Assembly: GCF_003711205.1 (NCBI RefSeq)
Contig: NZ_CP031013.1
Coordinates: 2,212,501 to 2,276,500, forward strand
Reading direction: 5' to 3'
Origin: Polaromonas sp. SP1
Lineage (GTDB): Bacteria; Pseudomonadota; Gammaproteobacteria; Burkholderiales; Burkholderiaceae_C
Length of the DNA stretch: 64,000 bases
Shown piece after piece: positions 1-64,000 of this stretch (the stretch's first letter is position 1; every line of letters starts with the position of its first letter). Below the pieces are notes generated by a model. The model was not told where the DNA came from. It worked only from the letters and a program-made list of their open reading frames with translations, and ran no database searches. A program made the translations under genes and the position numbers.

Positions 1-110
1 GGCGTGCGCCGGCCATCCCTGCCGGTGGTGTGCCGCGCGTCGGGCGCAACGACCCTTGTCCTTGCGGTTCCGGTAAAAAGTACAAGAACTGCCACGGCCG
101 CCTGAACTGA
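1..110 (+). CDS. secA: Preprotein translocase ATPase SecA, C-terminal end only
   Basis: Only the last 35 or so codons of this gene are in the window. The frame ends in [20 protein letters not shown] followed by LN and a stop. This is the SEC-C zinc-binding tail of SecA, with the [13 protein letters not shown] ligand pattern that binds zinc and helps contact SecB. SecA is the motor that drives unfolded preproteins through SecYEG. The partner chaperone gene secB is also in this window, near 56.9 kb. The tail is short but very characteristic. Other proteins can carry a SEC-C motif, but secA directly upstream of argJ is a familiar arrangement in related bacteria. Confidence 0.9.
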
Positions 111-174
111 ACGCTGGCCTGAGGCAAGCCTCTCCAGCACCTGCAACCTCTCACTGGTTTTCCGGAGTTTCAAC

Positions 175-1416
175 ATGCCCGTCAATCTGGTTGCCACGCC
201 TGCCGCCGACCTCTACCCTGTCCCCGGCGTGCGCTGGGGCATTGCAGAGGCCGGCATACGCAAGGCCAATCGCAAGGACCTTTCCGTACTGCTGCTCGAT
301 GAAGGCGCGTCGGTAGGCGCGGTCTTCACGCAAAACCGCTTTTGCGCGGCGCCCGTGCAGATCTGCCGCGAGCACCTCGCCAAAAACGACGGCAAGACGG
401 CGGGCATACGCGCGATGCTGATCAACACCGGGAATGCCAATGCCGGCACGGGCGACGACGGCCTGAGCCGCGCACACGCCAGCTGCATCGCGCTGGCCCG
501 CCTGCTGGACCTTGCGCCTGAGCAGATCCTGCCTTTCTCCACCGGCGTCATCATGGAGCCGCTGCCCAATGACCGCATCGCGGCGGGCTTGCCGGCCGCG
601 TTGAACGACGCGAAGGAAGACAACTGGGGCAACGCCGCCGAAGCCATCATGACCACCGACACGGTGGCCAAGGCGTTTTCGAAGCGCATCAAGATCGCAG
701 GCGCGGAAGTCACCATCACCGGCATCAGCAAGGGCGCGGGCATGATCCGGCCCAACATGGCCACCATGCTGGGCTTTATGGCAACGGACGCCTGCGTGGC
801 CCAGCCGCTCATGGCGCAGCTGGCCAAAGAACTGGCTGAGGGCTCTTTCAATCGCGTGACCGTGGATGGCGACACCTCGACCAATGACTCCTTTGTGGTG
901 GTTGCCAGCAACAAGGCCCAACACGCACCCGTGACCTCGCTGGACAGCGCAGACGGCCAGGCCTTGCGCGCCGCCATGCTCGACATCGCGAAGAAGCTGG
1001 CGCAGGCCATCGTGCGTGACGGCGAAGGCGCGACCAAATTCATGACCATCCAGATCGAAGGCGGGAAGACCGGCGAGGAATGCCGCAAGGTGGCCTATGC
1101 CATTGCCCATTCGCCGCTGGTGAAAACCGCGTTCTTCGCCAGTGACCCCAACCTCGGGCGCATCCTGGCCGCCGTGGGTTATGCAGGCATTGACGACCTG
1201 GACCAGACAAAAATCGATTTGTACCTGGACGACGTGCTGGTGGCTAAAAACGGCGGCCGGCATCCCGGCTATGTCGAGGCCGACGGCCAGCGTGTGATGA
1301 AGCAAAGCGAGATCACGGTGCGTGTGGTGTTGGGCCGCGGCGCGGCAACCGACACCGTCTGGACCTGCGACTTCTCCTACGACTACGTCAAGATCAACGC
1401 CGATTACCGCAGTTAA
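175..1416 (+). CDS. argJ: Bifunctional glutamate N-acetyltransferase / amino-acid N-acetyltransferase ArgJ
   Basis: ArgJ moves the acetyl group from N-acetylornithine to glutamate, and in bifunctional forms also makes N-acetylglutamate from acetyl-CoA, so it closes the acetyl cycle of arginine synthesis in the cytosol. The 413-aa length is normal for the family. The [20 protein letters not shown] stretch, around residues 184-203, holds the Ala-Thr bond where the precursor cleaves itself into two subunits; the new N-terminal Thr is the nucleophile. The start is an ATG about 65 bases after the secA stop. The next gene begins 15 bases downstream, suggesting co-transcription with the DUF815 ATPase and the Nudix gene. 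Assignment is firm; whether it is mono- or bifunctional cannot be read from the sequence. Confidence 0.95.
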
Positions 1417-1431
1417 GCGGCGAAGAAAAAA

Positions 1432-2397
1432 ATGAACGAGCAGTTTGAACGCCTGATCTCCCGCGTCGAGTCCCTGATGGCGCGGATTGAATCCGTGCTG
1501 CCGCAGCCCCTGACCGCGCCGGACTGGAGCGCCTCCGTCGCTTACCGCTACCGCAAGCGCAGCTCCGGCCACGGCTCGCTCGAGCCGGTGCGCCACATCG
1601 GCAGCATGAGCTTGGGCGACTTGAAGGAAATCGAGGACCAGAAGGAAAAGATCAAGCGCAACACCGAGCAGTTCGTGCTCGGCAAGCCCGCCAACAACGT
1701 GCTGCTGACCGGCGCACGCGGCACCGGCAAGTCCTCGTTGATCAAGGCCTGCCTCAACGAATATTCGTCACGCGGCCTGCGGCTGATCGAAGTCGACAAG
1801 GCCGACCTGACCGACCTGCCGGACATCGTCGACGTGGTCTCCGGCCTGCCTGAAAAATTCATCGTCTTTTGCGACGACCTGAGTTTTGAAGAAGGCGAGC
1901 CCGGCTACAAGGCGCTCAAGTCCATCCTCGACGGCTCCGTCGCGGCGGCCACGCCCAATGTGCTGATCTACGCGACCAGCAACCGGCGCCACCTGCTGCC
2001 CGAGTACATGACGGAAAACCTCACCTACACGCGCAGCGACGACGGCGAAGTGCATCCTGGTGAAGTGGTTGAAGAAAAGATTTCGCTGTCCGAGCGTTTC
2101 GGCCTCTGGGTCAGCTTCTATCCTTTCAGCCAGGACGAATACCTGACCATCGTCGCGCAGTGGCTGTCGTCCTTTGGCGTGGGGCCTGACGCGATCGCAG
2201 CGGCCAAGCCCGCCTCCCTGGTCTGGGCGCTGGAGCGCGGCTCGCGCAGCGGGCGTGTGGCCTATCAGTTCGCCCGCGACTACGCCGGCCGCGACAGCGC
2301 CAGCCGGCCTGTGGCGGCTGCGCCCATTGCCGCCTACGAGCGCCCGGGCGCCGCGGCGGCCGCCCCGTCTGACCAAGCCCCAGACCATTCGACATGA
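1432..2397 (+). CDS. DUF815-family AAA-type ATP-binding protein
   Basis: This 321-aa protein carries a Walker A loop, GARGTGKSS, near residue 94 and an acidic Walker B-like segment, FIVFCDDLSFEEGE, near residue 145. The order and spacing match the DUF815 family of P-loop ATPases. Its cellular role is not established; family members are described only as predicted ATPases related to AAA proteins. The last 40 residues are Ala/Pro-rich and probably flexible. It lies 15 bases after argJ, and its stop overlaps the start of the Nudix gene by four bases (ATGA), so translation of the two is probably coupled. That coupling hints at a shared function, but none can be named. Confidence 0.82.
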   Translation: MNEQFERLISRVESLMARIESVLPQPLTAPDWSASVAYRYRKRSSGHGSLEPVRHIGSMSLGDLKEIEDQKEKIKRNTEQFVLGKPANNVLLTGARGTGKSSLIKACLNEYSSRGLRLIEVDKADLTDLPDIVDVVSGLPEKFIVFCDDLSFEEGEPGYKALKSILDGSVAAATPNVLIYATSNRRHLLPEYMTENLTYTRSDDGEVHPGEVVEEKISLSERFGLWVSFYPFSQDEYLTIVAQWLSSFGVGPDAIAAAKPASLVWALERGSRSGRVAYQFARDYAGRDSASRPVAAAPIAAYERPGAAAAAPSDQAPDHST

Positions 2398-2861
2398 GCG
2401 TGCTGGTCGCCGACGGTGAACGTCCGCGAGAAGGCGGCGCCGACCGCAAGGTCGTTGATGTCGCAGTCGGTGTGCTCATCCGCCCCAACGGAGACTTCCT
2501 GCTCACCTCACGCCCGCCCGGAAAGGTCTACGAAGGCTATTGGGAATTCCCCGGCGGCAAGCTCGAGCAAGGCGAAACCGTCGAAGCCGCGCTGCGCCGC
2601 GAGCTCCAGGAAGAAATCGGCATCACCATCGCGGCCGCGCATCCCTGGAAGGTCGAGATGGTCGACTACCCGCACGCGCTGGTGCGCCTGAACTTCTGCA
2701 AGGTGTTTGAGTGGACCGGCGAGTTGCACATGCATGAAGGCCAGTCTTATGCCTGGCAGTCGCTGCCGGTCAGCGTAGAGCCAGTGCTGCCTGGTACCGT
2801 TCCAGTGTTGACTTGGTTTGCCGAAGAGTGCGCTGGATCTTCAATAGAAAATGGCCTGTAG
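2394..2861 (+). CDS. mutT: MutT-type Nudix hydrolase
   Basis: The 155-aa protein has a complete Nudix box around residues 57-79, beginning GGKLEQGETVEAALRRE and ending EEIGI, and the surrounding fold resembles 8-oxo-dGTP diphosphatase MutT. MutT removes oxidised guanine nucleotides so they are not built into DNA. The ATG overlaps the stop of the DUF815 gene. The stop codon (TAG, 2859-2861) lies inside a copy of a dispersed short repeat, so the last few residues are encoded by the edge of that element and the ancestral end of the protein may have been different. The N-terminal 20 residues before VVDVAVGVLI are longer than in E. coli MutT. The family call is secure; the exact substrate is inferred. 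Confidence 0.82.
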   Translation: MSVLVADGERPREGGADRKVVDVAVGVLIRPNGDFLLTSRPPGKVYEGYWEFPGGKLEQGETVEAALRRELQEEIGITIAAAHPWKVEMVDYPHALVRLNFCKVFEWTGELHMHEGQSYAWQSLPVSVEPVLPGTVPVLTWFAEECAGSSIENGL

Positions 2862-2906
2862 CCCAATAAATACCTGGGCTGCGCGCTATAAATAAGATAG
2901 CAGCGC
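2850..2906 (+). repeat. Dispersed short repeat, family A, copy 1 (mutT 3' end)
   Basis: The copy begins GGCCTGTAGCCCA, has a palindromic GGGCT partner, and ends in a GCTATAAATAAGATAGC hairpin. It overlaps the end of mutT and gives that gene its TAG stop. Its orientation is the same as the copies at 8044, 21604, 43990 and 59960. See the findings for the family. Confidence 0.75.
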
Positions 2907-2917
2907 GTTTTATCAAG

Positions 2918-3005
2918 CAGGTGCCGCGGATCTGGCTTTGCCAGGCCGCAGGCGCCGCCCCCTGCAAGGGGGGAGCAGGCTACACGCAGTGAGCCTGGAC
3001 GGGGG
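2918..3005. repeat. GC-rich palindromic repeat, family B, copy 1
   Basis: This intergenic element lies between the convergent mutT and lytic transglycosylase genes. Its parts are CTGGCTTTGCCAGGCCGCAG, a GCCGCCCCC...GGGGGG hairpin, then CTACACGCAGTGAGCCTG and GGGGG. The same parts recur at 33563-33880 and 56761-56856 and, more loosely, at 23612 and 25527. It looks like a REP/BIME-type element. It could also act as a bidirectional terminator for the two genes that meet here. Confidence 0.7.
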
Positions 3006-3014
3006 TTAATCAAC

Positions 3015-3695
3015 TTAGCCGGCAAATTCCCAGTTCTTGCTCGCCCCCATGACGGCATTCGGATACGGCGACTTTCCGCGCGAGCCGTTGTAGCGGCCCA
3101 GGCCCATGAACAAATCGCCGCGCTCGCGGTCAAGGTAATGCCGCAGGATCACGCAGCCGAAGCGCAAATTGGTTTGCATGTGGAACAGCTTGCCCGCATC
3201 GCCGTCGCCGATCACGCGCGTCCAGAAGGGCATGACCTGCATGTAGCCGCGCGCGCCCACGTTGCTCACTGCGAACTTGCGGAAGTTGCTTTCGACCTGG
3301 ATCAGGCCCAGCACCAGCGTCACGTCCAGCCCGGCGCGTTTGCTCTCGTACCAGACGGTCTGCAAAAACTCTTTGCGGATCTGCCACTCGGGCTTTTTCT
3401 TCTTGAGGCGCTCGCTCATGGCGCCTAGCCAGCGCAAATATGTGAGCCGGCTTTCGGTGTCCCTGAACTCGGGAATGGGCGGCGCCTGGTTGGCGATGGC
3501 CGAGCTCAATGCGGTGCGCACGGAGTCGATCAGTGGCTCCTCAATCTGCGCGCCGGCACTCGCTTGCTCTGAAATCAATAGCGAACTGCCAAGGACTGGC
3601 AAGGCCTGGAGGCACTTTCTTCTTGAAATCAGCCCGGTCCCTGCAAAAGAAGAGACGCTGGATGCGGGCACGGTCACGAGGTCTGCGAAAGCCAT
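3015..3695 (-). CDS. Soluble-type lytic murein transglycosylase with Tat-like signal
   Basis: The 226-aa protein has an SLT domain in its second half: GLIQVESNF carries the catalytic Glu, followed by GARGYMQVMPFW and GRYNGSRG. Such enzymes cut peptidoglycan glycan strands in the periplasm, forming anhydro-muropeptides. The N-terminus contains SRRKCLQALPVLGSSLLIS, a twin-arginine motif and hydrophobic stretch, then an ASAGA cleavage-like site, so export by the Tat route is plausible. The DNA encoding that hydrophobic stretch (3563-3616) resembles a diverged copy of the family A repeat. The gene starts eight bases after the proS stop and is probably co-transcribed with it. It is short compared with Slt70; the exact subfamily is not assigned. 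Confidence 0.83.
   Translation of the reverse strand: MAFADLVTVPASSVSSFAGTGLISRRKCLQALPVLGSSLLISEQASAGAQIEEPLIDSVRTALSSAIANQAPPIPEFRDTESRLTYLRWLGAMSERLKKKKPEWQIRKEFLQTVWYESKRAGLDVTLVLGLIQVESNFRKFAVSNVGARGYMQVMPFWTRVIGDGDAGKLFHMQTNLRFGCVILRHYLDRERGDLFMGLGRYNGSRGKSPYPNAVMGASKNWEFAG
3563..3616 (-). repeat. Diverged family A repeat inside the lytic transglycosylase signal region
   Basis: On the plus strand the segment has TTGCTCTGAAATCAATAGC followed by a TGCCA...TGGCA palindrome and GCCTGGAGGC, matching the layout of the other reverse-oriented copies with several mismatches. It is read in frame by the lytic transglycosylase gene as the hydrophobic core of the signal peptide. This is the most diverged copy, so chance similarity is possible. 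Confidence 0.45.
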
Positions 3696-3702
3696 GTCAG
3701 CA

Positions 3703-5445
<1,743 letters not shown>

Positions 5446-5465
5446 GGGCGGTTTTCTGGAATTCC

Positions 5466-5536
5466 GGGGTGGAAAAAGGGGGTGGAAAGAAGACGAAAAG
5501 GGGGCAAAAAACGGGTGGAAAACGAATGGAAAGGGG
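5466..5536. other. Purine-rich tract upstream of proS
   Basis: On the plus strand this stretch is almost all G and A, with runs such as GGAAAAAGGGGG and GAAAAGGGGGCAAAAAACGGG. It lies in the divergent proS-rppH gap and would be the pyrimidine-rich 5' leader of proS on the other strand. A similar tract lies before gpmA (55788-55851). Confidence 0.6.
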
Positions 5537-5556
5537 TGCTGCAGCCCGCTGTGCGC

Positions 5557-5585
5557 TTGGCGCTGGGGCCTTCGCTGTGCATAAT
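5557..5585 (+). promoter_or_regulatory. Predicted sigma70 promoter for rppH
   Basis: TTGGCG (5557-5562) and CATAAT (5580-5585) are separated by exactly 17 bases, with a TG just upstream of the -10 (TGTGCATAAT). The start codon of rppH lies about 30 bases downstream with a GAGG ribosome site. Confidence 0.6.
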
Positions 5586-5616
5586 GGACTCAGTTTAAAA
5601 AATTTGAGGTTTGATT

Positions 5617-6327
5617 ATGCTTGACCGGGACGGCTTTAGGCCCAACGTCGGCATCATCTTGCTCAACCAGAGAAGTCAGGTATTTTGGGGCAAACGTATC
5701 CGTACCCACTCGTGGCAATTTCCGCAGGGTGGCATTGATCGGGGCGAAAATCCCGAGCAGGCCATGTACCGCGAGTTACATGAAGAAGTGGGGCTGTTGC
5801 CACAGCATGTGAATGTGCTGGCCCGAACCCGAGACTGGTTGCGCTATGAGGTGCCTGACCGGTTCATCCGCCGCGATGCGCGCGGACATTACAAAGGCCA
5901 GAAACAAATCTGGTTTCTCCTTCAGCTGGTCGGCCACGACTGGGATTTGAACCTGCGCGCCACCGACCACCCCGAGTTCGATGCCTGGCGCTGGAACGAC
6001 TACTGGGTGCCGCTGGATGTCGTGGTGGAGTTCAAGCGCGGCGTGTATGAAATGGCGCTGACCGAGCTGGCGCGTTTTGTGCCGCGTGTGGACAGCCGCA
6101 GCGATGTTCGCCCCGACCACCGCAACCGCTACCTGCGCGGTGGGCTGCATCAGCGCGACCATATCAGCCCGGCGGGTGACGCCGGCCTTCATCCCGGCTC
6201 CGGCGGCGACGCCTTCCACAAACCCGTCACCAGGCCGGGCGCCGCCTTCGAGTTGCCGCCCGGCGCCACCTTTGAACCGGATCCGCAGACCAGCCTGGAT
6301 GCGAATACCCAATCCACCAAAACATGA
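5617..6327 (+). CDS. rppH: RNA pyrophosphohydrolase RppH (Nudix)
   Basis: RppH removes pyrophosphate from the 5' end of primary transcripts and so starts RNase E-dependent mRNA decay. The protein begins [17 protein letters not shown], the typical RppH start, and has the Nudix box [20 protein letters not shown] near residues 35-54. I chose the ATG at 5617 because GAGG at 5606-5609 gives a seven-base spacing. The last 70 or so residues are an extension rich in Gly, Pro and Arg beyond the Nudix fold, common in this bacterial group and probably disordered. The next gene's ATG overlaps the stop by four bases. Confidence 0.93.
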
Positions 6328-6845
6328 ACTTCAAATCCGCTCTCCTGGTCTCTGTGGCGCTCCTGCTGGGTAACCATGCAGCCTGGGCCCAAACCCCGGC
6401 CTTTCTCACACCCGATGATCCCGACTGGAAAGAAACCGAAGTTCCGCCGCCGCCGGCGTTTGACGTCAGCAAGCTGGTGGTGTTTGATGCGTCACCCAAC
6501 TCGCAGCTTGTGTTTGGCGTAGACCCTGCCTCCATCCAGATATCGGAGAAAGACAGCCTGGTTCGTTATGTGATGGTGGCCACCAGCGCCAGCGGCGCGC
6601 GCAACGTCATGTATGAAGCCATACGCTGCGCGACAGGTGAGTTCAAGACCTATGCCCGCGCTTCGCCTGACGGCAAATGGAGCCATGTGAGCGATCCCAA
6701 GTGGCGCTCCATGTTTGACAACATGCCGTCCAAGCACGCCTTGCGTTTTGCCAAGGCCGGCGCCTGTGACAGCGCTGCGTCGGCGCCTTCGGTGCAGGTG
6801 CTGGTGTCGCGCCTGAAAAACCCCAACTTCAGGATGACCGACTGA
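6324..6845 (+). CDS. CNP1-like family exported protein
   Basis: The 173-aa product has a clear signal peptide ([19 protein letters not shown], cleaved after AWA) and resembles the CNP1-like family, named from a neisserial surface-exposed protein. The mature part is mixed alpha/beta with conserved-looking features such as [17 protein letters not shown], and it has two Cys that could pair. No enzymatic role is known for the family. The ATG overlaps the rppH stop (ATGA), so the two are probably translated together. It ends 50 bases before the convergent proB gene. Function unknown; export to the periplasm is inferred from the signal peptide. Confidence 0.7.
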
Positions 6846-6895
6846 GACCGTCGAGGCCAGCGACGCCGGTGCCTGCCGCAATGGGCCGGCGCCGC

Positions 6896-8032
6896 CTAGC
6901 GGGTCAGCACCAGGTTGGTACGGTGGACCATCTCGGGCTCACCGGTATAACCCAGCAGTTTCTCGAACTCTGACGACGCCTTGCGGCAAATCAGCCGGGC
7001 TTCAGCGCTTGAATAATTGGCCAGCCCGCGCGCGATCTCGGCGCCTTCAGGGCCCCGCACGGCGATCACATCGCCCCGCGAAAACTCTCCCTGAACCGCG
7101 GTCATGCCGATGGGCAGCAGGCTCTTGCCCTCATCCCTTACCTTGCCCACGGCGCCTGCATCCACCGTCACGGAGCCCCGCATCTGCAAGTGATCGGCCA
7201 TCCACTGTTTGCGCGCCTGCATTTTCTGGGTCTGCGCCACCAGCAGCGTGCCGATGGACTCACCCTGCGTCAGCCGGATGAGGGCCTGGGGTTCGCGGCC
7301 CCAGGCGATGACGGTCGAGGCGCCCGAGCCCGCGGCCCGCTTGGCCGCCAGGATCTTGGTGATCATGCCGCCCTTGCCGATGCTGGAGCCGGCGCCGCCC
7401 GCCATGGTCTCCAGCGCCGCATCACCGGCCTTGGCTTCGTGCACAAACTGTGCGGCCGGATCCTTGCGCGGGTCGGCGGTGTAAAGGCCACGCTGGTCAG
7501 TGAGGATCACCAGCGCATCGGCCTCCACCAGGTTGGCCACCAGCGCACCCAGGGTGTCGTTGTCGCCGAATTTGATCTCATCGTTGACGACCGTGTCGTT
7601 CTCGTTGATGACCGGCACCACGCCCAGTTGCAGCAAGGCCAGCAGGGTGGAGCGCGCGTTCAGGTAGCGTTCCCGGTCGGCCAGATCGGCGTGCGTGAGC
7701 AGCACCTGGGCGCTGCCGATGCCGTTTTCGCGCAGCTTGGTTTCGTAGACCTGGACCAGGCCCATCTGACCTACCGCGGCGGCGGCCTGCAGCTCGTGGA
7801 TGGCCTTGGGACGGGTGGTCCAGTTCAGGCGTTTCATGCCCTCGGCGATGGCGCCGCTGCTCACCATGATCACTTCGCGGCCGTCCTTCACGAGCGAGGC
7901 CAGTTGTTCGCACCACTGGCCGATGGCCACGGCGTCGAGTCCGCGGCCTTCATTGGTGACCAGGCTGGAGCCCACTTTGACCACGATGCGTTTGGCATTG
8001 CGCAGGATGGGAGAGCCTGTTTTTTCTTGCAT
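6896..8032 (-). CDS. proB: Glutamate 5-kinase ProB with PUA domain
   Basis: ProB phosphorylates glutamate to gamma-glutamyl phosphate, the first step of proline synthesis, and is usually feedback-inhibited by proline. The 378-aa protein has the amino-acid kinase domain ([12 protein letters not shown] at the start, then [18 protein letters not shown] and [14 protein letters not shown]) and a C-terminal PUA domain from about residue 285. The ATG gives [20 protein letters not shown]. It follows obgE on the same strand with a gap of about 110 bases that holds a family A repeat. The rplU-rpmA-obgE-proB order is common in Burkholderiales. Confidence 0.95.
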
Positions 8033-8043
8033 GTTTAAGTACT

Positions 8044-8102
8044 TTTCGGGCTCTAGCCCAATGAATACAAGGGGAGATAGCTACTATTTTTATAGCAAGC
8101 GC
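8044..8102 (+). repeat. Dispersed short repeat, family A, copy in obgE-proB gap
   Basis: The element reads GGGCTCTAGCCCA, a short spacer, then GATAGCTACTATTTTTATAG and CAAGC. It fills most of the space between the obgE stop and the proB start. Confidence 0.75.
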
Positions 8103-8143
8103 CGCCTTGCACCTGCTTGCTGATCCGTCTGGAAATGAGGGCG

Positions 8144-9229
8144 TCAGGACGATTCAGGCAACTCGGGAGGCAGCGGGGCAAAGCGCGGATCAATTTCTTC
8201 CTCGGGTTGCTCGCTTTTCTGGACCTGCTTGACGTGCTGGTAGATCGTCTTGATCAGGTGCTCACAGCCTTCGCGCGTGAGCGCCGAAATCTCGAACACG
8301 GGGCCTTTGAATTTGAACCGCTTGACGAAGTCCTTGACGATGGCTGCGCGTTTGTCGGCGTCCACCATGTCCAGCTTGTTGAGCACCAGCCAGCGCGGCT
8401 TTTCATAAAGCGCTTCGTCGTACTTCTTGAGTTCGCCCACAATGGCTTTGGCCTGGGCCACGGGGTCCACGCCTTCGTCAAAGGGCGCCAGGTCAACGAT
8501 GTGCAGCAGCAGCCGGGTGCGCTGAAGGTGGCGCAGGAAGAGGTGGCCCAGGCCGGCGCCTTCAGAGGCGCCTTCAATCAGGCCGGGCAGGTCGGCCACC
8601 ACGAAGCTTTGCTCTGGCCCCACGCGCACCACGCCCAGGTTGGGGTGAAGCGTGGTGAAGGGGTAATCGGCAATGCGCGGGCGGGCATTGGACACCGCTG
8701 AAATGAAGGTGGATTTGCCGGCGTTGGGCATCCCGAGCAGGCCGACGTCGGCCAGCACCTTCAGCTCCAGCTTCAGGCTTTTGCGCTCGCCGGGCCAGCC
8801 GGGCGTCTTGCTGCGGGGGGCGCGGTTGGTCGAGCTCTTGAAGCGCAGGTTGCCGAAGCCGCCGTCGCCGCCCTTGGCGATCAGCACTTGTTCACCGGGA
8901 ACCAGCAGTTCGTAAAGCACTTCCCCGGTTTCGCCGTCGGTCAGGATGGTGCCCACCGGCATTTTGAGGATGATGTCGTCGCCCTTGGCGCCGAACATGT
9001 CCGAGCCCATGCCGTGCTGGCCGTTGCGGGCCTCATGGCGGCGCGAAAACCGGAAGTCAACCAGCGTGTTCAGGTTGATGTCTGCCACCGCATACACATG
9101 GCCGCCGCGCCCGCCGTCGCCGCCGTTGGGGCCGCCGAATTCTTTGTACTTTTCGTGGCTGAACGAGACGCAGCCACTCCCGCCATCGCCTGCGGCAATG
9201 TCAATAAAGGCTTCGTCAACAAATTTCAT
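8144..9229 (-). CDS. obgE: Obg family GTPase (ObgE/CgtA)
   Basis: Obg is an essential GTPase that binds the large ribosomal subunit and acts in ribosome maturation and stress responses. The 361-aa protein has the glycine-rich Obg fold at the N-terminus ([20 protein letters not shown], then repeated GGDGGRGG-type stretches), then a G domain with G1 [13 protein letters not shown]3 [12 protein letters not shown] and G4 NKLD. The C-terminus beyond residue 330 is acidic and Pro-rich. It sits downstream of rplU-rpmA, but a strong terminator-like hairpin separates it from rpmA, so it may need its own promoter. Confidence 0.96.
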
Positions 9230-9285
9230 GATGGAGTGCTGCGGTTAAACCAGGGCTTCAGGGGCCGGAGATCAAGTTTACAAAC

Positions 9286-9310
9286 AAAAAAGCCCCGACA
9301 GGTCGGGGCT
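9286..9310 (-). terminator. Rho-independent terminator after rpmA
   Basis: AGCCCCGAC (9291-9299) pairs with GTCGGGGCT (9302-9310) around a two-base loop. On the minus strand this is followed by a run of Ts (9286-9290). It would end the rplU-rpmA transcript. Confidence 0.85.
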
Positions 9311-9346
9311 TCGTTTCAGTCGAAGTGACTTATCGAAGTGATCAGC

Positions 9347-9604
9347 TTACGCCGGGGTCACATTCACGGTGTGCTTGTTCAGCGCGCCCTTGACGGAAAA
9401 CGAGACCGAGCCGTCAACCAGTGCAAACAGGGTGTGGTCCTTGCCGATGCCGACATTGACGCCTGGATGGAACTTGGTGCCGCGCTGGCGCACGATGATG
9501 CTGCCTGCGTTGATGACTTCGCCGCCGAATTTCTTCACGCCAAGCATTTTGGGCTGTGAATCACGCCCGTTTCGCGTAGAGCCGCCGCCTTTTTTCTGTG
9601 CCAT
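9347..9604 (-). CDS. rpmA: 50S ribosomal protein L27
   Basis: L27 is a basic 85-aa protein of the large subunit whose N-terminus reaches towards the peptidyl-transferase centre. It begins [20 protein letters not shown] and continues with [20 protein letters not shown], both family hallmarks. There is no cleavable extension before the AQKKGGGS start as found in Firmicutes. It follows rplU by 27 bases and the pair should be one transcript. Assignment is certain from sequence. Confidence 0.98.
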
Positions 9605-9631
9605 TTTTCGTTACTCCTGGTACGTCCCTGC

Positions 9632-9943
9632 TCAGCCGGCGATAGCGCCGATTTGCAGTTCCGTGTAGTTTTGCCGGTGGCCCTGACGTTTTTGATAGTG
9701 CTTGCGACGGCGCATTTTGAAAATGCGAACCTTGTCGTGCCTACCCTGTGAAAGGACAGTGACTGTAACAGTGGCGCCGGACACCAAGGGCGTACCAACC
9801 GTGATCGTGCTGCCGGTGCCGACAGCCAAAACCTGGTCAATAACGATCTCTTGGCCTACGTCCGCAGCAATCTGTTCTACTTTAATTTTTTCTCCAGTAG
9901 CAACCTTGTATTGTTTGCCACCGGTTTTTATGACCGCGTACAT
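9632..9943 (-). CDS. rplU: 50S ribosomal protein L21
   Basis: L21 binds 23S rRNA in the large subunit. I chose the ATG at 9943 because it gives [14 protein letters not shown], the invariant start of the family, and a protein of 103 aa as in relatives. A longer open frame upstream runs into the promoter region. The C-terminus [20 protein letters not shown] is typical. It heads the rplU-rpmA operon and is divergent from ispB. Confidence 0.98.
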
Positions 9944-9993
9944 GTAAGACCTCGTAATTTGAGTTCTGCAGACGGATTTCCGCAGAGCCCAAT

Positions 9994-9999
9994 ATTCTA
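9994..9999 (-). promoter_or_regulatory. Predicted extended -10 element for rplU
   Basis: Read on the minus strand, the sequence is TGCTAGAAT, an extended -10 (TGN-TAGAAT) about 50 bases upstream of the rplU start. No good -35 is visible, which fits an extended -10 promoter. Confidence 0.45.
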
Positions 10000-10103
10000 G
10001 CACGGCAGGCCGAAATTGGCTACAGCACCGTTTTCGGGACTATTTTGGCCCCAACGGAAGGGTCCGTGTGGTTTTTGGTGCCGGGGCAGGCGAAGCTGCT
10101 TTC

Positions 10104-10109
10104 TATAAT
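10104..10109 (+). promoter_or_regulatory. Predicted -10 element for ispB
   Basis: A perfect TATAAT lies 30 bases before the proposed TTG start of ispB. No convincing -35 lies 16-18 bases upstream. Its position argues against longer start choices for ispB further upstream, because those would precede the promoter. Confidence 0.45.
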
Positions 10110-10139
10110 CTGCCCAAACCTAACGTCTGGACCCGCCTT

Positions 10140-11123
10140 TTGTCTGCAAATTCTTCAAGCACCGCCGTAGCCCTCGCCCTGATTGCCGACGACATGCGGG
10201 GAATGGATGGGGTGATCGAGCTGCGCCTGAAGTCCGAAGTGCCGCTGGTCAGCCAGGTTTCACGCTACATCGTGGCGGCTGGCGGCAAACGGTTGCGCCC
10301 GGCCCTGCTGCTGCTCATGTGCGGCGCCCTTGATTATCGGGGCGATCAACGTTACAACCTGGCCGCCGTGGTGGAGTTCATCCATACGGCCACCCTGCTG
10401 CATGATGACGTGGTGGACGAGTCCACGTTGCGCCGCGGACGCGCCACTGCCAACGAGGCGTTTGGCAATCCAGCTAGCGTCCTGGTGGGCGATTTCCTTT
10501 ACTCCCGGGCGTTCCAGATGATGGTGGAAGCCGGCGATATGCGGATCATGCAGACCCTGGCCGAAGCCACCAATGTGATCGCGGAAGGGGAAGTCCTGCA
10601 GCTCATGAATATGCATGACGCAACGCTTTCCGAAGAGGGCTACCTGCGGGTGATTCGCTCCAAGACGGCCAAGCTTTTCGAGGCCAGCGCCCGCCTGGCA
10701 GCGCTGCTGGCGCAGTCGACGCCGGCCGTCGAGCAAAGCTGCGCAGCCTACGGACAGGCATTGGGCACGGCCTTTCAGGTGATCGACGATGTCCTGGACT
10801 ATGACGGCGATGTGTCGGAAATGGGCAAGAACCTGGGCGACGACCTGAGGGAAGGCAAGGCGACCCTACCGCTCATCATTGCGATGCAGCGCGGCACGGG
10901 AGCGGAGCGCAACACCATTCGGCAGGCTATTGAAACCGGGGGCACCGACCAGATGGCCCAAATCATTGCCATCGTGCAGCAGACCGGAGCGCTCCGGGCC
11001 ACCCGCGACGCCGCTGCGCTGGAGGCGCAACGCGCGCTCGACGCCTTGCAAGTACTGCCGCAAAACATTTACAGTGATGCCTTGGTGCAGCTGGCCTCCC
11101 AATTGCTGGACAGGCGTTCCTGA
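10140..11123 (+). CDS. ispB: Polyprenyl (octaprenyl) diphosphate synthase
   Basis: This trans-isoprenyl diphosphate synthase extends farnesyl diphosphate with isopentenyl units to make the side chain of ubiquinone. Both Asp-rich motifs are present: LLHDDVVDEST and FQVIDDVLDYDGD. The GGKRLRPALLLL substrate-binding stretch comes before them. The open frame extends upstream to 10068, but a TATAAT at 10104 makes that unlikely, so I place the start at the TTG at 10140, giving LSANSSSTAVALALIADDM and 327 aa. The start is therefore not certain. Chain length cannot be read directly; C8 is the usual product in this group. A tRNA-Pro follows. Confidence 0.9.
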   Translation: MSANSSSTAVALALIADDMRGMDGVIELRLKSEVPLVSQVSRYIVAAGGKRLRPALLLLMCGALDYRGDQRYNLAAVVEFIHTATLLHDDVVDESTLRRGRATANEAFGNPASVLVGDFLYSRAFQMMVEAGDMRIMQTLAEATNVIAEGEVLQLMNMHDATLSEEGYLRVIRSKTAKLFEASARLAALLAQSTPAVEQSCAAYGQALGTAFQVIDDVLDYDGDVSEMGKNLGDDLREGKATLPLIIAMQRGTGAERNTIRQAIETGGTDQMAQIIAIVQQTGALRATRDAAALEAQRALDALQVLPQNIYSDALVQLASQLLDRRS

Positions 11124-11141
11124 CAAACGGCTGCATATTGG

Positions 11142-11218
11142 CGGGGTGTAGCTTAGCCTGGTAGAGCGCTACGTTCGGGACGTAGAGGCCGGAGGTTCGA
11201 ATCCTCTCACCCCGACCA
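11142..11218 (+). tRNA. tRNA-Pro (anticodon CGG)
   Basis: The 77-base sequence folds as a cloverleaf. The acceptor stem is CGGGGTG/CACCCCG with encoded CCA at the 3' end. The anticodon arm is CTACG-TTCGGGA-CGTAG, giving CGG, which reads the proline codon CCG. The T arm GGAGG-TTCGAAT-CCTCT is standard. It is a single tRNA between ispB and pilB. Confidence 0.97.
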
Positions 11219-11347
11219 GGTCTGTTTTGGCTCCATATGTGCGTTTCTCCGCACAGTTCCGGCGTCCGCCGGTGCAGGTCGGGCGTTTTCGATTTACACC
11301 CGGTAATCTATAGGCGATGATACCTATTTGAGTTAATCCAGAGAACC

Positions 11348-13081
11348 ATGGCCGCTGTCGACACCGCTATCAACCAACCGCCGTCCATGGCTTTACCCGG
11401 CTTGGGCCGAGCCCTGGTGATGGCCGGAAAATTGGGGCAGAAAGCTGCCGAAGACATTTTTCGCAAGGCCCAAAGCAGCCGTACCAGCTTTATCGCCGAA
11501 TTGACGGGCTCCGGCGCGGTATCCGCTTTTGATCTGGCCCACACCATGTCGACGGCTTTCGCTGCCCCTTTGCTGGATCTGGAAGCCATCGACGTACAGC
11601 GCCTGCCCAAAGGCCTGCTGGACACCAAAATCTGCGCCACCTACCGAATTGTTGTCCTGAGCAAGCGCAACAACCGTCTGATCGTCGCGACTGCAGATCC
11701 TTCCGACCAGGAGGCCGCGGAGAAGATCAAGTTTTCCACCCAGATGGGGGTGGATTGGGTCATTGCGGAGTACGACAAGCTGTCCAAGCTGGTAGAGGCG
11801 TCCAACACCACGGCCGCCGAGGCCATGGAAAGCATCATCGGTGACGACTTCGAGTTTGACGAATCGAGCACCGAGGCCTCTGCCGAAGACAGTGAAGCCA
11901 GCGTTTCAGAAGTCGAGGACGCGCCCGTCGTCAAATTTCTGCAAAAAATGCTGCTTGACGCTTTCAGCATGCGGGCTTCCGACCTGCATTTCGAGCCGTT
12001 TGAGCATACCTACCGTGTCCGGTTCCGGGTTGACGGAGAACTGCGCGAAATCGCATCGCCACCGGTGGCCATCAAGGAAAAGCTCGCGGCGCGCATCAAG
12101 GTGATCTCAAAGCTGGACATCTCGGAAAAGCGCGTGCCGCAGGACGGCAAGATGAAGCTCAAGATAGGCCCGGACCGGGTCATCGATTTCCGGGTCAGCA
12201 CCTTGCCCACCATGTATGGCGAGAAAATCGTCATCCGTATTCTTGACCCGAGCAGTGCCAAGTTGGGCATTGATGCCCTGGGCTACGAGGCGGATGAGAA
12301 GGAGCGCTTGCTCCACGCGATTCAGCGGCCCTATGGCATGGTGCTGGTGACCGGGCCCACCGGTTCGGGCAAGACGGTGTCGCTTTACACCTGCCTGAAC
12401 ATTCTCAACAAGCCGGGCGTCAACATCGCTACTGCCGAGGATCCCGCCGAAATTACCTTGCCTGGCGTCAACCAGGTCAGCATGAACGACAAGGCCGGCA
12501 TGACCTTTTCAGTCGCGCTCAAGGCGTTCTTGCGGCAGGATCCCGACATCATCATGGTCGGTGAGATCCGGGATCTTGAGACCGCCGATATCGCGATCAA
12601 GGCCGCGCAGACCGGCCATATGGTGATGTCGACGTTGCACACCAACGATGCACCGACCACACTGACGCGTATGCGCAACATGGGCATTGCACCTTTCAAT
12701 ATCGCCTCCAGCGTGATTCTGATCACCGCTCAGCGTTTGGCCCGCCGCCTTTGCCCCAATTGCAAGACGCCTGCGGACATCCCGCGTGAGACCCTGCTTG
12801 ACGCGGGCTTCAAGGAAGAGGATGTAGACGGCTCATGGACGCCTTACCGCCCGGTAGGCTGCTCGATGTGTACGAATGGTTACAAAGGGCGGGTGGGCGT
12901 TTATCAGCTCATGCCTATTTCCGAGGAGATCCAGCGTATCGTCCTTCGCGACGGCAGCGCCCTGGAAATTGCTGCCCAGGCGGAGGCTGAGGGCGTGAAA
13001 AGCCTGCGGGTGTCGGGTTTGTCCAAAGTTAAACTCGGCATGACTTCGCTGGAAGAGATTCTGGGCTGTACCAATGTTTAA
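11348..13081 (+). CDS. pilB: Type IV pilus assembly ATPase PilB
   Basis: PilB is the hexameric cytoplasmic ATPase that drives pilus extension. The 577-aa protein has an N-terminal T2SSE_N domain (about residues 1-160), then an acidic linker, then the ATPase core with Walker A GPTGSGKTVSLYT (near residue 337), Walker B MVGEIRDLETADIA, and His box HTNDAPTTLTRM. Near residue 472 a paired-Cys zinc site, CPNC...CSMC, is visible, as usual in GspE/PilB. It begins the pilBCD block, which continues into coaE, zapD and yacG, the standard order in beta- and gammaproteobacteria. Confidence 0.96.
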   Translation: MAAVDTAINQPPSMALPGLGRALVMAGKLGQKAAEDIFRKAQSSRTSFIAELTGSGAVSAFDLAHTMSTAFAAPLLDLEAIDVQRLPKGLLDTKICATYRIVVLSKRNNRLIVATADPSDQEAAEKIKFSTQMGVDWVIAEYDKLSKLVEASNTTAAEAMESIIGDDFEFDESSTEASAEDSEASVSEVEDAPVVKFLQKMLLDAFSMRASDLHFEPFEHTYRVRFRVDGELREIASPPVAIKEKLAARIKVISKLDISEKRVPQDGKMKLKIGPDRVIDFRVSTLPTMYGEKIVIRILDPSSAKLGIDALGYEADEKERLLHAIQRPYGMVLVTGPTGSGKTVSLYTCLNILNKPGVNIATAEDPAEITLPGVNQVSMNDKAGMTFSVALKAFLRQDPDIIMVGEIRDLETADIAIKAAQTGHMVMSTLHTNDAPTTLTRMRNMGIAPFNIASSVILITAQRLARRLCPNCKTPADIPRETLLDAGFKEEDVDGSWTPYRPVGCSMCTNGYKGRVGVYQLMPISEEIQRIVLRDGSALEIAAQAEAEGVKSLRVSGLSKVKLGMTSLEEILGCTNV

Positions 13082-13165
13082 ACCGGTGCATCCAGAAGCC
13101 GGCACATGGCGGCGTGACTATCCTGATGGCACGCGCTGAAGCTGTCCATACAACGAGAAAGCATC

Positions 13166-14383
13166 ATGGCAACTGCAGTATCCAAGGGCGTTAAGGAATT
13201 TGTTTTCGAATGGGAGGGCAAGGACCGCGGCGGCAAGCAGGTCCGCGGTGAAATCCGTGCCGTCGGTGAAAACCAGGTCAAGTCCTCATTGCGTCGTCAG
13301 GGCGTATTACCCACCAAGATCAAGAAGCGCAAGATGCGCGCCGGCAAGTCCATCAAGCCCAAGGACATCGCCATTTTTACGCGCCAATTGGCCACCATGA
13401 TGAAGGCGGGCGTTCCGCTTCTTCAGGCGTTTGACATCGTCGGCCGCGGTAATCCGAATGTCAGCGTCACCAAGCTGCTTAACGATGTGCGTACCGACGT
13501 TGAAACGGGTACGTCTCTCAGCGCGGCCTTTCGCAAGTACCCGATGTACTTCAATGCGCTTTATTGCAACCTGGTCGAAGCGGGCGAAGCGGCCGGTATT
13601 CTGGAGTCTTTGCTGGACCGCCTTGCGGTCTACATGGAAAAAACCGAGGCGATCAAGTCCAAGATCAAGTCGGCCCTGATGTACCCCATTTCAGTGGTGG
13701 TTGTTGCCTTTGTGGTGGTGGCGGTGATCATGATTTTTGTGATCCCTGCGTTCAAGCAGGTGTTCTCATCTTTTGGGGCGGACCTTCCAGCCCCGACACT
13801 CATTGTGATTGCGATTAGCGAATTTTTTGTTGCTTATTGGTGGCTGATTTTCGGCGGCATCGGCGGCAGCCTGTATTTCTTCATGCAGGCCTGGAAACGC
13901 AATGAAAAGATGCAGAAATTCATGGACAGGCTGCTTTTGAAGGTGCCGGTCTTTGGCGCACTGATTGAGAAGTCCTGTATTGCCCGTTGGACTCGCACAC
14001 TGTCCACCATGTTCGCGGCGGGTGTTCCGCTGGTGGAGGCACTTGACTCCGTCGGCGGCGCTTCCGGCAATTCCCTGTATGCCGATGCCACCGAGAAAAT
14101 CCAGCAGGAAGTCTCTACCGGCACCAGTTTGACGGCTGCGATGACCAACGCCAATCTGTTCCCCACCATGGTGCTGCAAATGTGCGCCATCGGAGAGGAA
14201 TCCGGCTCCGTTGACCACATGCTCGGTAAAGCAGCGGATTTCTATGAAGCGGAAGTCGATGAAATGGTGGCCGGCCTTTCAAGTTTGATGGAGCCCATCA
14301 TCATTGTGTTTCTGGGCGGGCTTATCGGGGGCATCGTGGTTTCCATGTACCTGCCCATCTTCAAGCTGGGCCAAGTCGTCTGA
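13166..14383 (+). CDS. pilC: Type IV pilus inner-membrane platform protein PilC
   Basis: PilC is the polytopic inner-membrane protein on which the pilus is assembled and which links the extension and retraction ATPases to pilin. The 405-aa sequence has two T2SSF domains (about residues 70-195 and 272-395), each with the FTRQLATMMKAGVPLLQAF type of motif, and three membrane segments (near residues 170-195, 215-240 and 375-397). It starts 84 bases after pilB. The pilD start codon overlaps its stop by one base. Confidence 0.96.
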   Translation: MATAVSKGVKEFVFEWEGKDRGGKQVRGEIRAVGENQVKSSLRRQGVLPTKIKKRKMRAGKSIKPKDIAIFTRQLATMMKAGVPLLQAFDIVGRGNPNVSVTKLLNDVRTDVETGTSLSAAFRKYPMYFNALYCNLVEAGEAAGILESLLDRLAVYMEKTEAIKSKIKSALMYPISVVVVAFVVVAVIMIFVIPAFKQVFSSFGADLPAPTLIVIAISEFFVAYWWLIFGGIGGSLYFFMQAWKRNEKMQKFMDRLLLKVPVFGALIEKSCIARWTRTLSTMFAAGVPLVEALDSVGGASGNSLYADATEKIQQEVSTGTSLTAAMTNANLFPTMVLQMCAIGEESGSVDHMLGKAADFYEAEVDEMVAGLSSLMEPIIIVFLGGLIGGIVVSMYLPIFKLGQVV

Positions 14384-15243
14384 TGGCGACGGGTCTGGGG
14401 CCGGCGTTTGATGCGTTGCTGGCCGGTATTTTTGGGCTGCTGATCGGCAGCTTTCTTAACGTCGTTATTTATCGCCTGCCCAAGATGATGGAGCGCCAGT
14501 GGGCGCAGGAATGTGCGGAGCTGGCCGACAAAACCCCAGAGGCCCCGGATTCCACGGAAAAGTTCAATTTGCTGGTGCCGCGTTCACGCTGCTCCAGTTG
14601 CGGTCATGTCATACGCTGGTATGAAAACATCCCGGTCGCCAGTTATTTGTTCTTGAGGGGCAAATGCTCGGTATGCGGCACGCCTTACGGTGTGCGCTAC
14701 CCGGTCGTCGAGGCGGTCACCGGTGCCCTTTTCTTTTTTTGCGTCTGGCGCTGGGGCTGGTCGGTCACGGCGCTGGCGTGGTGCGGGTTTTCCGCGGCGC
14801 TACTTGCGCTGGCGATGATTGACTGGGATACGACACTGCTGCCTGACGACATCACCTTGCCCCTGCTGTGGGCCGGCCTTATCGTTGCGGCGATGCAGTG
14901 GAATCCAGCCGTCAATCTGCCGACGGCGCTGTGGGGCGCCATAGCCGGCTACCTGTCCTTGTGGCTGGTGTATTGGGCCTTCAAGCTGGCGACCGGTAAA
15001 GAAGGCATGGGTTATGGCGACTTCAAATTGTTTGCCGCGCTGGGTGCCTGGTTCGGCTGGCCCGCACTGGTTCCCATCATCCTGATGGCCTCCGTGATCG
15101 GCGCCGTCATCGGCATTGCGATGAAGTTTTCCAGCGGGTTGCGGGAGGGCGGCTATGTACCTTTCGGACCTTTCCTGGCCGGGGCGGGTTTCACCGCCAT
15201 GGTCTTTGGCCCCCAAACTATCTTGCGGGTCGTAGGCCTGTGA
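14383..15243 (+). CDS. pilD: Prepilin leader peptidase / N-methyltransferase PilD
   Basis: PilD cleaves the leader of type IV prepilins on the cytoplasmic side of the inner membrane and methylates the new N-terminus. The 286-aa protein has the methylase-domain zinc site with two CxxC pairs (CSSC and CSVC), about 24 residues apart, and the two catalytic Asp of the aspartic peptidase, in MIDWDTTLLPD and in the GxGD motif GYGDFKLFAALG. About eight membrane segments are visible. Start and stop are tightly packed with pilC and coaE, so one transcript is likely. Confidence 0.96.
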   Translation: MATGLGPAFDALLAGIFGLLIGSFLNVVIYRLPKMMERQWAQECAELADKTPEAPDSTEKFNLLVPRSRCSSCGHVIRWYENIPVASYLFLRGKCSVCGTPYGVRYPVVEAVTGALFFFCVWRWGWSVTALAWCGFSAALLALAMIDWDTTLLPDDITLPLLWAGLIVAAMQWNPAVNLPTALWGAIAGYLSLWLVYWAFKLATGKEGMGYGDFKLFAALGAWFGWPALVPIILMASVIGAVIGIAMKFSSGLREGGYVPFGPFLAGAGFTAMVFGPQTILRVVGL

Positions 15244-15247
15244 CGCC

Positions 15248-15859
15248 ATGCGCCCTGCCGCCTTGCGCATAGGATTGACGGGCGGCATAGGCAGCGGCAA
15301 GAGTACGGTTGCCCATACGCTGGTGGCCTGTGGCGCCGCGCTGGTCGATGCCGATGCAATTTCCAGGGCGGTCACGGCCACCGGCGGGGCCGCCCTGAAG
15401 GAAATCGCCGCACAGTTCGGACCCCATCTCATAGCTGCCGATGGTGCCATGGACCGGGACCGCATGCGGCAGCTCGCTTTTGAGGACCCTTCCGCCAGGC
15501 GGCGGCTCGAGTCGATTGTTCACCCCCTGGTGGGCCAGGAAACCCTGCGACAGTACGGGGAGGCCGTGAAAGCCGGTAAGACCTGCGTTGTTTTTGACAT
15601 TCCGCTGCTGGTGGAGTCGGGCCGCTGGCGCCAGCAACTTGACCAGGTGCTGGTGGTGGATTGCAGCGAAGCCACGCAGATCAGCCGGGTCATGGCCCGT
15701 AACGGCTGGCCCCAAGACGTGGTGGAAAAAATCCTGGCAGGGCAGGCCAGCCGCGGCCAGCGCCTGTCGGCGGCCGATATTTGCCTTTACAACGACGGCT
15801 TGTCCCTTGAAGACCTGCAGGCCCAGGTCCGGCTGCTTGCCGCGCGCTTCGGGCTATGA
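15248..15859 (+). CDS. coaE: Dephospho-CoA kinase
   Basis: CoaE phosphorylates the 3'-hydroxyl of dephospho-CoA, the last step of coenzyme A synthesis. The 203-aa protein has the P-loop GLTGGIGSGKSTV right after the start and the lid/CoA-binding motif DADAISRAVT. ADICLYNDG near the C-terminus matches the family's NNG-like region. It begins five bases after pilD, a conserved neighbour. Two other CoA-pathway genes, panC and panB, are elsewhere in this window. Confidence 0.95.
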   Translation: MRPAALRIGLTGGIGSGKSTVAHTLVACGAALVDADAISRAVTATGGAALKEIAAQFGPHLIAADGAMDRDRMRQLAFEDPSARRRLESIVHPLVGQETLRQYGEAVKAGKTCVVFDIPLLVESGRWRQQLDQVLVVDCSEATQISRVMARNGWPQDVVEKILAGQASRGQRLSAADICLYNDGLSLEDLQAQVRLLAARFGL

Positions 15860-15902
15860 TGCACAGACAAACCTCTCCTTTGAAGCCGACGAAAATAGCG
15901 CT

Positions 15903-16658
15903 GTGATTCTTTACGAGTATCCATTTAACGAACGCATACGCACGTACTTGCGACTGGAGCACCTGTTTCGCCGCCTTGGTGAACTGGTGGAGCGCGAGAG
16001 CCCGACGGATCATCACTACGCCATCACGACCATCTTTGAAATCATGGACGTGGGCGCGCGGGCCGACCTCAAAACCGACGTGCTCAAGGACCTCGAGAAG
16101 CAAAAGCACGTCCTCAACGGCTACCGCGGCAACCCGGCCATTTCGGAAGCCGTCCTGGATGAAGTTACCGGGCAGCTCGAAGGGTGTTTTGCCGCCTTGA
16201 ACGGCTTGCCGGGCAAGGCGGGCCAGTCACTGACTGAAAACGACTGGCTGATGAGCATTCGCAGCCGCGTCGGCATTCCGGGCGGCACTTGCGAATTCGA
16301 TTTACCGGCTTATTTTGCGTGGCAGCACCTGGATACCGCAACGCGCAAGCAGGACCTGCAGCGCTGGATCACGCCGCTGGTGCCGCTGGCTGAATCCATC
16401 CGTGTTTTGTTGACGCTGCTGCGCGACTCCGGCGCCCCGCAAAAAGTGATCGCCCCGGCCGGGCAGTACCAGCAGACGCTTCCCCAGGGACGCACCTTCC
16501 AGCTGCTGCGCCTGCGGATTGACCCCTCGCTGGGCATGATCCCCGAAATCAGCGGCAACCGCCTGATTGTCTCGGTGCGCCTCATGCGCCACGAAAGCGA
16601 TGACCGCCTGCACGCCAGCACCGAGGACTCGGCGTTTGAGCTGACACTCTGCTCCTGA
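15903..16658 (+). CDS. zapD: Cell division protein ZapD
   Basis: ZapD crosslinks FtsZ filaments and stabilises the Z ring. The GTG at 15903 gives [20 protein letters not shown], the recognised start of the family, and 251 aa, which is the usual length. Upstream frame belongs to coaE read in another phase, so longer starts are not credible. No strong ribosome site is visible before the GTG. Conserved features further on include [20 protein letters not shown] and [20 protein letters not shown]. It sits between coaE and yacG, which is the conserved position. Confidence 0.94.
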
Positions 16659-16704
16659 CCGCGTTTGCGTCCCTGGTCGACCTATTCAGAAACAGCCTGA
16701 AGCC

Positions 16705-16926
16705 ATGCCTGTCACGAAAAAAGACTCCACGCCCCTCCCTGTGAAGCTGGTGGTATGCCCCGGCTGCGGTGGCGAAAGCGTTTACGCACCGGGCAACCCC
16801 TTCCGTCCCTTCTGCAGCGAGCGTTGCAAGAACATCGACCTGGGCGCCTGGGCCAGCGAAGGTTTTCGCCTGCCGGCCGACGCACCGCCGGACGACGAAG
16901 CGTTTGGGGACCCGAAGCTGCAATAA
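16705..16926 (+). CDS. yacG: DNA gyrase inhibitor YacG (zinc-binding)
   Basis: The 73-aa protein has the four-Cys zinc site of YacG: CPGC near residue 18 and [18 protein letters not shown] further on. In E. coli YacG binds GyrB and blocks DNA binding. The order coaE-zapD-yacG is conserved with the pilBCD block. The C-terminal tail is acidic (DDEAFGDPK) as in relatives. The assignment rests on motif plus neighbourhood. Confidence 0.93.
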
Positions 16927-17039
16927 CAAACAAGCATTGGCCTGCCAAGGAAGCGGTGTCACCCGCGTTCTCGGCAGGATGGGAGGCGCGGGGGCGGCAA
17001 GCCTCGCAGCGTGTGTGAGAGTGAAAAGGGAGGGAAAAA

Positions 17040-17327
17040 ATGAACACAAAGTTCTTCAAGGGGCCTGTACTGGCCTTGCTGGCTGCTGCCGTTTTGCTGG
17101 GCGGAAACGCCCTGGCGCAGAGTCAACCGCTGCAGGATGAAAGCAAACCTGCCAAGTCAAAATCTAAATCCAAAAAAGCGACGGCCAAACCCGGTGCGGC
17201 AAGCCCGGGCGGCAGAGCCAAATTCATACGCGGATCTGAAGAGTCGCCCGCACAGCGCACCGCCAGGCTCAAGCGCGAATGCAAGGGCGGCGTAGACGCG
17301 GGCGCCTGCGCGGGCTACACGCGCTGA
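17040..17327 (+). CDS. Small secreted Lys-rich protein, unknown function
   Basis: This 95-aa product has a clear signal peptide (MNTKFFKGPVLALLAAAVL, with a likely ALA cleavage site before QSQP), then a Lys/Ser-rich stretch KPAKSKSKSKKATAKPG. The C-terminus holds two Cys spaced about ten residues apart (CKGGVDAGAC) that could form a disulfide. I do not recognise the family. It starts 113 bases after yacG in a region without an obvious promoter. A periplasmic, basic protein is inferred; DNA or envelope polyanion binding would fit but is a guess. Confidence 0.6.
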   Translation: MNTKFFKGPVLALLAAAVLLGGNALAQSQPLQDESKPAKSKSKSKKATAKPGAASPGGRAKFIRGSEESPAQRTARLKRECKGGVDAGACAGYTR

Positions 17328-17361
17328 CATTTTCGGCGCCGCCGCCGCCGCGCACCGGGTT

Positions 17362-17691
17362 TTAAGCGGCGGTGGTGCCCAGCACCTGCTGGAGCTCGCC
17401 GCTTTGGTACATCTCCATCATGATGTCCGAGCCGCCGATGAATTCACCCTTCACGTACAGCTGGGGGATCGTCGGCCAGTTGCTGAATTCCTTGATGCCG
17501 TGGCGGATTTCTTCGTCTTCCAGCACGTTCACGGTGGCGGGTTTGTTCACGCCGCAAGCCTTGAGCACCTGGATGGCGCGGCCTGAAAAACCGCACATCG
17601 GGAATTGCGCCGTGCCCTTCATGAAGAGGACAACATCGCTGGATTTGACGATTTCGGCGATGCGTTGCTGGGTGGGGTCGGTGGTGCTCAT
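17362..17691 (-). CDS. grxD: Monothiol glutaredoxin, Grx4 type
   Basis: This 109-aa protein has the monothiol active site MCGFSGRAIQVL, with a single Cys, typical of Grx4, which binds a [2Fe-2S] cluster with glutathione and passes it to iron-sulfur proteins. The ATG at 17691 is preferred because AAAGGA lies six bases upstream and the product starts MSTTDPTQQRIAEIV as in relatives; a longer frame would add 28 residues without family support. It is the last gene of the minus-strand group hemA-prfA-prmC-grxD. FSNWPTIPQLYVKGEFIGG is the conserved glutathione-binding region. Confidence 0.95.
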   Translation of the reverse strand: MSTTDPTQQRIAEIVKSSDVVLFMKGTAQFPMCGFSGRAIQVLKACGVNKPATVNVLEDEEIRHGIKEFSNWPTIPQLYVKGEFIGGSDIMMEMYQSGELQQVLGTTAA

Positions 17692-17857
17692 GATGAAGTC
17701 CTTTAGAAATCCTGGGGGTGGGCCGGAAGGCCGTGCCGGGCTGAAAAGCTTCAGCCGGGGCATTTCACGTTTCAATTAGATGGAATCTGGAAACCAGAAT
17801 TCAACGGGCTGATTATCCCGCCGTTTGGTTTTCTGCGTGATTTCCCGGACCGCCGCG

Positions 17858-18730
17858 TCAGCCGCCCGGCCACAAGCCGCCCGAACAGCGCTCAATGCCG
17901 GCCAGGTCCTGGCGGCTTTGAACCTGCTCAAAACCTTCGCCGGCCAGCAGCTCGCGCACGGCCGCGGCCTGGTCGTAACCGTGTTCCAGCAGCAGCCAGC
18001 CGCCCGGCAGCAGGCTGTCGGGTGCCTGCCGGGCGATCGCGCGAATGTCGTTCAGCCCGTCCGGCCCGGCCGCCAGGGCGCTCAGGGGTTCGTGGGTCAG
18101 GGCGTCCAGATGGGGATCGGCGCTGGCGATGTAGGGCGGATTGCTGACGATCAGGTGAAAGTGTCCGCTAACTTTCTCAAGCCAGTGGCTTTGAACGAAA
18201 TCCATCTCAAGACCCAAACGGGCCGCGTTTTCGCGGGCGACGACCAGCGCGTCCGCACTCGCATCCACGGCCACGACGCGGCCCTGGCGGCCGGCTGTTT
18301 TCAGGCTGTGCGCGATGGCCAGCGCGATGGCGCCGCTGCCGGTGCCCAGGTCCAGAATCTCCGGCGCCGCGGGCATATTGGGGAGGTTGGGGAGGTTGGG
18401 GAATTGCAGCACCTCCAGCGCCCAGTTCACCAGCGTTTCGGTGTCCGGCCGCGGCACCAGCACGCGGGCATCGACTTGCAGCGCAAGGCCAAAAAACTCC
18501 TTGCTGCCGACGATGTAGGCCAGCGGTTCGCCGGCAGCCCGGCGCAGGCTCATGGCCCGGAAGGCTGCGGCGGCTTCTTCGGACAGGATGTCGGTGTCGT
18601 GCGCCAGCAGCCAGGCCCGTGCGTCAGCCGGCTTGTCCAGTGCGTGCAGCAGCAGCAACTGGGCGTCCAGCCGGTCCAGCCCCAAGGCCTGGGCGGCGGT
18701 GAGGGCTTGTGCGCAACTGGGCTGGTTCAT
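17858..18730 (-). CDS. prmC: Peptide chain release factor N5-glutamine methyltransferase PrmC
   Basis: PrmC methylates the Gln of the GGQ motif in release factors 1 and 2, raising termination efficiency. The 290-aa protein has the N-terminal helical domain and a Rossmann methyltransferase core with DLGTGSGAIALA and the substrate motif SNPPYIA. It follows prfA, its substrate's gene, separated by a family A repeat. A small oddity is a run of near-identical NLP/NMP triplets around residues 114-121, encoded by a repeated GGGGAGGTT-type unit. It is probably length-variable. Confidence 0.95.
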   Translation of the reverse strand: MNQPSCAQALTAAQALGLDRLDAQLLLLHALDKPADARAWLLAHDTDILSEEAAAAFRAMSLRRAAGEPLAYIVGSKEFFGLALQVDARVLVPRPDTETLVNWALEVLQFPNLPNLPNMPAAPEILDLGTGSGAIALAIAHSLKTAGRQGRVVAVDASADALVVARENAARLGLEMDFVQSHWLEKVSGHFHLIVSNPPYIASADPHLDALTHEPLSALAAGPDGLNDIRAIARQAPDSLLPGGWLLLEHGYDQAAAVRELLAGEGFEQVQSRQDLAGIERCSGGLWPGG

Positions 18731-18757
18731 GGGTGCGCGCGTGCTGAAGTGATGTCA

Positions 18758-18808
18758 TTGCTATCAAAAGAATAGCTGTAACCCAAGACGGTATATAGGC
18801 TGGAGGCC
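18758..18808 (-). repeat. Dispersed short repeat, family A, copy in prfA-prmC gap
   Basis: The plus strand shows GCTATCAAAAGAATAGCTGT, then ACCCA...TATAGGCTGGAGG, which is the family in reverse orientation. It occupies about half of the gap between prfA and prmC. Confidence 0.72.
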
Positions 18809-18851
18809 GATTTGGCATATAAAAACCGGGAAGGAATCATGGGGCGAAACC

Positions 18852-19973
18852 TCAAAGCCCGCTGTTCGCGGTTTCCAGTTCGGCCAGCAATTCGGCCCCG
18901 CGCGCCACTTGCAGCGCGGTGACGACATCGCCCATGTCGCCTTCCATGATGGCCAGCAGCTTGTACAGCGTCAGGTTGATGCGGTGATCGGTCAGGCGGC
19001 CTTGCGGGAAGTTGTAGGTGCGGATGCGGTCGCTGCGGTCGCCGCTGCCGATCAGGCCCTTGCGCATGGCGGCGTCTTTGGCGGCGCGCTCGGAGCGGTC
19101 TTTTTCGTGGATGCGCGCGGTCAGCACCTTGAGCGCCTGCGCCTTGTTGCTGTGCTGGCTGCGGCCTTCCTGGCATTCGGCGACGATGCCCGTCGGCAAG
19201 TGCGTGATGCGCACGGCCGAATCGGTCTTGTTGATATGCTGGCCGCCGGCGCCGCTGGCGCGGTAGGTATCGATGCGCAGGTCGGCCGGGTTGATCTGGA
19301 TGGCCACGGCCTCATCAGGCTCGGGCAGCACGGCCACGGTGCAGGCGCTGGTGTGGATACGGCCCTGCGTTTCGGTCGCCGGCACGCGCTGCACGCGGTG
19401 GCCGCCTGACTCAAACCGCAGCTTGCCGTAAACGCCCACGCCCATCACGTCCAGCGGCCCGTCGATGCGCAGCACCACTTCCTTGAAGCCGCCCAGCTCG
19501 CTTGGCGACTCGCTGATGATCTCCACCTGCCAGCGGTTGCGCTCGGCAAAACGGGTGTACATGCGGCACAGGTCGCCGGCAAACAGCGCCGACTCGTCAC
19601 CGCCCGTGCCCGCGCGGATTTCGATAAAAGCCGCCCGGGCGTCGTCCGGGTCCTTGGGAATCAGCATCAGCTGCAGGGCTTCGTCGATCTGCGCGATATC
19701 GGCTTTGGCCGCGGCGATCTCTTCTTCGGCCATCGCCGTCATTTCAGGGTCGTTTTTGGCCTCTGCCAGCATGCCCTCGGCGCCGGCCAGGTCGGCCTCG
19801 CGGGTGGTGAGGCGCATGTACTGCTCGGCGATCACGCTGGCTTCGGCGTGCTCACGCGTCAGGGTGCGAAAGCGGTTCAGGTCGCTCACCACGTCGCTGG
19901 CGGACAGCAGCGCATCCAGCTCGTGCAGGCGCAGAAGCTGGCGGTCCAGGGTTTGGCGGAGAAAGGGTTTCAT
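18852..19973 (-). CDS. prfA: Peptide chain release factor 1
   Basis: RF1 reads UAA and UAG stop codons and triggers peptide release on the ribosome. The 373-aa protein has the catalytic loop [18 protein letters not shown]. The length is slightly above the usual 357-360, through an N-terminal and central stretch. The start ATG gives [19 protein letters not shown]. It lies between hemA and prmC on the minus strand, a widely conserved order. The GGQ Gln is the target of the PrmC methylase encoded next door. Confidence 0.97.
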
Positions 19974-20079
19974 GACGATGGAAAAAGCAAAAGGGATTCA
20001 GGGCGACGACGGGCGGCGAGGGCGCTGCCAGACGTCAGCAGGTGTGGCGGCAGTCGCAGCCACGGCGCAGCGGCGGCCG

Positions 20080-21369
20080 CTAACGCTCTTTGTCGTCGGG
20101 CTGGACTTTGGGCAACTGGCCGCGCAGGAACAGCCGTGAGACGGCTTGCGCCGTGGCTTCGCGGCTGCTGGCATCGCCCGCATGCAATTCGGCCAAAGTG
20201 CCGTGCAGCATTTTCTGGGTCAGGCCGCGGGTCAGCGCGTCCAGCACGGTGTCGATGGGCTCGCCCCGGGCCAGCAGCTTTTTGGCGCGCACGATTTCGG
20301 CGGCGCGCCACTCGTCGGTCTGCGCATTGAGTTGCTGGATCAGCGGCACGCTGCGGCGTTGGCCCAGCCAGTGCATGAAGTTCTGCACGCCGGCGTCGAT
20401 GATGACTTCGGCCTGCGCCACGGCGGCCTGGCGGCTGTCCTTGCCGGTCTGCACCACGTGGGCCAGGTCGTCGACGGTGTAGAGGTAGATATCGGGCAGG
20501 GCCTTGACTTCGGGCTCGATGTCACGCGGCACGGCCAGGTCGACCATGAACATCGGGCGATGCTTGCGCAGCTTCACGGCGCGCTCGACGGCGCCCAGGC
20601 CGATGATGGGCAGCGTGCTGGCGGTGCAGCTGATGACCGCGTCGAATTCATGCAGGCGGCTGGGCAGGTCGGCCAGGCGCATCACTTCGGCGCCAAAGCG
20701 GCCGGCCAGCTTTTCGCCGCGCTCCAGCGTGCGGTTGGCAATCGCCATGGCCTTGGGGTTTTTGGCGGCGAAGTGGGTGGCCGCCAGGTCGATCATTTCG
20801 CCCGCACCGACAAACAGCACCTTGATGTCGCTCAAATCTTCAAACAGCTGACCAGCCAGCCGCACGCTGGCCGCCGCCATGCTGATGCTGTGCGCGCCGA
20901 TTTCGGTGCTGCTGCGCACTTCCTTGGCCACGGCAAAGGAGCGCTGAAAGAGTTGATGCAGGGTGGTGCCCATGGCGCCCGCATCTTCGGCGGCGCGCAC
21001 GGCGTCTTTCATCTGGCCGAGGATTTGCGGCTCGCCCAGCACCATGGAATCCAGCCCGCTGGCCACCCGGAAGGCGTGGCGGGCGACCTGGTCGCCCTGC
21101 AGGGTGTAGGCATGCGAGCGCAGCAGGGCGGGCGAAACGCCGCCGCTGTGGGCCAGCCAGTCCAGCGTGTGGTCCAGGTCGGTTTTTTCGCCGGCGCAGT
21201 AGATCTCGGTGCGGTTGCAGGTGGAGAGCAGTGTGGCCTCAGGCTGGCGCGCCAGCGACGCGCGCAGGGCGCGCAAAGTGGGCTCGACCTGGTCCAGGGC
21301 GTAGGCGAACCGGCCGCGCAAATCGAGCGGTGCGGTGGTGTGGTTTAGCCCAAGGGCCCAGACTGACAT
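20080..21369 (-). CDS. hemA: Glutamyl-tRNA reductase
   Basis: HemA reduces glutamyl-tRNA to glutamate-1-semialdehyde with NADPH, the committed step of tetrapyrrole synthesis by the C5 route. The ATG at 21369 gives [20 protein letters not shown], the family start, and 429 aa. The catalytic Cys lies in [10 protein letters not shown], and [20 protein letters not shown] is the next hallmark. The GGAGG Shine-Dalgarno-like sequence touches the ATG with almost no spacing, and a TATAAT sits directly before it, so the transcript may be nearly leaderless. It heads the hemA-prfA-prmC-grxD group. Confidence 0.96.
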
Positions 21370-21381
21370 CCTCCGATTATA
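21370..21381 (-). promoter_or_regulatory. TATAAT and GGAGG abutting the hemA start
   Basis: On the minus strand the order is TATAAT (21381-21376), CGGAGG (21375-21370), then ATG. If the TATAAT is a real -10, transcription would begin at or just after the start codon. A better-placed promoter further upstream is not obvious. Confidence 0.35.
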
Positions 21382-21493
21382 AAATTGAAGCGGTCGGGCC
21401 GGTACAAAGCAGGCACAAAGGCCGGACAATCGCCCCGATAGCCATTTTTTCGGGCTTTTTGACCCCCGGCGACTTTCAACCACCCGCACGCGC

Positions 21494-21784
21494 ATGACCT
21501 TCTACCTGCTGGCCAACCACCTGCTCAACCTTGTCCTGCCGGCTGCCGCCGTTGCGCTGCTGCTGGTATTGGCCACGCAGCTGATGGGCGGGGTTTTCAA
21601 GTCAAAAAGGCCTCTAGCCCATACGTGGTATGGGCAGGCAGCTATTGTTTTTGTAGCAAACGTGCTGGTGTTGGTGGCCGGGCTGGTGTTCTTCGGCCAT
21701 GACGGGAAGATGCTGACCTATGCCGCGATGGTGGTTGGGGCGGCGCTGTGTCAGTGGGCGGTACTGGGCGCGTGGCGCGCCTGA
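21494..21784 (+). CDS. Small integral membrane protein, unknown function
   Basis: The 96-aa protein has three likely membrane segments (about residues 8-32, 47-66 and 73-93). It is divergent from hemA with a gap of about 125 bases. Residues roughly 37-56 ([19 protein letters not shown]) are encoded by a complete family A repeat read in frame (21604-21661), so part of the second membrane segment may derive from the element. I do not recognise a functional family. It ends five bases before the convergent ugpQ stop. Confidence 0.6.
21604..21661 (+). repeat. Dispersed short repeat, family A, in frame in a membrane protein gene
   Basis: The copy reads AGGCCTCTAGCCCATA, a GGTATGGGC palindrome partner, then GCAGCTATTGTTTTTGTAGC and AAAC. 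It lies wholly inside the 96-aa membrane protein gene, in a frame where the CTCTAGCC stop is avoided (CCT CTA GCC). Confidence 0.75.
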
Positions 21785-21788
21785 AAGC

Positions 21789-22541
21789 CTAGTCGGGCTT
21801 GAAGACGTCCACCGCGTCCGTGATGATGCCGTCGGTGCCCAGCGCCAGCAGCCGCTGCACATTCGCCTCGTCATTCACCGTATAGCTCAGCAGCTTGAAG
21901 CTGGCTTTTTTGGCCTGGGCCACGGTGTCGGCATTCCAGAGCTTGTGGTTGCAGACGATGGCGACACAGCCCAAGCCTGTTGCCGTTGCCAGCCAGTTGG
22001 CGGGGAGTTGGTCCAGTAGCAGGCCGCGCGGCAACTGGGGCTGGGCGCGCCTGGCGGCCTCCAGCGACGGCGGCTGGAAGGATGTCAGCAGCGGCGGAAC
22101 CGCCGTCCCTTGCCACAGCCGGGCCGCCTCATTGGCCACCACTGTGCCGGTACGAGCCTCGGCACCCGGCGTGGGCTTGATCTCGATGTTCAGGAAATAG
22201 CCCTTGTCCAGGCAAAAACGGGCAATGCGCTCAAAGCTGGCCAGGCCCTCCGCGGCAAACGCCGGCGAATGCCAGCCACCCGCGTCCAGCTTGGCGAGTG
22301 CGTCCCAGGTCAGCTCGCTGGCCACACCTTTGCCGTTGCTGGTGCGCTCCAGTGTCGCGTCGTGCAGCAAGAAGGGGATGCCGTCGGCGCTCAGCTTCAC
22401 GTCGCACTCGAACATGCGGTAGCCGTGGCTGGCGCCCAGCATGAAGGAGGCGAGGGTGTTTTCAGGCGCCAGCTTGCCGGCGCCGCGGTGCGCCACCCAG
22501 CGCGGGTAGGGCCAATTGGCGGCGGATACGGGATTTGTCAT
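21789..22541 (-). CDS. ugpQ: Glycerophosphodiester phosphodiesterase UgpQ
   Basis: UgpQ hydrolyses glycerophosphodiesters, released from phospholipids, to sn-glycerol-3-phosphate and an alcohol. The 250-aa protein has the GDPD catalytic pattern: VAHRGAGKLAPENTLASF near the start, then FECDVKLSADGIPFLLHDAT with the metal-binding Glu/Asp and catalytic His. No signal peptide is seen, so it acts in the cytosol like E. coli UgpQ. It is the last gene of the ugpB-ugpA-ugpE-ugpC-ugpQ operon and follows ugpC by 33 bases. Confidence 0.95.
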   Translation of the reverse strand: MTNPVSAANWPYPRWVAHRGAGKLAPENTLASFMLGASHGYRMFECDVKLSADGIPFLLHDATLERTSNGKGVASELTWDALAKLDAGGWHSPAFAAEGLASFERIARFCLDKGYFLNIEIKPTPGAEARTGTVVANEAARLWQGTAVPPLLTSFQPPSLEAARRAQPQLPRGLLLDQLPANWLATATGLGCVAIVCNHKLWNADTVAQAKKASFKLLSYTVNDEANVQRLLALGTDGIITDAVDVFKPD

Positions 22542-22574
22542 GGGGTCAAGACCTATCGAGACGAAAGCCGAAAG

Positions 22575-23594
<1,020 letters not shown>

Positions 23595-23611
23595 TGAGAT
23601 TACCTGTGTTG

Positions 23612-23701
23612 GTTTTAATTCAAGCGGACGCCGCGGAACCGGCTTTGCCGGGCCGCTGGTGGCGCCCCCTGGGGGAGGCGCCGAAGGCGCTTCGGGGGAG
23701 G
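23612..23701. repeat. GC-rich palindromic repeat, family B-like, inside the ugp operon
   Basis: The copy includes CCGCGGAACCGGCTTTGCCG, GGCGCCCCCTGGGGGAGGCG and a GCGCCGAAGGCGC hairpin. It fills the ugpE-ugpC gap. The right half differs from the ACACGCAGTGAGC type seen at 2918, 33787 and 56761. Confidence 0.55.
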
Positions 23702-23702
23702 A

Positions 23703-24554
23703 TCATTTCTCGGTATCGACCAGGCCCTTGACGAACCATTTCTGCATCAGCACCACCACCAGCGCGGGCGGCAGCATCGCCAAAATGGCGGTGGCCATGA
23801 CCACGTTCCATTCGTTCTGGCCGTCGCCGCCGGCGATCATGCGTTTGATACCCACGACCACCGGGTACATGTCTTCACTCGTCGTGGCCAGCAGCGGCCA
23901 GAGGTACTGGTTCCAGCCGTAGATGAACTGGATCACGAAGAGCGCGGCGATGGAGGTTTTCGACAGCGGCAGCAGCACATCAAAGAAAAACCGCATCGGG
24001 CTGGCGCCGTCCATGCGTGAGGCTTCGGTGAGTTCGTCGGGCACCGTCAGGAAGAACTGGCGGAACAAAAAGGTCGCCGTCGCCGAGGCGATCAGCGGCA
24101 CCGTCAGGCCCGCATAGGTGTTGAGCATGTTCAGGTCCGACAGCACCTTGTAGGTGGGCAGGATGCGCACCTCCACCGGCAGCATCAGCGTGATGAAGAT
24201 GGCCCAGAAGCAGGTCTTCTTGAACGGGAAGCGGAAGTACACGATGGCGAAGGCCGACAGCAGCGAGATGGTGATCTTGCCGATGGCAATCACCATTGCC
24301 GTGACAAAGCTGACCCACATCATGTGCGCCACCGGGGCATTGGAGCCGGCCGCCGATTCGCGGCCGAACAGTGCCGCCTTGTAGCTGTCGATCATGTTGG
24401 TGCCCGGCAGCAAAGGCATGGGCGCCTGCACGATTTCCTGCGCCGTGTGGGTCGAGGCCACAAAGGCCAGGTAGAGGGGAAAGGCGACGATGAAGACGCC
24501 CAGGATCACGATCACATGGGCAAGGATGCCGTGGGTTCCGCGTTTTTCAACCAT
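23703..24554 (-). CDS. ugpE: sn-Glycerol-3-phosphate ABC transporter permease UgpE
   Basis: UgpE is one of the two inner-membrane permeases of the glycerol-3-phosphate importer. The 283-aa protein has six membrane segments and the cytoplasmic EAA loop EASRMDGASPMRFFFDVLLP, which docks on UgpC. The start ATG gives MVEKRGTHGILAHVIVILG. It follows ugpA by 36 bases. The family is the MalG-like carbohydrate permeases; the substrate is inferred from the operon. Confidence 0.95.
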   Translation of the reverse strand: MVEKRGTHGILAHVIVILGVFIVAFPLYLAFVASTHTAQEIVQAPMPLLPGTNMIDSYKAALFGRESAAGSNAPVAHMMWVSFVTAMVIAIGKITISLLSAFAIVYFRFPFKKTCFWAIFITLMLPVEVRILPTYKVLSDLNMLNTYAGLTVPLIASATATFLFRQFFLTVPDELTEASRMDGASPMRFFFDVLLPLSKTSIAALFVIQFIYGWNQYLWPLLATTSEDMYPVVVGIKRMIAGGDGQNEWNVVMATAILAMLPPALVVVLMQKWFVKGLVDTEK

Positions 24555-24590
24555 GGTGGACTCCCGTCGTGTTTTTTGTTGTCGTTTTCA

Positions 24591-25472
24591 TCAGTATTGG
24601 ACTTTCTTCTCGACGTAGCGGAACTGGATGACCGTGAGCGCCACCACGATCACCATCAGCACCACCGACTGCGCGGCCGAGCCGCCCAGGTCCATGGCCT
24701 TGAAGCCGTCGTAATACACCTTGTAGACCAGGATGGCCGTGTCCTTGCCCGGCCCGCCCTGCGTGGCGGCGTCGACGATGGCAAAGGTGTCGAAGAAGGC
24801 ATAAACCACGTTGATGACCAGCAGGAAGAAGGTCGTGGGCGAGAGCAGCGGGAACTGGATGCTCCAGAAGCGGCGCCAGGGTTTGGCACCGTCAATCGCG
24901 GCGGCTTCAATCAGCGACTTGGGAATTGACTGCAGCCCTGCCAGGAAGAACAGGAAGTTGTACGAGATCTGCTTCCACACCGAAGCCATCACGATCAGCG
25001 TCATGGCGTGGCCCGAATCGAGCAAATGGTTCCAGTTGATGCCTATCTTGCCCAGCGCATAGGCGACCACGCCCAGTGAAGGCGAGAACATGAACACCCA
25101 CAACACGGCCGCCACGGCGGGGGCCACGGCGTAGGGCAGCACCAGCATGGTCTTGTAGAACATGCCGCCGCGCACGATGCGGTCGGCAAAAACGGCCAGC
25201 ACCAGCGACAGGCTGATGCCAATGCCGGCGACCATCACCGAGAAAAACGCGGTGGTCTTGAAAGACTCCACATAGCTCGGGTCGTCCAGCAATTGCCTGA
25301 AGTTGGCCAGCCCGACAAATTCGACGGAGGTGCCGAAAGGGTCTTGCTGCTGCAGCGACTGCAGCAGGGCCTGCGCCGCCGGCCAGAAGAAGAACACCAG
25401 AATGACCGCCATTTGCGGCAGCAGCAGCAGCCAGGGCAGCCAGCTGGATCGAAAGACAACGCGTTTTTCCAT
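24591..25472 (-). CDS. ugpA: sn-Glycerol-3-phosphate ABC transporter permease UgpA
   Basis: UgpA is the second permease of the importer. It has about six membrane segments and the EAA loop [21 protein letters not shown] place the start at the ATG at 25472 ([19 protein letters not shown], 293 aa) because GAAGG lies a few bases upstream; an in-frame TTG 18 bases earlier is possible but weaker. It lies between ugpB and ugpE. A GC-rich repeat-like stretch separates it from ugpB. Confidence 0.95.
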
Positions 25473-25526
25473 AGGGCCTTCGTTGGGCAAAATTCAGTGG
25501 CAGAAACGGGTGAGTGCTAAAACATA

Positions 25527-25600
25527 AAAACCCGCCGGGCCGTCCCCTTTGAGGGGGAGAGGGCGCAGCGGGCCGAGTTTAGCCCGCCGTGCGGGCCTGC
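25527..25600. repeat. GC-rich inverted repeat region between ugpB and ugpA
   Basis: The stretch includes CCCGCCGGGCCGTCCCCTTT, GAGGGGGAGAGGGCGCAGCG and GTTTAGCCCGCCG. It resembles a shortened family B element. In a binding-protein-first ABC operon such hairpins often stabilise the upstream mRNA or attenuate transcription, so a role in giving more UgpB than UgpA is plausible but unproven. Confidence 0.4.
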
Positions 25601-25616
25601 TCTGTCTCGTGGGCGA

Positions 25617-26930
25617 TCAGCCCTTGTTGGCTTTCTGGAAGCGCTCAAGCTGCTCGTTGCCGCGCTTGACGATGGACTCCAGCGCTTCCTTGGCGGTCTT
25701 CTTGCCGTTCCAGACCTGTTCGAGTTCTTCGTCCTCGATGGCGCGGATCTGCACGTAGTTGCCCAGGCGGATGCCGCGGCTCTTGTCGGTCACCTTGCGG
25801 ATCATCTGCGTAACCGCGACGTCGGTGCCCGGGTTCTGTTTGTAGAAGCCGGATTTTTCGGTCAGGTCGTACGAAGCCATCGTCACAGGCAGGTAACCGG
25901 TGCGCTTGTGGCTGGCGGACTGCACTTCAGGGGTGGAGATGAAGCTGAAGAACTTGGCCACGCCCTTGTATTCAGCAGGCTTCTTGCCCGACATGACCCA
26001 GAGGCTGGCGCCGCCGATCACGGTGTTTTGCGGCGCGCCGGGCACGTCCTGGTAGTAAGGCAGCGGGGCCAGGCCGTAGGCGAACTTGGCATTCTTGGCC
26101 ACGTTGCCGTAAAAGCCCGACGAGGTGTTGATCATGGCGCACTCGCCCGACACAAAGCTCGCTTCAGGCACGTTGCCGCGGCCCTTGTAGACAAAGAGGC
26201 CCTGTTTGGCCATGTTGGCCAGGTTCTCGATGTGGCGCACGTGCAGCGGCGAATCCACCTTCAGTCGCGCATCCATGCCCTGCAGGCCGTTGGCCTTGGT
26301 GGCGAACTCGACGTTGTGCCAGGCCGAGAAGCTCTCGACCTGCGTCCAGTTTTGCCAGGCCGTGGTGAAGGGGCACTTGTGGCCGGAGGCCTTCAGTTTG
26401 GCGGCGGCGTTGACGACTTCAGGCCAGGTGACGGGGGCCTTGTCGGTCGGCAGGCCGGCGGCCTTGAACGCGTCCTTGTTGAAATAGAAGATGGTGGTGG
26501 AACTGTTGAACGGGAAGCTCAGCATCTGGCCGTTCGGCGCGGTGTAGTAGCCGGCGACAGCGGGGATATAGGCCTTCGGGTCGAACTTTTCGCCCGCGTC
26601 CTGCATGATCTTGCCGACCGGGACGATGGCGCCCTTGCTGGCCTGCATCGTGGCGGTGCCCACTTCAAACACCTGCAGGATGTGCGGCGCATTGCCGGCG
26701 CGGAAGGCCGCGATGGAGGCGGTCATGGACTCGTCGTAGGTGCCCTTGAAAGTGGGGACGACCTTGTATTCCTTCTGGCTTTCGTTGAACTGCTTGGCCA
26801 GGTCGTTGACCCATTCGCCGTTGACGGCCGTCATGGAATGCCACCACTGGATCTCGGTCTGGGCCTGGCTGGCCAATGGCGCGCACAGGCCAAGGGCCGC
26901 AAAAGCGAACGCGGAAAGACGGTTTTTCAT
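25617..26930 (-). CDS. ugpB: Periplasmic sn-glycerol-3-phosphate binding protein UgpB
   Basis: UgpB captures glycerol-3-phosphate and glycerophosphodiesters in the periplasm and delivers them to UgpAE. The ATG at 26930, eight bases after AGGAG, gives a good signal peptide (MKNRLSAFAFAALGLCAPLA, cleaved after SQA) and a 437-aa precursor. The mature start TEIQWWHSMTAVNGEWVNDL is close to the E. coli protein, including the Trp-Trp-His-Ser ligand region. It is the first gene of the operon, and a possible Pho box precedes it. Confidence 0.96.
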   Translation of the reverse strand: MKNRLSAFAFAALGLCAPLASQAQTEIQWWHSMTAVNGEWVNDLAKQFNESQKEYKVVPTFKGTYDESMTASIAAFRAGNAPHILQVFEVGTATMQASKGAIVPVGKIMQDAGEKFDPKAYIPAVAGYYTAPNGQMLSFPFNSSTTIFYFNKDAFKAAGLPTDKAPVTWPEVVNAAAKLKASGHKCPFTTAWQNWTQVESFSAWHNVEFATKANGLQGMDARLKVDSPLHVRHIENLANMAKQGLFVYKGRGNVPEASFVSGECAMINTSSGFYGNVAKNAKFAYGLAPLPYYQDVPGAPQNTVIGGASLWVMSGKKPAEYKGVAKFFSFISTPEVQSASHKRTGYLPVTMASYDLTEKSGFYKQNPGTDVAVTQMIRKVTDKSRGIRLGNYVQIRAIEDEELEQVWNGKKTAKEALESIVKRGNEQLERFQKANKG

Positions 26931-26976
26931 CAAAACTCCTGGGAATTGGACGTGCTCGTGGCGCGTCAAGTTAAAC

Positions 26977-27004
26977 GGGACAGTCTAAAAACTGTTTGTG
27001 ACAG
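26977..27004 (-). promoter_or_regulatory. Possible PhoB box upstream of ugpB
   Basis: On the minus strand, CTGTCAC (27004-26998) is followed 21 bases later by CTGTCCC (26983-26977). PhoB sites are 11-base direct repeats around CTGTCAT, so two repeats two turns apart fit loosely, though the middle repeat is poor. The ugp operon is a classical PhoB target in E. coli. Confidence 0.35.
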
Positions 27005-27164
27005 GCCGATTTAATCGTTTTGCGGCACTGCCGACAAGCGGGATTTCCATAAGGGCACTTATGACCTGTTGCGGCACCTTGTGCCCCGGGCGCCCCAAAT
27101 GGTGCGCTGCGGTAATATAGGGCAACAGCGCTGGACACAGGTCCGAAGCCGCTGGCTTTTCACG

Positions 27165-30100
27165 ATGAACGCCCCTACTACACTTCAAGAACTCAACGTC
27201 TTTGCCGATGACGCCAAGACCGGCGAAGCCCGCATTCGCGAGATTCCGTACAACTACACCTCGTTTTCCGACCGTGAAGTCGTCATCCGCCTGCTCGGCG
27301 AGCGCGCCTGGGACCTGCTGAACCGCCTGCGCGACGAGCGCCGCACCGGCCGCTCCGCCCGCATGCTGTACGAAGTGCTGGGCGATGTCTGGGTCGTGCA
27401 GCGCAACCCCTATTTGCAGGACGACCTGCTGGACAACCCCAAGCGGCGCAAGCTGCTGGTCGATGCCTTGCAGCACCGCCTGACCGAGGTGGAAAAACGC
27501 CGCACGCCCGATGTGGACCCGCAGCGCGACGCCATCGTGGGCGAATTGCTGGACGCGGCCCGCGGCGCCGTCGCCCGCTTCTACACCTCCTTCAGCGAGA
27601 TCTACGACCTGCGCCGCCTGACCGAGCGCAAGCTGCGCAAGCTCACGCTCAAAGACAACATCAAGTTCGACGGCCTTTCGCGCGTCTCGCATGTCACCGA
27701 TGCGACCGACTGGCGTGTCGAGTACCCGTTTGTGGTGCTCACGCCCGACACTGAAGTCGAAATGGCCGGCCTGGTCAAGGCCTGTATCGAACTGGGCCTG
27801 ACGATTGTTCCGCGCGGCGGCGGTACCGGTTACACCGGCGGGGCGATTCCGCTCACCTGGAAGTCGGCCGTCATCAACACCGAAAAGCTCGAAGCCATGA
27901 CCGAGGTCGAAATGGTCTCGCTGCCGGGCGTTGAAAAGCCGGTGGCTACCGTGTGGACCGAGGCTGGTGTGGTCACCCAGCGTGTGGCCGACGCCGCCGA
28001 ACGCGGCGGTTTTGTCTTCGCGGTTGATCCGACCTCTGCCGAAGCCTCCTGCATAGGCGGCAATATCGCGATGAACGCGGGCGGCAAGAAGGCCGTGCTA
28101 TGGGGCACTGCGCTGGACAACCTCGCTTCATGGCGCATGGTCACCCCCGAGGCCCAGTGGCTGGAAGTCACGCGCGTGGGCCACAACCTCGGCAAGATCC
28201 ACGACGCCGAGATGGCCAGCTTTGAGCTGCAGTACTTCGAAGCCGACGGCAAGACCCCCATCCGCACCGAGCGGCTGGACATTCCCGGCAAGACCTTCCG
28301 CAAGGAAGGCTTGGGCAAAGACGTCACCGACAAGTTCCTGAGCGGCCTGCCCGGCATCCAGAAAGAAGGCTGTGACGGCCTCATCACCAGCGCACGCTGG
28401 ATCGTGCACCGCATGCCGGCGCACACCCGCACGGTCTGCCTGGAGTTCTTCGGCAACGCCAAGGACGCGGTGCCCAGCATCGTCGAGATCAAGGATTTCA
28501 TGTTCGCCGAGCAAAAGCGCGGCGGCGCCATCCTGGCGGGTCTCGAGCACCTGGACGACCGCTACCTGAAGGCGGTCGGCTACGCGACCAAATCGAAAAA
28601 GCACGGCGGCCTGCCGAAGATGGTGCTGTTTGGCGACATTGCGGGCGACGACGCCGATGCCGTGGCGCGCGCCACGTCGGAAGTCGTGCGCATTGCCAAC
28701 TCGCGCCACGGCGAAGGTTTTATTGCCATCAGCCCCGATGCCCGCAAGAAATTCTGGCTGGACCGCAAACGCACCGCGGCGATCTCCAAGCACACCAACG
28801 CCTTCAAGATCAATGAAGACGTGGTGATCCCTTTGCCCCGCATGGCCGAGTACACCGACGGCATCGAGCAGATCAATATCGAGCTCAGCCTGGCCAACAA
28901 GATTCGCCTGTGCGACGAGCTGGAGGCTTTTTTCCTCAAGGGCAACCTGCCGCTGGGCAAATCGGACGATGCCAACGACATTCCCTCGGCCGAGCTGCTG
29001 GAAGACCGCGTGGGCCAGGCGCTGGCGCTGATCGCTGAGGTGCGTACGCTCTGGTCCGGCTGGCTGGCCGGTGTGGCAACGCTGTTCCCGCAGCTGCAGG
29101 ACCACTCGCTGCGCGCCAGCTGGAAAACCGATATCCGCGCCAAACTGCAGGCGATTTTTTCGGGCGGCGCGTTCTTGCCGATTCTTGAAGAATGCAATGC
29201 CATCCACAAGCGCGTGCTCAAGGGCCGCGTCTGGGCGGCGCTGCACATGCATGCCGGCGACGGTAATGTGCACACCAACCTGCCCGTCAACAGCGACGAT
29301 TACGAGATGCTGCAGACCGCGCATGTGGCCGTGGCGCGCATCATGGTGCTGGCCCGCTCGCTGGACGGCGTGATCTCCGGCGAACACGGCATCGGCATCA
29401 CCAAGCTCGAATTCCTGACCGACGAAGAGCTGCGGCCCTTCACCGAATACAAACAAAAGGTGGATCCGGAAGGGCGCTTCAACAAAGGCAAGTTGCTACG
29501 AAATCAGGAGCAACATGCTCATGAAGGACGTGGGCTGCAGGCCAAAAACACTGAAAAATCAGTTTTGCACGCCGACCTGACCAACGCCTACACACCCAGC
29601 TTCGGCCTGATGGGGCACGAGTCGCTGATCATGCAGCAGTCCGATATCGGCGCCATCGCCGACAGCGTGAAAGACTGCCTGCGATGCGGCAAGTGCAAAC
29701 CGGTGTGCGCCACCCACGTGCCGCGCGCCAACCTGCTCTACAGCCCGCGCAACAAGATTCTTGCCACCTCGCTTCTGGTCGAAGCTTTCCTGTACGAGGA
29801 GCAAACCCGCCGCGGCGTGAGCATCAAGCACTGGGAAGAGTTCGAGGACGTGGCTGACCACTGCACGGTCTGCCACAAGTGCCTGACGCCTTGCCCGGTG
29901 GACATCGACTTCGGCGAAGTCTCGATGAACATGCGCAACCTGCTGCGCAAGATGGGGCAAAAGTCCTTCAGGCCCGGCAACGCCGCCGCCATGATTTTCC
30001 TGAACGCCACCAGCCCGCAGACCATCAAGTTCATGCGCGGCGCCATGGTGGACGTGGGCTTCAAGGCGCAGCGCCTGGCCAACGACCTGATGCGCCGGCT

Positions 30101-31097
30101 GGCGCGCAAGCAGACATCGCTGCCGCCGGCCACCGTCGGCAAGGCGCCCGTGAAAGAACAGGTGATCCACTTCATCAACAAGAAGATGCCGGGCGGCCTG
30201 CCCAAGAAGACCGCGCGCGCGCTGCTGGACATCGAGGACAAGGATTACGTTCCCATCATCCGCAACCCCAAGACCACCACGTCCGAGACCGAGGCCGTGT
30301 TTTATTTCCCCGGCTGCGGCTCCGAGCGCCTCTTCAGCCAGGTGGGGCTGGCGACGCAGGCCATGCTCTGGCACGCGGGCGTGCAGACCGTGCTGCCGCC
30401 GGGTTACCTGTGCTGCGGTTATCCGCAGCGCGGCAGCGGCCAGTTCGACAAGGCCGAAAAAATCATCACCGACAACCGGGTGCTGTTCCATCGCGTGGCC
30501 AACACGCTGAACTACCTGGACATCAAGACGGTGGTGGTCAGCTGCGGCACCTGCTACGACCAGCTGCAGGGCTACGAGTTCGACAAGATATTCCCGGGCT
30601 GCCGCATCATCGACATCCACGAATACCTGCTCGAAAAAGGCATCACCCTGCGCACCGACCAGCCCGGCGCGGGTTACCTCTATCACGACCCCTGCCACAG
30701 CCCGATGAAGCTGCAGGAGCCGATGAAGACCGTCAAGGCGCTGATGGGCGACAACGTGCTCAAGAACGACCGCTGCTGCGGCGAATCCGGCACCTTGGGC
30801 GTCACCCGGCCCGACATCTCCACGCAGATCCGCTTTCGCAAGGAAGAAGAACTGCGCAAGGGCGAGGCCGCCTTGCGGCAGGCCGGCGCCGTGGCCGAAA
30901 GCGGCAACGTCAAGATCCTCACCAGCTGCCCGAGCTGCCTTCAGGGGCTCTCGCGCTACGGCGACGACCTGAATAACGGCCTGCTGGAGGCGGACTACAT
31001 CGTGGTGGAAATGGCCAACCAGATTCTCGGCAAGGAATGGCTGCCCACGTATGTCGAAGCGGCCAACCACGGCGGCATCGAACGGGTGCTGGTCTAG
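27165..31097 (+). CDS. Giant FAD/FMN-binding and iron-sulfur oxidoreductase (DUF3683 type)
   Basis: This 1310-aa cytosolic protein joins parts usually found in separate subunits of D-lactate/glycolate dehydrogenases. In order: a DUF3683-like N-terminus (residues 1-120); an FAD-binding domain with [15 protein letters not shown] (about 215); an FAD-oxidase C domain ending near 775; two ferredoxin Cys clusters, [11 protein letters not shown] (about 838) and [12 protein letters not shown] (about 900); and two CCG domains, with [10 protein letters not shown] (about 1084) and CCGESGTLG (about 1204). An oxidation of a 2-hydroxy acid passing electrons to quinone is the likely chemistry; the substrate is unknown. 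The ATG at 27165 gives [16 protein letters not shown]. Residues 777-796 are encoded by a family A repeat inserted in frame at the flavin/Fe-S junction. Confidence 0.88.
29493..29550 (-). repeat. Dispersed short repeat, family A, in frame in the giant oxidoreductase
   Basis: The plus strand has TTGCTACGAAATCAGGAGCA, then a central CATGCTCATGAAGGACG and GTGGGCTGCAGGCCAAAAAC, the reverse-oriented layout of the family. It encodes [19 protein letters not shown] between the FAD-oxidase domain (ending FNKGK) and the conserved [17 protein letters not shown]. Confidence 0.65.
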
Positions 31098-31198
31098 ATC
31101 GGCCGTCGTTTCGATGTCAACGGGCTTATTGCCAAAATGCCGAACTCTCAAGAAGGCTTGACGCGTCCGGCCTTTTCTTTCCAGAAAGCAACAACCCC

Positions 31199-31612
31199 AT
31201 GGCAGGCCTTCAACCCGGATCACCCACCCCCACTGCGCTGACGGTTCACAGCCAGTCGCGCGTTCTTGAAATCGCGTTTTCCGACGGCGCCGGGTTCCGG
31301 ATTCCGTTTGAGCTGATGCGTGTCTATTCGCCCTCGGCAGAAGTGCAGGGCCACGGCCCGGGCCAGGAAATCCTGCAAACCGGCAAGCGCGAAGTGACCG
31401 TGGTCGAGCTGGAGCCCATTGGCAATTACGCAGTCAAGCCGGTGTTTTCCGACGGCCATGACACCGGGATCTTCTCGTGGGACTACCTCTACAAGCTGGG
31501 CGCCGACCAGGCCCAGCTCTGGGACGAGTACCAGCGGCGCCTGCAGGCGGCCGGTGTGGATCGCGATGCGGCGATGCCGGTAGCCGGCGGTCACGGCTGC
31601 TCAAGCCACTGA
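31199..31612 (+). CDS. DUF971 (GBBH-like N-terminal) domain protein
   Basis: The 137-aa protein has the DUF971 fold signature: an early beta-rich LTVHSQSRVLEIAFSDG, then RIPFELMRVYSPSAEVQGHG, VELEPIGNYAVKPVFSDGH and GIFSWDYLYKLG. This domain is found alone in bacteria and at the N-terminus of gamma-butyrobetaine hydroxylases. Two His/Cys near the very end (GGHGCSSH) might bind metal. It is close upstream of ubiE, as in many Burkholderiales, but its biochemical role is not known to me. Confidence 0.85.
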   Translation: MAGLQPGSPTPTALTVHSQSRVLEIAFSDGAGFRIPFELMRVYSPSAEVQGHGPGQEILQTGKREVTVVELEPIGNYAVKPVFSDGHDTGIFSWDYLYKLGADQAQLWDEYQRRLQAAGVDRDAAMPVAGGHGCSSH

Positions 31613-31779
31613 TTCGGCGAGCGCGCGAAGTCCGCCGTCTCATCGCGCCGATGCGGCCAAAAGCCCGCATCGCCGCACTGTTGTTTTTCCAGCATAAAAG
31701 CGGGCAATAAGCCCGCAATGCCCCGCGTCAGCTCAGGGTTGTCGGGATCAATGGCGCCTTTGCCCTCTAGCATTGATGC

Positions 31780-32511
31780 ATGAGCAGTACCCATTTCGGT
31801 TTTGAATCCGTCGACGAACAGGACAAGGCACGCCGCGTGCGCAGCGTGTTTGACTCCGTCGCCCCCAAATACGACGTGATGAACGACCTGATGTCCATGG
31901 GCCTGCACCGCGCCTGGAAGGCCTACACGGTGCTGGTCGCCAACGTCAAGGAAGGCCACCACGTGCTGGACATCGCCGGCGGCACCGGCGACCTGGCGCT
32001 GGCCTTTGCCCCCAAGGTGGGCAGCACCGGGCGTGTCGTCCACACCGACATCAACGAAGCCATGCTGCGCGAAGGCCGCAATCGCCTGCTGGACGCCGGC
32101 GTCAGCCTGCCGACGCTGGTGTGCGACGCCGAACACCTGCCGTTCCCCGATGCCAGCTTCGACGTGGTGACCGTCGCCTTCGGCCTGCGCAACATGACGC
32201 ACAAGGAAGACGCACTGCGTGAAATGAACCGTGTGCTCAAGCCCGGCGGCAAGTTGCTGGTGCTGGAGTTCTCCAAAGTGGCCAAGCCGCTGGAAAAAAT
32301 TTACGACTGGTATTCCTTCAAGGTACTGCCCCGGCTCGGTAAGCTGGTGGCCAATGACGACTCAAGCTACCAATACCTCGCGGAGTCGATCCGCATGCAT
32401 CCGGGCCAGGACGAATTGAAAGCCCTCATGCATAAAGGTGGTTTTGGCCATGTGGACTATCACAACATGACGGGCGGCGTAGTGGCATTGCATGTTGGAA
32501 TCAAGTGTTGA
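31780..32511 (+). CDS. ubiE: Ubiquinone/menaquinone C-methyltransferase UbiE
   Basis: UbiE methylates the quinone ring carbon during ubiquinone (and menaquinone) synthesis using S-adenosylmethionine. The 243-aa protein has [20 protein letters not shown] near the start, SAM motif [16 protein letters not shown], and the family signatures [20 protein letters not shown] and [15 protein letters not shown]. It lies in a stretch that also contains ubiJ and ubiB, so ubiquinone genes are grouped here. Without other men genes in sight, ubiquinone is the likely product. Confidence 0.96.
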
Positions 32512-32569
32512 GAAAAGTATTGATATTGAAAAAGTCAGGCGGCCTGAAAACCGCGATAAAGGAGACGGT

Positions 32570-33565
32570 ATGAAAATCTGGTCGGCAATTTTTTCCGCGA
32601 CGCTCGCAATTACCCTGGCCATGGCGGGCACGGCGGCGGATGCCAAGCGCCTGGGCGGTGGTTCTTCATTCGGCAAGCAGTCGTCCAACGTGACCAAGCG
32701 CGAAGCAGCGCCTGGCGGCACCAACTCGGCCGCCAAGCCGGCGGCGCCTGCGGCAACGCCGGCGGCTGCTGCGCCCAAGAGGCCTTGGGGCGCCATGCTG
32801 GGCGGCCTGGCGGCGGGCCTGGGCCTGGCCTGGCTGGCTTCTTCGCTGGGTTTGGGTGAGGCTTTCGGCCAGATCATCATGTTTGCCCTGCTGGCACTGG
32901 TGGTCATGGTGGTGATCGGCTTCATCATGCGCAAGCTCAAGGGCGGTGCGGCGAACGCGCAAGGTTCCGCGCCGGGGCAAACGCCGTTTGCCTTCCAGGG
33001 AGCCGGCAACGCCACCACCCCCAAGAACTACAGCCCTGAAAACGTCGGCAACGACGCATCTGCGCGCCCGTGGGAGCGCAGCAGCATGGCTTTTGATTCC
33101 AACAAATACGATGCAGCCGCACCTGCCGCGGGTGGCTCCATGATCGGCTCAGCCCTGCTGGGCGCGCAGTCCTGGGGTGTCCCCGCCGGCTTTGACGCGG
33201 AAGGCTTCCTCAAGGCCAGCAAAACCAACTTCGTGACTTTGCAGGATGCCTGGGACCGCTCCGACATCCAGAGCCTGCGCGCCATGATGACGGACGACAT
33301 GCTCGAGCAGATCAAGACCCAGCTGGCCGACCGCGAGTCGCATACCGGCGGTGTGGTCAACAAGACCGAAGTCGTCATGCTGAACGCCCAGTTGCTCGGC
33401 ATTGAAGAGCTGAGCGACGTCTACATGGCCAGCGTCGAGTTCTCCGGCATGATCCGCGAAGACGCCTCCGCAGGCGCCAGCCCCTTCCGCGAAGTCTGGA
33501 ACATGACCAAGCCCCGCAGTGGTGGCAGCGGCTGGCTGGTGGCCGGCGTACAGGCTCTCCAATAA
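32570..33565 (+). CDS. Tim44-like domain exported membrane protein
   Basis: The 331-aa protein has a signal peptide (MKIWSAIFSATLAITLAMAG, AADA cleavage-like site), then an RLGGGSSFGKQSS motif that often precedes this family, a disordered Ala/Pro stretch, two hydrophobic segments near residues 70-130, and a C-terminal Tim44 domain of about 150 aa. The start ATG has GGAG six bases before it. Bacterial Tim44-like proteins (TimA in Caulobacter) are inner-membrane associated and of unclear role. It lies between ubiE and ubiJ. Confidence 0.82.
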   Translation: MKIWSAIFSATLAITLAMAGTAADAKRLGGGSSFGKQSSNVTKREAAPGGTNSAAKPAAPAATPAAAAPKRPWGAMLGGLAAGLGLAWLASSLGLGEAFGQIIMFALLALVVMVVIGFIMRKLKGGAANAQGSAPGQTPFAFQGAGNATTPKNYSPENVGNDASARPWERSSMAFDSNKYDAAAPAAGGSMIGSALLGAQSWGVPAGFDAEGFLKASKTNFVTLQDAWDRSDIQSLRAMMTDDMLEQIKTQLADRESHTGGVVNKTEVVMLNAQLLGIEELSDVYMASVEFSGMIREDASAGASPFREVWNMTKPRSGGSGWLVAGVQALQ

Positions 33566-33880
33566 CCCCCGTTCAGGCTCACTTCGTGTAGCCTGCTCCC
33601 CCCTTAAAAGGGGGCGGCGCCTTGGGCTGGCAAAGCCGGAAAATTGGCACACCCCTATCGGCCTCACTTCGTGTAGCCCTTTTCCCCTTGCAGGGGACGG
33701 TGCTTGCGGCCCGGCAAAGCCGGTTCCGCTGCACCCACTGATGAATACCCCGCACGGGTCGTGCCCAAAGAATTCTCCAACCCAGCATGAGCCCGCGGAA
33801 CTGGCTTTGCCAGGCCGCAGGGCGGGCGGCCCCCTCGGGGGGCAGGGAGCCACACGCAGTGAGCGACCGTGGGGGCGATA
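33563..33880. repeat. Three-copy array of GC-rich palindromic repeats, family B, in the 338-bp gap before ubiJ
   Basis: The gap between the Tim44 gene and ubiJ (33566-33903) contains no gene and is nearly filled by three family B elements. Two lie one way (33563-33650 and 33651-33745, each with CTCACTTCGTGTAGCC and GGCAAAGCCGG) and the third is inverted (33787-33880, with CTGGCTTTGCCAGGCCGCAG and ACACGCAGTGAGCGACCGTG). A head-to-tail and inverted arrangement like this is typical of BIME-type clusters. Confidence 0.8.
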
Positions 33881-33903
33881 TTTCGGTCAAAATCGGAAGA
33901 CGT

Positions 33904-34524
33904 ATGAATACCACCCCGTCCCCCTTTGCTTTCCTGGAATCCATTGCCACCCGCTTTCAGCCGCCTGCCTGGGTGGTGGATGAAGGGCAGCAGCGATTGG
34001 TGCTTTTTCTCAACCATGTCCTGATGCAGGAAAAGCAGGCGCAAGACCGGCTGCTGCGGCAAAAAGGGCGTGTGGTTCATCTCCAGTGGGGTCTCTTCTC
34101 CATCGATCTGGTGGTGACGCCGGCAGGGCTTGTCGATCGCGCATCGCCTTCTGCCAAACCTGATCTTTCACTGGCAGTGGCCACCGAATCACCGTTGGTC
34201 GCCTTGCAGTCTGTCATGGCCGGCAAGCCGCCGCCAGTCAAGATCGAAGGCGATGTGCAACTGGCCGCCGAGCTTGGCTGGCTGGCAGAAAACCTGCGCT
34301 GGGATGCAGAAGAGGACCTCTCCCGCCTGATCGGCGATGCGCCCGCCCATACGGTGGCCGATATCGGACGCAAGCTGTTTGAAGGACTCAAGCAGTTCCT
34401 GGCAAAGACACCGTTGTCTCCTTCGGCCTCTTTCTCCTCTGCGGTGGCCAACCCCCCGGCATCGGCCCCGGCAGGTCCCGCAGTGCCAGGTGAGGGCGCC
34501 GCGCCTGCGAAGGCGCCTGCATGA
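33904..34524 (+). CDS. ubiJ: Ubiquinone biosynthesis accessory factor UbiJ (SCP2 domain)
   Basis: The ATG at 33904 gives a 206-aa protein with the SCP2-like sterol-carrier domain and C-terminal helices characteristic of Ubi[21 protein letters not shown] and [20 protein letters not shown] followed by [20 protein letters not shown]. UbiJ with UbiK binds lipid quinone intermediates and organises the soluble Ubi complex. The C-terminus is Ala/Pro-rich. It overlaps ubiB by four bases (ATGA), so the two are translated together. Confidence 0.9.
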
Positions 34525-36074
34525 CCCGCCTCTTTCGGGGTATTTTTATTGTCTGGACCGTGCTTCGGTTCGGCCTGGACGAGTTGGTGCTGTCCAGCTT
34601 CCAGCGACCCTGGATACGCCTGCTGACCCGCATTGTTTCCGTCGGCCGCAACCTGAAGGCGCCGCGCGGTGAGCGTCTGCGCGAAGCGCTTGAAGGGCTG
34701 GGTCCGATTTTTGTGAAGTTCGGCCAGGTCATGTCGACGCGCCGCGACCTGCTGCCGCCCGACATCGCCGACGAGCTGGCGCGCCTGCAAGACCGCGTGC
34801 CGCCTTTCGATTCGGCGATCGCCGTCGCCATCATCGAAAAAGCTTTCGGCCGGCCGCTGGACCGGATTTTTGCAAGCTTCGAGCACACGCCGGTGGCCAG
34901 CGCCTCGATTGCCCAGGTCCACTTCGCCACCTTGCCCAATGGCCGTGAGGTGGCCGTCAAGGTGCTGCGGCCCAATATGCTGCCCGCCATCGAGAAAGAC
35001 CTGGCGCTGATGCACATGATGGCCGGCTGGGTGGAAGGCGCGTCGGCCGACGGCAAACGGCTCAAGCCCCGCGAAGTGGTCGGTGAGTTCGACAAATACC
35101 TTCACGATGAGCTGGACCTGCTGCGCGAGGCGGCCAACGCGGCGCAACTCCGCCGCAACATGCAGGATCTCGACCTGGTGATGATCCCCGAGATGGTCTG
35201 GGACTTCTGCATGCCCGACGTCATGGTGATGGAACGCATGAAGGGTGTTCCCATCAGCCAGGTGCAGCGCCTGCGCGACGCCGGTGTGGACATGAAAAAG
35301 CTGGCGCGCGACGGCGTCACGATTTTCTTCACCCAGGTGTTCCGCGACGGTTTTTTCCATGCCGACATGCACCCGGGCAACATCCAGGTCAGCCTGGCGC
35401 CGGAGACCTTCGGCCGCTATATCTCGCTGGATTTCGGGATCGTGGGCACCCTGACCGAGGTCGACAAGGAATACCTGGCGCAGAATTTCAGCGCGTTTTT
35501 CCAGCGCGACTACAAACGCGTGGCCGAGCTGCACCTCGAGTCCGGCTGGGTCCCGCCCGAAACGCGGGTCGACGAGCTGGAAGCCGCCATCCGGGCCTGC
35601 TGCGAGCCTTATTTCGACCGGCCCCTCCGGGAAATTTCCCTCGGCCTCGTGCTGATGCGGCTGTTCCAGACCTCGCGCCGTTTCCACGTCGAGATCCAGC
35701 CCCAACTGGTGCTGCTGCAAAAAACCCTGCTCAATATCGAAGGCCTGGGCCGCGAACTGGACCCCGACCTCGATCTCTGGAGCACGGCCAAGCCCTTCCT
35801 CGAAAAATGGATGCTGGAGCAGGTCGGCCCCGAAAAACTGATGGCGCAGCTCAAGGCCGAAGCGCCCGCTTACGCCAAGCTGCTGCCCGGCCTGCCGCGC
35901 CTGCTGTCGCAATACCTGAAGTCGCCCCCCGGCATCAACCGCCGGGAGCTTGAAGAACTGCTGTACGAGCAAAAACGCACCAACAAGCTGTTGCAAAGCC
36001 TGATTTACGGCGGTTTGGGCTTTGTTTTGGGCCTGATTGCGATGCAGTTCTTCCTGCGAATCCGGGTCTTCTGA
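34521..36074 (+). CDS. ubiB: UbiB family atypical kinase, ubiquinone biosynthesis
   Basis: UbiB is a membrane-anchored ATPase/kinase-like protein needed for ubiquinone synthesis. The 517-aa protein has the KxGQ motif [18 protein letters not shown], then [11 protein letters not shown] in place of the glycine-rich loop, [12 protein letters not shown] (catalytic loop) and DFGIVGTL (metal site). Two C-terminal hydrophobic segments near residues 475-515 anchor it. All expected signature residues are present. Confidence 0.96.
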
Positions 36075-36100
36075 AGCCGCAGGGAAGGCCTTCAACGGCC

Positions 36101-36106
36101 TATAAT
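36101..36106 (+). promoter_or_regulatory. Possible -10 element before the FmdB-type gene
   Basis: A perfect TATAAT lies about 95 bases upstream of the start codon and 27 bases after the ubiB stop. No clear -35 is seen. Confidence 0.3.
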
Positions 36107-36201
36107 TGAGGGTTTTGCATCTGGAAGCCTTTTCCAGGCAATTTCCCGGGGAAATTTCCGGACGACGTCCGGACAAAGCCCCCCTCAAAGTCTCAAGCAC
36201 T

Positions 36202-36570
36202 ATGCCAATCTACGCCTACAAATGCGAGTCCTGCGGGCATGCCAAGGACGTTCTGCAAAAAATCTCGGATGCACCGCTCACGGTGTGTCCGCAATGCGGT
36301 GAGCCCGCGTTCAAAAAGCAGGTCACGGCTGCGGGCTTCCAGCTCAAGGGCTCCGGCTGGTACGTGACGGATTTCCGCGGCGGTAACAGCACCGGAGTGC
36401 CCGCACCCAAGACCGACGGCGGTGAATCGGGCGGCAGCGGTGGCGACAGCAAGCCTGCAGACACCGCAGCAGCACCGGCCAGCACAGCCGCAGCCCCTTC
36501 TCCCGCCCCCGCACCGGCAGCGCCCGCCAAGGCGTCTGGCGGCGACTCCTCTTCCAAGACCTCCTCGTGA
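36202..36570 (+). CDS. FmdB-family zinc ribbon protein
   Basis: The protein starts MPIYAYKCESCGHAKDVLQK and has a second CxxC in VCPQCGEPAF, the FmdB zinc ribbon. The second half (residues about 65-122) is a low-complexity tail of Gly, Ser, Pro and Ala, which is common in proteobacterial members and probably disordered. FmdB was named as a regulator in methylotrophs, but for most members the function is unknown. The next gene's ATG overlaps its stop, so it is probably translated with the DUF502 membrane protein, a conserved pair next to aspS. Confidence 0.88.
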   Translation: MPIYAYKCESCGHAKDVLQKISDAPLTVCPQCGEPAFKKQVTAAGFQLKGSGWYVTDFRGGNSTGVPAPKTDGGESGGSGGDSKPADTAAAPASTAAAPSPAPAPAAPAKASGGDSSSKTSS

Positions 36571-37199
36571 TGGCTTCCATTCGCCGATGGCTTCTGGCCG
36601 GACTGCTGGTGCTGGTGCCCCTGGCGATCACGCTGTGGGTGCTCGACTGGATCGTCGGCACGCTGGACCAGACTCTGCTGATCCTGCCGGGCTCCTGGCA
36701 TCCGGACAAGCTGCTGGGCTTTCATATCCCCGGTTTTGGCGTGCTGCTCACCTTGCTCATCGTGCTGCTGATGGGCGCCATCGCCAGCAACTTCTTCGGC
36801 AAAAAACTGGTTCGCTGGGGCAATTCTTTTTTAAGCCGCATCCCCATCGTGCGCTCCATCTATTCCAGTGTGAAGCAGGTGTCCGACACCGTGTTTTCGG
36901 AAAACGGCAACGCCTTTCGCAAGGCGCTGCTGGTGCAATGGCCGCGTGAAGGCGTCTGGACGATCGGCTTTCTCACGGGCACGCCCGGCGGCGATGTGGT
37001 CAACCACTTGCCGGGCGAATACCTGAGTGTTTACGTGCCGACCACGCCCAACCCGACCGGCGGCTATTTCGTCATGCTGAAGAAAAGCGACTGCATTGAA
37101 CTCAGGATGAGCGTCGATGAAGCCTTGACCTACGTGATTTCGATGGGCGTCGTGGTTCCTGCCCGAACCGTCCCGCCACCCCTGACCCCACCTCTTTAA
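36570..37199 (+). CDS. DUF502 inner-membrane protein
   Basis: This 209-aa protein has two strong membrane segments (about residues 6-28 and 50-72) and the DUF502 core GKKLVRWGNSFLSRIPIVRS, then FLTGTPGG and VYVPTTPNPTGGYFVMLKKS. An in-frame GTG three bases before the ATG is an alternative start. Function is unknown; the family is widespread and in this group lies between fmdB and aspS, suggesting constitutive expression. The last residues are Pro-rich. Confidence 0.88.
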   Translation: MASIRRWLLAGLLVLVPLAITLWVLDWIVGTLDQTLLILPGSWHPDKLLGFHIPGFGVLLTLLIVLLMGAIASNFFGKKLVRWGNSFLSRIPIVRSIYSSVKQVSDTVFSENGNAFRKALLVQWPREGVWTIGFLTGTPGGDVVNHLPGEYLSVYVPTTPNPTGGYFVMLKKSDCIELRMSVDEALTYVISMGVVVPARTVPPPLTPPL

Positions 37200-37251
37200 A
37201 CAGCCAAGCTGCAAACCCCGCGCGTGAGGCGCTGAAAGTCCGAGAATTTTT

Positions 37252-39057
37252 ATGGCCATCGTTTCCCAAATGCGTTCCAACTATTGCGGTCTGGTGACCG
37301 AGGGCCTCATGGGCCAAACCGTGAGCCTGTGCGGCTGGGTCAATCGCCGGCGCGACCATGGCGGCGTGATCTTCATCGACCTGCGTGACCGCGAAGGCTA
37401 TGTGCAGGTGGTTTGCGACCCGGACCGCGCCGACATGTTCAAGACCGCCGAAGGCGTGCGCAACGAATTCTGCGTGCAGGTCAAAGGCGTGGTGCGCGCC
37501 CGCCCGGAAGGCACGACCAACGACAACCTCAAGAGCGGCAAGGTCGAGGTGCTGTGCCACGAACTGATCGTGCTGAACCCCAGCGTCACGCCGCCGTTCC
37601 AGCTGGACGACGACAACCTGTCGGAGACGACCCGCCTCACGCACCGCGTGCTGGACCTGCGCCGCCCCTACATGCAGAACAACCTGATGCTGCGTTACCG
37701 CGTGGCGATGGAAACGCGCAAGTTCCTCGATGCCAACGGCTTCATCGACATCGAAACCCCGATGCTGACCAAGAGCACGCCCGAAGGCGCGCGAGATTAC
37801 CTGGTGCCCAGCCGCGTCAACGAAGGCATGTTCTTCGCGCTGCCGCAAAGCCCGCAGCTGTTCAAGCAGTTGCTGATGGTGGCGGGCTTCGACCGCTACT
37901 ACCAGATCACCAAGTGCTTTCGCGACGAAGACCTGCGCGCCGACCGCCAGCCTGAATTCACCCAGATCGATATCGAGACGTCCTTCATGGCCGAGCAGGA
38001 CATCCGCGACATGTTCCAGGGCATGATCAGCAACATCTTCAAGACCGTGCTGAACACCGACCTGGGCGAGTTCCCCGTCATGGCTTACGCCGACGCGATG
38101 CACCGCTTCGGCTCCGACAAACCCGACCTGCGTGTGAACCTGGAGTTCACCGAGCTGACCGACGTCATGGCGGCGGTGGACTTCAAGGTCTTCAGCACGC
38201 CTGCCACCACCGCCGGCGGCCGCGTGGTCGCCTTGCGCGTGCCCGGCGGCTCCGAGATGAGCCGCGGCGAGATCGACGGCTACACCGAGTTCGTCAAGAT
38301 TTACGGCGCCAAGGGCCTGGCCTGGATCAAGGTCAACGACGTGAGCAAGGGCCGCGAAGGCCTGCAAAGCCCCATCGTCAAGAACATCCATGATGCGGCC
38401 CTCACCGAAATCCTCAAGCGCACCGGCGCGCAAAACGGCGACATCATTTTCTTCGGCGCCGACAAGGCCAAGATCGTCAACGACAGCATAGGCGCGCTGC
38501 GCCTGAAAGTCGGCCACAGCGAGTTCGGCAAAAAAACCGGGCTCTTCACCAAGGGCTGGAAACCGCTGTGGGTGGTCGACTTCCCGATGTTCGAGTTCGA
38601 CGAAGACGGCCAGCGCTGGAGCGCCGTGCACCATCCCTTCACCGCCCCCAAAGACGGGCACGAAGACTGGATGGACACCGACCCGGGCCGTTGCATCGCA
38701 AAGGCCTACGACATGGTCCTCAACGGCTGGGAGCTGGGCGGCGGCTCGGTCCGTATCCACCGCGCCGACGTGCAGAGCAAGGTGTTCAGCGCGCTGAAGA
38801 TCGGCCCTGAAGAGGCGCAAGAGAAGTTTGGCTTCCTGCTGGACGCGCTGCAGTACGGCGCGCCTCCGCACGGCGGCCTGGCCTTCGGCCTGGACCGCAT
38901 CGTCACCATGATGACCGGCGCCGAGTCGATTCGCGACGTGATTGCTTTCCCCAAGACGCAGCGCGCGCAGGACTTGCTCACGCATGCCCCAAGCCCGGTC
39001 GACGAAAAGCAACTGCGCGAACTCCACATCCGCCTGCGCAATCCGCAACCAGCCTGA
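37252..39057 (+). CDS. aspS: Aspartyl-tRNA synthetase
   Basis: AspS charges tRNA-Asp. The 601-aa protein has an N-terminal OB-fold anticodon domain ([20 protein letters not shown]), class II motif 2 in [20 protein letters not shown], a GAD insert, and motif 3 in [20 protein letters not shown]. Length is normal for bacterial AspRS. The start ATG at 37252 gives [13 protein letters not shown]; the second Met is an alternative. Many betaproteobacteria use a non-discriminating AspRS together with GatCAB to make Asn-tRNA, but that cannot be decided from this window. Confidence 0.97.
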
Positions 39058-39097
39058 TCAGCCGCTGGATATCACCCGCTGATGAGGAGGGGACACC

Positions 39098-39544
39098 TTG
39101 AAGCCTTTCAAGATCCCCGAATCCGTGCTGGTGGTCATCCACACGCCGCAGCTCGATGTGCTGCTGATCGAGCGCGCCGACAACCCCGGCTTCTGGCAAA
39201 GCGTCACCGGCTCCAAAGATGCGGTGGACGAACCCTTGTTGCAAACCGCAGCGCGTGAGGTGCTGGAAGAAACCGGCATAGATGCGGCGCCTGAACAGTT
39301 TCGCGACTGGGGTCTTGCGAATGTGTATGAGATCTACCCGGTCTGGCGCCATCGCTATGCGCCCGGCGTCACCCGCAACACCGAGCATGTCTTTAGCCTG
39401 TGCCTGCCTCACGCGCGCGAGGTGAAGCTCAACCCTCGGGAGCACATCGCCTCGCAATGGCTGCCGCACCACGCGGCGGCGGATCTTTGCTTCTCGCCTT
39501 CGAATGCTGAGGCTGTGCTTCTCCTGCCGAAATTCACCGACTGA
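39098..39544 (+). CDS. nudB: Dihydroneopterin triphosphate diphosphatase NudB
   Basis: NudB, a Nudix enzyme, removes pyrophosphate from dihydroneopterin triphosphate, the step after FolE in folate synthesis. The 148-aa protein has the Nudix box from GSKDAVDEPLLQTAARE to EETGI, and KIPESVLVVIHTPQLDVLLI at the start. I use the TTG at 39098 because a strong GAGGAGGGG lies just before it. It directly follows aspS, its usual neighbour, and folE lies only 1.5 kb downstream, so two folate-pathway steps are close together. Confidence 0.93.
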   Translation: MKPFKIPESVLVVIHTPQLDVLLIERADNPGFWQSVTGSKDAVDEPLLQTAAREVLEETGIDAAPEQFRDWGLANVYEIYPVWRHRYAPGVTRNTEHVFSLCLPHAREVKLNPREHIASQWLPHHAAADLCFSPSNAEAVLLLPKFTD

Positions 39545-39624
39545 TCCTGCAGCGCAGGGCAGAGGCGCAACACTTTGTGAGTTTGGGTTCCACCGGATTG
39601 GCAAAGACGAGGCGCTCGGTTCAA

Positions 39625-40905
39625 ATGGGATGGACCTTCCCGCCACCCTCGCCACTTCCAGGAAAAGAGCCGCCGGCCATGTTTCCACTCCACAAGTCCG
39701 GTGCGTTGCAACTGCTCCAGGGCGGGCGGGAATTTTTTCCTGCGCTCATCAATGCCCTCGACGCGGCGCACACCTGGATCCAGCTGGAAACCTATATTTT
39801 TGATTTCCACGGTGCCGGTGCCGAAGTGGCCGAGGCGCTGATCCGCGCGGCCCGGCGCGGCGTGACGGTGCAGGTGCTGGTTGATGGCATAGGCACCAGC
39901 CCCTTGCCGGCAAAGTGGCGCGATCAATTTGCGGCCGCCCAGGTCGACTGGTGTGTGTACTCACCCTTAGGCACGGGCTTGAGCGGGCTCGGCCTGCTGG
40001 TGCCCGAACGGTGGCGCAGGCTGCACCGCAAGCTCTGCGTGGTGGACCAGCACACGATGTTTTGCGGCGGCATCAATGTGCTTGACGATTTTTACGATCC
40101 CAACCATGGCGAGTTGCAGGCCCCGCGCGTTGATTTTTCCGTGGTGGTGACCGGCCCCCTGGCCGTGGAGGCGGCCGATGCCATGGCGTTGCTCTGGTGG
40201 CGCGTGCAGGCCGGCTACAGCGCGCGGCAGCGCCACATGGCCGCCGCATGGGAGAAGTTCAAGGAGGCGGGCTACGGCGGGCGCACCGGCACCACGCCGC
40301 TGGCCGCGGCCAACGGTGCGGGCGCCAGCGGACCCAAGGCAGCGCTCATCCTGCGCGACAACCTGCGCAACCGCAGCAGCATCGAGCGCGCCTACCGCAA
40401 GGCCATCGGCAAGGCGCACCAGGAAATCATCATTGCCAACGCCTACTTCCTGCCCGGTGGCAAGCTGCGGCGAGCCCTCGTCGGCGCGGCCAAACGCGGG
40501 GTACGCGTCACCTTGCTGCTGCAGGGGCGCTACGAATACTTCATGCAGTACCACGCGGCGCGCCCGGTTTACGGCGCGCTGCTGGCGGCGGGTGTGGAGA
40601 TCCATGAATACGAAGCAGGCTTCCTGCACGCCAAGGTGGCGGTGGTGGACGGGCACTGGGCGACGGTGGGCTCTTCCAACCTCGACCCCTTGAGCCTGCT
40701 GCTGGCGCGCGAAGCCAATGTGGTGGTAGAAGACAAGGCCTTCGCCGAAGGCCTGGCGGGCATTTTGCGTGAAGCCATGGTCAGCCACGGCCGGCGCATG
40801 GAGCCGGCCGACCACAGCCACCGCCCCCTCGGACGGCGCCTGCAGGGCTGGGTCGCCTACGCCCTGGTGCGGCTGGCTTTGCTGGTGGCCGGTCAGCGCT
40901 ATTAA
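39625..40905 (+). CDS. clsB: Cardiolipin synthase ClsB (phospholipase D family)
   Basis: ClsB makes cardiolipin from phosphatidylglycerol and another lipid at the inner membrane. The protein (about 426 aa) has two HKD motifs: HRKLCVVDQHTMFCGGIN near residue 134 and HAKVAVVDGHWATVGSSN near residue 335. QLETYIFDFHGAG near the N-terminus is also typical. The start is uncertain: the ATG at 39625 is chosen, but the frame is open back to a GTG at 39577. The stop (TAA, 40903-40905) falls at the edge of a family A repeat, so the C-terminal Tyr and stop may come from the element. Confidence 0.88.
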   Translation: MGWTFPPPSPLPGKEPPAMFPLHKSGALQLLQGGREFFPALINALDAAHTWIQLETYIFDFHGAGAEVAEALIRAARRGVTVQVLVDGIGTSPLPAKWRDQFAAAQVDWCVYSPLGTGLSGLGLLVPERWRRLHRKLCVVDQHTMFCGGINVLDDFYDPNHGELQAPRVDFSVVVTGPLAVEAADAMALLWWRVQAGYSARQRHMAAAWEKFKEAGYGGRTGTTPLAAANGAGASGPKAALILRDNLRNRSSIERAYRKAIGKAHQEIIIANAYFLPGGKLRRALVGAAKRGVRVTLLLQGRYEYFMQYHAARPVYGALLAAGVEIHEYEAGFLHAKVAVVDGHWATVGSSNLDPLSLLLAREANVVVEDKAFAEGLAGILREAMVSHGRRMEPADHSHRPLGRRLQGWVAYALVRLALLVAGQRY

Positions 40906-40951
40906 ATTGATAGCTGGTTGCCCAGATGGAATATGGGCTGGAGGCTAAAAA
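40898..40951 (-). repeat. Dispersed short repeat, family A, at the end of clsB
   Basis: The plus strand shows GCTATTAAATTGATAGCTGG, TTGCCCAGATGGAATATGGG, then CTGGAGGCTAAAAA, a near-ideal reverse-oriented copy. It starts within the last codons of clsB and supplies its TAA stop. Confidence 0.8.
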
Positions 40952-41003
40952 CCTTGTCAAACTACGGACAAGACGATTTGGGGGCAGGCTGGTAATATCT
41001 GGC

Positions 41004-41726
41004 ATGCTTATGAAATCAGACACGCCCCTGCAGGACGCGACCGACGAGGGGACACCCGTCTCCGTCAAGATCCGCGAACGCCTGGCCCAGGCACGCAAAC
41101 GCTTCAACGCCAACGACAACATTGCCAGGTTCATTGAGCCGGGCGAGCTGGAAAAGCTGCTCGACGAAGTGACCGGCAAGATGCAAGGCGTGCTCGACAG
41201 CCTGGTGATCGACACCGAAGGCGACCACAACACCCACAACACCGCGCGCCGCGTGGCCAAGATGTACCTCAACGAGGTCTTCAAGGGCCGCTATGTGGCG
41301 CCGCCCACCATCACCGAGTTCCCGAACGCCGAGCACCTGAACGAGCTGATGATCGTCGGCCCCATCACCGTGCGCAGCGCCTGCTCCCACCATTTCTGCC
41401 CGGTCATCGGCAAGATCTGGATCGGCGTGCTGCCCAACGAGCACACCAACGTGATCGGCCTGTCCAAATACGCACGCCTGGCCGAATGGGTCATGGGCCG
41501 CCCGCAGATCCAGGAAGAAGCCGTGGTGCAACTGGCCGACCTCATCATGGAAAAAACCCAGCCCGACGGCCTGGCCATCGTGATGGAAGCCAGCCACTAC
41601 TGCATGGCCTGGCGCGGCGTGAAGGACATGGACAGCAAGATGATCAACTCTGTGATGCGCGGTGTGTTCCTGAAAGATTCGACATTGCGCCGTGAATTCC
41701 TCGCACTGATTCCCCAAAAAGGCTAA
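41004..41726 (+). CDS. folE: GTP cyclohydrolase I FolE
   Basis: FolE converts GTP to 7,8-dihydroneopterin triphosphate, the entry to folate and pterins. The 240-aa protein has zinc ligands in SACSHHFCPVIGK (Cys and His) and ASHYCMAWRGVKD (Cys). In E. coli the first motif is CEHHF; here Glu is replaced by Ser. INEEHTNVIGLSK-like NEHTNVIGLSKYARLAEWV is conserved. The start is either ATG 41004 or 41010; a TAATAT lies about 12 bases upstream of the first. The BLUF gene starts two bases after its stop. NudB, which uses its product, is encoded just upstream. Confidence 0.93.
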   Translation: MLMKSDTPLQDATDEGTPVSVKIRERLAQARKRFNANDNIARFIEPGELEKLLDEVTGKMQGVLDSLVIDTEGDHNTHNTARRVAKMYLNEVFKGRYVAPPTITEFPNAEHLNELMIVGPITVRSACSHHFCPVIGKIWIGVLPNEHTNVIGLSKYARLAEWVMGRPQIQEEAVVQLADLIMEKTQPDGLAIVMEASHYCMAWRGVKDMDSKMINSVMRGVFLKDSTLRREFLALIPQKG

Positions 41727-41728
41727 CC

Positions 41729-42151
41729 ATGCTCGTCCGTTTACTCTATGCAAGCCGCGCGGTCGACACCAGCCCGGAGGCCATCGAAGGCATCCTGTCG
41801 CAGTCGCGCCAGCACAACCCTTCTTCCGGCATCACCGGCATCCTCTGCTACGGCGGCGGCATCTTCCTGCAGGCGATTGAAGGCGGCCGCATGGCGGTCA
41901 GCGAACTCTTCGGCCACATCCAGCATGACGCCCGCCACAAAGACGTGGTGCTGCTGCACTTCGAGGAAATCTCCGAGCGGCGCTTCGGCGGCTGGACCAT
42001 GGGCCAGGTCAACCTGTCCAAGCTCAACCATTCGATTTTGCTCAAGTACTCCGAAAAAGCCGAGCTCGACCCGTACTCGGTCTCCGGCAAGGTCTCGTTC
42101 GCGCTGCTCGAAGACCTGATGGCCACCGCCTCTATCTGCGGCCGCGTTTGA
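41729..42151 (+). CDS. Stand-alone BLUF-domain blue-light sensor
   Basis: The 140-aa protein is a BLUF domain with a short helical C-terminal cap and no output domain. The key flavin-binding residues are visible: Tyr7 in RLLYASRA, Asn30 in QHNPSSGITG, Gln48 in FLQAIEG, and Trp89/Met91 in GGWTMG. Blue light changes the Tyr-Gln hydrogen bonds to FAD, and short BLUF proteins (PixD type) signal by protein-protein contact. It starts two bases after folE, so it is almost surely co-transcribed. Its partner is unknown. No GGDEF, EAL or photosynthesis genes are in this window. Confidence 0.92.
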   Translation: MLVRLLYASRAVDTSPEAIEGILSQSRQHNPSSGITGILCYGGGIFLQAIEGGRMAVSELFGHIQHDARHKDVVLLHFEEISERRFGGWTMGQVNLSKLNHSILLKYSEKAELDPYSVSGKVSFALLEDLMATASICGRV

Positions 42152-42177
42152 GGCCTGCGTACCGCCAGGCCTGACGC

Positions 42178-43059
42178 GTGTCTCCAGGCGCCCTGGCCCT
42201 CGTACTCCTCGCCGGACTGATTCACGCCAGCTGGAACATCGCCGCCAAGAAGGCCGGCGGTGATTCCCGCTTTGCCGCTTTTACCGGACTGGTGCTGCTG
42301 GTGGCGTGGGCGCCGCTGGGCATCTGGTTCGGCATTGCCGAGCTCCCGCGCTGGGGTTGGCCTGAATGGCTGCTGCTGTGTGCCAGCGCCTTGCTGCACA
42401 CCGTCTATTACATCGTCCTGCTGCGCGGCTACCGCAAGGCGGACCTCACCGTGGTCTATCCGCTGGCGCGGGGCTCAGGGCCGCTGCTGTCGTCGCTGGC
42501 CGCCATCGTGCTGCTGGGCGAGCAGATTTCCGCGCTCGGTGTGGCCGGTATCGCGGGCGTCGTGGGCGGCGTGTTTCTGGTCGCCGGCGGGCCGGGCCTG
42601 TGGCGCGCCTCGCACGACCCGGCGCAGCGCCAGCGGGTGCGCAAGGGCATGGTCTACGGCTTGTTGAGCGGCGCCTTTATCGCCGGCTACACCGTCGTCG
42701 ATGGCTATGCGGTCAAGATCCTGCTGATGTCGCCGATCCTGGTGGATTACATGGGCAGCCTGCTGCGCATGGTGGTGCTGGCGCCCGCCCTGCTGCGCGA
42801 CCCGGCTGAAACCAGGGTGGTGTGGAAGCGGCAATGGAAGTACGCGGTGTTTGTCGGCGTCGTCAGCCCCGTGTCCTATGTGCTGGTGCTGTACGCCATG
42901 CAGACGGCGCCGCTGTCGCATGTGGCGCCTGCGCGCGAGGTGTCCATGTTGTTTGCCGCGCTGCTGGGCGGCCACCTGCTGGGCGAGGGCGACCGTGCCT
43001 TGCGCCTGGCCGGCGCCGCCTGCATTGCGGCGGGCGTGATGGCGCTGGCGCTGGGTTGA
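42178..43059 (+). CDS. EamA/DMT-superfamily transporter
   Basis: The 293-aa protein has ten membrane segments in two EamA halves, with LAGLIHASWNIAAKKAGG at the start and YRKADLTVVYPLARGSGPLL in the first half. These proteins export or import metabolites such as amino acids or nucleobases; the substrate cannot be told. The start is a GTG at 42178 without a strong ribosome site, which is a little uncertain. The next gene begins seven bases after its stop, so coupling is likely. Confidence 0.85.
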   Translation: MSPGALALVLLAGLIHASWNIAAKKAGGDSRFAAFTGLVLLVAWAPLGIWFGIAELPRWGWPEWLLLCASALLHTVYYIVLLRGYRKADLTVVYPLARGSGPLLSSLAAIVLLGEQISALGVAGIAGVVGGVFLVAGGPGLWRASHDPAQRQRVRKGMVYGLLSGAFIAGYTVVDGYAVKILLMSPILVDYMGSLLRMVVLAPALLRDPAETRVVWKRQWKYAVFVGVVSPVSYVLVLYAMQTAPLSHVAPAREVSMLFAALLGGHLLGEGDRALRLAGAACIAAGVMALALG

Positions 43060-43066
43060 GGCGGCG

Positions 43067-43888
43067 ATGACGGTGCCCTTGCTGCTCCTCGGCTGCGATT
43101 TCTCCAGCAGCCCGACCCGGAAAAAAACCATTGTTTTAGCCCTGGGGGCCATGCTCCACGGGCGCTGTGTGCTATCAAAAATAGAGCGACTGGAATCGCT
43201 GGCGGCATTTGGGAACTGGCTGCAGCAGCCCCAGTCCTGGCTGGGCGCGTTTGATTTTCCGTTTGGCCTGCCGCGTGAACTGGTGGCGCATCTGGGCTGG
43301 CCGCTGCAGTGGGAAGCCTGCATGCGCCACTATGCGGCCTTGAGCCGCGAAGACATCCGCGCCACCTTTTCCGCCTTTTGCGACGCGCGGCCCGTGGGTG
43401 GCAAGTTCGCCCATCGCGCCGCCGACGGCCCTGCCGGCTCCAGCCCCTCGATGAAATGGGTCAACCCGCCGGTTGCCTACATGCTGCACGCCGGTGTGCC
43501 GCGTTTGCTCGCGGCCGGTGTGCACCTGCCCGGCCTGCATGACGGCGACACCCAACGCGTGGCACTCGAGGGTTACCCTGGCCTGTTGGCGCGCGAAGTG
43601 CTCGGCAGCCGTTCATACAAAAGCGACGACAAGGCCAAACAGACGCCTGAGCGGCTGATCGCCCGCAAGGACCTGATCACCGCGCTGGAGAACGGGCAAA
43701 CGCGGCTGGGCCTGCGTCTCAAAGTCAGTCATGCGCAGCGCGACCTGCTCGCCGACGACGCCAGCGGCGACAGCCTGGATGCCGTGCTGTGCCTCCTGCA
43801 GGCGGCCTGGGCGGCGCAACAGGGCGCGCCCCGCTATGGCCTGCCGCCGGAGATGGACGCCCTTGAAGGCTGGATCGTTACCGCCTGA
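43067..43888 (+). CDS. DUF429 family protein
   Basis: This 273-aa protein has the DUF429 pattern: LLLLGCDFSSSPTRKKTIVL at the start with the RNase H-like first strand Asp, then FDFPFGLPRELV, and a C-terminal SGDSLDAVLCLLQAAWAAQQ with the second Asp. The family is related to the RNase H-like fold and its function is not known. It directly follows the EamA gene. Codons at 43131-43188 overlap a possible family A repeat, though the protein there (IVLALGAMLHGRCVLS) reads like ordinary family sequence. Confidence 0.75.
   Translation: MTVPLLLLGCDFSSSPTRKKTIVLALGAMLHGRCVLSKIERLESLAAFGNWLQQPQSWLGAFDFPFGLPRELVAHLGWPLQWEACMRHYAALSREDIRATFSAFCDARPVGGKFAHRAADGPAGSSPSMKWVNPPVAYMLHAGVPRLLAAGVHLPGLHDGDTQRVALEGYPGLLAREVLGSRSYKSDDKAKQTPERLIARKDLITALENGQTRLGLRLKVSHAQRDLLADDASGDSLDAVLCLLQAAWAAQQGAPRYGLPPEMDALEGWIVTA
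43131..43188 (+). repeat. Possible family A repeat inside the DUF429 gene
   Basis: The segment has TTTTAGCCCTGGGGGCC, a CACGGGC partner, and GCTATCAAAAATAGAGCG, matching the two ends of the element. The central part is different and the translated protein looks native, so this could be partial conversion or coincidence. Confidence 0.4.
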
Positions 43889-43986
43889 ATTTGCCGGAAA
43901 GCTGTCTGTACATACAGTACATTGAGAGGCCTTCTCTGCTCCATGATCCGCCCTATCCCCGTGGGTCTTCACCCATAAAGTTCAGC

Positions 43987-44574
43987 ATGTTTTATGCCTC
44001 CAGCCCAATCACTGTATTGGCTGATAGCTATCAATTTGGTAGCAAATACTGCCCGCTGAAGGCCTGTTTCCTGGCCTTGCTTCTGCTGGCCGCCGCCCCT
44101 TTTTCCGCCTTCGCAGCCCCGCGCGCCAAAGCGGCCTGGTCCGGCGTGGTCACCTATGTGGTCGACGGCGACACGGTTCGTGTCAGGCCGCCTGGCGGCG
44201 GCAAGCCGGTCGCCATCCGCCTGGAGGGCATTGATGCGCCGGAAATCTGCCAGGCCTTTGGCACCGCTTCGCGCGATGCACTCATGCGGCAGGTGCTGGG
44301 CAAGCGCGTACAGGTCTACGGCAAACGCCATGACGACTACGGCCGCCTGCTGGCAAGGCTTGAGTTTCAGGGGGAAGACACCGGCAAATGGATGGTCGCG
44401 CGCGGCCTGGCCTGGTCTTACCGTTTCCGTTCCAGCCCCGGCCCCTATGCGTCGCAGCAGCGGCGCGCCAGGTCCGCGGGTTTGGGCCTGTTTTCGCCCG
44501 CGCATGGCACGCCGCCGGTGTACCCGGCGCAGTTTCGCCGGCAGCACGGCTCTTGCCATCCTGCGGGCAAATAA
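43987..44574 (+). CDS. Exported thermonuclease (SNase) family protein
   Basis: The 195-aa protein has a staphylococcal nuclease domain: VVDGDTVRVR, IRLEGIDAPE, GRLLARLEF and WMVARGLAWSYRF, with the Arg/Asp/Glu catalytic residues in place. Such enzymes degrade DNA and RNA with calcium. A signal-like hydrophobic stretch (CFLALLLLAAAPFSAFAAP) begins near residue 27. The only upstream ATG, at 43987, lies at the edge of a family A repeat, so residues 2-20 (FYASSPITVLADSYQFGSK) come from the element. Either the repeat provides the start codon or translation begins at a downstream TTG/CTG. Confidence 0.82.
   Translation: MFYASSPITVLADSYQFGSKYCPLKACFLALLLLAAAPFSAFAAPRAKAAWSGVVTYVVDGDTVRVRPPGGGKPVAIRLEGIDAPEICQAFGTASRDALMRQVLGKRVQVYGKRHDDYGRLLARLEFQGEDTGKWMVARGLAWSYRFRSSPGPYASQQRRARSAGLGLFSPAHGTPPVYPAQFRRQHGSCHPAGK
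43988..44048 (+). repeat. Dispersed short repeat, family A, at the N-terminus of the nuclease gene
   Basis: The copy reads TTTTATGCCTCCAGCCCAAT, CACTGTATTGGCTGATAGCT, ATCAATTTGGTAGCAAA. It is one of the best matches to the family and is read in frame by the nuclease gene. Confidence 0.8.
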
Positions 44575-44725
44575 GCGCTGTCGCTTGTCCTACGGGCGTT
44601 TCAGCCGGCGCCGATGGGCGTCAACGGCCTTGCTGGCTAGAGTGAATGTGCGCGAATTTAACGTCGCCCCCCGCGTGTCGCCCAGCGTCCCGGGCATTTG
44701 CACACTCACTCTCAAAGGAGCCATC

Positions 44726-45232
44726 ATGATCCACACCCCCTTGTATTCTTCGTCGGCCCGCGGCGCCCTGCGGCCCCTGGCCATCGCCAGTGCCGTCGCC
44801 CTTGCGCTGGCCCTGTCTGCCTGCGGCAAGCAGGATGACGGCAAAACAGCCGGCCAGCAACTCGACTCCGCCATTGCCAAGACGGAAGCCGCCGCCGCCC
44901 AGGCCAAGGCCAAAGCCGAAAGCGAAATGGCCAGCGCCGGCGCCGCGATGAAAAACGCGACCCAAGGCGCCGAATCCTCCGGCAAGGACATGGCCGCCAA
45001 AGCCGGTGAAAAAATTGACGACCTGACCATCACCACCACCGTCACCGCGGGCCTTGCCAAAGACCCCGACCTGAGCGCGCTCAAGATCAATGTCGACACC
45101 CGAAACGGCGCTGTGACGCTCAATGGCTCGGCCCCGACAGAGGCAGCCCGCGACAAAGCCGCCACGCTGGCAAAAGCTGTCAAAGGCGTCAGTTCCGTGG
45201 ACAACAAGCTGGTCGTGAAAGCCGCCAGCTAA
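44726..45232 (+). CDS. BON-domain lipoprotein
   Basis: The ATG at 44726 follows AAGGAG by about six bases and gives a 168-aa protein with a lipoprotein signal; the lipobox is ALSAC, with Cys about residue 33. A long Ala/Lys/Glu-rich helical stretch follows, then a C-terminal BON domain with LKINVDTRNGAVTLNGSAPT and VKGVSSVDNKLVV. BON domains, as in OsmY, bind lipid surfaces and protect the envelope under osmotic stress. A strong terminator follows. A second, shorter BON lipoprotein is convergent about 200 bases away. Confidence 0.85.
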   Translation: MIHTPLYSSSARGALRPLAIASAVALALALSACGKQDDGKTAGQQLDSAIAKTEAAAAQAKAKAESEMASAGAAMKNATQGAESSGKDMAAKAGEKIDDLTITTTVTAGLAKDPDLSALKINVDTRNGAVTLNGSAPTEAARDKAATLAKAVKGVSSVDNKLVVKAAS

Positions 45233-45261
45233 CCGCCGCGCCGCTTTCTGCGGCCCCACCC

Positions 45262-45294
45262 AAACGCCCCCGGTTCCATGAATCGGGGGCGTTT
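45262..45294 (+). terminator. Rho-independent terminator after BON lipoprotein gene
   Basis: AAACGCCCCCG (45262-45272) pairs perfectly with CGGGGGCGTTT (45284-45294) around an 11-base loop, followed by CTTCTT. It lies 30 bases after the BON gene stop and might also serve transcripts from the other strand. Confidence 0.85.
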
Positions 45295-45441
45295 CTTCTT
45301 GTGTGCATGGCCTTCATAAACCAGGCGGACAAACGACACAAGAAAAACGACAAACTGCAAACGACAAAAGGCAGGCCATGGAATGAATCCATGCCTGCCT
45401 TTTGCAGCCACCCTTGCGGATGGCCGGACGGTAAAAACCGT

Positions 45442-45756
45442 TTACGGGCGAACGATGATGTCGTTGCGCACGGCCTTGACGTTCTTCGTGTTGCGGGCGA
45501 TGTTTTCAGCCTGCGCTTTTTCAGCGCTGGACTTGGCAAAGCCGGACAGTTGAACCGTGCCGTTCAGGGTTTCGACCTTGATGGCCATTGCCCCGACGGT
45601 CTTGTCTTCAACGAACTTGGCCTTCACAGCGGTGGTGATGGCGGCGTCATCGACATATTCACCGGCGGTGGACTGACCACGCCCGACAGCGCAGCCGCTG
45701 CCGATGATGGTGATGCCTGCCAGGGCTGCGAAAGCGATTGCGCGAGCGTATTTCAT
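45442..45756 (-). CDS. Short BON-domain lipoprotein
   Basis: The ATG at 45756 follows AGAGGA and gives a 104-aa protein with a lipobox IIGSGC, so the mature protein starts at the Cys near residue 22. The rest is a single BON domain with ITTAVKAKFVEDKTVGAMAI, KVETLNGTVQLSGFAKS and NVKAVRNDIIVR. Envelope stress protection is inferred from the family. It is encoded towards the other BON gene, so this is a convergent pair of related genes. Confidence 0.85.
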   Translation of the reverse strand: MKYARAIAFAALAGITIIGSGCAVGRGQSTAGEYVDDAAITTAVKAKFVEDKTVGAMAIKVETLNGTVQLSGFAKSSAEKAQAENIARNTKNVKAVRNDIIVRP

Positions 45757-45799
45757 ATTGTTTTCCTCTAGAGTTGATTTAATGGTTTGGTGCAAGGTT

Positions 45800-45819
45800 A
45801 AAAAAGCCTGTCGATAGGC
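45800..45819 (-). terminator. Possible terminator downstream of the 149-aa protein gene
   Basis: On the minus strand GCCTATCGACAGGC is a short four-base-pair stem followed by a run of six Ts. It lies about 65 bases beyond the stop of the gene at 45883-46332. The stem is short. Confidence 0.35.
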
Positions 45820-45882
45820 GGCACCACGCCAGTCGACTTGCGGTAATCATTGTTCGGAACGGCCAGAGCGCTCATATGGACC

Positions 45883-46332
45883 TCATTTGGACTTCTGGGC
45901 CTGTTCGGAATGAGGGGATGCACTGGACAGCATCGACAGCAAGGCGCCGGAAATTTCCGACGACTTGAAGGCCGCCAGCAGCAAGCTGCCGACGGATACC
46001 AGCCGCCACGGGCGGATCAGCACCGTCGCGGCGCCGGCTGCGGCAGCGATGCCCAGCAACTGCAGCGGTTTTTCTTCAGCGTAGTGCTGCAGCGTCGGTT
46101 TGGCCAGCCCGAACGCCACGCTCACGGGATGGTGATGCCACCAGGCGCCCAGTGCGTGCTTGAGGATGCCCCAGGTGCCGCCTTCGAAATGGCCCGAGCC
46201 GTTTTCGCCGTCTTGCCCGGCGCCGGCTTCTTCATCGTGCTCGTCATGGGCATCACGGCTCATGTGCCGCACGATCGCCTTGCGGCTGCTGGCCAGGCGT
46301 TCTTGCGGGGTGGGGGCGGTGAGGGAGGTCAT
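45883..46332 (-). CDS. Conserved hypothetical protein with hydrophobic C-terminus
   Basis: The 149-aa protein has a polar N-terminus rich in Asp, Glu and His (HMSRDAHDEHDEEAGAGQDG), then GGTWGILKHALGAWWHHHPV and two hydrophobic stretches (about residues 91-107 and 113-125). It resembles small membrane proteins that accompany YqjE and YqjD homologues in stress islands, but I do not recognise a named family. It is the last of three tightly spaced minus-strand genes with the YqjE-like and DUF883 genes, so an operon is likely. Confidence 0.65.
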   Translation of the reverse strand: MTSLTAPTPQERLASSRKAIVRHMSRDAHDEHDEEAGAGQDGENGSGHFEGGTWGILKHALGAWWHHHPVSVAFGLAKPTLQHYAEEKPLQLLGIAAAAGAATVLIRPWRLVSVGSLLLAAFKSSEISGALLSMLSSASPHSEQAQKSK

Positions 46333-46371
46333 GGTGCGTCTTGGTGATCAGGTGTTTGCATCGGCAAGCCG

Positions 46372-46737
46372 TCAGGCGGCCATGCGCAGGGCGCGGGCGT
46401 CGCTGTCGATTTGCGCCTTGAGTTCGGGAAAGCGTTCATTCACGAAAGGCTTTCGCGCCTTCAGCACCGCCACGATCAAAATCACCAGCGCAACGCCCGG
46501 AACACCCACCAGCGCCCAGTGGAACTGGTTTTGCAATGCGCCCAGCATCACGGCCGTTCCGGCCAGGCCCAGAAATACCACCGCCGCCAGCACCGCAACA
46601 ATCCAGGCCACGGCGCGCGCCAGCAATTCGGCGCCCGCGTTGGAGGCCTCGTCGTGGAACAGTGCCGCATAGGCCGACAGGTGATCCACGACCAGGTCCG
46701 GCCGTTGCACGATGGTTGAGAAGAGGGGGTGAAGCAT
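46372..46737 (-). CDS. YqjE / phage holin III-like membrane protein
   Basis: The 121-aa protein has two membrane segments (about residues 42-66 and 73-92) and the family's ARAVAWIVAVLAAVVFLGLA and LVGVPGVALVILIVAVLKAR stretches. The C-terminus is charged (ERFPELKAQIDSDARALRMA). YqjE homologues sit beside YqjD/ElaB (DUF883) genes in E. coli and many proteobacteria. No lytic cassette surrounds it, so a true holin role is unlikely. It lies 35 bases downstream of the DUF883 gene. Confidence 0.78.
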   Translation of the reverse strand: MLHPLFSTIVQRPDLVVDHLSAYAALFHDEASNAGAELLARAVAWIVAVLAAVVFLGLAGTAVMLGALQNQFHWALVGVPGVALVILIVAVLKARKPFVNERFPELKAQIDSDARALRMAA

Positions 46738-46772
46738 TGGAGGGCTTGGTCAGGAAATCAGGGGGCCGTAGA

Positions 46773-47156
46773 TCAGTAGCGGTTCTGGTTGCGATGGCGT
46801 GCCGAGGACACGAGCAGTGCAATGCCTGCGCCGACGGCTGCGGCGATCAGCACGGAGCGCAGTGGTTGCTCCGAGACATAACGTGTGGTGGCGCCGGCCG
46901 CGTTTGACAGCGACTGCTGTGCACGGTCTTTGGCTTCCGATGCGATGTCCAGGCTCTGGCGGGCCAGGCGCTGGGCTTTGGAGGCCAGCATGTCGACCAC
47001 GGGGTCGACGCTGCCGCGCAAATCGCGAACCTTGCTCTCGGCTTTGTCGAGCGCATCGTTGGCATAGCTGCGTGTGGTGTCAACGGCCTTCTCGGCGGTG
47101 TTGAGCACCTGGTCGGAAGCCTGGCGAGCAGTTTGGGCGGCGGTTTGGGTGTTCAT
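46773..47156 (-). CDS. DUF883 (ElaB/YqjD-like) membrane-anchored protein
   Basis: The 127-aa protein is a long amphipathic helix rich in Ala, Asp, Lys and Gln followed by a single C-terminal membrane segment near residue 100 (SVLIAAAVGAGIALLVSSAR) and a short basic tail. This is the ElaB/YqjD layout. In E. coli YqjD and ElaB attach ribosomes to the inner membrane in stationary phase under RpoS control. It starts this three-gene minus-strand group, and the DUF1328 gene lies 132 bases upstream behind a terminator. Confidence 0.82.
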   Translation of the reverse strand: MNTQTAAQTARQASDQVLNTAEKAVDTTRSYANDALDKAESKVRDLRGSVDPVVDMLASKAQRLARQSLDIASEAKDRAQQSLSNAAGATTRYVSEQPLRSVLIAAAVGAGIALLVSSARHRNQNRY

Positions 47157-47224
47157 GTTGAATCCTTGAAGAGAAGTGGATGAAATGGGCGATTCGAAAA
47201 AGGGGGCGTGGCCGTTAACCGGTG

Positions 47225-47256
47225 AAAAAAGCGCGGCCGGGGAAAAGGGCCGCGCT
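47225..47256 (-). terminator. Rho-independent terminator after the DUF1328 gene
   Basis: On the minus strand AGCGCGGCC pairs with GGCCGCGCT around a nine-base loop, followed by six Ts (47225-47230 on the plus strand are As). It lies 33 bases after the DUF1328 stop and separates that gene from the DUF883 group. Confidence 0.88.
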
Positions 47257-47288
47257 GTTATGCAGGATTGAATGAAAGCGCAGCGCCG

Positions 47289-47453
47289 TCATCCCTTCCT
47301 GATCAGGCTGACGACAAAACTCACGATGGCCATGATGGCGAAGATGAAGAAGAGGATCTTGGCGATCTCGACGGCGCCCGCTGCAATACCGCCGAAGCCG
47401 AACACGGCTGCGATCAATGCGATGACCAGGAAAACGACGGAATAGTGCAACAT
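47289..47453 (-). CDS. DUF1328 (YtjA-like) two-helix membrane protein
   Basis: This 54-aa gene begins [20 protein letters not shown], continues with [18 protein letters not shown] and ends SLIRKG. It has two membrane segments joined by a short loop with the [14 protein letters not shown] motif, the exact layout of the DUF1328/YtjA family. AAGGAGCCCGAG lies just before the ATG. Family members are often stress-induced, and their role is unknown. It has its own terminator and probably its own promoter in the 248-base gap to the histidine kinase gene. Confidence 0.9.
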
Positions 47454-47586
47454 CTCGGGCTCCTTGCTGTGACTGGGTGATGGCGCTTTCTCTTTCGAAA
47501 CGCCTGTAGCCTAGGTTAAGCAAGAGCCGCGATTCCCCTCATCGGCTGCCAGCGTGTGCCACTGTCAGCTCCAGCGGCGGGGCCCT

Positions 47587-47593
47587 GTAGGAG
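47587..47593. promoter_or_regulatory. GTAGGAG half-site upstream of the DUF1328 gene
   Basis: The 248-base gap 47454-47701 holds no gene. It contains CTGTAGGAGGGGG, whose GTAGGAG heptamer also occurs at 50209-50215 and, as a 7-2-7 inverted repeat, at 50325-50340. It may be a regulator half-site, or simply a recurring G-rich string. Confidence 0.3.
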
Positions 47594-47701
47594 GGGGCCG
47601 ACAGTTTGTTACGCGAGGGCGTGCGCGGGCGCCGGTGTGGTACAGCGCCGTGAAGGCATTGCATCCCCACGGATGTGCGCGGCCGGCGCCGTGTCAGAGC
47701 G

Positions 47702-49042
47702 TCAGATCGTCTTGGGCAGCACCGCGGAAATCCGTGTGCCGCTGCCCTCGGTGCTGGCCACGGTCAGGCGGCCGCCGGCGGCTTCGACCCGATGCCGCAT
47801 GCCGGCCAGGCCATGGCTGCCCGGTCCGACGTTTTCCACCTTGAAGCCCCGGCCGTTGTCCTTGACCTCGACAGCGATGTAGCTGTCGAAGTTGTGCAGG
47901 CTGATCTCGGCCTGCTTGGCTTCCGCGTACTTGCCCATGTTGGTCAGAGACTCCTGCACGAGCCGGTAGACCGTCAGTTGCGCGGAGCCGCCGAGCTCGA
48001 CCTGTTCCAGGTCGGTGGTGATGGCGATGCCCGAGCGCTCCTCGAACTCGTGCGCCAGGATTTCAAGCGACGCCACCAGGCCCAGGTGCGACAGCGAGGA
48101 CGGCCGCAAGTCCTCGACAATGCGGCGCTTCAGGGCGATCCCGCTGTTGAGCGTGTTGGTCAGGTGCGCCAGCCGCTCGGCGGCTTCCGGCAGGTTGCCC
48201 GCCAGGCGCGACTTCAGACGCGCGACGTCCAGTTTGGCGGCGGTTAAAAGGGCGCCCAGTTCGTCATGCAGCTCGCGCGCCAGGTGGCCGCGTTCGTCTT
48301 CGCGCACATTCTGCAAGTGGGTGGCCAGCTCGGCCAGGTTGGCGGTCCGCTCGCGGACCTGTGTCTCGAGAAAATCGCGCTCTCGCTGCAGCGACTCCTG
48401 CTCGCGCCGGCCGGAGGCAAGCAGCGCCTTGGTTTGCAGCAGGTACATATAGAACGCCAGCAAGCCGGCCAGCGCCATGGTGGCAACGCCGATGCGGGAC
48501 AGCTGCAGCGTGCTCTTGATCTGGACCTGCCCCTGCGCCATTTTGTCGATGCTGCTGGCCGAGAGCTTGGCCGCCTGCTCGCGGATGGCGTCCATGTGCT
48601 CTTTCCCGACGTCCGTGGTCAGCACGAACTTCCAGGCGTCCTCGTTGCCTTCCTTGCGCATGCGCACGCTGAGGTCCATTTCGGCCAGCTTGCGCGAGAC
48701 ATGCCGGGACATCTGGCCGAACTCCGTGAGCTGCTCCGGGTAAGGCGTGAACAGCTGGCGCAGGGTGTCGAGGTTCTGGTCGATATCGGCCAGGGCGGTG
48801 CTGTAAGGCTCCAGGTACCTTGTGTCGCCCGTCAGCAGGTAGCCGCGCTGCCCGGTCTCGGCGTCCAGCACATGCTGCAGCAGTTTGTTGATGGCGCCGC
48901 GGGTCAGCTGGGCCTCTTCAATGGCGGCCGCCGCATCGGTAGACTTGCGAAAACTTGCCTCGTTGATGAAGATAAGGATTGCCGCGGCCAGCACTGCCAG
49001 GGGCAGGCTGATGGCCATTTTGGGGATCGCAAATCGTTTCAC
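47702..49042 (-). CDS. CHASE3-domain sensor histidine kinase (HisKA_3 type)
   Basis: The protein (446 aa from the GTG at 49042, which has ACGGAG upstream; a TTG at 49081 is possible) has an N-terminal membrane segment, a periplasmic CHASE3 domain (AETGQRGYLLTGDTRYLEPY), a second membrane segment near residue 195, a coiled coil, and a HisKA_3 dimerisation domain with the phospho-acceptor His about residue 259 in HLARELHDELG. The HATPase has QESLTN, VKDNGRGF and HGLAGMRHRVEAAGG. Such NarL-type kinases pair with LuxR-type regulators; one is encoded divergently. The signal is unknown. Confidence 0.93.
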   Translation of the reverse strand: MKRFAIPKMAISLPLAVLAAAILIFINEASFRKSTDAAAAIEEAQLTRGAINKLLQHVLDAETGQRGYLLTGDTRYLEPYSTALADIDQNLDTLRQLFTPYPEQLTEFGQMSRHVSRKLAEMDLSVRMRKEGNEDAWKFVLTTDVGKEHMDAIREQAAKLSASSIDKMAQGQVQIKSTLQLSRIGVATMALAGLLAFYMYLLQTKALLASGRREQESLQRERDFLETQVRERTANLAELATHLQNVREDERGHLARELHDELGALLTAAKLDVARLKSRLAGNLPEAAERLAHLTNTLNSGIALKRRIVEDLRPSSLSHLGLVASLEILAHEFEERSGIAITTDLEQVELGGSAQLTVYRLVQESLTNMGKYAEAKQAEISLHNFDSYIAVEVKDNGRGFKVENVGPGSHGLAGMRHRVEAAGGRLTVASTEGSGTRISAVLPKTI

Positions 49043-49104
49043 GGCAAACTCCGTTTGGTACTTCGATGAAGAATTCGTCAATAATGGATGCTGAAAATTA
49101 AAGC

Positions 49105-49124
49105 AGATACCCGTCGGGGTATCT
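49105..49124. promoter_or_regulatory. Perfect inverted repeat between kinase and regulator genes
   Basis: AGATACCC and GGGTATCT are perfect inverted arms separated by four bases (GTCG). The palindrome lies between the two divergent start codons, about 60 bases from each, which suits an autoregulatory operator for the LuxR-type regulator. Confidence 0.5.
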
Positions 49125-49179
49125 CTTTTCGCGGCATTGCCCGCTTGTGTTTATGCAGGCTTTATAGAAAGACAGCGAC

Positions 49180-49812
49180 ATGATCAAAATTGGAATTGTG
49201 GACGACCATGCCATTGTGCGTTCGGGGCTCAAGCAATTTTTCTCCGACCAGGTCGACTTGCGCGTGGTCGGCGAGGCAGGCAGCGGCCGCGAGGCCATAG
49301 ACCTGGTTCGCAATGTCGAGCTGGACATCCTGGTGATGGACTTGTCCATGCCCGGCCAGAGCGGCATTGATGCGCTGGCCATGATCCGGGCGAAAGCGCC
49401 CGACGTCGGAATCCTCATCCTGAGCGGGTACCCCGAAGAGCACTACGCGGTCAACCTGATTCGCCAGGGCGCCAGCGGCTACCTCAACAAGGAATGCGAC
49501 CCCTCCGAAATCGTCGACGCGATCCGCGTGATCTCGCTGGGCAAACGTTACATCACGCCGGCCGTCGCCGAACTGCTGGCGCAGCAATTGAACCGGCCCA
49601 ACGATGTGGCGTCGCATGAGCAGCTGTCCGAGCGGGAGTTCCAGGTGTTCCTCAAACTGGCCAAGGGCGAAACCGCAGGCGACATTGCCAAGGCGCTTTC
49701 GCTGAGCGTGAAAACCGTGAGCACCTACCGCACGCGCGTGATGGAAAAAATGAGTCTTTCGTCCAACAGCGATTTGACCTACTACGCGCTCAAGAACAAG
49801 CTGATCGACTGA
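49180..49812 (+). CDS. NarL/LuxR-type response regulator
   Basis: The 210-aa protein has a receiver domain with the acidic pocket DD at residues 8-9, phospho-acceptor Asp54 in LVMDLSMPGQ, and Lys in LNKECDPSEI; and a C-terminal LuxR helix-turn-helix with LSEREFQVFLKLAKGETAGD and SVKTVSTYRTRVMEKMSL. It is divergent from the CHASE3 kinase and should be its partner. It ends two bases before the convergent receiver-only gene. Confidence 0.95.
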   Translation: MIKIGIVDDHAIVRSGLKQFFSDQVDLRVVGEAGSGREAIDLVRNVELDILVMDLSMPGQSGIDALAMIRAKAPDVGILILSGYPEEHYAVNLIRQGASGYLNKECDPSEIVDAIRVISLGKRYITPAVAELLAQQLNRPNDVASHEQLSEREFQVFLKLAKGETAGDIAKALSLSVKTVSTYRTRVMEKMSLSSNSDLTYYALKNKLID

Positions 49813-49814
49813 TT

Positions 49815-50195
49815 TCAAACGGAAGTGCCGCTCTGCTGGATGCAGTAATCCACCAGGGCGTCAATCTCATTGGATTTATCGAACACGGCATCAACGCCCA
49901 GCTGGGCGCAGCGTTGCCTGATGTCCGCCGTCGCGTAATTGCTCAGCACCACCACCTTCTGCCGCGCGGGGCGGTCCCTGCAGGCGGCCAGCACACCCAG
50001 GCCGCTTCCCTGCTTTAAAAACAGGTCAACAATCGCCAGATCCCAGTTGTCGCGGTTTTCCGTCAGCCAGGCCTTGCCTTCGTTTTCGGTTTCGGCGGTT
50101 CCTACGGCATCAATGCGTGCCAGTTCCTCAAGCGTCCCGATCAGGTTTTCACGAATGGTGGGATTGTCTTCTACGATGTACGTTTTCAGTCTCAC
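49815..50195 (-). CDS. Stand-alone receiver-domain protein
   Basis: The 126-aa protein is one receiver domain with Asp10 and Glu9, phospho-acceptor Asp57 in AIVDLFLKQG, Ser in VVLSNYA and Lys in FDKSNEID. It has no output domain. The start is a GTG at 50195. Such proteins often act as phosphate sinks, intermediates in phosphorelays, or binding switches. It is convergent with the LuxR-type regulator with only two bases between the stops, so antisense effects are possible. The cognate kinase is unknown; the CHASE3 kinase next door is a candidate. Confidence 0.92.
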   Translation of the reverse strand: MRLKTYIVEDNPTIRENLIGTLEELARIDAVGTAETENEGKAWLTENRDNWDLAIVDLFLKQGSGLGVLAACRDRPARQKVVVLSNYATADIRQRCAQLGVDAVFDKSNEIDALVDYCIQQSGTSV

Positions 50196-50561
50196 TGCTC
50201 AGGTCCAGGTAGGAGGCCGCTTGGCTTTCGAAGTATTACGAAAGTCCCAAAAGCTCAAATGTCTCTTGTCACTTAATGTATCTTTCCGTTGGGCTTATTC
50301 TGCCAGCGGCAACGGGCGGCACTTGTAGGAGGACTCCTACGGTGTGAGCCAGGTATGCATACAAATGCACGGATATGGCGTTGTAGGCACATGCTCACAG
50401 CATGTCATGGTGCCTGCCGACTGCCCTGAATGGTTTGTTCGGTGGATATTCAAGGCTCTGCAATTCAGAGCATGTGCGCGGCCGTGAAGCGGTCTTGGCC
50501 CACGCCGGCGATTGGAGAGCAAGTCCCTCAGAGCGGGCTTGAACCATCAGAACGCCAACCC
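50196..50561. other. 366-base non-coding region between receiver-only and AsmA genes
   Basis: I see no credible gene here. The region holds a GTAGGAG near 50209, a CATGCTCACAGCATG inverted repeat near 50388-50402 flanked by GGCAC and GGTGCC, and a 7-2-7 GTAGGAG/CTCCTAC palindrome. It probably contains the promoters of the two divergent genes. Confidence 0.6.
50325..50340. promoter_or_regulatory. GTAGGAG-GA-CTCCTAC inverted repeat
   Basis: Seven-base arms separated by two bases form a palindrome of the 7-2-7 kind that NarL-type regulators prefer, although the sequence is not the NarL consensus. It lies about 130 bases from the receiver-only start and 220 from the AsmA start. Confidence 0.4.
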
Positions 50562-52580
50562 ATGACCAACTCCTCCTCCCGGCCAGTCCTTCTCAAGAGA
50601 ATTCTTGCCGGTGTGGCGGCCTTGCTTGTTGTATTGGTGTTGGTAATCGCCTTTTTCCCGTGGGACGCCATGCGCGGGCCCATCAACCGTTATGTATCCG
50701 ACCAGCTTGGTCGGCGGTTTGAAATCACGCGCCATCTGTCGGTAGACCTGGGGCGAACCGTAACGGTCCGGGCCGATGGAATCGAGCTTGCCAATCCCGA
50801 GTGGGCGCGCAAGCCATATCTTGTCAAGGCGACCGCCGCCGAATTTGATATCAAGCTCTTTCCTCTTCTGGCAGGGCGCGTTGAGATTCCCCGTATTGCA
50901 CTGACTGAGCCGGAGATCGGCTTGCAGATAGAGCCCGACGGCAGGCGTACCTGGGCGTTGTCGCGCGACACCTCGGATGAGGGAGCCGTTCCGCGAATCG
51001 ATGCCCTGCTGATCGACCGGGGCACGCTTGACTACGAAGCCGCCGCCCAGGGCGCGAACATCAATGTGCAGTTTTCCCTTGCACAGGAAGCCAAGGGCGA
51101 GTTGCCCTTGAGCTACAAGGCGAACGGTAAATGGAAGAACGAACCCTTCAGCGCCAGCGGGCGCACCGGCGGCGTATTGCAGTTGAGCAAGGATCTCGAA
51201 GCGCCTTTTCCGATAGAAGTGAGTGCCGTTGCCGGAAGAACGAGCCTGAAAGCCAAAGGAACGATTGCGAATTTGGCCGACCTTGCCGGCATCGATGCAA
51301 CCTTCGATTTGCAGGGCCGCAACCTGGAAGAGCTTTACAAATTGCTGGGCGTTGTGCTGCCGTCGACGCCGCCCTACAAGCTGCGCGGCAAGCTGGCCAG
51401 GCACGGCAAGGTGTGGGCCGCCAGCCAGATACAGGGAACGCTGGGCAGTTCCGACCTCAGCGGTGCACTGAGCTACGACCAGTCGGCCGCCATACCTCTT
51501 TTGTCGGGCAAGGTGCAATCCCGCCTGCTCGATTTCGCCGATCTCGCGCCGGTGATCGGCCTGCCGCCTCCGGCGGGGCCCACGCAGACAAGTGGCTCGG
51601 CAGCTTCAACGGGCGGCAGCCAAGCCGCACCGGTGAAGAAGGTCAAGGCGGCACCGTCCACGCGCAAGGTGCTGCCGGTCGCAACACTGGATGTCACGCG
51701 GCTCAAGGCCATGAATGCCGATGTTGTCTATTCGGCGGCTGACATTCGCCATGTGGAAGTTCTGCCGCTGGACAAGGGTAGCGTTCACGTCAAGATCAAT
51801 GCCGGTGTGATGCAGCTCGAGCCGATTTCGCTGGGGATTGCGGGCGGCACGGTAGCGGGCAGCATCCGTGTTGATGCCAATGTGATGCCGGCGGCCTTCA
51901 CCACGCGGCTGGATGTGCGCGCCGTGCAACTCAACAAGCTGTTCCCGGCGGTGGAAACCAGCAAGAGCAGCCTTGGCAAAATCAGCGGGCAGTTTGACCT
52001 GAAAGGCCGGGGAAATTCCGTGGCGCAAATGCTGGGGTCCGCCTCCGGCGACATGGCTGTCTTGATGGGCAAGGGAGAGATGAGCAACATCCTTCTCGAA
52101 TTCATGGGCCTGGATGGCGGCGAGGTCATCAAATTCCTGGTGCGGGGCGACCGCAACGTGCGTTTGCGCTGCGCTGCTGCCGCTTTTGGTGTGAACCAGG
52201 GGTTGATGACAAGCAAGACCATCGTGCTCGACACCGCCGACACCGTGATCAATGGGCGCGGAACCATCAGCCTGGCCAACGAAACACTGGACCTGATCCT
52301 GGATCCGGCGCCCAAGGATCAAAGCATCCTGAGCTTCAGGTCGCCGCTGAGGATTAGCGGTACTTTTGCCTCCCCGAGCGCCGGCCCCGACAAGGGAGCC
52401 CTGGCCGGCCGGGCCGGTGTGGCGATAGCGTTGGGAATCCTGAACCCCTTGCTCGCACTTGCCGCCACGATCGAAACCGGGCCGGGTCAGGATGAAAATT
52501 GTTCGGCCATTCTGGCCAAGGCGACATCGGCCGGTGTGTCGGGTGTGGCTTCTCGCATCCCTGCATCGGCCACGCGCTAG
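50562..52580 (+). CDS. AsmA family protein
   Basis: The 672-aa protein starts with one membrane anchor (LLKRILAGVAALLVVLVLVI) and continues as an AsmA-type chain: an N-terminal chorein-like part with GRRFEITRHLSVDLGRTVTV and PRIALTEPEIGLQIEPDGRR, a central beta-rich region with a Pro/Ser/Ala linker near residues 340-365, and a C-terminal AsmA_2-like part with GNSVAQMLGSASGDMAVLMG. AsmA proteins form periplasmic bridges that are thought to move phospholipids between membranes. It may form part of the envelope island here, though it has its own upstream region. Confidence 0.88.
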   Translation: MTNSSSRPVLLKRILAGVAALLVVLVLVIAFFPWDAMRGPINRYVSDQLGRRFEITRHLSVDLGRTVTVRADGIELANPEWARKPYLVKATAAEFDIKLFPLLAGRVEIPRIALTEPEIGLQIEPDGRRTWALSRDTSDEGAVPRIDALLIDRGTLDYEAAAQGANINVQFSLAQEAKGELPLSYKANGKWKNEPFSASGRTGGVLQLSKDLEAPFPIEVSAVAGRTSLKAKGTIANLADLAGIDATFDLQGRNLEELYKLLGVVLPSTPPYKLRGKLARHGKVWAASQIQGTLGSSDLSGALSYDQSAAIPLLSGKVQSRLLDFADLAPVIGLPPPAGPTQTSGSAASTGGSQAAPVKKVKAAPSTRKVLPVATLDVTRLKAMNADVVYSAADIRHVEVLPLDKGSVHVKINAGVMQLEPISLGIAGGTVAGSIRVDANVMPAAFTTRLDVRAVQLNKLFPAVETSKSSLGKISGQFDLKGRGNSVAQMLGSASGDMAVLMGKGEMSNILLEFMGLDGGEVIKFLVRGDRNVRLRCAAAAFGVNQGLMTSKTIVLDTADTVINGRGTISLANETLDLILDPAPKDQSILSFRSPLRISGTFASPSAGPDKGALAGRAGVAIALGILNPLLALAATIETGPGQDENCSAILAKATSAGVSGVASRIPASATR

Positions 52581-52595
52581 AGCTTGCGGCGCGGG

Positions 52596-53369
52596 TCAGC
52601 CCGCGTGTGGATGTCCGGCGTGGCCGCTGCCGCAGACGGCGCATGCCGTGTTCCGCGTCAGCCTCATCTCGCTCCACTCCATGCTTTTGGCTTCGAGCAT
52701 CAGCAGCCGGCCGGCCAGGGATGGTTCCACGCCGCAGATCAGCTTGAGGGCCTCCGCCGCCTGTGTGCTTCCGATGATGCCGACCAGGGGCGCAAACACA
52801 CCCATGGTGGCGCACTGCGTTTCTTCCAGCAGGTCCGACTCCGGAAATACGCATGCATAGCACGGTGACTCTTCTCTAGATGCGTCGTAGACCGACACCT
52901 GGCCGTCAAAACGGATGGCGGCGCCCGAGACCAGCGGTTTGCAATGCTTCACGCAGGCGCGATTGATCGCGTGGCGGGTGGCAAAGTTGTCGGTGCAGTC
53001 GAGCACCAGGTCGGCGCCTTGGACCAAGCGGTCCAGCAGGGCGTTTTCGGCGCGTTCTGTCACGGCGGTTACCTTAACGTCAGGATTGATCGCTGCGATA
53101 GCCTGCCGCGCCGAGTCGGCCTTGTATTCATTGACGCGGGCCAGGTTGTGGGCGATTTGCCGCTGGAGGTTGGTCGCATCCACCCGATCGTGGTCGACGA
53201 GGGTGATGTGGCCGACGCCGGCGCTGCCAAGGTAGAGCGCGACAGGTGAGCCGAGCCCACCCGCACCGACGATCAGCACATGCGCGTTGAGGAGTTTTTC
53301 CTGGCCTTCAATGCCGACCTCGTCGAGCAGGATGTGCCGGGAATAGCGAAGCAGCTGGTCGTCGTTCAT
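52596..53369 (-). CDS. moeB: MoeB/ThiF family adenylyltransferase
   Basis: The 257-aa protein activates the C-terminus of a ubiquitin-like sulfur carrier (MoaD or ThiS) by adenylation. The nucleotide loop is VGAGGLGSPVALYLGSAGVG, Arg/Asp residues follow in VDHDRVDATNLQRQ, and two CxxC pairs (CYAC and CAVC) form the zinc site. No rhodanese domain is fused. MoeB and ThiF cannot be separated firmly without comparison; both are called from this pattern. It lies in a conserved block moeB-ctpA-gpmA on the minus strand. Confidence 0.88.
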   Translation of the reverse strand: MNDDQLLRYSRHILLDEVGIEGQEKLLNAHVLIVGAGGLGSPVALYLGSAGVGHITLVDHDRVDATNLQRQIAHNLARVNEYKADSARQAIAAINPDVKVTAVTERAENALLDRLVQGADLVLDCTDNFATRHAINRACVKHCKPLVSGAAIRFDGQVSVYDASREESPCYACVFPESDLLEETQCATMGVFAPLVGIIGSTQAAEALKLICGVEPSLAGRLLMLEAKSMEWSEMRLTRNTACAVCGSGHAGHPHAG

Positions 53370-53430
53370 GAAGGAAAAGCGGGGCGGCCGCGCAAGGCGG
53401 GCGCCCCGGGGGCTTGGGCGCTATCGCGGC

Positions 53431-54870
53431 CTAGTTTTCTTTTTTCTCGTTTTTGGGCTCAACCACGGCGGTCTTGCTGACCAGCACGGGCCGGCCCTTG
53501 AGCTTGTTGATCGCCTGGGCCAACTGAAAGTCCTTGTCGCTGCCCAGCTCAGGCGGACGGCGTTGTTCAGGCGTCTTCTTGGCTTCTTCTTCCAGCCGCT
53601 TCAAGGCTTCCTCGCGGGCCTTTTCACGGCCGGCGTCCTTGACTTCGGCGCCCTGGCCGCTGTTGAGGTGTTTCTCAAGATCGGCTTCACGGGTGCGCAG
53701 GGCGGCAAAAGGGCTGCCCTCGGCGGTTTCGTCCACCATCACGTCGGGCACAATGCCGCGCGCCTGGATGGATTTTCCGCTGGGCGTGAAGTAACGCGCT
53801 GTGGTGAGCTTCAGGCCGGTGTCCGGGCCCAGCGGCCGCACGGTCTGCACCGAGCCCTTGCCGAAGGTCTGGTTGCCCATGATGGTGGCGCGCTTGTAAT
53901 CCTGCAGCGCGCCCGCCACGATCTCGCTGGCCGAGGCCGAGCCTTCGTTGACCAGCACGACCAGGGGAACGTTCTTCACCGCTGCCGGCAGGCGCTTGAG
54001 CGGGTCGGCGCCGTTGCGGCGCAGGTAGAACTCGGGCGCAGCCTTGTAGGTGAACTTGCTTTCAGCCAGCTGGCCGTTGGTCGACACCACGGTGACGTTT
54101 TCAGGCAAGAAGACAGCCGACACCGCGACAGCCGCATCCAGCAGGCCGCCCGGGTCATTGCGCAGGTCCAGCACCAAGCCCTTGAGGTTCGGCTCCTGCT
54201 TGTAAATCTGCTCAAGCTTGGTGACGAAGTCCTCGACGGTGCGTTCCTGGAACTGGCTCAGGCGGACCCAGGCATAACCGGGCTCGACCACCTTGCTGCG
54301 CACCGACTGCGTGCGGATTTCTTCGCGCGTGATCGTGACGGGGAAAGTGCGGTTCTCGTCCTTGCGGAAGATGGTGAGCGTCACCTTGGCCTTGGGCTCG
54401 CCGCGCATTCTCTTGACGGCTTCGTTGAGCGTGAGGCCCTTGACGGGGGTGTCGTCAATGCGGGTGATCAGGTCGTTGGGCTTGAGGCCGGCGCGGTCGG
54501 CCGGGGAGCCTTCGATCGGCGAGACGACCTTGACCAGGCCGTCTTCCTGGGTGATTTCGATGCCGACGCCGACAAAACGGCCGCTCGTGCCTTCGCGGAA
54601 TTCCTTGTAGGACTTCTTGTCGAAGTAGACCGAGTGCGGATCCAGGCTGGCCACCATGCCGGAAATGGCGTCGGTGATGAGCTTTTTCTCGTCCACCGGT
54701 TCGACATAGTCGGTTTTAACCATGCCGAAAACGGCGGCGAGCTGCTGCAGCTCTTCCAGCGGCAGCGGCGCAAGACCGGCGCGGGCCACGGCTTGCAGCT
54801 GCACAGTGGTGAGGGCTCCCGCCACGGCACCGATTGAAATCCAGCCTGCTATCTTGAGCTTCTGACCCAT
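53431..54870 (-). CDS. ctpA: C-terminal processing peptidase, S41 family (CtpA)
   Basis: The 479-aa protein is a periplasmic or membrane-anchored S41 protease: an N-terminal signal/anchor (IAGWISIGAVAGALTTVQL), a PDZ domain (about residues 95-170, with DRAGLKPNDLITRID), and the catalytic Ser in VNEGSASASEIVAGAL and Lys in GNQTFGKGSVQTV. Such proteases trim exported proteins and can act on peptidoglycan hydrolases. The C-terminus past residue 400 is charged and repetitive. gpmA lies upstream on the same strand. Assignment is strong at family level. Confidence 0.94.
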   Translation of the reverse strand: MGQKLKIAGWISIGAVAGALTTVQLQAVARAGLAPLPLEELQQLAAVFGMVKTDYVEPVDEKKLITDAISGMVASLDPHSVYFDKKSYKEFREGTSGRFVGVGIEITQEDGLVKVVSPIEGSPADRAGLKPNDLITRIDDTPVKGLTLNEAVKRMRGEPKAKVTLTIFRKDENRTFPVTITREEIRTQSVRSKVVEPGYAWVRLSQFQERTVEDFVTKLEQIYKQEPNLKGLVLDLRNDPGGLLDAAVAVSAVFLPENVTVVSTNGQLAESKFTYKAAPEFYLRRNGADPLKRLPAAVKNVPLVVLVNEGSASASEIVAGALQDYKRATIMGNQTFGKGSVQTVRPLGPDTGLKLTTARYFTPSGKSIQARGIVPDVMVDETAEGSPFAALRTREADLEKHLNSGQGAEVKDAGREKAREEALKRLEEEAKKTPEQRRPPELGSDKDFQLAQAINKLKGRPVLVSKTAVVEPKNEKKEN

Positions 54871-55042
54871 AGAAAATACCTTCGTTAACCTGTTGGGGAA
54901 CCCTTGCTCCCCCTATGTGAAGCAATATACACCTTGGAGAAAGGCCAAGTGCCACAGTTCCGCCAATCGGCGCCGCTTGTGCCGCAAATGCGCCAAAAGC
55001 TGCTGTTTTTACAGCACCTTTACAGAAAAAGCAGGGGATCGC

Positions 55043-55786
55043 TCAAGCCTTGCCCTGTGCGCCGACGGCGGCAGCCGCCTTGGCCGCGGCTTCGCTGTCG
55101 CCCAGGTAGTAATGGCGCAGCGGTTTGAGGTCCGCGTCCAGTTCATAGACCAGCGGAATGCCGTTGGGGATATTCAGGCCGACGATGTCCTGGTCCGAGA
55201 TGTTGTCCAGGTACTTCACCAGGGCCCGGATGGAGTTGCCGTGGGCTGCCACCACGATGCGCTTGCCGGCCTTGATGGCGGGCGCCATCGACTCGTTCCA
55301 GAAGGGCAGGACGCGGTCCACGGTGTCTTTGAGGCACTCGGTCAGCGGCACCTCGCCGGGCTGCAATTTGGCATATCGCGGGTCGCCGCGTTCGCTGCGC
55401 GCGTCGTTGGCGTCCAGCGGCGGGGGCGGGGTGTCGTAGCTGCGGCGCCAGACCAGCACCTGCTCGTCGCCGAATTTTTTGGCCGTTTCGGCCTTGTTCA
55501 GCCCTTGCAGGGCGCCGTAATGCCGCTCGTTGAGGCGCCAGCTGTGCACCACGGGCAGCCAGGTGCGGTCCATTTCGTCCAGCGTGTGCCAGAGCGTACG
55601 GGTCGCGCGCTTGAGCACGCTGGTGTAGGCCACATCAAAGTCATACCCCTCGGCTTTGAGCAGTTTCCCGGCATTTTTGGCCTGGGTGACGCCGGTTTCC
55701 GTCAGGTCGACATCCGTCCAGCCGGTGAAGCGGTTTTCAAGGTTCCAGGTCGATTCGCCGTGGCGGATAAGCACGAGTTTGTACAT
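55043..55786 (-). CDS. gpmA: 2,3-Bisphosphoglycerate-dependent phosphoglycerate mutase
   Basis: GpmA interconverts 3- and 2-phosphoglycerate in glycolysis. The 247-aa protein has the phospho-His motif [18 protein letters not shown] and [30 protein letters not shown] with the second His, and the normal length of dPGM. It is divergent from the rhodanese gene. Its 5' leader is pyrimidine-rich because of the purine-rich plus-strand tract at 55788-55851. Confidence 0.97.
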
Positions 55787-55787
55787 G

Positions 55788-55851
55788 ATGGGGAAGGAGG
55801 AGAGTGGAAAAAAAGGAGGAAAAAGGGAGAAAAAAGGGGAATAGGGAGGGG
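55788..55851. other. Homopurine tract in the gpmA leader
   Basis: The plus strand from just outside the gpmA start is almost only G and A for about 60 bases (for example GGAAGGAGGAGAG, GGAAAAAAAGGAGG, AGGGAGAAAAAAGGGGAA). A homopurine-homopyrimidine run of this length can adopt triplex structure. A similar tract precedes proS. Confidence 0.6.
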
Positions 55852-55932
55852 CGCCGGCGGGGCGTTTTCTCCCGCCATTCTAAAATCATGGGTTCGCTGA
55901 AAAAGCGCTCCAAGACACACAAAGGGTATACC

Positions 55933-56343
55933 GTGAAATTTCTGATCGACAACTGGATGCTGATTTCGATAGCGATCGCCTCGGGCGGCATGCTGATTTG
56001 GCCCATGGTTTCGGGCGCCATGAACGCCGGCGCGCTCACGGCCAGCGGCGCCGTGCAGCTGATCAACCGCGAAAAAGCCGTGGTGGTGGATGTCAGCGAG
56101 GCTGACGAATTTGCCGCCGGCCACGTGACGGGCGCCAAAAACGTGCCTTTCAGCGAGCTGGAAGGCAAACTCCCCGCCACCGTCAAAAACAAGGCTTTGC
56201 CGCTGATTTTGGTGTGCGCCACGGGTGCGCGCGCCGGCCGCGCCGTCGCCGTGGCCAAAAAGCTCGGCTACGAGCAGGCCCAATCACTGGGCGGCGGGCT
56301 TAAAGCCTGGAAAGAGGCTAACCTGCCTCTTGAGAAGGCCTGA
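55933..56343 (+). CDS. Membrane-anchored rhodanese-domain protein (YibN-like)
   Basis: The GTG at 55933 gives VKFLIDNWMLISIAIASGGM, the usual start of this family with one membrane segment, and 136 aa in all. The rhodanese domain follows with VVVDVSEADEFAAGHVTGAK and the active-site loop ILVCATGARAGRA, where the Cys carries persulfide. YibN-type proteins lie beside grxC, secB and gpsA in many proteobacteria, as here. The natural acceptor of sulfur is unknown. A start at the ATG at 55888 is possible. Confidence 0.88.
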   Translation: MKFLIDNWMLISIAIASGGMLIWPMVSGAMNAGALTASGAVQLINREKAVVVDVSEADEFAAGHVTGAKNVPFSELEGKLPATVKNKALPLILVCATGARAGRAVAVAKKLGYEQAQSLGGGLKAWKEANLPLEKA

Positions 56344-56464
56344 TCCGGCCTTTGCCACTGATTCGGCACTGGCCGGGCCCGGCGGGCATGAAAGCTGCTG
56401 GTTCTCGCGTCACCTGCCTTCCGCGCCGGGCTTTATGCCGGGCCGGCCCCCCCCGGAGAACCCC

Positions 56465-56728
56465 ATGCAAACCGTCAAGATCTACACCACCGGCACCTGC
56501 CCTTACTGCATCCAGGCCAAACAGTTGCTCAAGCAGCGCGGCGTCACCGAACTCGATGAAATCCGCGTCGACATGGAACCCGGCGAGCGCCAGAAGATGA
56601 TGGAAATCACCGGCCGGCGCACCGTGCCGCAAATCTTCATCGGCGAAACCCACGTCGGCGGCTGCGACGACCTGATGGCCCTGGACGGCCGCGGCGGCCT
56701 GATGCCCCTTCTGAACCCCGCCGCTTGA
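56465..56728 (+). CDS. grxC: Glutaredoxin 3
   Basis: The 87-aa protein has the dithiol active site TCPYCIQAK and the glutathione-binding TVPQIFIGETHVGG, so it is a class I glutaredoxin that reduces protein disulfides with glutathione. GGAGAA lies six bases before the ATG. It lies between the rhodanese and secB genes; a family B repeat follows before secB. Confidence 0.95.
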   Translation: MQTVKIYTTGTCPYCIQAKQLLKQRGVTELDEIRVDMEPGERQKMMEITGRRTVPQIFIGETHVGGCDDLMALDGRGGLMPLLNPAA

Positions 56729-56760
56729 GCTGGCTGCGGGGCCATATCTCTTCGCCAGCA

Positions 56761-56856
56761 TGAGCCGCGGGACTGGCTTTGCCAGACCGCAGGCGGGCGG
56801 CCCCCTCGGGGGGGCAGGGAGCTACACAAAGTGAGCGACCGTGGGGGCCACATACA
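56761..56856. repeat. GC-rich palindromic repeat, family B, between grxC and secB
   Basis: The copy has CCGCGGGACTGGCTTTGCCA, GGCCCCCTCGGGGGGGCAGG and ACACAAAGTGAGCGACCGTG then GGGG. It is nearly identical to the inverted copy at 33787-33880. Confidence 0.8.
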
Positions 56857-56864
56857 CGGCTCCC

Positions 56865-56870
56865 TATAAT
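56865..56870 (+). promoter_or_regulatory. Possible -10 element for secB
   Basis: A perfect TATAAT lies about 68 bases before the secB ATG, just after the family B repeat, so the repeat may separate secB from the grxC transcript. No clear -35 is seen. Confidence 0.4.
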
Positions 56871-56937
56871 TCGTTGGTTGCCCGCCCGCCGGTGCATCCA
56901 AACCCGTATCCAACCTTCCCCGACCCGAAAGAGCACC

Positions 56938-57408
56938 ATGGCTGAAGCCAATCTTGACCCCGTATTCCAGATCCAGCGCGTCTACCTCAAGGACGTCTCG
57001 CTCGAGCAGCCCAATTCGCCTGAAATCCTGCTGAACCCCGAGCAGCCTGCCGTGGACATCCAGCTGGGTGTGGACGCCACCCCCGTGGCGGACGGCCTGT
57101 TTGAGGTGGCTGTGACGGCCACGGTGCAGACCAAGATTGCCGACAAGACCGTCTTCCTGGTCGAAGCCAAGCAGGCCGGCATTTTTGAAATCCGCAACAT
57201 TCCCGCCGACCAGATGGGTGCGATCCTGGGCATCGCCTGCCCGCAGATCGTGTACCCCTACCTGCGCGGCAACGTGGCCGACGTGATCCAGCGCGGCGGT
57301 TTCCCGCCCGTGCACATGGCGGAAATCAACTTCCAGGCCATGTACGAGCAGCAGCAGGCCCAGGCCGCCGCAGCCGCCGAGCCTGCCGCACCGCAGATCA
57401 TCGTTTGA
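56938..57408 (+). CDS. secB: Protein-export chaperone SecB
   Basis: SecB keeps preproteins unfolded and delivers them to SecA, whose tail is encoded at the start of this window. The 156-aa protein has [20 protein letters not shown] and [20 protein letters not shown], and [17 protein letters not shown] near the end. Its C-terminus is Ala-rich. It has a possible promoter and a good terminator of its own. Confidence 0.97.
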
Positions 57409-57414
57409 TGAACC

Positions 57415-57441
57415 GCCGGGTCTACAGCCCGGCTTTTTTTT
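57415..57441 (+). terminator. Rho-independent terminator after secB
   Basis: GCCGGG (57415-57420) pairs with CCCGGC (57428-57433) around a seven-base loop and is followed by eight Ts. It lies directly after the secB stop. Confidence 0.88.
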
Positions 57442-57463
57442 GTGATTCCTTCGTGATCCCTTC

Positions 57464-58489
57464 ATGAAAATACTGGTCATCGGTGCGGGCGCCTGGGGTA
57501 CGGCCATCGCCGTCAGCAGCGCGGTCCGCCACCAGGTCACACTCTGGGCGCGCGACGCTGCCCTGGTCAAAAACCTGCGGGCCAGCCGCACCAACCACCG
57601 CTACCTGCCCGGTGTGGCGCTGCCTGAAGGCCTGCGGCTGCAAGGCGGCGACGTGCCGCTGGCGCAGGCCGTGGCCGGGCAAGACCTCATCATCCTGGCC
57701 ACGCCGGTGTCTGCGGCCCGCATCATGCTGCAAAGCCTGGAGCACGCCAGCGTGCCGGTGGCCTGGCTGAGCAAGGGGTTCGAAGCGCCCCTGGATACAG
57801 CTCCGTCTACCGATTCTTCTGCATCGTTTGGGCTGATGGTCCATGAAATACGTGCGCAGGCTGCTATCAATTTAAGAGCGGGCGTGCTCAGCGGGCCCAG
57901 CTTTGCGCTGGAAGTCGCCCGCGGCCAGCCGACGGCGCTGGTAGCCGCCAGCGAGCACGCCGAGGTGCGCGACGCGCTGGTCGCTGCGTTTCACAGCGCC
58001 ACGCTGCGCGTCTATGCCAACGACGACGTGATCGGCGTGGAAGTGGGCGGCGCCGTGAAGAACGTGCTGGCGATTGCCACCGGGCTGTGCGACGGCCTGC
58101 AACTGGGCCTGAATGCGCGCGCTGCGCTCATCACGCGCGGCCTGGCCGAAATGACGCGCCTGGGCGTGGCGCTGGGCGCCCGCGCCGAAACCTTCACGGG
58201 TTTGTCCGGCCTGGGCGACCTGGTGCTGACCGCCACCGGCGACCTGAGCCGCAACCGCAAGGTGGGGCTGCTGCTGGCCGAGGGCAAAACGCTGGCGCAA
58301 GCCGTTGATTCGCTGGGCCACGTGGCCGAGGGCGTGTACTGCGCCCGCACCGTGGTGCAGCGCGCCGCAGGGCTGGGCATCGAGATGCCGATTGCGCAGG
58401 CCGTGGTCGCCTTGCTGGACGGCAAACTCAAGCCCGCCGAAGCGGTGGCGGCGCTGATGGGCCGTGAGCCGACGGCCGAACTGGCCTGA
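57464..58489 (+). CDS. gpsA: Glycerol-3-phosphate dehydrogenase [NAD(P)+]
   Basis: GpsA reduces dihydroxyacetone phosphate to sn-glycerol-3-phosphate for phospholipids. The 341-aa protein starts [16 protein letters not shown], has the NAD loop, the catalytic Lys in [16 protein letters not shown], and [20 protein letters not shown]. Residues about 105-125 ([15 protein letters not shown]) and 126-139 ([16 protein letters not shown]) include DNA that resembles a family A repeat at 57827-57881, in frame. The flanks look native, so only part may be repeat-derived. Together with the ugp operon, glycerol-3-phosphate metabolism is well represented here. Confidence 0.94.
57827..57881 (+). repeat. Possible family A repeat inside gpsA
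   Basis: The segment has TTTGGGCTGATGG, CCATGAAATACGTGCGCAGG and CTGCTATCAATTTAAGAGCG. The last 20 bases match the conserved hairpin end of the family closely. It is translated in frame in gpsA. Confidence 0.5.
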
Positions 58490-58536
58490 GCGCTTGTTCG
58501 CCGCTTTCTGCCTCCGCTTCTTTCCGCTTCTTCTTT

Positions 58537-58593
58537 TGCTATTGAATTGATAGCTGTATGCCCAGGCGGCGCCTGGGCTGGAGCCCTAAAAAA
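58537..58593 (-). repeat. Dispersed short repeat, family A, downstream of gpsA
   Basis: The plus strand has TTGCTATTGAATTGATAGCT, GTATGCCCAGGCGGCGCCTG and GGCTGGAGCCCTAAAAA, a clear reverse-oriented copy between gpsA and the convergent cupin gene. Confidence 0.8.
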
Positions 58594-58630
58594 TCATGAT
58601 GGGGCTGGCCGGCGGCACGACGGCAGCCGG

Positions 58631-58960
58631 CTACTTGCGCAAATGCAGCGTCACCAGCAGCGAAGCGTCCTGCACCGCCGTCAGCCCGTGCGGCACGCCG
58701 CCCGCCAGCCACAGCAACTGGCCGGCTTTCATGGGCTGGGTCTGCCCGTTGGCGGTGAAGGCCACCTCGCCTTCCAGGCATTGCACGGTGATTTCGCCTT
58801 TGACCTGGTGCGAAGGCACGGTCTTGCCGGCCGGCACGATCAGGCGCATCACTTCCAGTTCTTCGCTTTTGAACAGCGCGACGGTACGGCCCTCGGACAG
58901 CTTGCCGGCCAGCGGCTGGACGTCGATGAGTTGCCCGGAGGCGGCGTGGGGGATGGCCAT
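58631..58960 (-). CDS. Small cupin-domain protein
   Basis: The ATG at 58960 follows AGGAG and gives a 109-aa single-cupin protein. The second half has SHQVKGEITVQCLEGEVAFT and GGVPHGLTAVQDASLL, covering the two cupin motifs with possible metal-binding His and Glu. Cupins of this size have varied roles, so no substrate is proposed. It is the first of a group on the minus strand facing gpsA. Two GNAT genes lie upstream. Confidence 0.75.
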   Translation of the reverse strand: MAIPHAASGQLIDVQPLAGKLSEGRTVALFKSEELEVMRLIVPAGKTVPSHQVKGEITVQCLEGEVAFTANGQTQPMKAGQLLWLAGGVPHGLTAVQDASLLVTLHLRK

Positions 58961-59039
58961 GGTGGAACTCCTGCGAACATGGCGACAGCACATCGCCTGC
59001 AAACTTTATACCCCAAGGGCTGCGCCGGCGAAACGGTCC

Positions 59040-59498
59040 CTATACCGTCTTGTTGTAGGCCAGGAAGACGTCGTCGCGCACCCAGCCCAGCGATTCGTAA
59101 AGCGCCTGCGCCGCGTGGTTGGTCCGGGCGGTGGTGAGGTCCAGCCGCGCAAAGCCGGTGGCCTGCGCGTGCGCATGGGCCGCCAGCATCAGCGCGCGGC
59201 CGGCGCCGCTTTTGCGGGCTTCGGGCGCCACATACAGGTCGTACAGCGTGTAAATCGGCTGGGCGATCACCGAGCAGAAACCGGGGTACAGCTGGCAGAA
59301 GCCGACGAGCGAACCTTCAGTGCCGGCAGTTTGCGCCACCAGGATCACCGACTCCCGGTTGCGCATGCGGTCACCGATGAATTGCAGCGCCAGCGCCGGA
59401 TCGGCCGGCTGCTCGTAAAACTGCCGGTAGGCGTCAAACAGCGCGGCGGCTTGCGGCAGGTCGTGCAGGCCGGTCAGGCGGACGGCGACAGCGCTCAT
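59040..59498 (-). CDS. GNAT family N-acetyltransferase
   Basis: The 152-aa protein has the GNAT core: YDLYVAPEARKSGAGRALML, the acetyl-CoA loop, then LTTARTNHAAQALYESLGWV near the end. The substrate is unknown. The ATG at 59498 gives MSAVAVRLTGLHDLPQAAAL. It is 25 bases downstream of another GNAT gene on the same strand and the two may be co-transcribed. They are not close copies. Confidence 0.88.
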   Translation of the reverse strand: MSAVAVRLTGLHDLPQAAALFDAYRQFYEQPADPALALQFIGDRMRNRESVILVAQTAGTEGSLVGFCQLYPGFCSVIAQPIYTLYDLYVAPEARKSGAGRALMLAAHAHAQATGFARLDLTTARTNHAAQALYESLGWVRDDVFLAYNKTV

Positions 59499-59523
59499 GC
59501 CAGCGTTTTTTCCATGAAGACGC

Positions 59524-59946
59524 TCAAGGGTCGTGCACATACGCGCCGAAAGGCTCTCGCAGCACGTAACCCAGCCGCGCATACAGGCCCAGCGCCTCGG
59601 GCTGGTGAATGCCCGTCTCCAGCCGGGCCAGCCGCACGCCGGTGGCCTGCAGGTGCTCCTCCAGCGTTTGCATGATGGCCTTTGAAAGCCCTTTGCCGCG
59701 GTGCTGCTCAAGAACAAAGACACGTTTGATTTCCCCGTAGCGCCCGTCGTTGTCCAGCGTTTTGACGGCGCCGCAAGCAACCAGCTCGCCTTCAATGTGC
59801 GCGCCGACAAACAGCACGTTGGGCTGGCTGAGCGCCGAGAGGCTTTCGAGGTGGTTGCTCTCGGCCGGGTAAAGCGCCGCCATGTAAGCGTCCGACAGCG
59901 CGATCAGCGCGGCGGCCGATGGCGGGTCTACAGGGGTGATGTGCAT
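59524..59946 (-). CDS. GNAT family N-acetyltransferase
   Basis: The 140-aa protein starts MHITPVDPPSAAALIALSDA and has the GNAT signature KRVFVLEQHRGKGLSKAIMQ, then GIHQPEALGLYARLGYVLRE. The RGKGLSKA stretch is the pyrophosphate-binding loop. Its substrate is not known; the N-terminal half resembles proteins annotated as putative acetyltransferases with PAESNH motif. A family A repeat separates it from panC upstream. Confidence 0.87.
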   Translation of the reverse strand: MHITPVDPPSAAALIALSDAYMAALYPAESNHLESLSALSQPNVLFVGAHIEGELVACGAVKTLDNDGRYGEIKRVFVLEQHRGKGLSKAIMQTLEEHLQATGVRLARLETGIHQPEALGLYARLGYVLREPFGAYVHDP

Positions 59947-59959
59947 GGATTAGTGATCA

Positions 59960-60012
59960 AATTGGCCTCTAGCCCAGACGCCGTCTGGGCTTTCAGCTAT
60001 CAAAAAAGGAGC
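59960..60012 (+). repeat. Dispersed short repeat, family A, between panC and GNAT gene
   Basis: The copy has AATTGGCCTCTAGCCCAGAC, GCCGTCTGGGCTTTCAGCTA and TCAAAAAAGGAGC. AGCCCAGACG and CGTCTGGGCT form a perfect ten-base-pair stem with no gap beyond the turn, which is the clearest palindrome of the family. Confidence 0.82.
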
Positions 60013-60053
60013 AACCCGGGTTTCGGCACACACAGGTGGTGCCCAGGGGGCGG

Positions 60054-60902
60054 CTAGATTTCCAGGTTGTCGATCAGCCGTGTGCTGCCCAGCTTGGCGG
60101 CGCCCAGCACCACCAGCGGCACATCAGCCAGCGGGCCGTGCGGCACCAGCAGGTCGGCGCGGCGGCGCACGGTGAGGTAGTCGGGCTTCCAGCCGCGGCG
60201 GGCCAGCGCCTGCATGGCCTGCGCTTCAAGGGCGGGCAGGTCGGGCGTGCCGCCGGCGCGGGCGGCTTCGCCCAATGCGCGTATCGCTTTGGACAGCTCC
60301 ACCGCTTCGGCGCGCTGGGTGGCGTTGAGGTAGCCGTTGCGCGACGACAGCGCCAGGCCGTCTTCGGCGCGCTGGGTTTCGCCGGCCAGGATTTCGATCG
60401 GCAGCGCAAACTGCTGCACCATGCGGCGCACCACCATCACCTGCTGGTAGTCCTTCTTGCCGAAAGCCGCCACGCCCGTGGGCATGCCGGCAAACACGCA
60501 GGAAAAGAGCTTGAGCACCACTGTGCTCACACCGATGAAAAAGCCGGGCCTGAAGTGGCCTTCAAGGATGTCGCTGATGTCGGTGGCCGGGTGCACCTTG
60601 TAGCTTTGCGGCTCGGGGTAGAGGTGTTTTTCGAGCGGGGCAAACAGCACGTTGCAGCCGGCTTCTTTCAGCCGCTCGGCATCGGCGTCCAGCGTGCGCG
60701 GGTAGCTGTCGAAGTCTTCGTGCGGCGCGAACTGCAGGCGGTTCACAAAGATGCTGGAGACACTCACGTCGCCCAGCGGCTTGGCCTGTTTGACGAGGGC
60801 GATGTGGCCGTCGTGCAGGTTGCCCATGGTGGGCACAAAAGACGGGCGCTTGAACGGGCTGAGGGCCTCGCGCAGCTCCGGGATGGTGTGGACGATTTTC
60901 AT
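60054..60902 (-). CDS. panC: Pantothenate synthetase
   Basis: PanC joins pantoate and beta-alanine to make pantothenate with ATP. The ATG at 60902 gives [17 protein letters not shown] and a 282-aa protein with [14 protein letters not shown] (HxGH-type motif), [16 protein letters not shown] and [16 protein letters not shown] (KMSKS-like region). It is on the same strand as panB but separated from it by the 1.65-kb inverse autotransporter gene, which reads in the opposite direction. Genes for panB and panC are usually next to each other. Confidence 0.95.
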
Positions 60903-61158
60903 GAGTAGGCAAAAAGATGTCAGTTCAAAAGGGCACAGGCCCGCCACGGCTGATATTACCGTCTCCAGCGCGCCGTGCAGGCGGCTGTTTGCGATGACTG
61001 CCTGGCGTCGCGACCGTTGCAGCGGGGGCGAATCATGCAAAAACCGCTTGTGCGGCCGCAAATGGTGATGGTCAAATTCGCCTCTGGGGCTGGCGCCCGG
61101 AATTTCTGGAGCGGCTTCCCTAAATAACCAGAATGCAGCAAAAAAAAGAGGAGCAAAC

Positions 61159-62805
61159 ATGCGTTGGCTAGCAATGACTTTTTTGGCGGTGCTGGCCGGC
61201 GCCGCCCCCGCTGCACACGCGCAGACGGCCCCGGGCATGAAGTGGAGCCCCTACATCGACTTCGAAGCCAAGCCCGGCAACAAGCGTGACATCGGTGAGG
61301 CCAATGTGTTTGTCCCGCTCGCGCAAACCGACCGCACACTGTTTTTTGGCGACCTGCGTGGCCGTTTTGACGGCAACAGCAACCGCGAGGGCAATTTCGG
61401 CCTGGGCGTGCGCCACATGCTGGCGAACGGCTGGAACATAGGCGGCTACGGCTACTTTGACCGCCGCCGCACCGAGACCGGCAATTTTTTCAACCAGACC
61501 ACGCTGGGTGCCGAGGCGCTGGGCCCCGACTGGGACTTGCGCGCCAATTTTTATCTGCCGAACGGCAGCCGCACGCGCGACCTGGGCACGACGGGCGGCG
61601 GCGCGCCGACGGCCGCCATCTCCGGCAACACCGTGCAAATCACCACCCCGGGTTTGATCACACGCGAAGAGCGCGCCCTCAAGGGCTATGACGCGGAAGT
61701 GGGCTGGCGCGCGCCGCTGTTCGATGCCCAGGACAAGCGCCAGTTGCGGCTCTTCCTGGGGGGTTATCACTTCAGCGACGCCGGCATCCGTGTGTCCGGG
61801 CCCCGCCTGCGTGCGGAGTTTGTGACGGCCGAAGTGCCAGGGCTGTGGAAGGGCGCCAGGCTGGCCTTGGGCGCGGAGCTCCAGCACGACCACGCGCGCG
61901 GCCGCCAGGCTTTTGTGTCGCTGCGCCTGCGCATCCCCTTTGGCGGCGGCAGCGGTGAACGTGCCGGCGCACTCAATGCCCAGGAAAGGCGCATGACCGA
62001 GCCGGTGATGCGCGATGTGGACATCGTCACCCAAAGCCGGGTATCCGGCTCGACCGCCCCATTGGTGGAGACGGCCAGCCTGACCGGCGCCGGGCAAAGC
62101 TTCAGCCTGATTTCAAGCGCCAACACCACGGGCGCCGCCCTGCCGGGCGCGGTGGCCGCCGCCGGCCCCAACAGCCTGGTCGTGCTGTCGGGCACCTTCA
62201 ACACCAGTGCCATCACGACGCTGCAAACCGGGCAGACGCTGATGGGCGCGGGGTCTGTCACCGTGCGCGCACCCAGCGGTGCGACCGCGACCCTGGTGAC
62301 GCCGGGCGCGACCATCACCGGGGCGGTGGCCGGCAACAACCCGGCCGTCTTCATGGGCGACAACAGCACGTTGACGGGAATGACGGTCAGCAACCTGTCC
62401 ACGGGGGGCGGCACGCCCAACCCGTTTGCCGTGCGCGCCACCGGCGTGACCGGGGCGGTCGTCTCCAACAATACGCTGACGGGGCTGGAAAACCTGGTGG
62501 GTGGAACCGCGCAGGGCCTGCTGATCAGCAGCTCCAGCAACATCACCGTGAGCGGCAACACCATGACCGGCACAGGAACCGGCATTGCGGTGGGCCTCAA
62601 TGTCGTGAATTCGACCGGCATCCTGGTCACGGGCAACACCATGAGTGCCACCGGAAGCAGCGCCGGGAACAGCCGGGCCATCGTGATCAACAACGGCAGC
62701 TTCGCAGCGGGCTCGACGGGCAATACCATCCTGACCGGCATCTGCAGTGTCGCCGCTGCCGGAACCGGCTCGATCGGATTGACCGGCGGCGGGACTTGCC
62801 CCTGA
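61159..62805 (+). CDS. Inverse autotransporter with predicted beta-helix passenger
   Basis: The 548-aa protein has a signal peptide ([20 protein letters not shown], cleaved after AHA), then an intimin/invasin-type beta-barrel domain (about residues 25-260) with [40 protein letters not shown] and [20 protein letters not shown], and a C-terminal passenger (about 300-548) of short repeated units such as [23 protein letters not shown] and [12 protein letters not shown], typical of a right-handed beta-helix. Two Cys near the C-terminus could form a disulfide. The barrel is at the N-terminus, so the passenger is expected to face outwards. GAGGAG precedes the ATG. No Ig-like repeats are present. Confidence 0.85.
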
Positions 62806-62865
62806 TGCTTGGCGATGCGCCGGCTCGGGCCGGTGCCTCTGCCGCCTCTACAGCCTCTACAGCCT

Positions 62866-63780
62866 CTACCAGGCGTGCTGGGCGTTGACCGGAAAGCTGC
62901 CGTCCTTCACGGCACGCACGTACGCTTCCATGGCGCCGCGCACGCTGGCGGTCTTGTTGTCCGGGCCTTCCATGAAGTTGCGCACAAACTTCGGCATCTT
63001 GCCCAGGTTCATGCCCAGCATGTCGTGCAGCACCAGCACCTGGCCGGCGGTGCCGTTGCCCGCGCCAATGCCGATGGTGGCGCAATGTGTGAGCTCCTGC
63101 GTGAGCGTGGCCGACAGCGCGGCGGGCACCATCTCCAGCACCAGCATGGCGGCGCCGGCGTCCTGCAGTTCGCGCGCGTGGCGCGTCATCGTGGCGGCGG
63201 CTTCGTCACCCTTGCCCTGCACGCGGTAGCCGCCCAGGGCATGCACGGTCTGAGGCGTCAGGCCCAGGTGGGCGCAAACAGGGATGCCGCGCTCAACCAG
63301 GAAGCGCACGGTCTCGGCCGTCCAGCCGCCGCCTTCGAGCTTGACCATGTGGGCGCCGGCCTGCATCAGCACGGTGGCGCTGCGCAGCGCCTGCTCTTTG
63401 GACTCGTGGTAACTGCCGAAGGGCAAATCGCCAATCAGCCAGGCCGTGGCCTGTGAGCGGCGCAGGCCGTTGGCCACACATTCGGTGTGGTGGCGCATGG
63501 TCTCCAGCGTCACGCCGACGGTGCTGGTCAGGCCCTGGCAGACCATGCCCAGCGAGTCGCCCACCAGGATGCACTCCACACCCGCAGCGTCGGCCACGGC
63601 GGCAAAGGTCGCGTCGTAGGCCGTCAGCATGGTGATTTTTTCGCCATGCGCCTGCATCTCGCGCAGGCGCGGCAGGCTCACCGGTTTGCGCGCAGGTGGG
63701 GCGGATGGCGTGGACGACGGCGGCAGTGTGCCGTAAGGCGTGGCGGATGCTGGAGGGGTGGTGTCGGCAGGGGTCGTCAT
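62866..63780 (-). CDS. panB: 3-Methyl-2-oxobutanoate hydroxymethyltransferase PanB
   Basis: PanB adds a hydroxymethyl group from 5,10-methylene-tetrahydrofolate to alpha-ketoisovalerate, making ketopantoate. The 304-aa protein has the catalytic [20 protein letters not shown] and [20 protein letters not shown]-like region. The first 35 residues (rich in Pro, Thr, Ser and Ala) are an extra low-complexity tail; typical PanB starts near [20 protein letters not shown]. So the start is not certain. It is convergent with the inverse autotransporter gene and would pair with panC if that gene were absent. Confidence 0.93.
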
Positions 63781-63867
63781 GGGTGGGTCCGGAATTTAGC
63801 GAGAGTCTAACCAGCTTCAGTGTGCTTTTTTGTGCCTCGTCTAGAGAGGCCAGACAAGGCGTGCGCC

Positions 63868-64000
63868 TTAACGCGCTTCGGGCGCAGACCGGCTCATGCC
63901 CAGGCGCTCGAGCAGCTTCACGTCGGCTTCGGTGTCGGGGTTGCCGGTGGTCAGCAGCTTGTCACCGTAAAAGATCGAATTCGCGCCGGCCAGGAAGCAC
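63868..64000 (-). CDS. bioB: Biotin synthase BioB, C-terminal end only
   Basis: The last 43 codons are present. The frame reads [20 protein letters not shown] then [20 protein letters not shown] and ends EAR stop. [20 protein letters not shown] is the hallmark C-terminal region of BioB, a radical SAM enzyme that inserts sulfur into dethiobiotin. The rest of the gene lies beyond the window. panB is encoded 88 bases downstream on the same strand. Confidence 0.9.

What the first reader, a model, noticed from the sequence alone, without database searches (positions are those of the whole stretch)
2850..60012. Dispersed 50-60 bp element, about twelve copies in 64 kb, in and between genes
Seen in sequence: copies at 2850, 3563 (diverged), 8044, 18758, 21604, 29493, 40898, 43131 (weak), 43988, 57827 (weak), 58537 and 59960. 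Shared layout: (TTTT)GGCCTCTAGCCCA, a palindromic GGGC partner, then AGCTATCAAATT...ATAGCAA, present in both orientations. The density is high and the element carries two inverted repeats, so it resembles a MITE or REP element. Similar short repeats occur in Comamonadaceae genomes as I recall, but I cannot name a published family. The spread inside genes is the odd part.
Basis: partly seen in the sequence, partly recalled or inferred. Interest (0 to 1): 0.72.

Follow-up and report, generated by a model that had tools for sequence, protein, structure and literature searches.

The report
Conserved repeat scattered through Polaromonas genomes
A 66-letter DNA motif occurs hundreds of times in this bacterium, mostly between genes but sometimes inside them; at the places tested, related species keep its key letters, so it looks more like a working signal than like dead repeat DNA.

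Summary
The repeat is real. The window lies in a 4.5 Mb Polaromonas genome. A 400 kb sample holds 43 copies, so roughly 480 genome-wide. It occurs in 80 of 250 family genomes (own included) and 0 of 24 from other families.

It does not behave like an active MITE or REP: the closest of 81 copies are 82% identical, the palindromes do not covary, no insertion with target duplication was seen, and a RAYT-like gene is present with or without the element.

Copies are old and often shared between species. Between pairs of relatives (6 sites), high-information positions are 83% identical, low-information ones 50%, flanks 57%. In DapE it is an in-frame insertion in a probably disordered loop, with unusually conserved codons. 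In gpsA and a 96-aa membrane protein the motif shows no clean insertion and its score tracks genome copy number.

Best reading: a maintained DNA-level recognition site with an unknown reader, perhaps a DNA-uptake signal. Eight literature searches found no description of it.

The parts
2840..2905 (+). copy, overlaps the 3' end of called gene 2394-2861
   Evidence: R1 59.9 bits E=5.8e-15; spacer-only profile E=3e-9, not in its training set
3562..3627 (-). diverged copy; called spacer, but relatives differ mostly by 3-nt steps, so it may lie in the N-terminal part of ORF 3015-3695
   Evidence: R1 29.6 bits E=1.9e-6; E=2e-10 (in training set)
8035..8100 (+). spacer copy, shared with G344, G315, G347; degraded at the same length in G032 and G334
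   Evidence: R1 60.1 bits; alignments
18756..18821 (-). spacer copy, shared with G315 and G347
   Evidence: R1 64.9 bits
21596..21661 (+). copy inside the 96-aa membrane-protein gene 21494-21784, in frame
   Evidence: R1 69.3 bits; spacer-only profile E=4e-14, not in its training set
29491..29556 (-). diverged copy inside the 1310-aa DUF3683 / FAD-oxidase gene, opposite strand
   Evidence: R1 32.1 bits; spacer-only profile E=1.8e-7, not in its training set; Pfam
40894..40959 (-). copy overlapping the 3' end of called gene 39679-40905
   Evidence: R1 62.6 bits; E=8e-12, not in the training set
43982..44047 (+). copy at the 5' end of the SNase-domain gene called at 43987-44574 (true start uncertain)
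   Evidence: R1 69 bits; E=5.5e-14, not in the training set; Pfam
57818..57883 (+). gpsA coding site; only the 3' half (57841-57880) matches the spacer-only profile
   Evidence: 20.3 bits E=1.8e-4
58534..58599 (-). spacer copy between convergent genes, shared with G337
   Evidence: R1 71.4 bits
59951..60016 (+). spacer copy, shared with G337 and (degraded) G344; absent from G032 and G334
   Evidence: R1 69.7 bits
   Evidence: R1 E=0.15; spacer-only profile E=3.6 at best nearby on this strand

Best explanation
A family of roughly 480 dispersed 50-66 bp sites, spread long ago (in DapE by in-frame insertion) and since inherited largely in place. The copies tested are kept by selection or drive on specific bases, not on hairpin pairing. 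Shown: the family, its number, sharing between species, position-specific conservation at six spacer sites and in DapE, lack of covariation, absence from a whole clade. Inferred: that a protein reads it, and what that protein does.
For: Orthologous spacer copies compared between two relatives (6 sites, 10 non-independent pairs): high-information positions 239 of 287 identical, low-information element positions 55 of 109, spacer flanks 173 of 302; high beats flank in 9 of 10 pairs. DapE: about 25 residues of in-frame insertion missing from the two solved DapE proteins whose alignments were shown, present in long form in 21 of 80 fetched loci and in a shorter form in 9 more (counted by eye). In those 21 plus the own gene, synonymous-codon identity of the insert is 0.73 against 0.605 elsewhere, 0 of 349 windows as high, while amino-acid identity is 0.49 against 0.85; its two halves alone reach 0.737 (15 of 385 windows as high) and 0.758 (12 of 388). 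The lowest-GC3 8-codon window of the whole protein is the motif in DapE, gpsA and the 96-aa protein. Motif score at the 96-aa gene and at gpsA follows genome copy number (Spearman 0.83, n=36; 0.72, n=37). No covariation. 80 plus-strand and 70 minus-strand copies among the best 150.
Against: Total information is about 72 bits, far above the roughly 14 bits that 480 sites in 4.5 Mb call for (my arithmetic); a single binding protein does not explain that. The first conservation test over all 15 aligned site pairs showed core 0.717 against flank 0.759, before the probably coding site 3562 and the element-poor genomes were taken out. One of the ten relative pairs goes the other way (L046 1368: 20/28 v 61/83). 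gpsA and the 96-aa gene show no marked synonymous conservation (0.633 v 0.623; 0.58 v 0.51 with 15 of 73 windows as high). Bearers G001, G002, G016, G019, G020 and G025 score low at gpsA. The profile recognises only 8 of the 19 long DapE inserts whose loci were printed. No reader was found; ComEC is in 244 of 250 family genomes and does not discriminate.
Confidence: 0.5

Rival explanations
1. Relics of a selfish palindromic element of the Rickettsia (RPE) kind: an old mobile repeat that inserted mostly in spacers and now and then in frame in tolerant loops, now immobile.
For: In-frame insertion in a DapE loop; all 8 same-strand copies inside called genes at 20 bits or more share one reading phase (they include the weak gpsA, CoaBC-like and L041 9804 hits, and I did not inspect each one); strong enrichment in spacers, most in convergent ones (14 observed, 6.9 expected); about 13 extra residues just upstream of the gpsA motif and variable length beside the 96-aa motif could be insertion remains.
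Against: Neutral relics should not keep specific positions at single sites between species nor DNA-level codon identity in DapE. If ORF 3015-3695 is the real gene, copy 3562 is same-strand in another phase (my reading).
Confidence: 0.28
2. DNA-uptake signal: a long-form analogue of DUS/USS that gives Comamonadaceae their sequence-specific transformation; copies are kept or improved by uptake-biased recombination.
For: Sequence-specific transformation is reported for Verminephrobacter eiseniae, and no cross-species transformation for the tested Acidovorax strains (PMC4212676, passages). At gpsA the state proline v I/V/T changes three times on the gene tree, the derived state only in bearers. 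Depleted in coding DNA; no match in 72,556 plasmid or 50,697 phage records, nor by a strict pattern in the viral contigs.
Against: USS evolve by point mutation and are not inserted (PMC7811141, passages), yet DapE has an insertion. The motif is far longer than a 9-12 bp core and several times sparser. Scores in the sample peak near full length with few intermediates. ComEC is nearly universal, and one genome with five R1 matches (G098) has no ComEC match. The plasmid, phage and viral searches had limited power: a like pattern hits only 22 of roughly 480 own copies.
Confidence: 0.17
3. A transcript-level element (terminator, mRNA end or stability hairpin).
For: Enriched in convergent spacers and overlapping some gene ends; two inverted repeats.
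Against: No pair covariation; no run of T right after the GC-rich stem in the consensus (by eye); in tandem spacers orientation is 7 same, 8 opposite; conserved inside the DapE frame.
Confidence: 0.1

Closest known systems
Beta-proteobacterial repeat element (BRE), PMC3110155
   Same: Short dispersed repeat in Bordetella and Comamonadaceae including Polaromonas, usually in spacers, some copies entirely inside coding sequences (section 14)
   Different: Bordetella BREs are 75-91 bp at full length and 63.7-78.9% GC, at most 29 per genome in the paper's table, sometimes in tandem; this element is 66 nt, 35-59% GC among copies at E<1e-4, roughly 480 copies, no tandem arrays seen in the sample.
Rickettsia palindromic elements (RPE), as told in PMC10969869 (passages)
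   Same: Palindromic repeat found in frame inside unrelated genes
   Different: RPEs are about 150 bp; here 66 nt, mostly in spacers, no hairpin covariation, position-specific conservation at single sites
DNA uptake sequences (USS/DUS), PMC7811141 (passages)
   Same: Hundreds of copies, depleted in coding DNA, presence differing between lineages
REP elements with RAYT transposase
   Same: Palindromic, mainly extragenic, many copies
   Different: No link to the RAYT-like gene, which in the own genome and several relatives has GGGTCAGA/TCTGACCC ends of its own; no covariation

Membership tests
MITE | recent, near-identical copies | tested here: not met
   best pair 82%, mean 61% among 81 ungapped own-genome copies at 25 bits or more, of roughly 480
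MITE | terminal inverted repeats and target-site duplications | tested here: inconclusive
   consensus ends are not inverted repeats of each other by eye; no clean empty site with duplication among 11 window and 4 L046 sites aligned
REP / RAYT | copies beside or dependent on a RAYT transposase | tested here: not met
   RAYT-like gene in 15 of 15 genomes tested, element-poor ones included; element within about 1 kb of it at 2 of 17 loci
REP / RAYT | hairpin kept by paired changes | tested here: not met
   18 copies: shuffles reach the observed pairing in 489 of 500; no stem signal among the top covarying columns of 81 copies
RPE | in-frame insertion in protein-coding genes | tested here: met
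   DapE insertion absent from solved homologues shown and from other species
RPE | large stable hairpin of about 100-150 bp | tested here: not met
   66 nt, no covariation; energy not computed
BRE | GC-rich, 75-91 bp | tested here: not met
   35-59% GC and 66 nt; BRE figures from section 14 of PMC3110155
BRE | sequence match to published BRE | not tested
   sequence not in the text held
DUS/USS | sites gained in place, not inserted | tested here: inconclusive
   the matching half of gpsA aligns without a gap to solved GpsA, but about 13 extra residues lie just upstream; DapE is an insertion
DUS/USS | raises DNA uptake | not testable with these tools
   needs a transformation assay
DUS/USS | short core of 9-12 bp | tested here: not met
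   conserved blocks span about 50 nt, about 72 bits in all

The most novel reading that the evidence does not exclude
Probability: 0.15. Interest if true: 0.9.

Novelty: new variant of a known kind. Interest (0 to 1): 0.6.

Why it matters
A repeat that is inserted in frame in an essential gene in some species and also held base by base in spacers is neither a plain selfish relic nor a textbook regulatory site. If it has a protein reader, Comamonadaceae would have a genome-wide signal comparable to uptake sequences, with a testable link to their reported sequence-specific transformation. It would also be a case of DNA-level selection altering protein sequence at loops.

Tried and rejected
Whole-genome count by model R1: the tool scores at most 150 candidates, so I used a systematic 20 x 20 kb sample. 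27 of its 43 copies at 20 bits or more trained the spacer-only profile.

Circularity: R1 was trained on coding copies too, so gpsA looked strong (50 bits); with the spacer-only profile it falls to 20.3 bits. I first read gpsA as an in-frame insertion; relatives and solved structures did not bear that out for the matching half.

Two intragenic R1 hits (ChrA-like at L047 18793, CoaBC-like at L054 12545; names recalled, not searched) resemble native protein sequence; the first falls to E=0.085, the second stays at E=5.5e-5 and is in the phase count.

First conservation test, all 15 aligned site pairs: core 0.717, flank 0.759, against my reading. It mixed in site 3562 (probably coding) and the element-poor G032/G334. 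I then left those out and split positions by information (30 positions at 1.2 bits or more, 13 below 0.7 bits inside columns 14-64; the other 23 left out). The own-versus-relative figures (hi 409/471, lo 117/188, flank 429/619) are biased by choosing own copies with the profile, so I rely on relative-versus-relative, where two of eight sites (58534, L046 15061) drop out for having one relative only.

RAYT as mobiliser, ComEC as a discriminating gene, strand or regional bias: no support. GC skew of the sample gave no clean replichores. The gpsA score used a wrong search range for some genomes (G347 at least) and was redone. On re-checking for this report I lowered the uptake reading from 0.2 to 0.17 and the novel case from 0.18 to 0.15, because one search shows about 13 extra gpsA residues just upstream of the motif, and raised the relic reading from 0.27 to 0.28.

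Eight literature searches gave no description of this element; only open-licence PMC text is held, and I saw listings for all but the four papers cited and PMC3733652 (a word search with no hit for Polaromonas, Acidovorax, Delftia, Comamonas, Rhodoferax or Burkholderia).
Full report
Observation. The listed segments do align as one family. Because that model held window and coding copies, I rebuilt a sequence-only profile from 32 spacer copies: ten window copies at E<=2e-7 (five outside the training set), gpsA at 1.8e-4, best reversed control 6.9 bits. A position-matrix scan of the 400 kb sample gives 50 sites above 5 bits (27 of them in the training set), and none in reversed or 3-mer-shuffled DNA.

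Numbers and place. The window is G000:C1:2212501-2276500 of a 4.507 Mb single contig. The genus is taken as Polaromonas from the named DapE relatives. At 20 bits or more there are 54 copies in 464 kb: 11 in the window and 43 in the 400 kb sample, i.e. about 485 per genome. In the sample 30 of 43 lie in spacers, 4 overlap gene ends and 9 lie inside called genes, with 88% of the DNA called coding (genes by my own caller). Among 33 spacer copies with both neighbours (R1 set, window included), 14 are in convergent, 15 in tandem and 4 in divergent spacers (expected by length 6.9, 17.2, 8.8; p=0.006).

Distribution. With model R1, 26 of 37 Polaromonas genomes (own included) and 0 of 24 genomes of other families match; in the family 80 of 250 genomes (own included), 48 of 126 genera. 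Counts in relatives are capped by the tool and many genomes are drafts. On a single-gene gpsA tree of 37 genomes nine element-free genomes form a clade, and G032+G334 sit inside the bearers, next to G000/G344/G337; an eleventh genome without R1 matches, G022, was not placed.

Not mobile now. The closest two of 81 own-genome copies are 82% identical, mean 61%. By eye, most of 15 window and L046 sites are occupied in at least one relative; where absent, the spacer is shorter, without a clean empty site. The palindromes do not covary. A RAYT-like gene is present in 15 of 15 genus genomes tested, element-poor ones included; an element lies near it at 2 of 17 loci, and GGGTCAGA/TCTGACCC repeats lie beside it in the own genome and in most relatives checked.

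Kept base by base. The comparison between two relatives, which avoids conditioning on G000's own bases, gives high-information positions 239/287, low-information element positions 55/109, flanks 173/302 (six sites, ten pairs that are not independent; high beats flank in nine of ten). At site 8035 the element-poor G032 and G334 show the reverse: 40/60 against flank 65/84. The cruder first test over all 15 pairs had shown no excess (core 0.717, flank 0.759).

Inside genes. DapE: query residues 56-81 have no counterpart in the two solved DapE proteins shown. By eye a long form of the insert is present in 21 of 80 fetched loci, a shorter motif-bearing form in nine loci, Rhodoferax among them, and it is absent from others, including JS666, Ramlibacter monticola and Comamonas aquatica. 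The spacer-only profile recognises 8 of the 19 long inserts whose loci were printed. An AlphaFold model of the nearest relative's DapE (28-sequence alignment, mean pLDDT 87) has one segment below 50, residues 64-83, which lies in the insertion. Its codons keep the motif: GC3 0.37 against 0.79, synonymous identity 0.73 against 0.605 with 0 of 349 windows as high, although its amino acids are far more variable (0.49 against 0.85). The 96-aa membrane protein (no Pfam family; found in 127 of 150 family genomes) carries the motif; across 30 other loci the motif stretch itself is ungapped in all but one, but there is a 4-residue length difference just upstream, and element-free Polaromonas differ in length by several residues. 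Across 36 Polaromonas genomes its motif score follows copy number (Spearman 0.83). gpsA: the matching 3' half aligns without a gap to solved GpsA, with about 13 extra residues just upstream. All 11 genomes with 0-3 copies have proline at the site with mostly GC-rich codons; of the other 26, 16 have I, V or T in GCTATCAAT-like codons and 4 have GCTCCTGAT-like codons. Spearman with copy number is 0.72, n=37; parsimony gives three state changes with proline ancestral. Neither gene shows markedly raised synonymous identity. Same-strand copies inside called genes at 20 bits or more: 8 of 8 share one phase; copy 3562 would differ if the longer ORF 3015-3695 is real.

Reading. Neutral relics of a selfish repeat do not predict position-specific conservation at single sites, and a transcript-level hairpin does not predict lack of covariation and of orientation. 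An uptake signal is the most specific version: PMC4212676 (passages) reports sequence-specific transformation in V. eiseniae and none between Acidovorax species, with no signal sequence named in the passages I saw. Against it stand length, information content, the DapE insertion, and ComEC in 244 of 250 genomes.

Known kinds. BRE (section 14 of PMC3110155) overlaps in hosts and in sometimes lying within genes but is GC-rich and longer. RPE (passages of PMC10969869) is the nearest precedent for in-frame palindromic DNA. USS (passages of PMC7811141) are the nearest precedent for genome-wide, non-inserted signals.

Noticed in passing
window 2924, 23631, 33793, 56765: A second, GC-rich dispersed repeat (CCGCGGA.CTGGCTTTGCCAGGCCGC, then C and G runs and CAGTGAGCGA), 74-83% alike.
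   Followed up: no
G000:C1, about 2172390-2173145 (L289:8390-9145): A RAYT-like Y1 transposase gene, one copy in 13 and two in 2 of 15 Polaromonas genomes tested, flanked here by inverted GGGTCAGA-type repeats; an element copy overlaps its 3' end here and lies near it in G337.
   Followed up: partly
window 21494-21784: A small membrane protein without a Pfam family, matched in 109 of 126 genera of the family.
   Followed up: partly
G005, G007, G013, G018, G023, G027, G030, G031, G034: Nine draft Polaromonas genomes form one gpsA clade with no R1 match; several are small (1.8-3 Mb).
   Followed up: partly
L117, L118, L124, L133, L135, L136, L139, L140, L141, about 2.1-2.7 kb in the locus: Another element copy upstream of dapE recurs at a similar position in nine named Polaromonas loci; orthology was not tested.
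   Followed up: no
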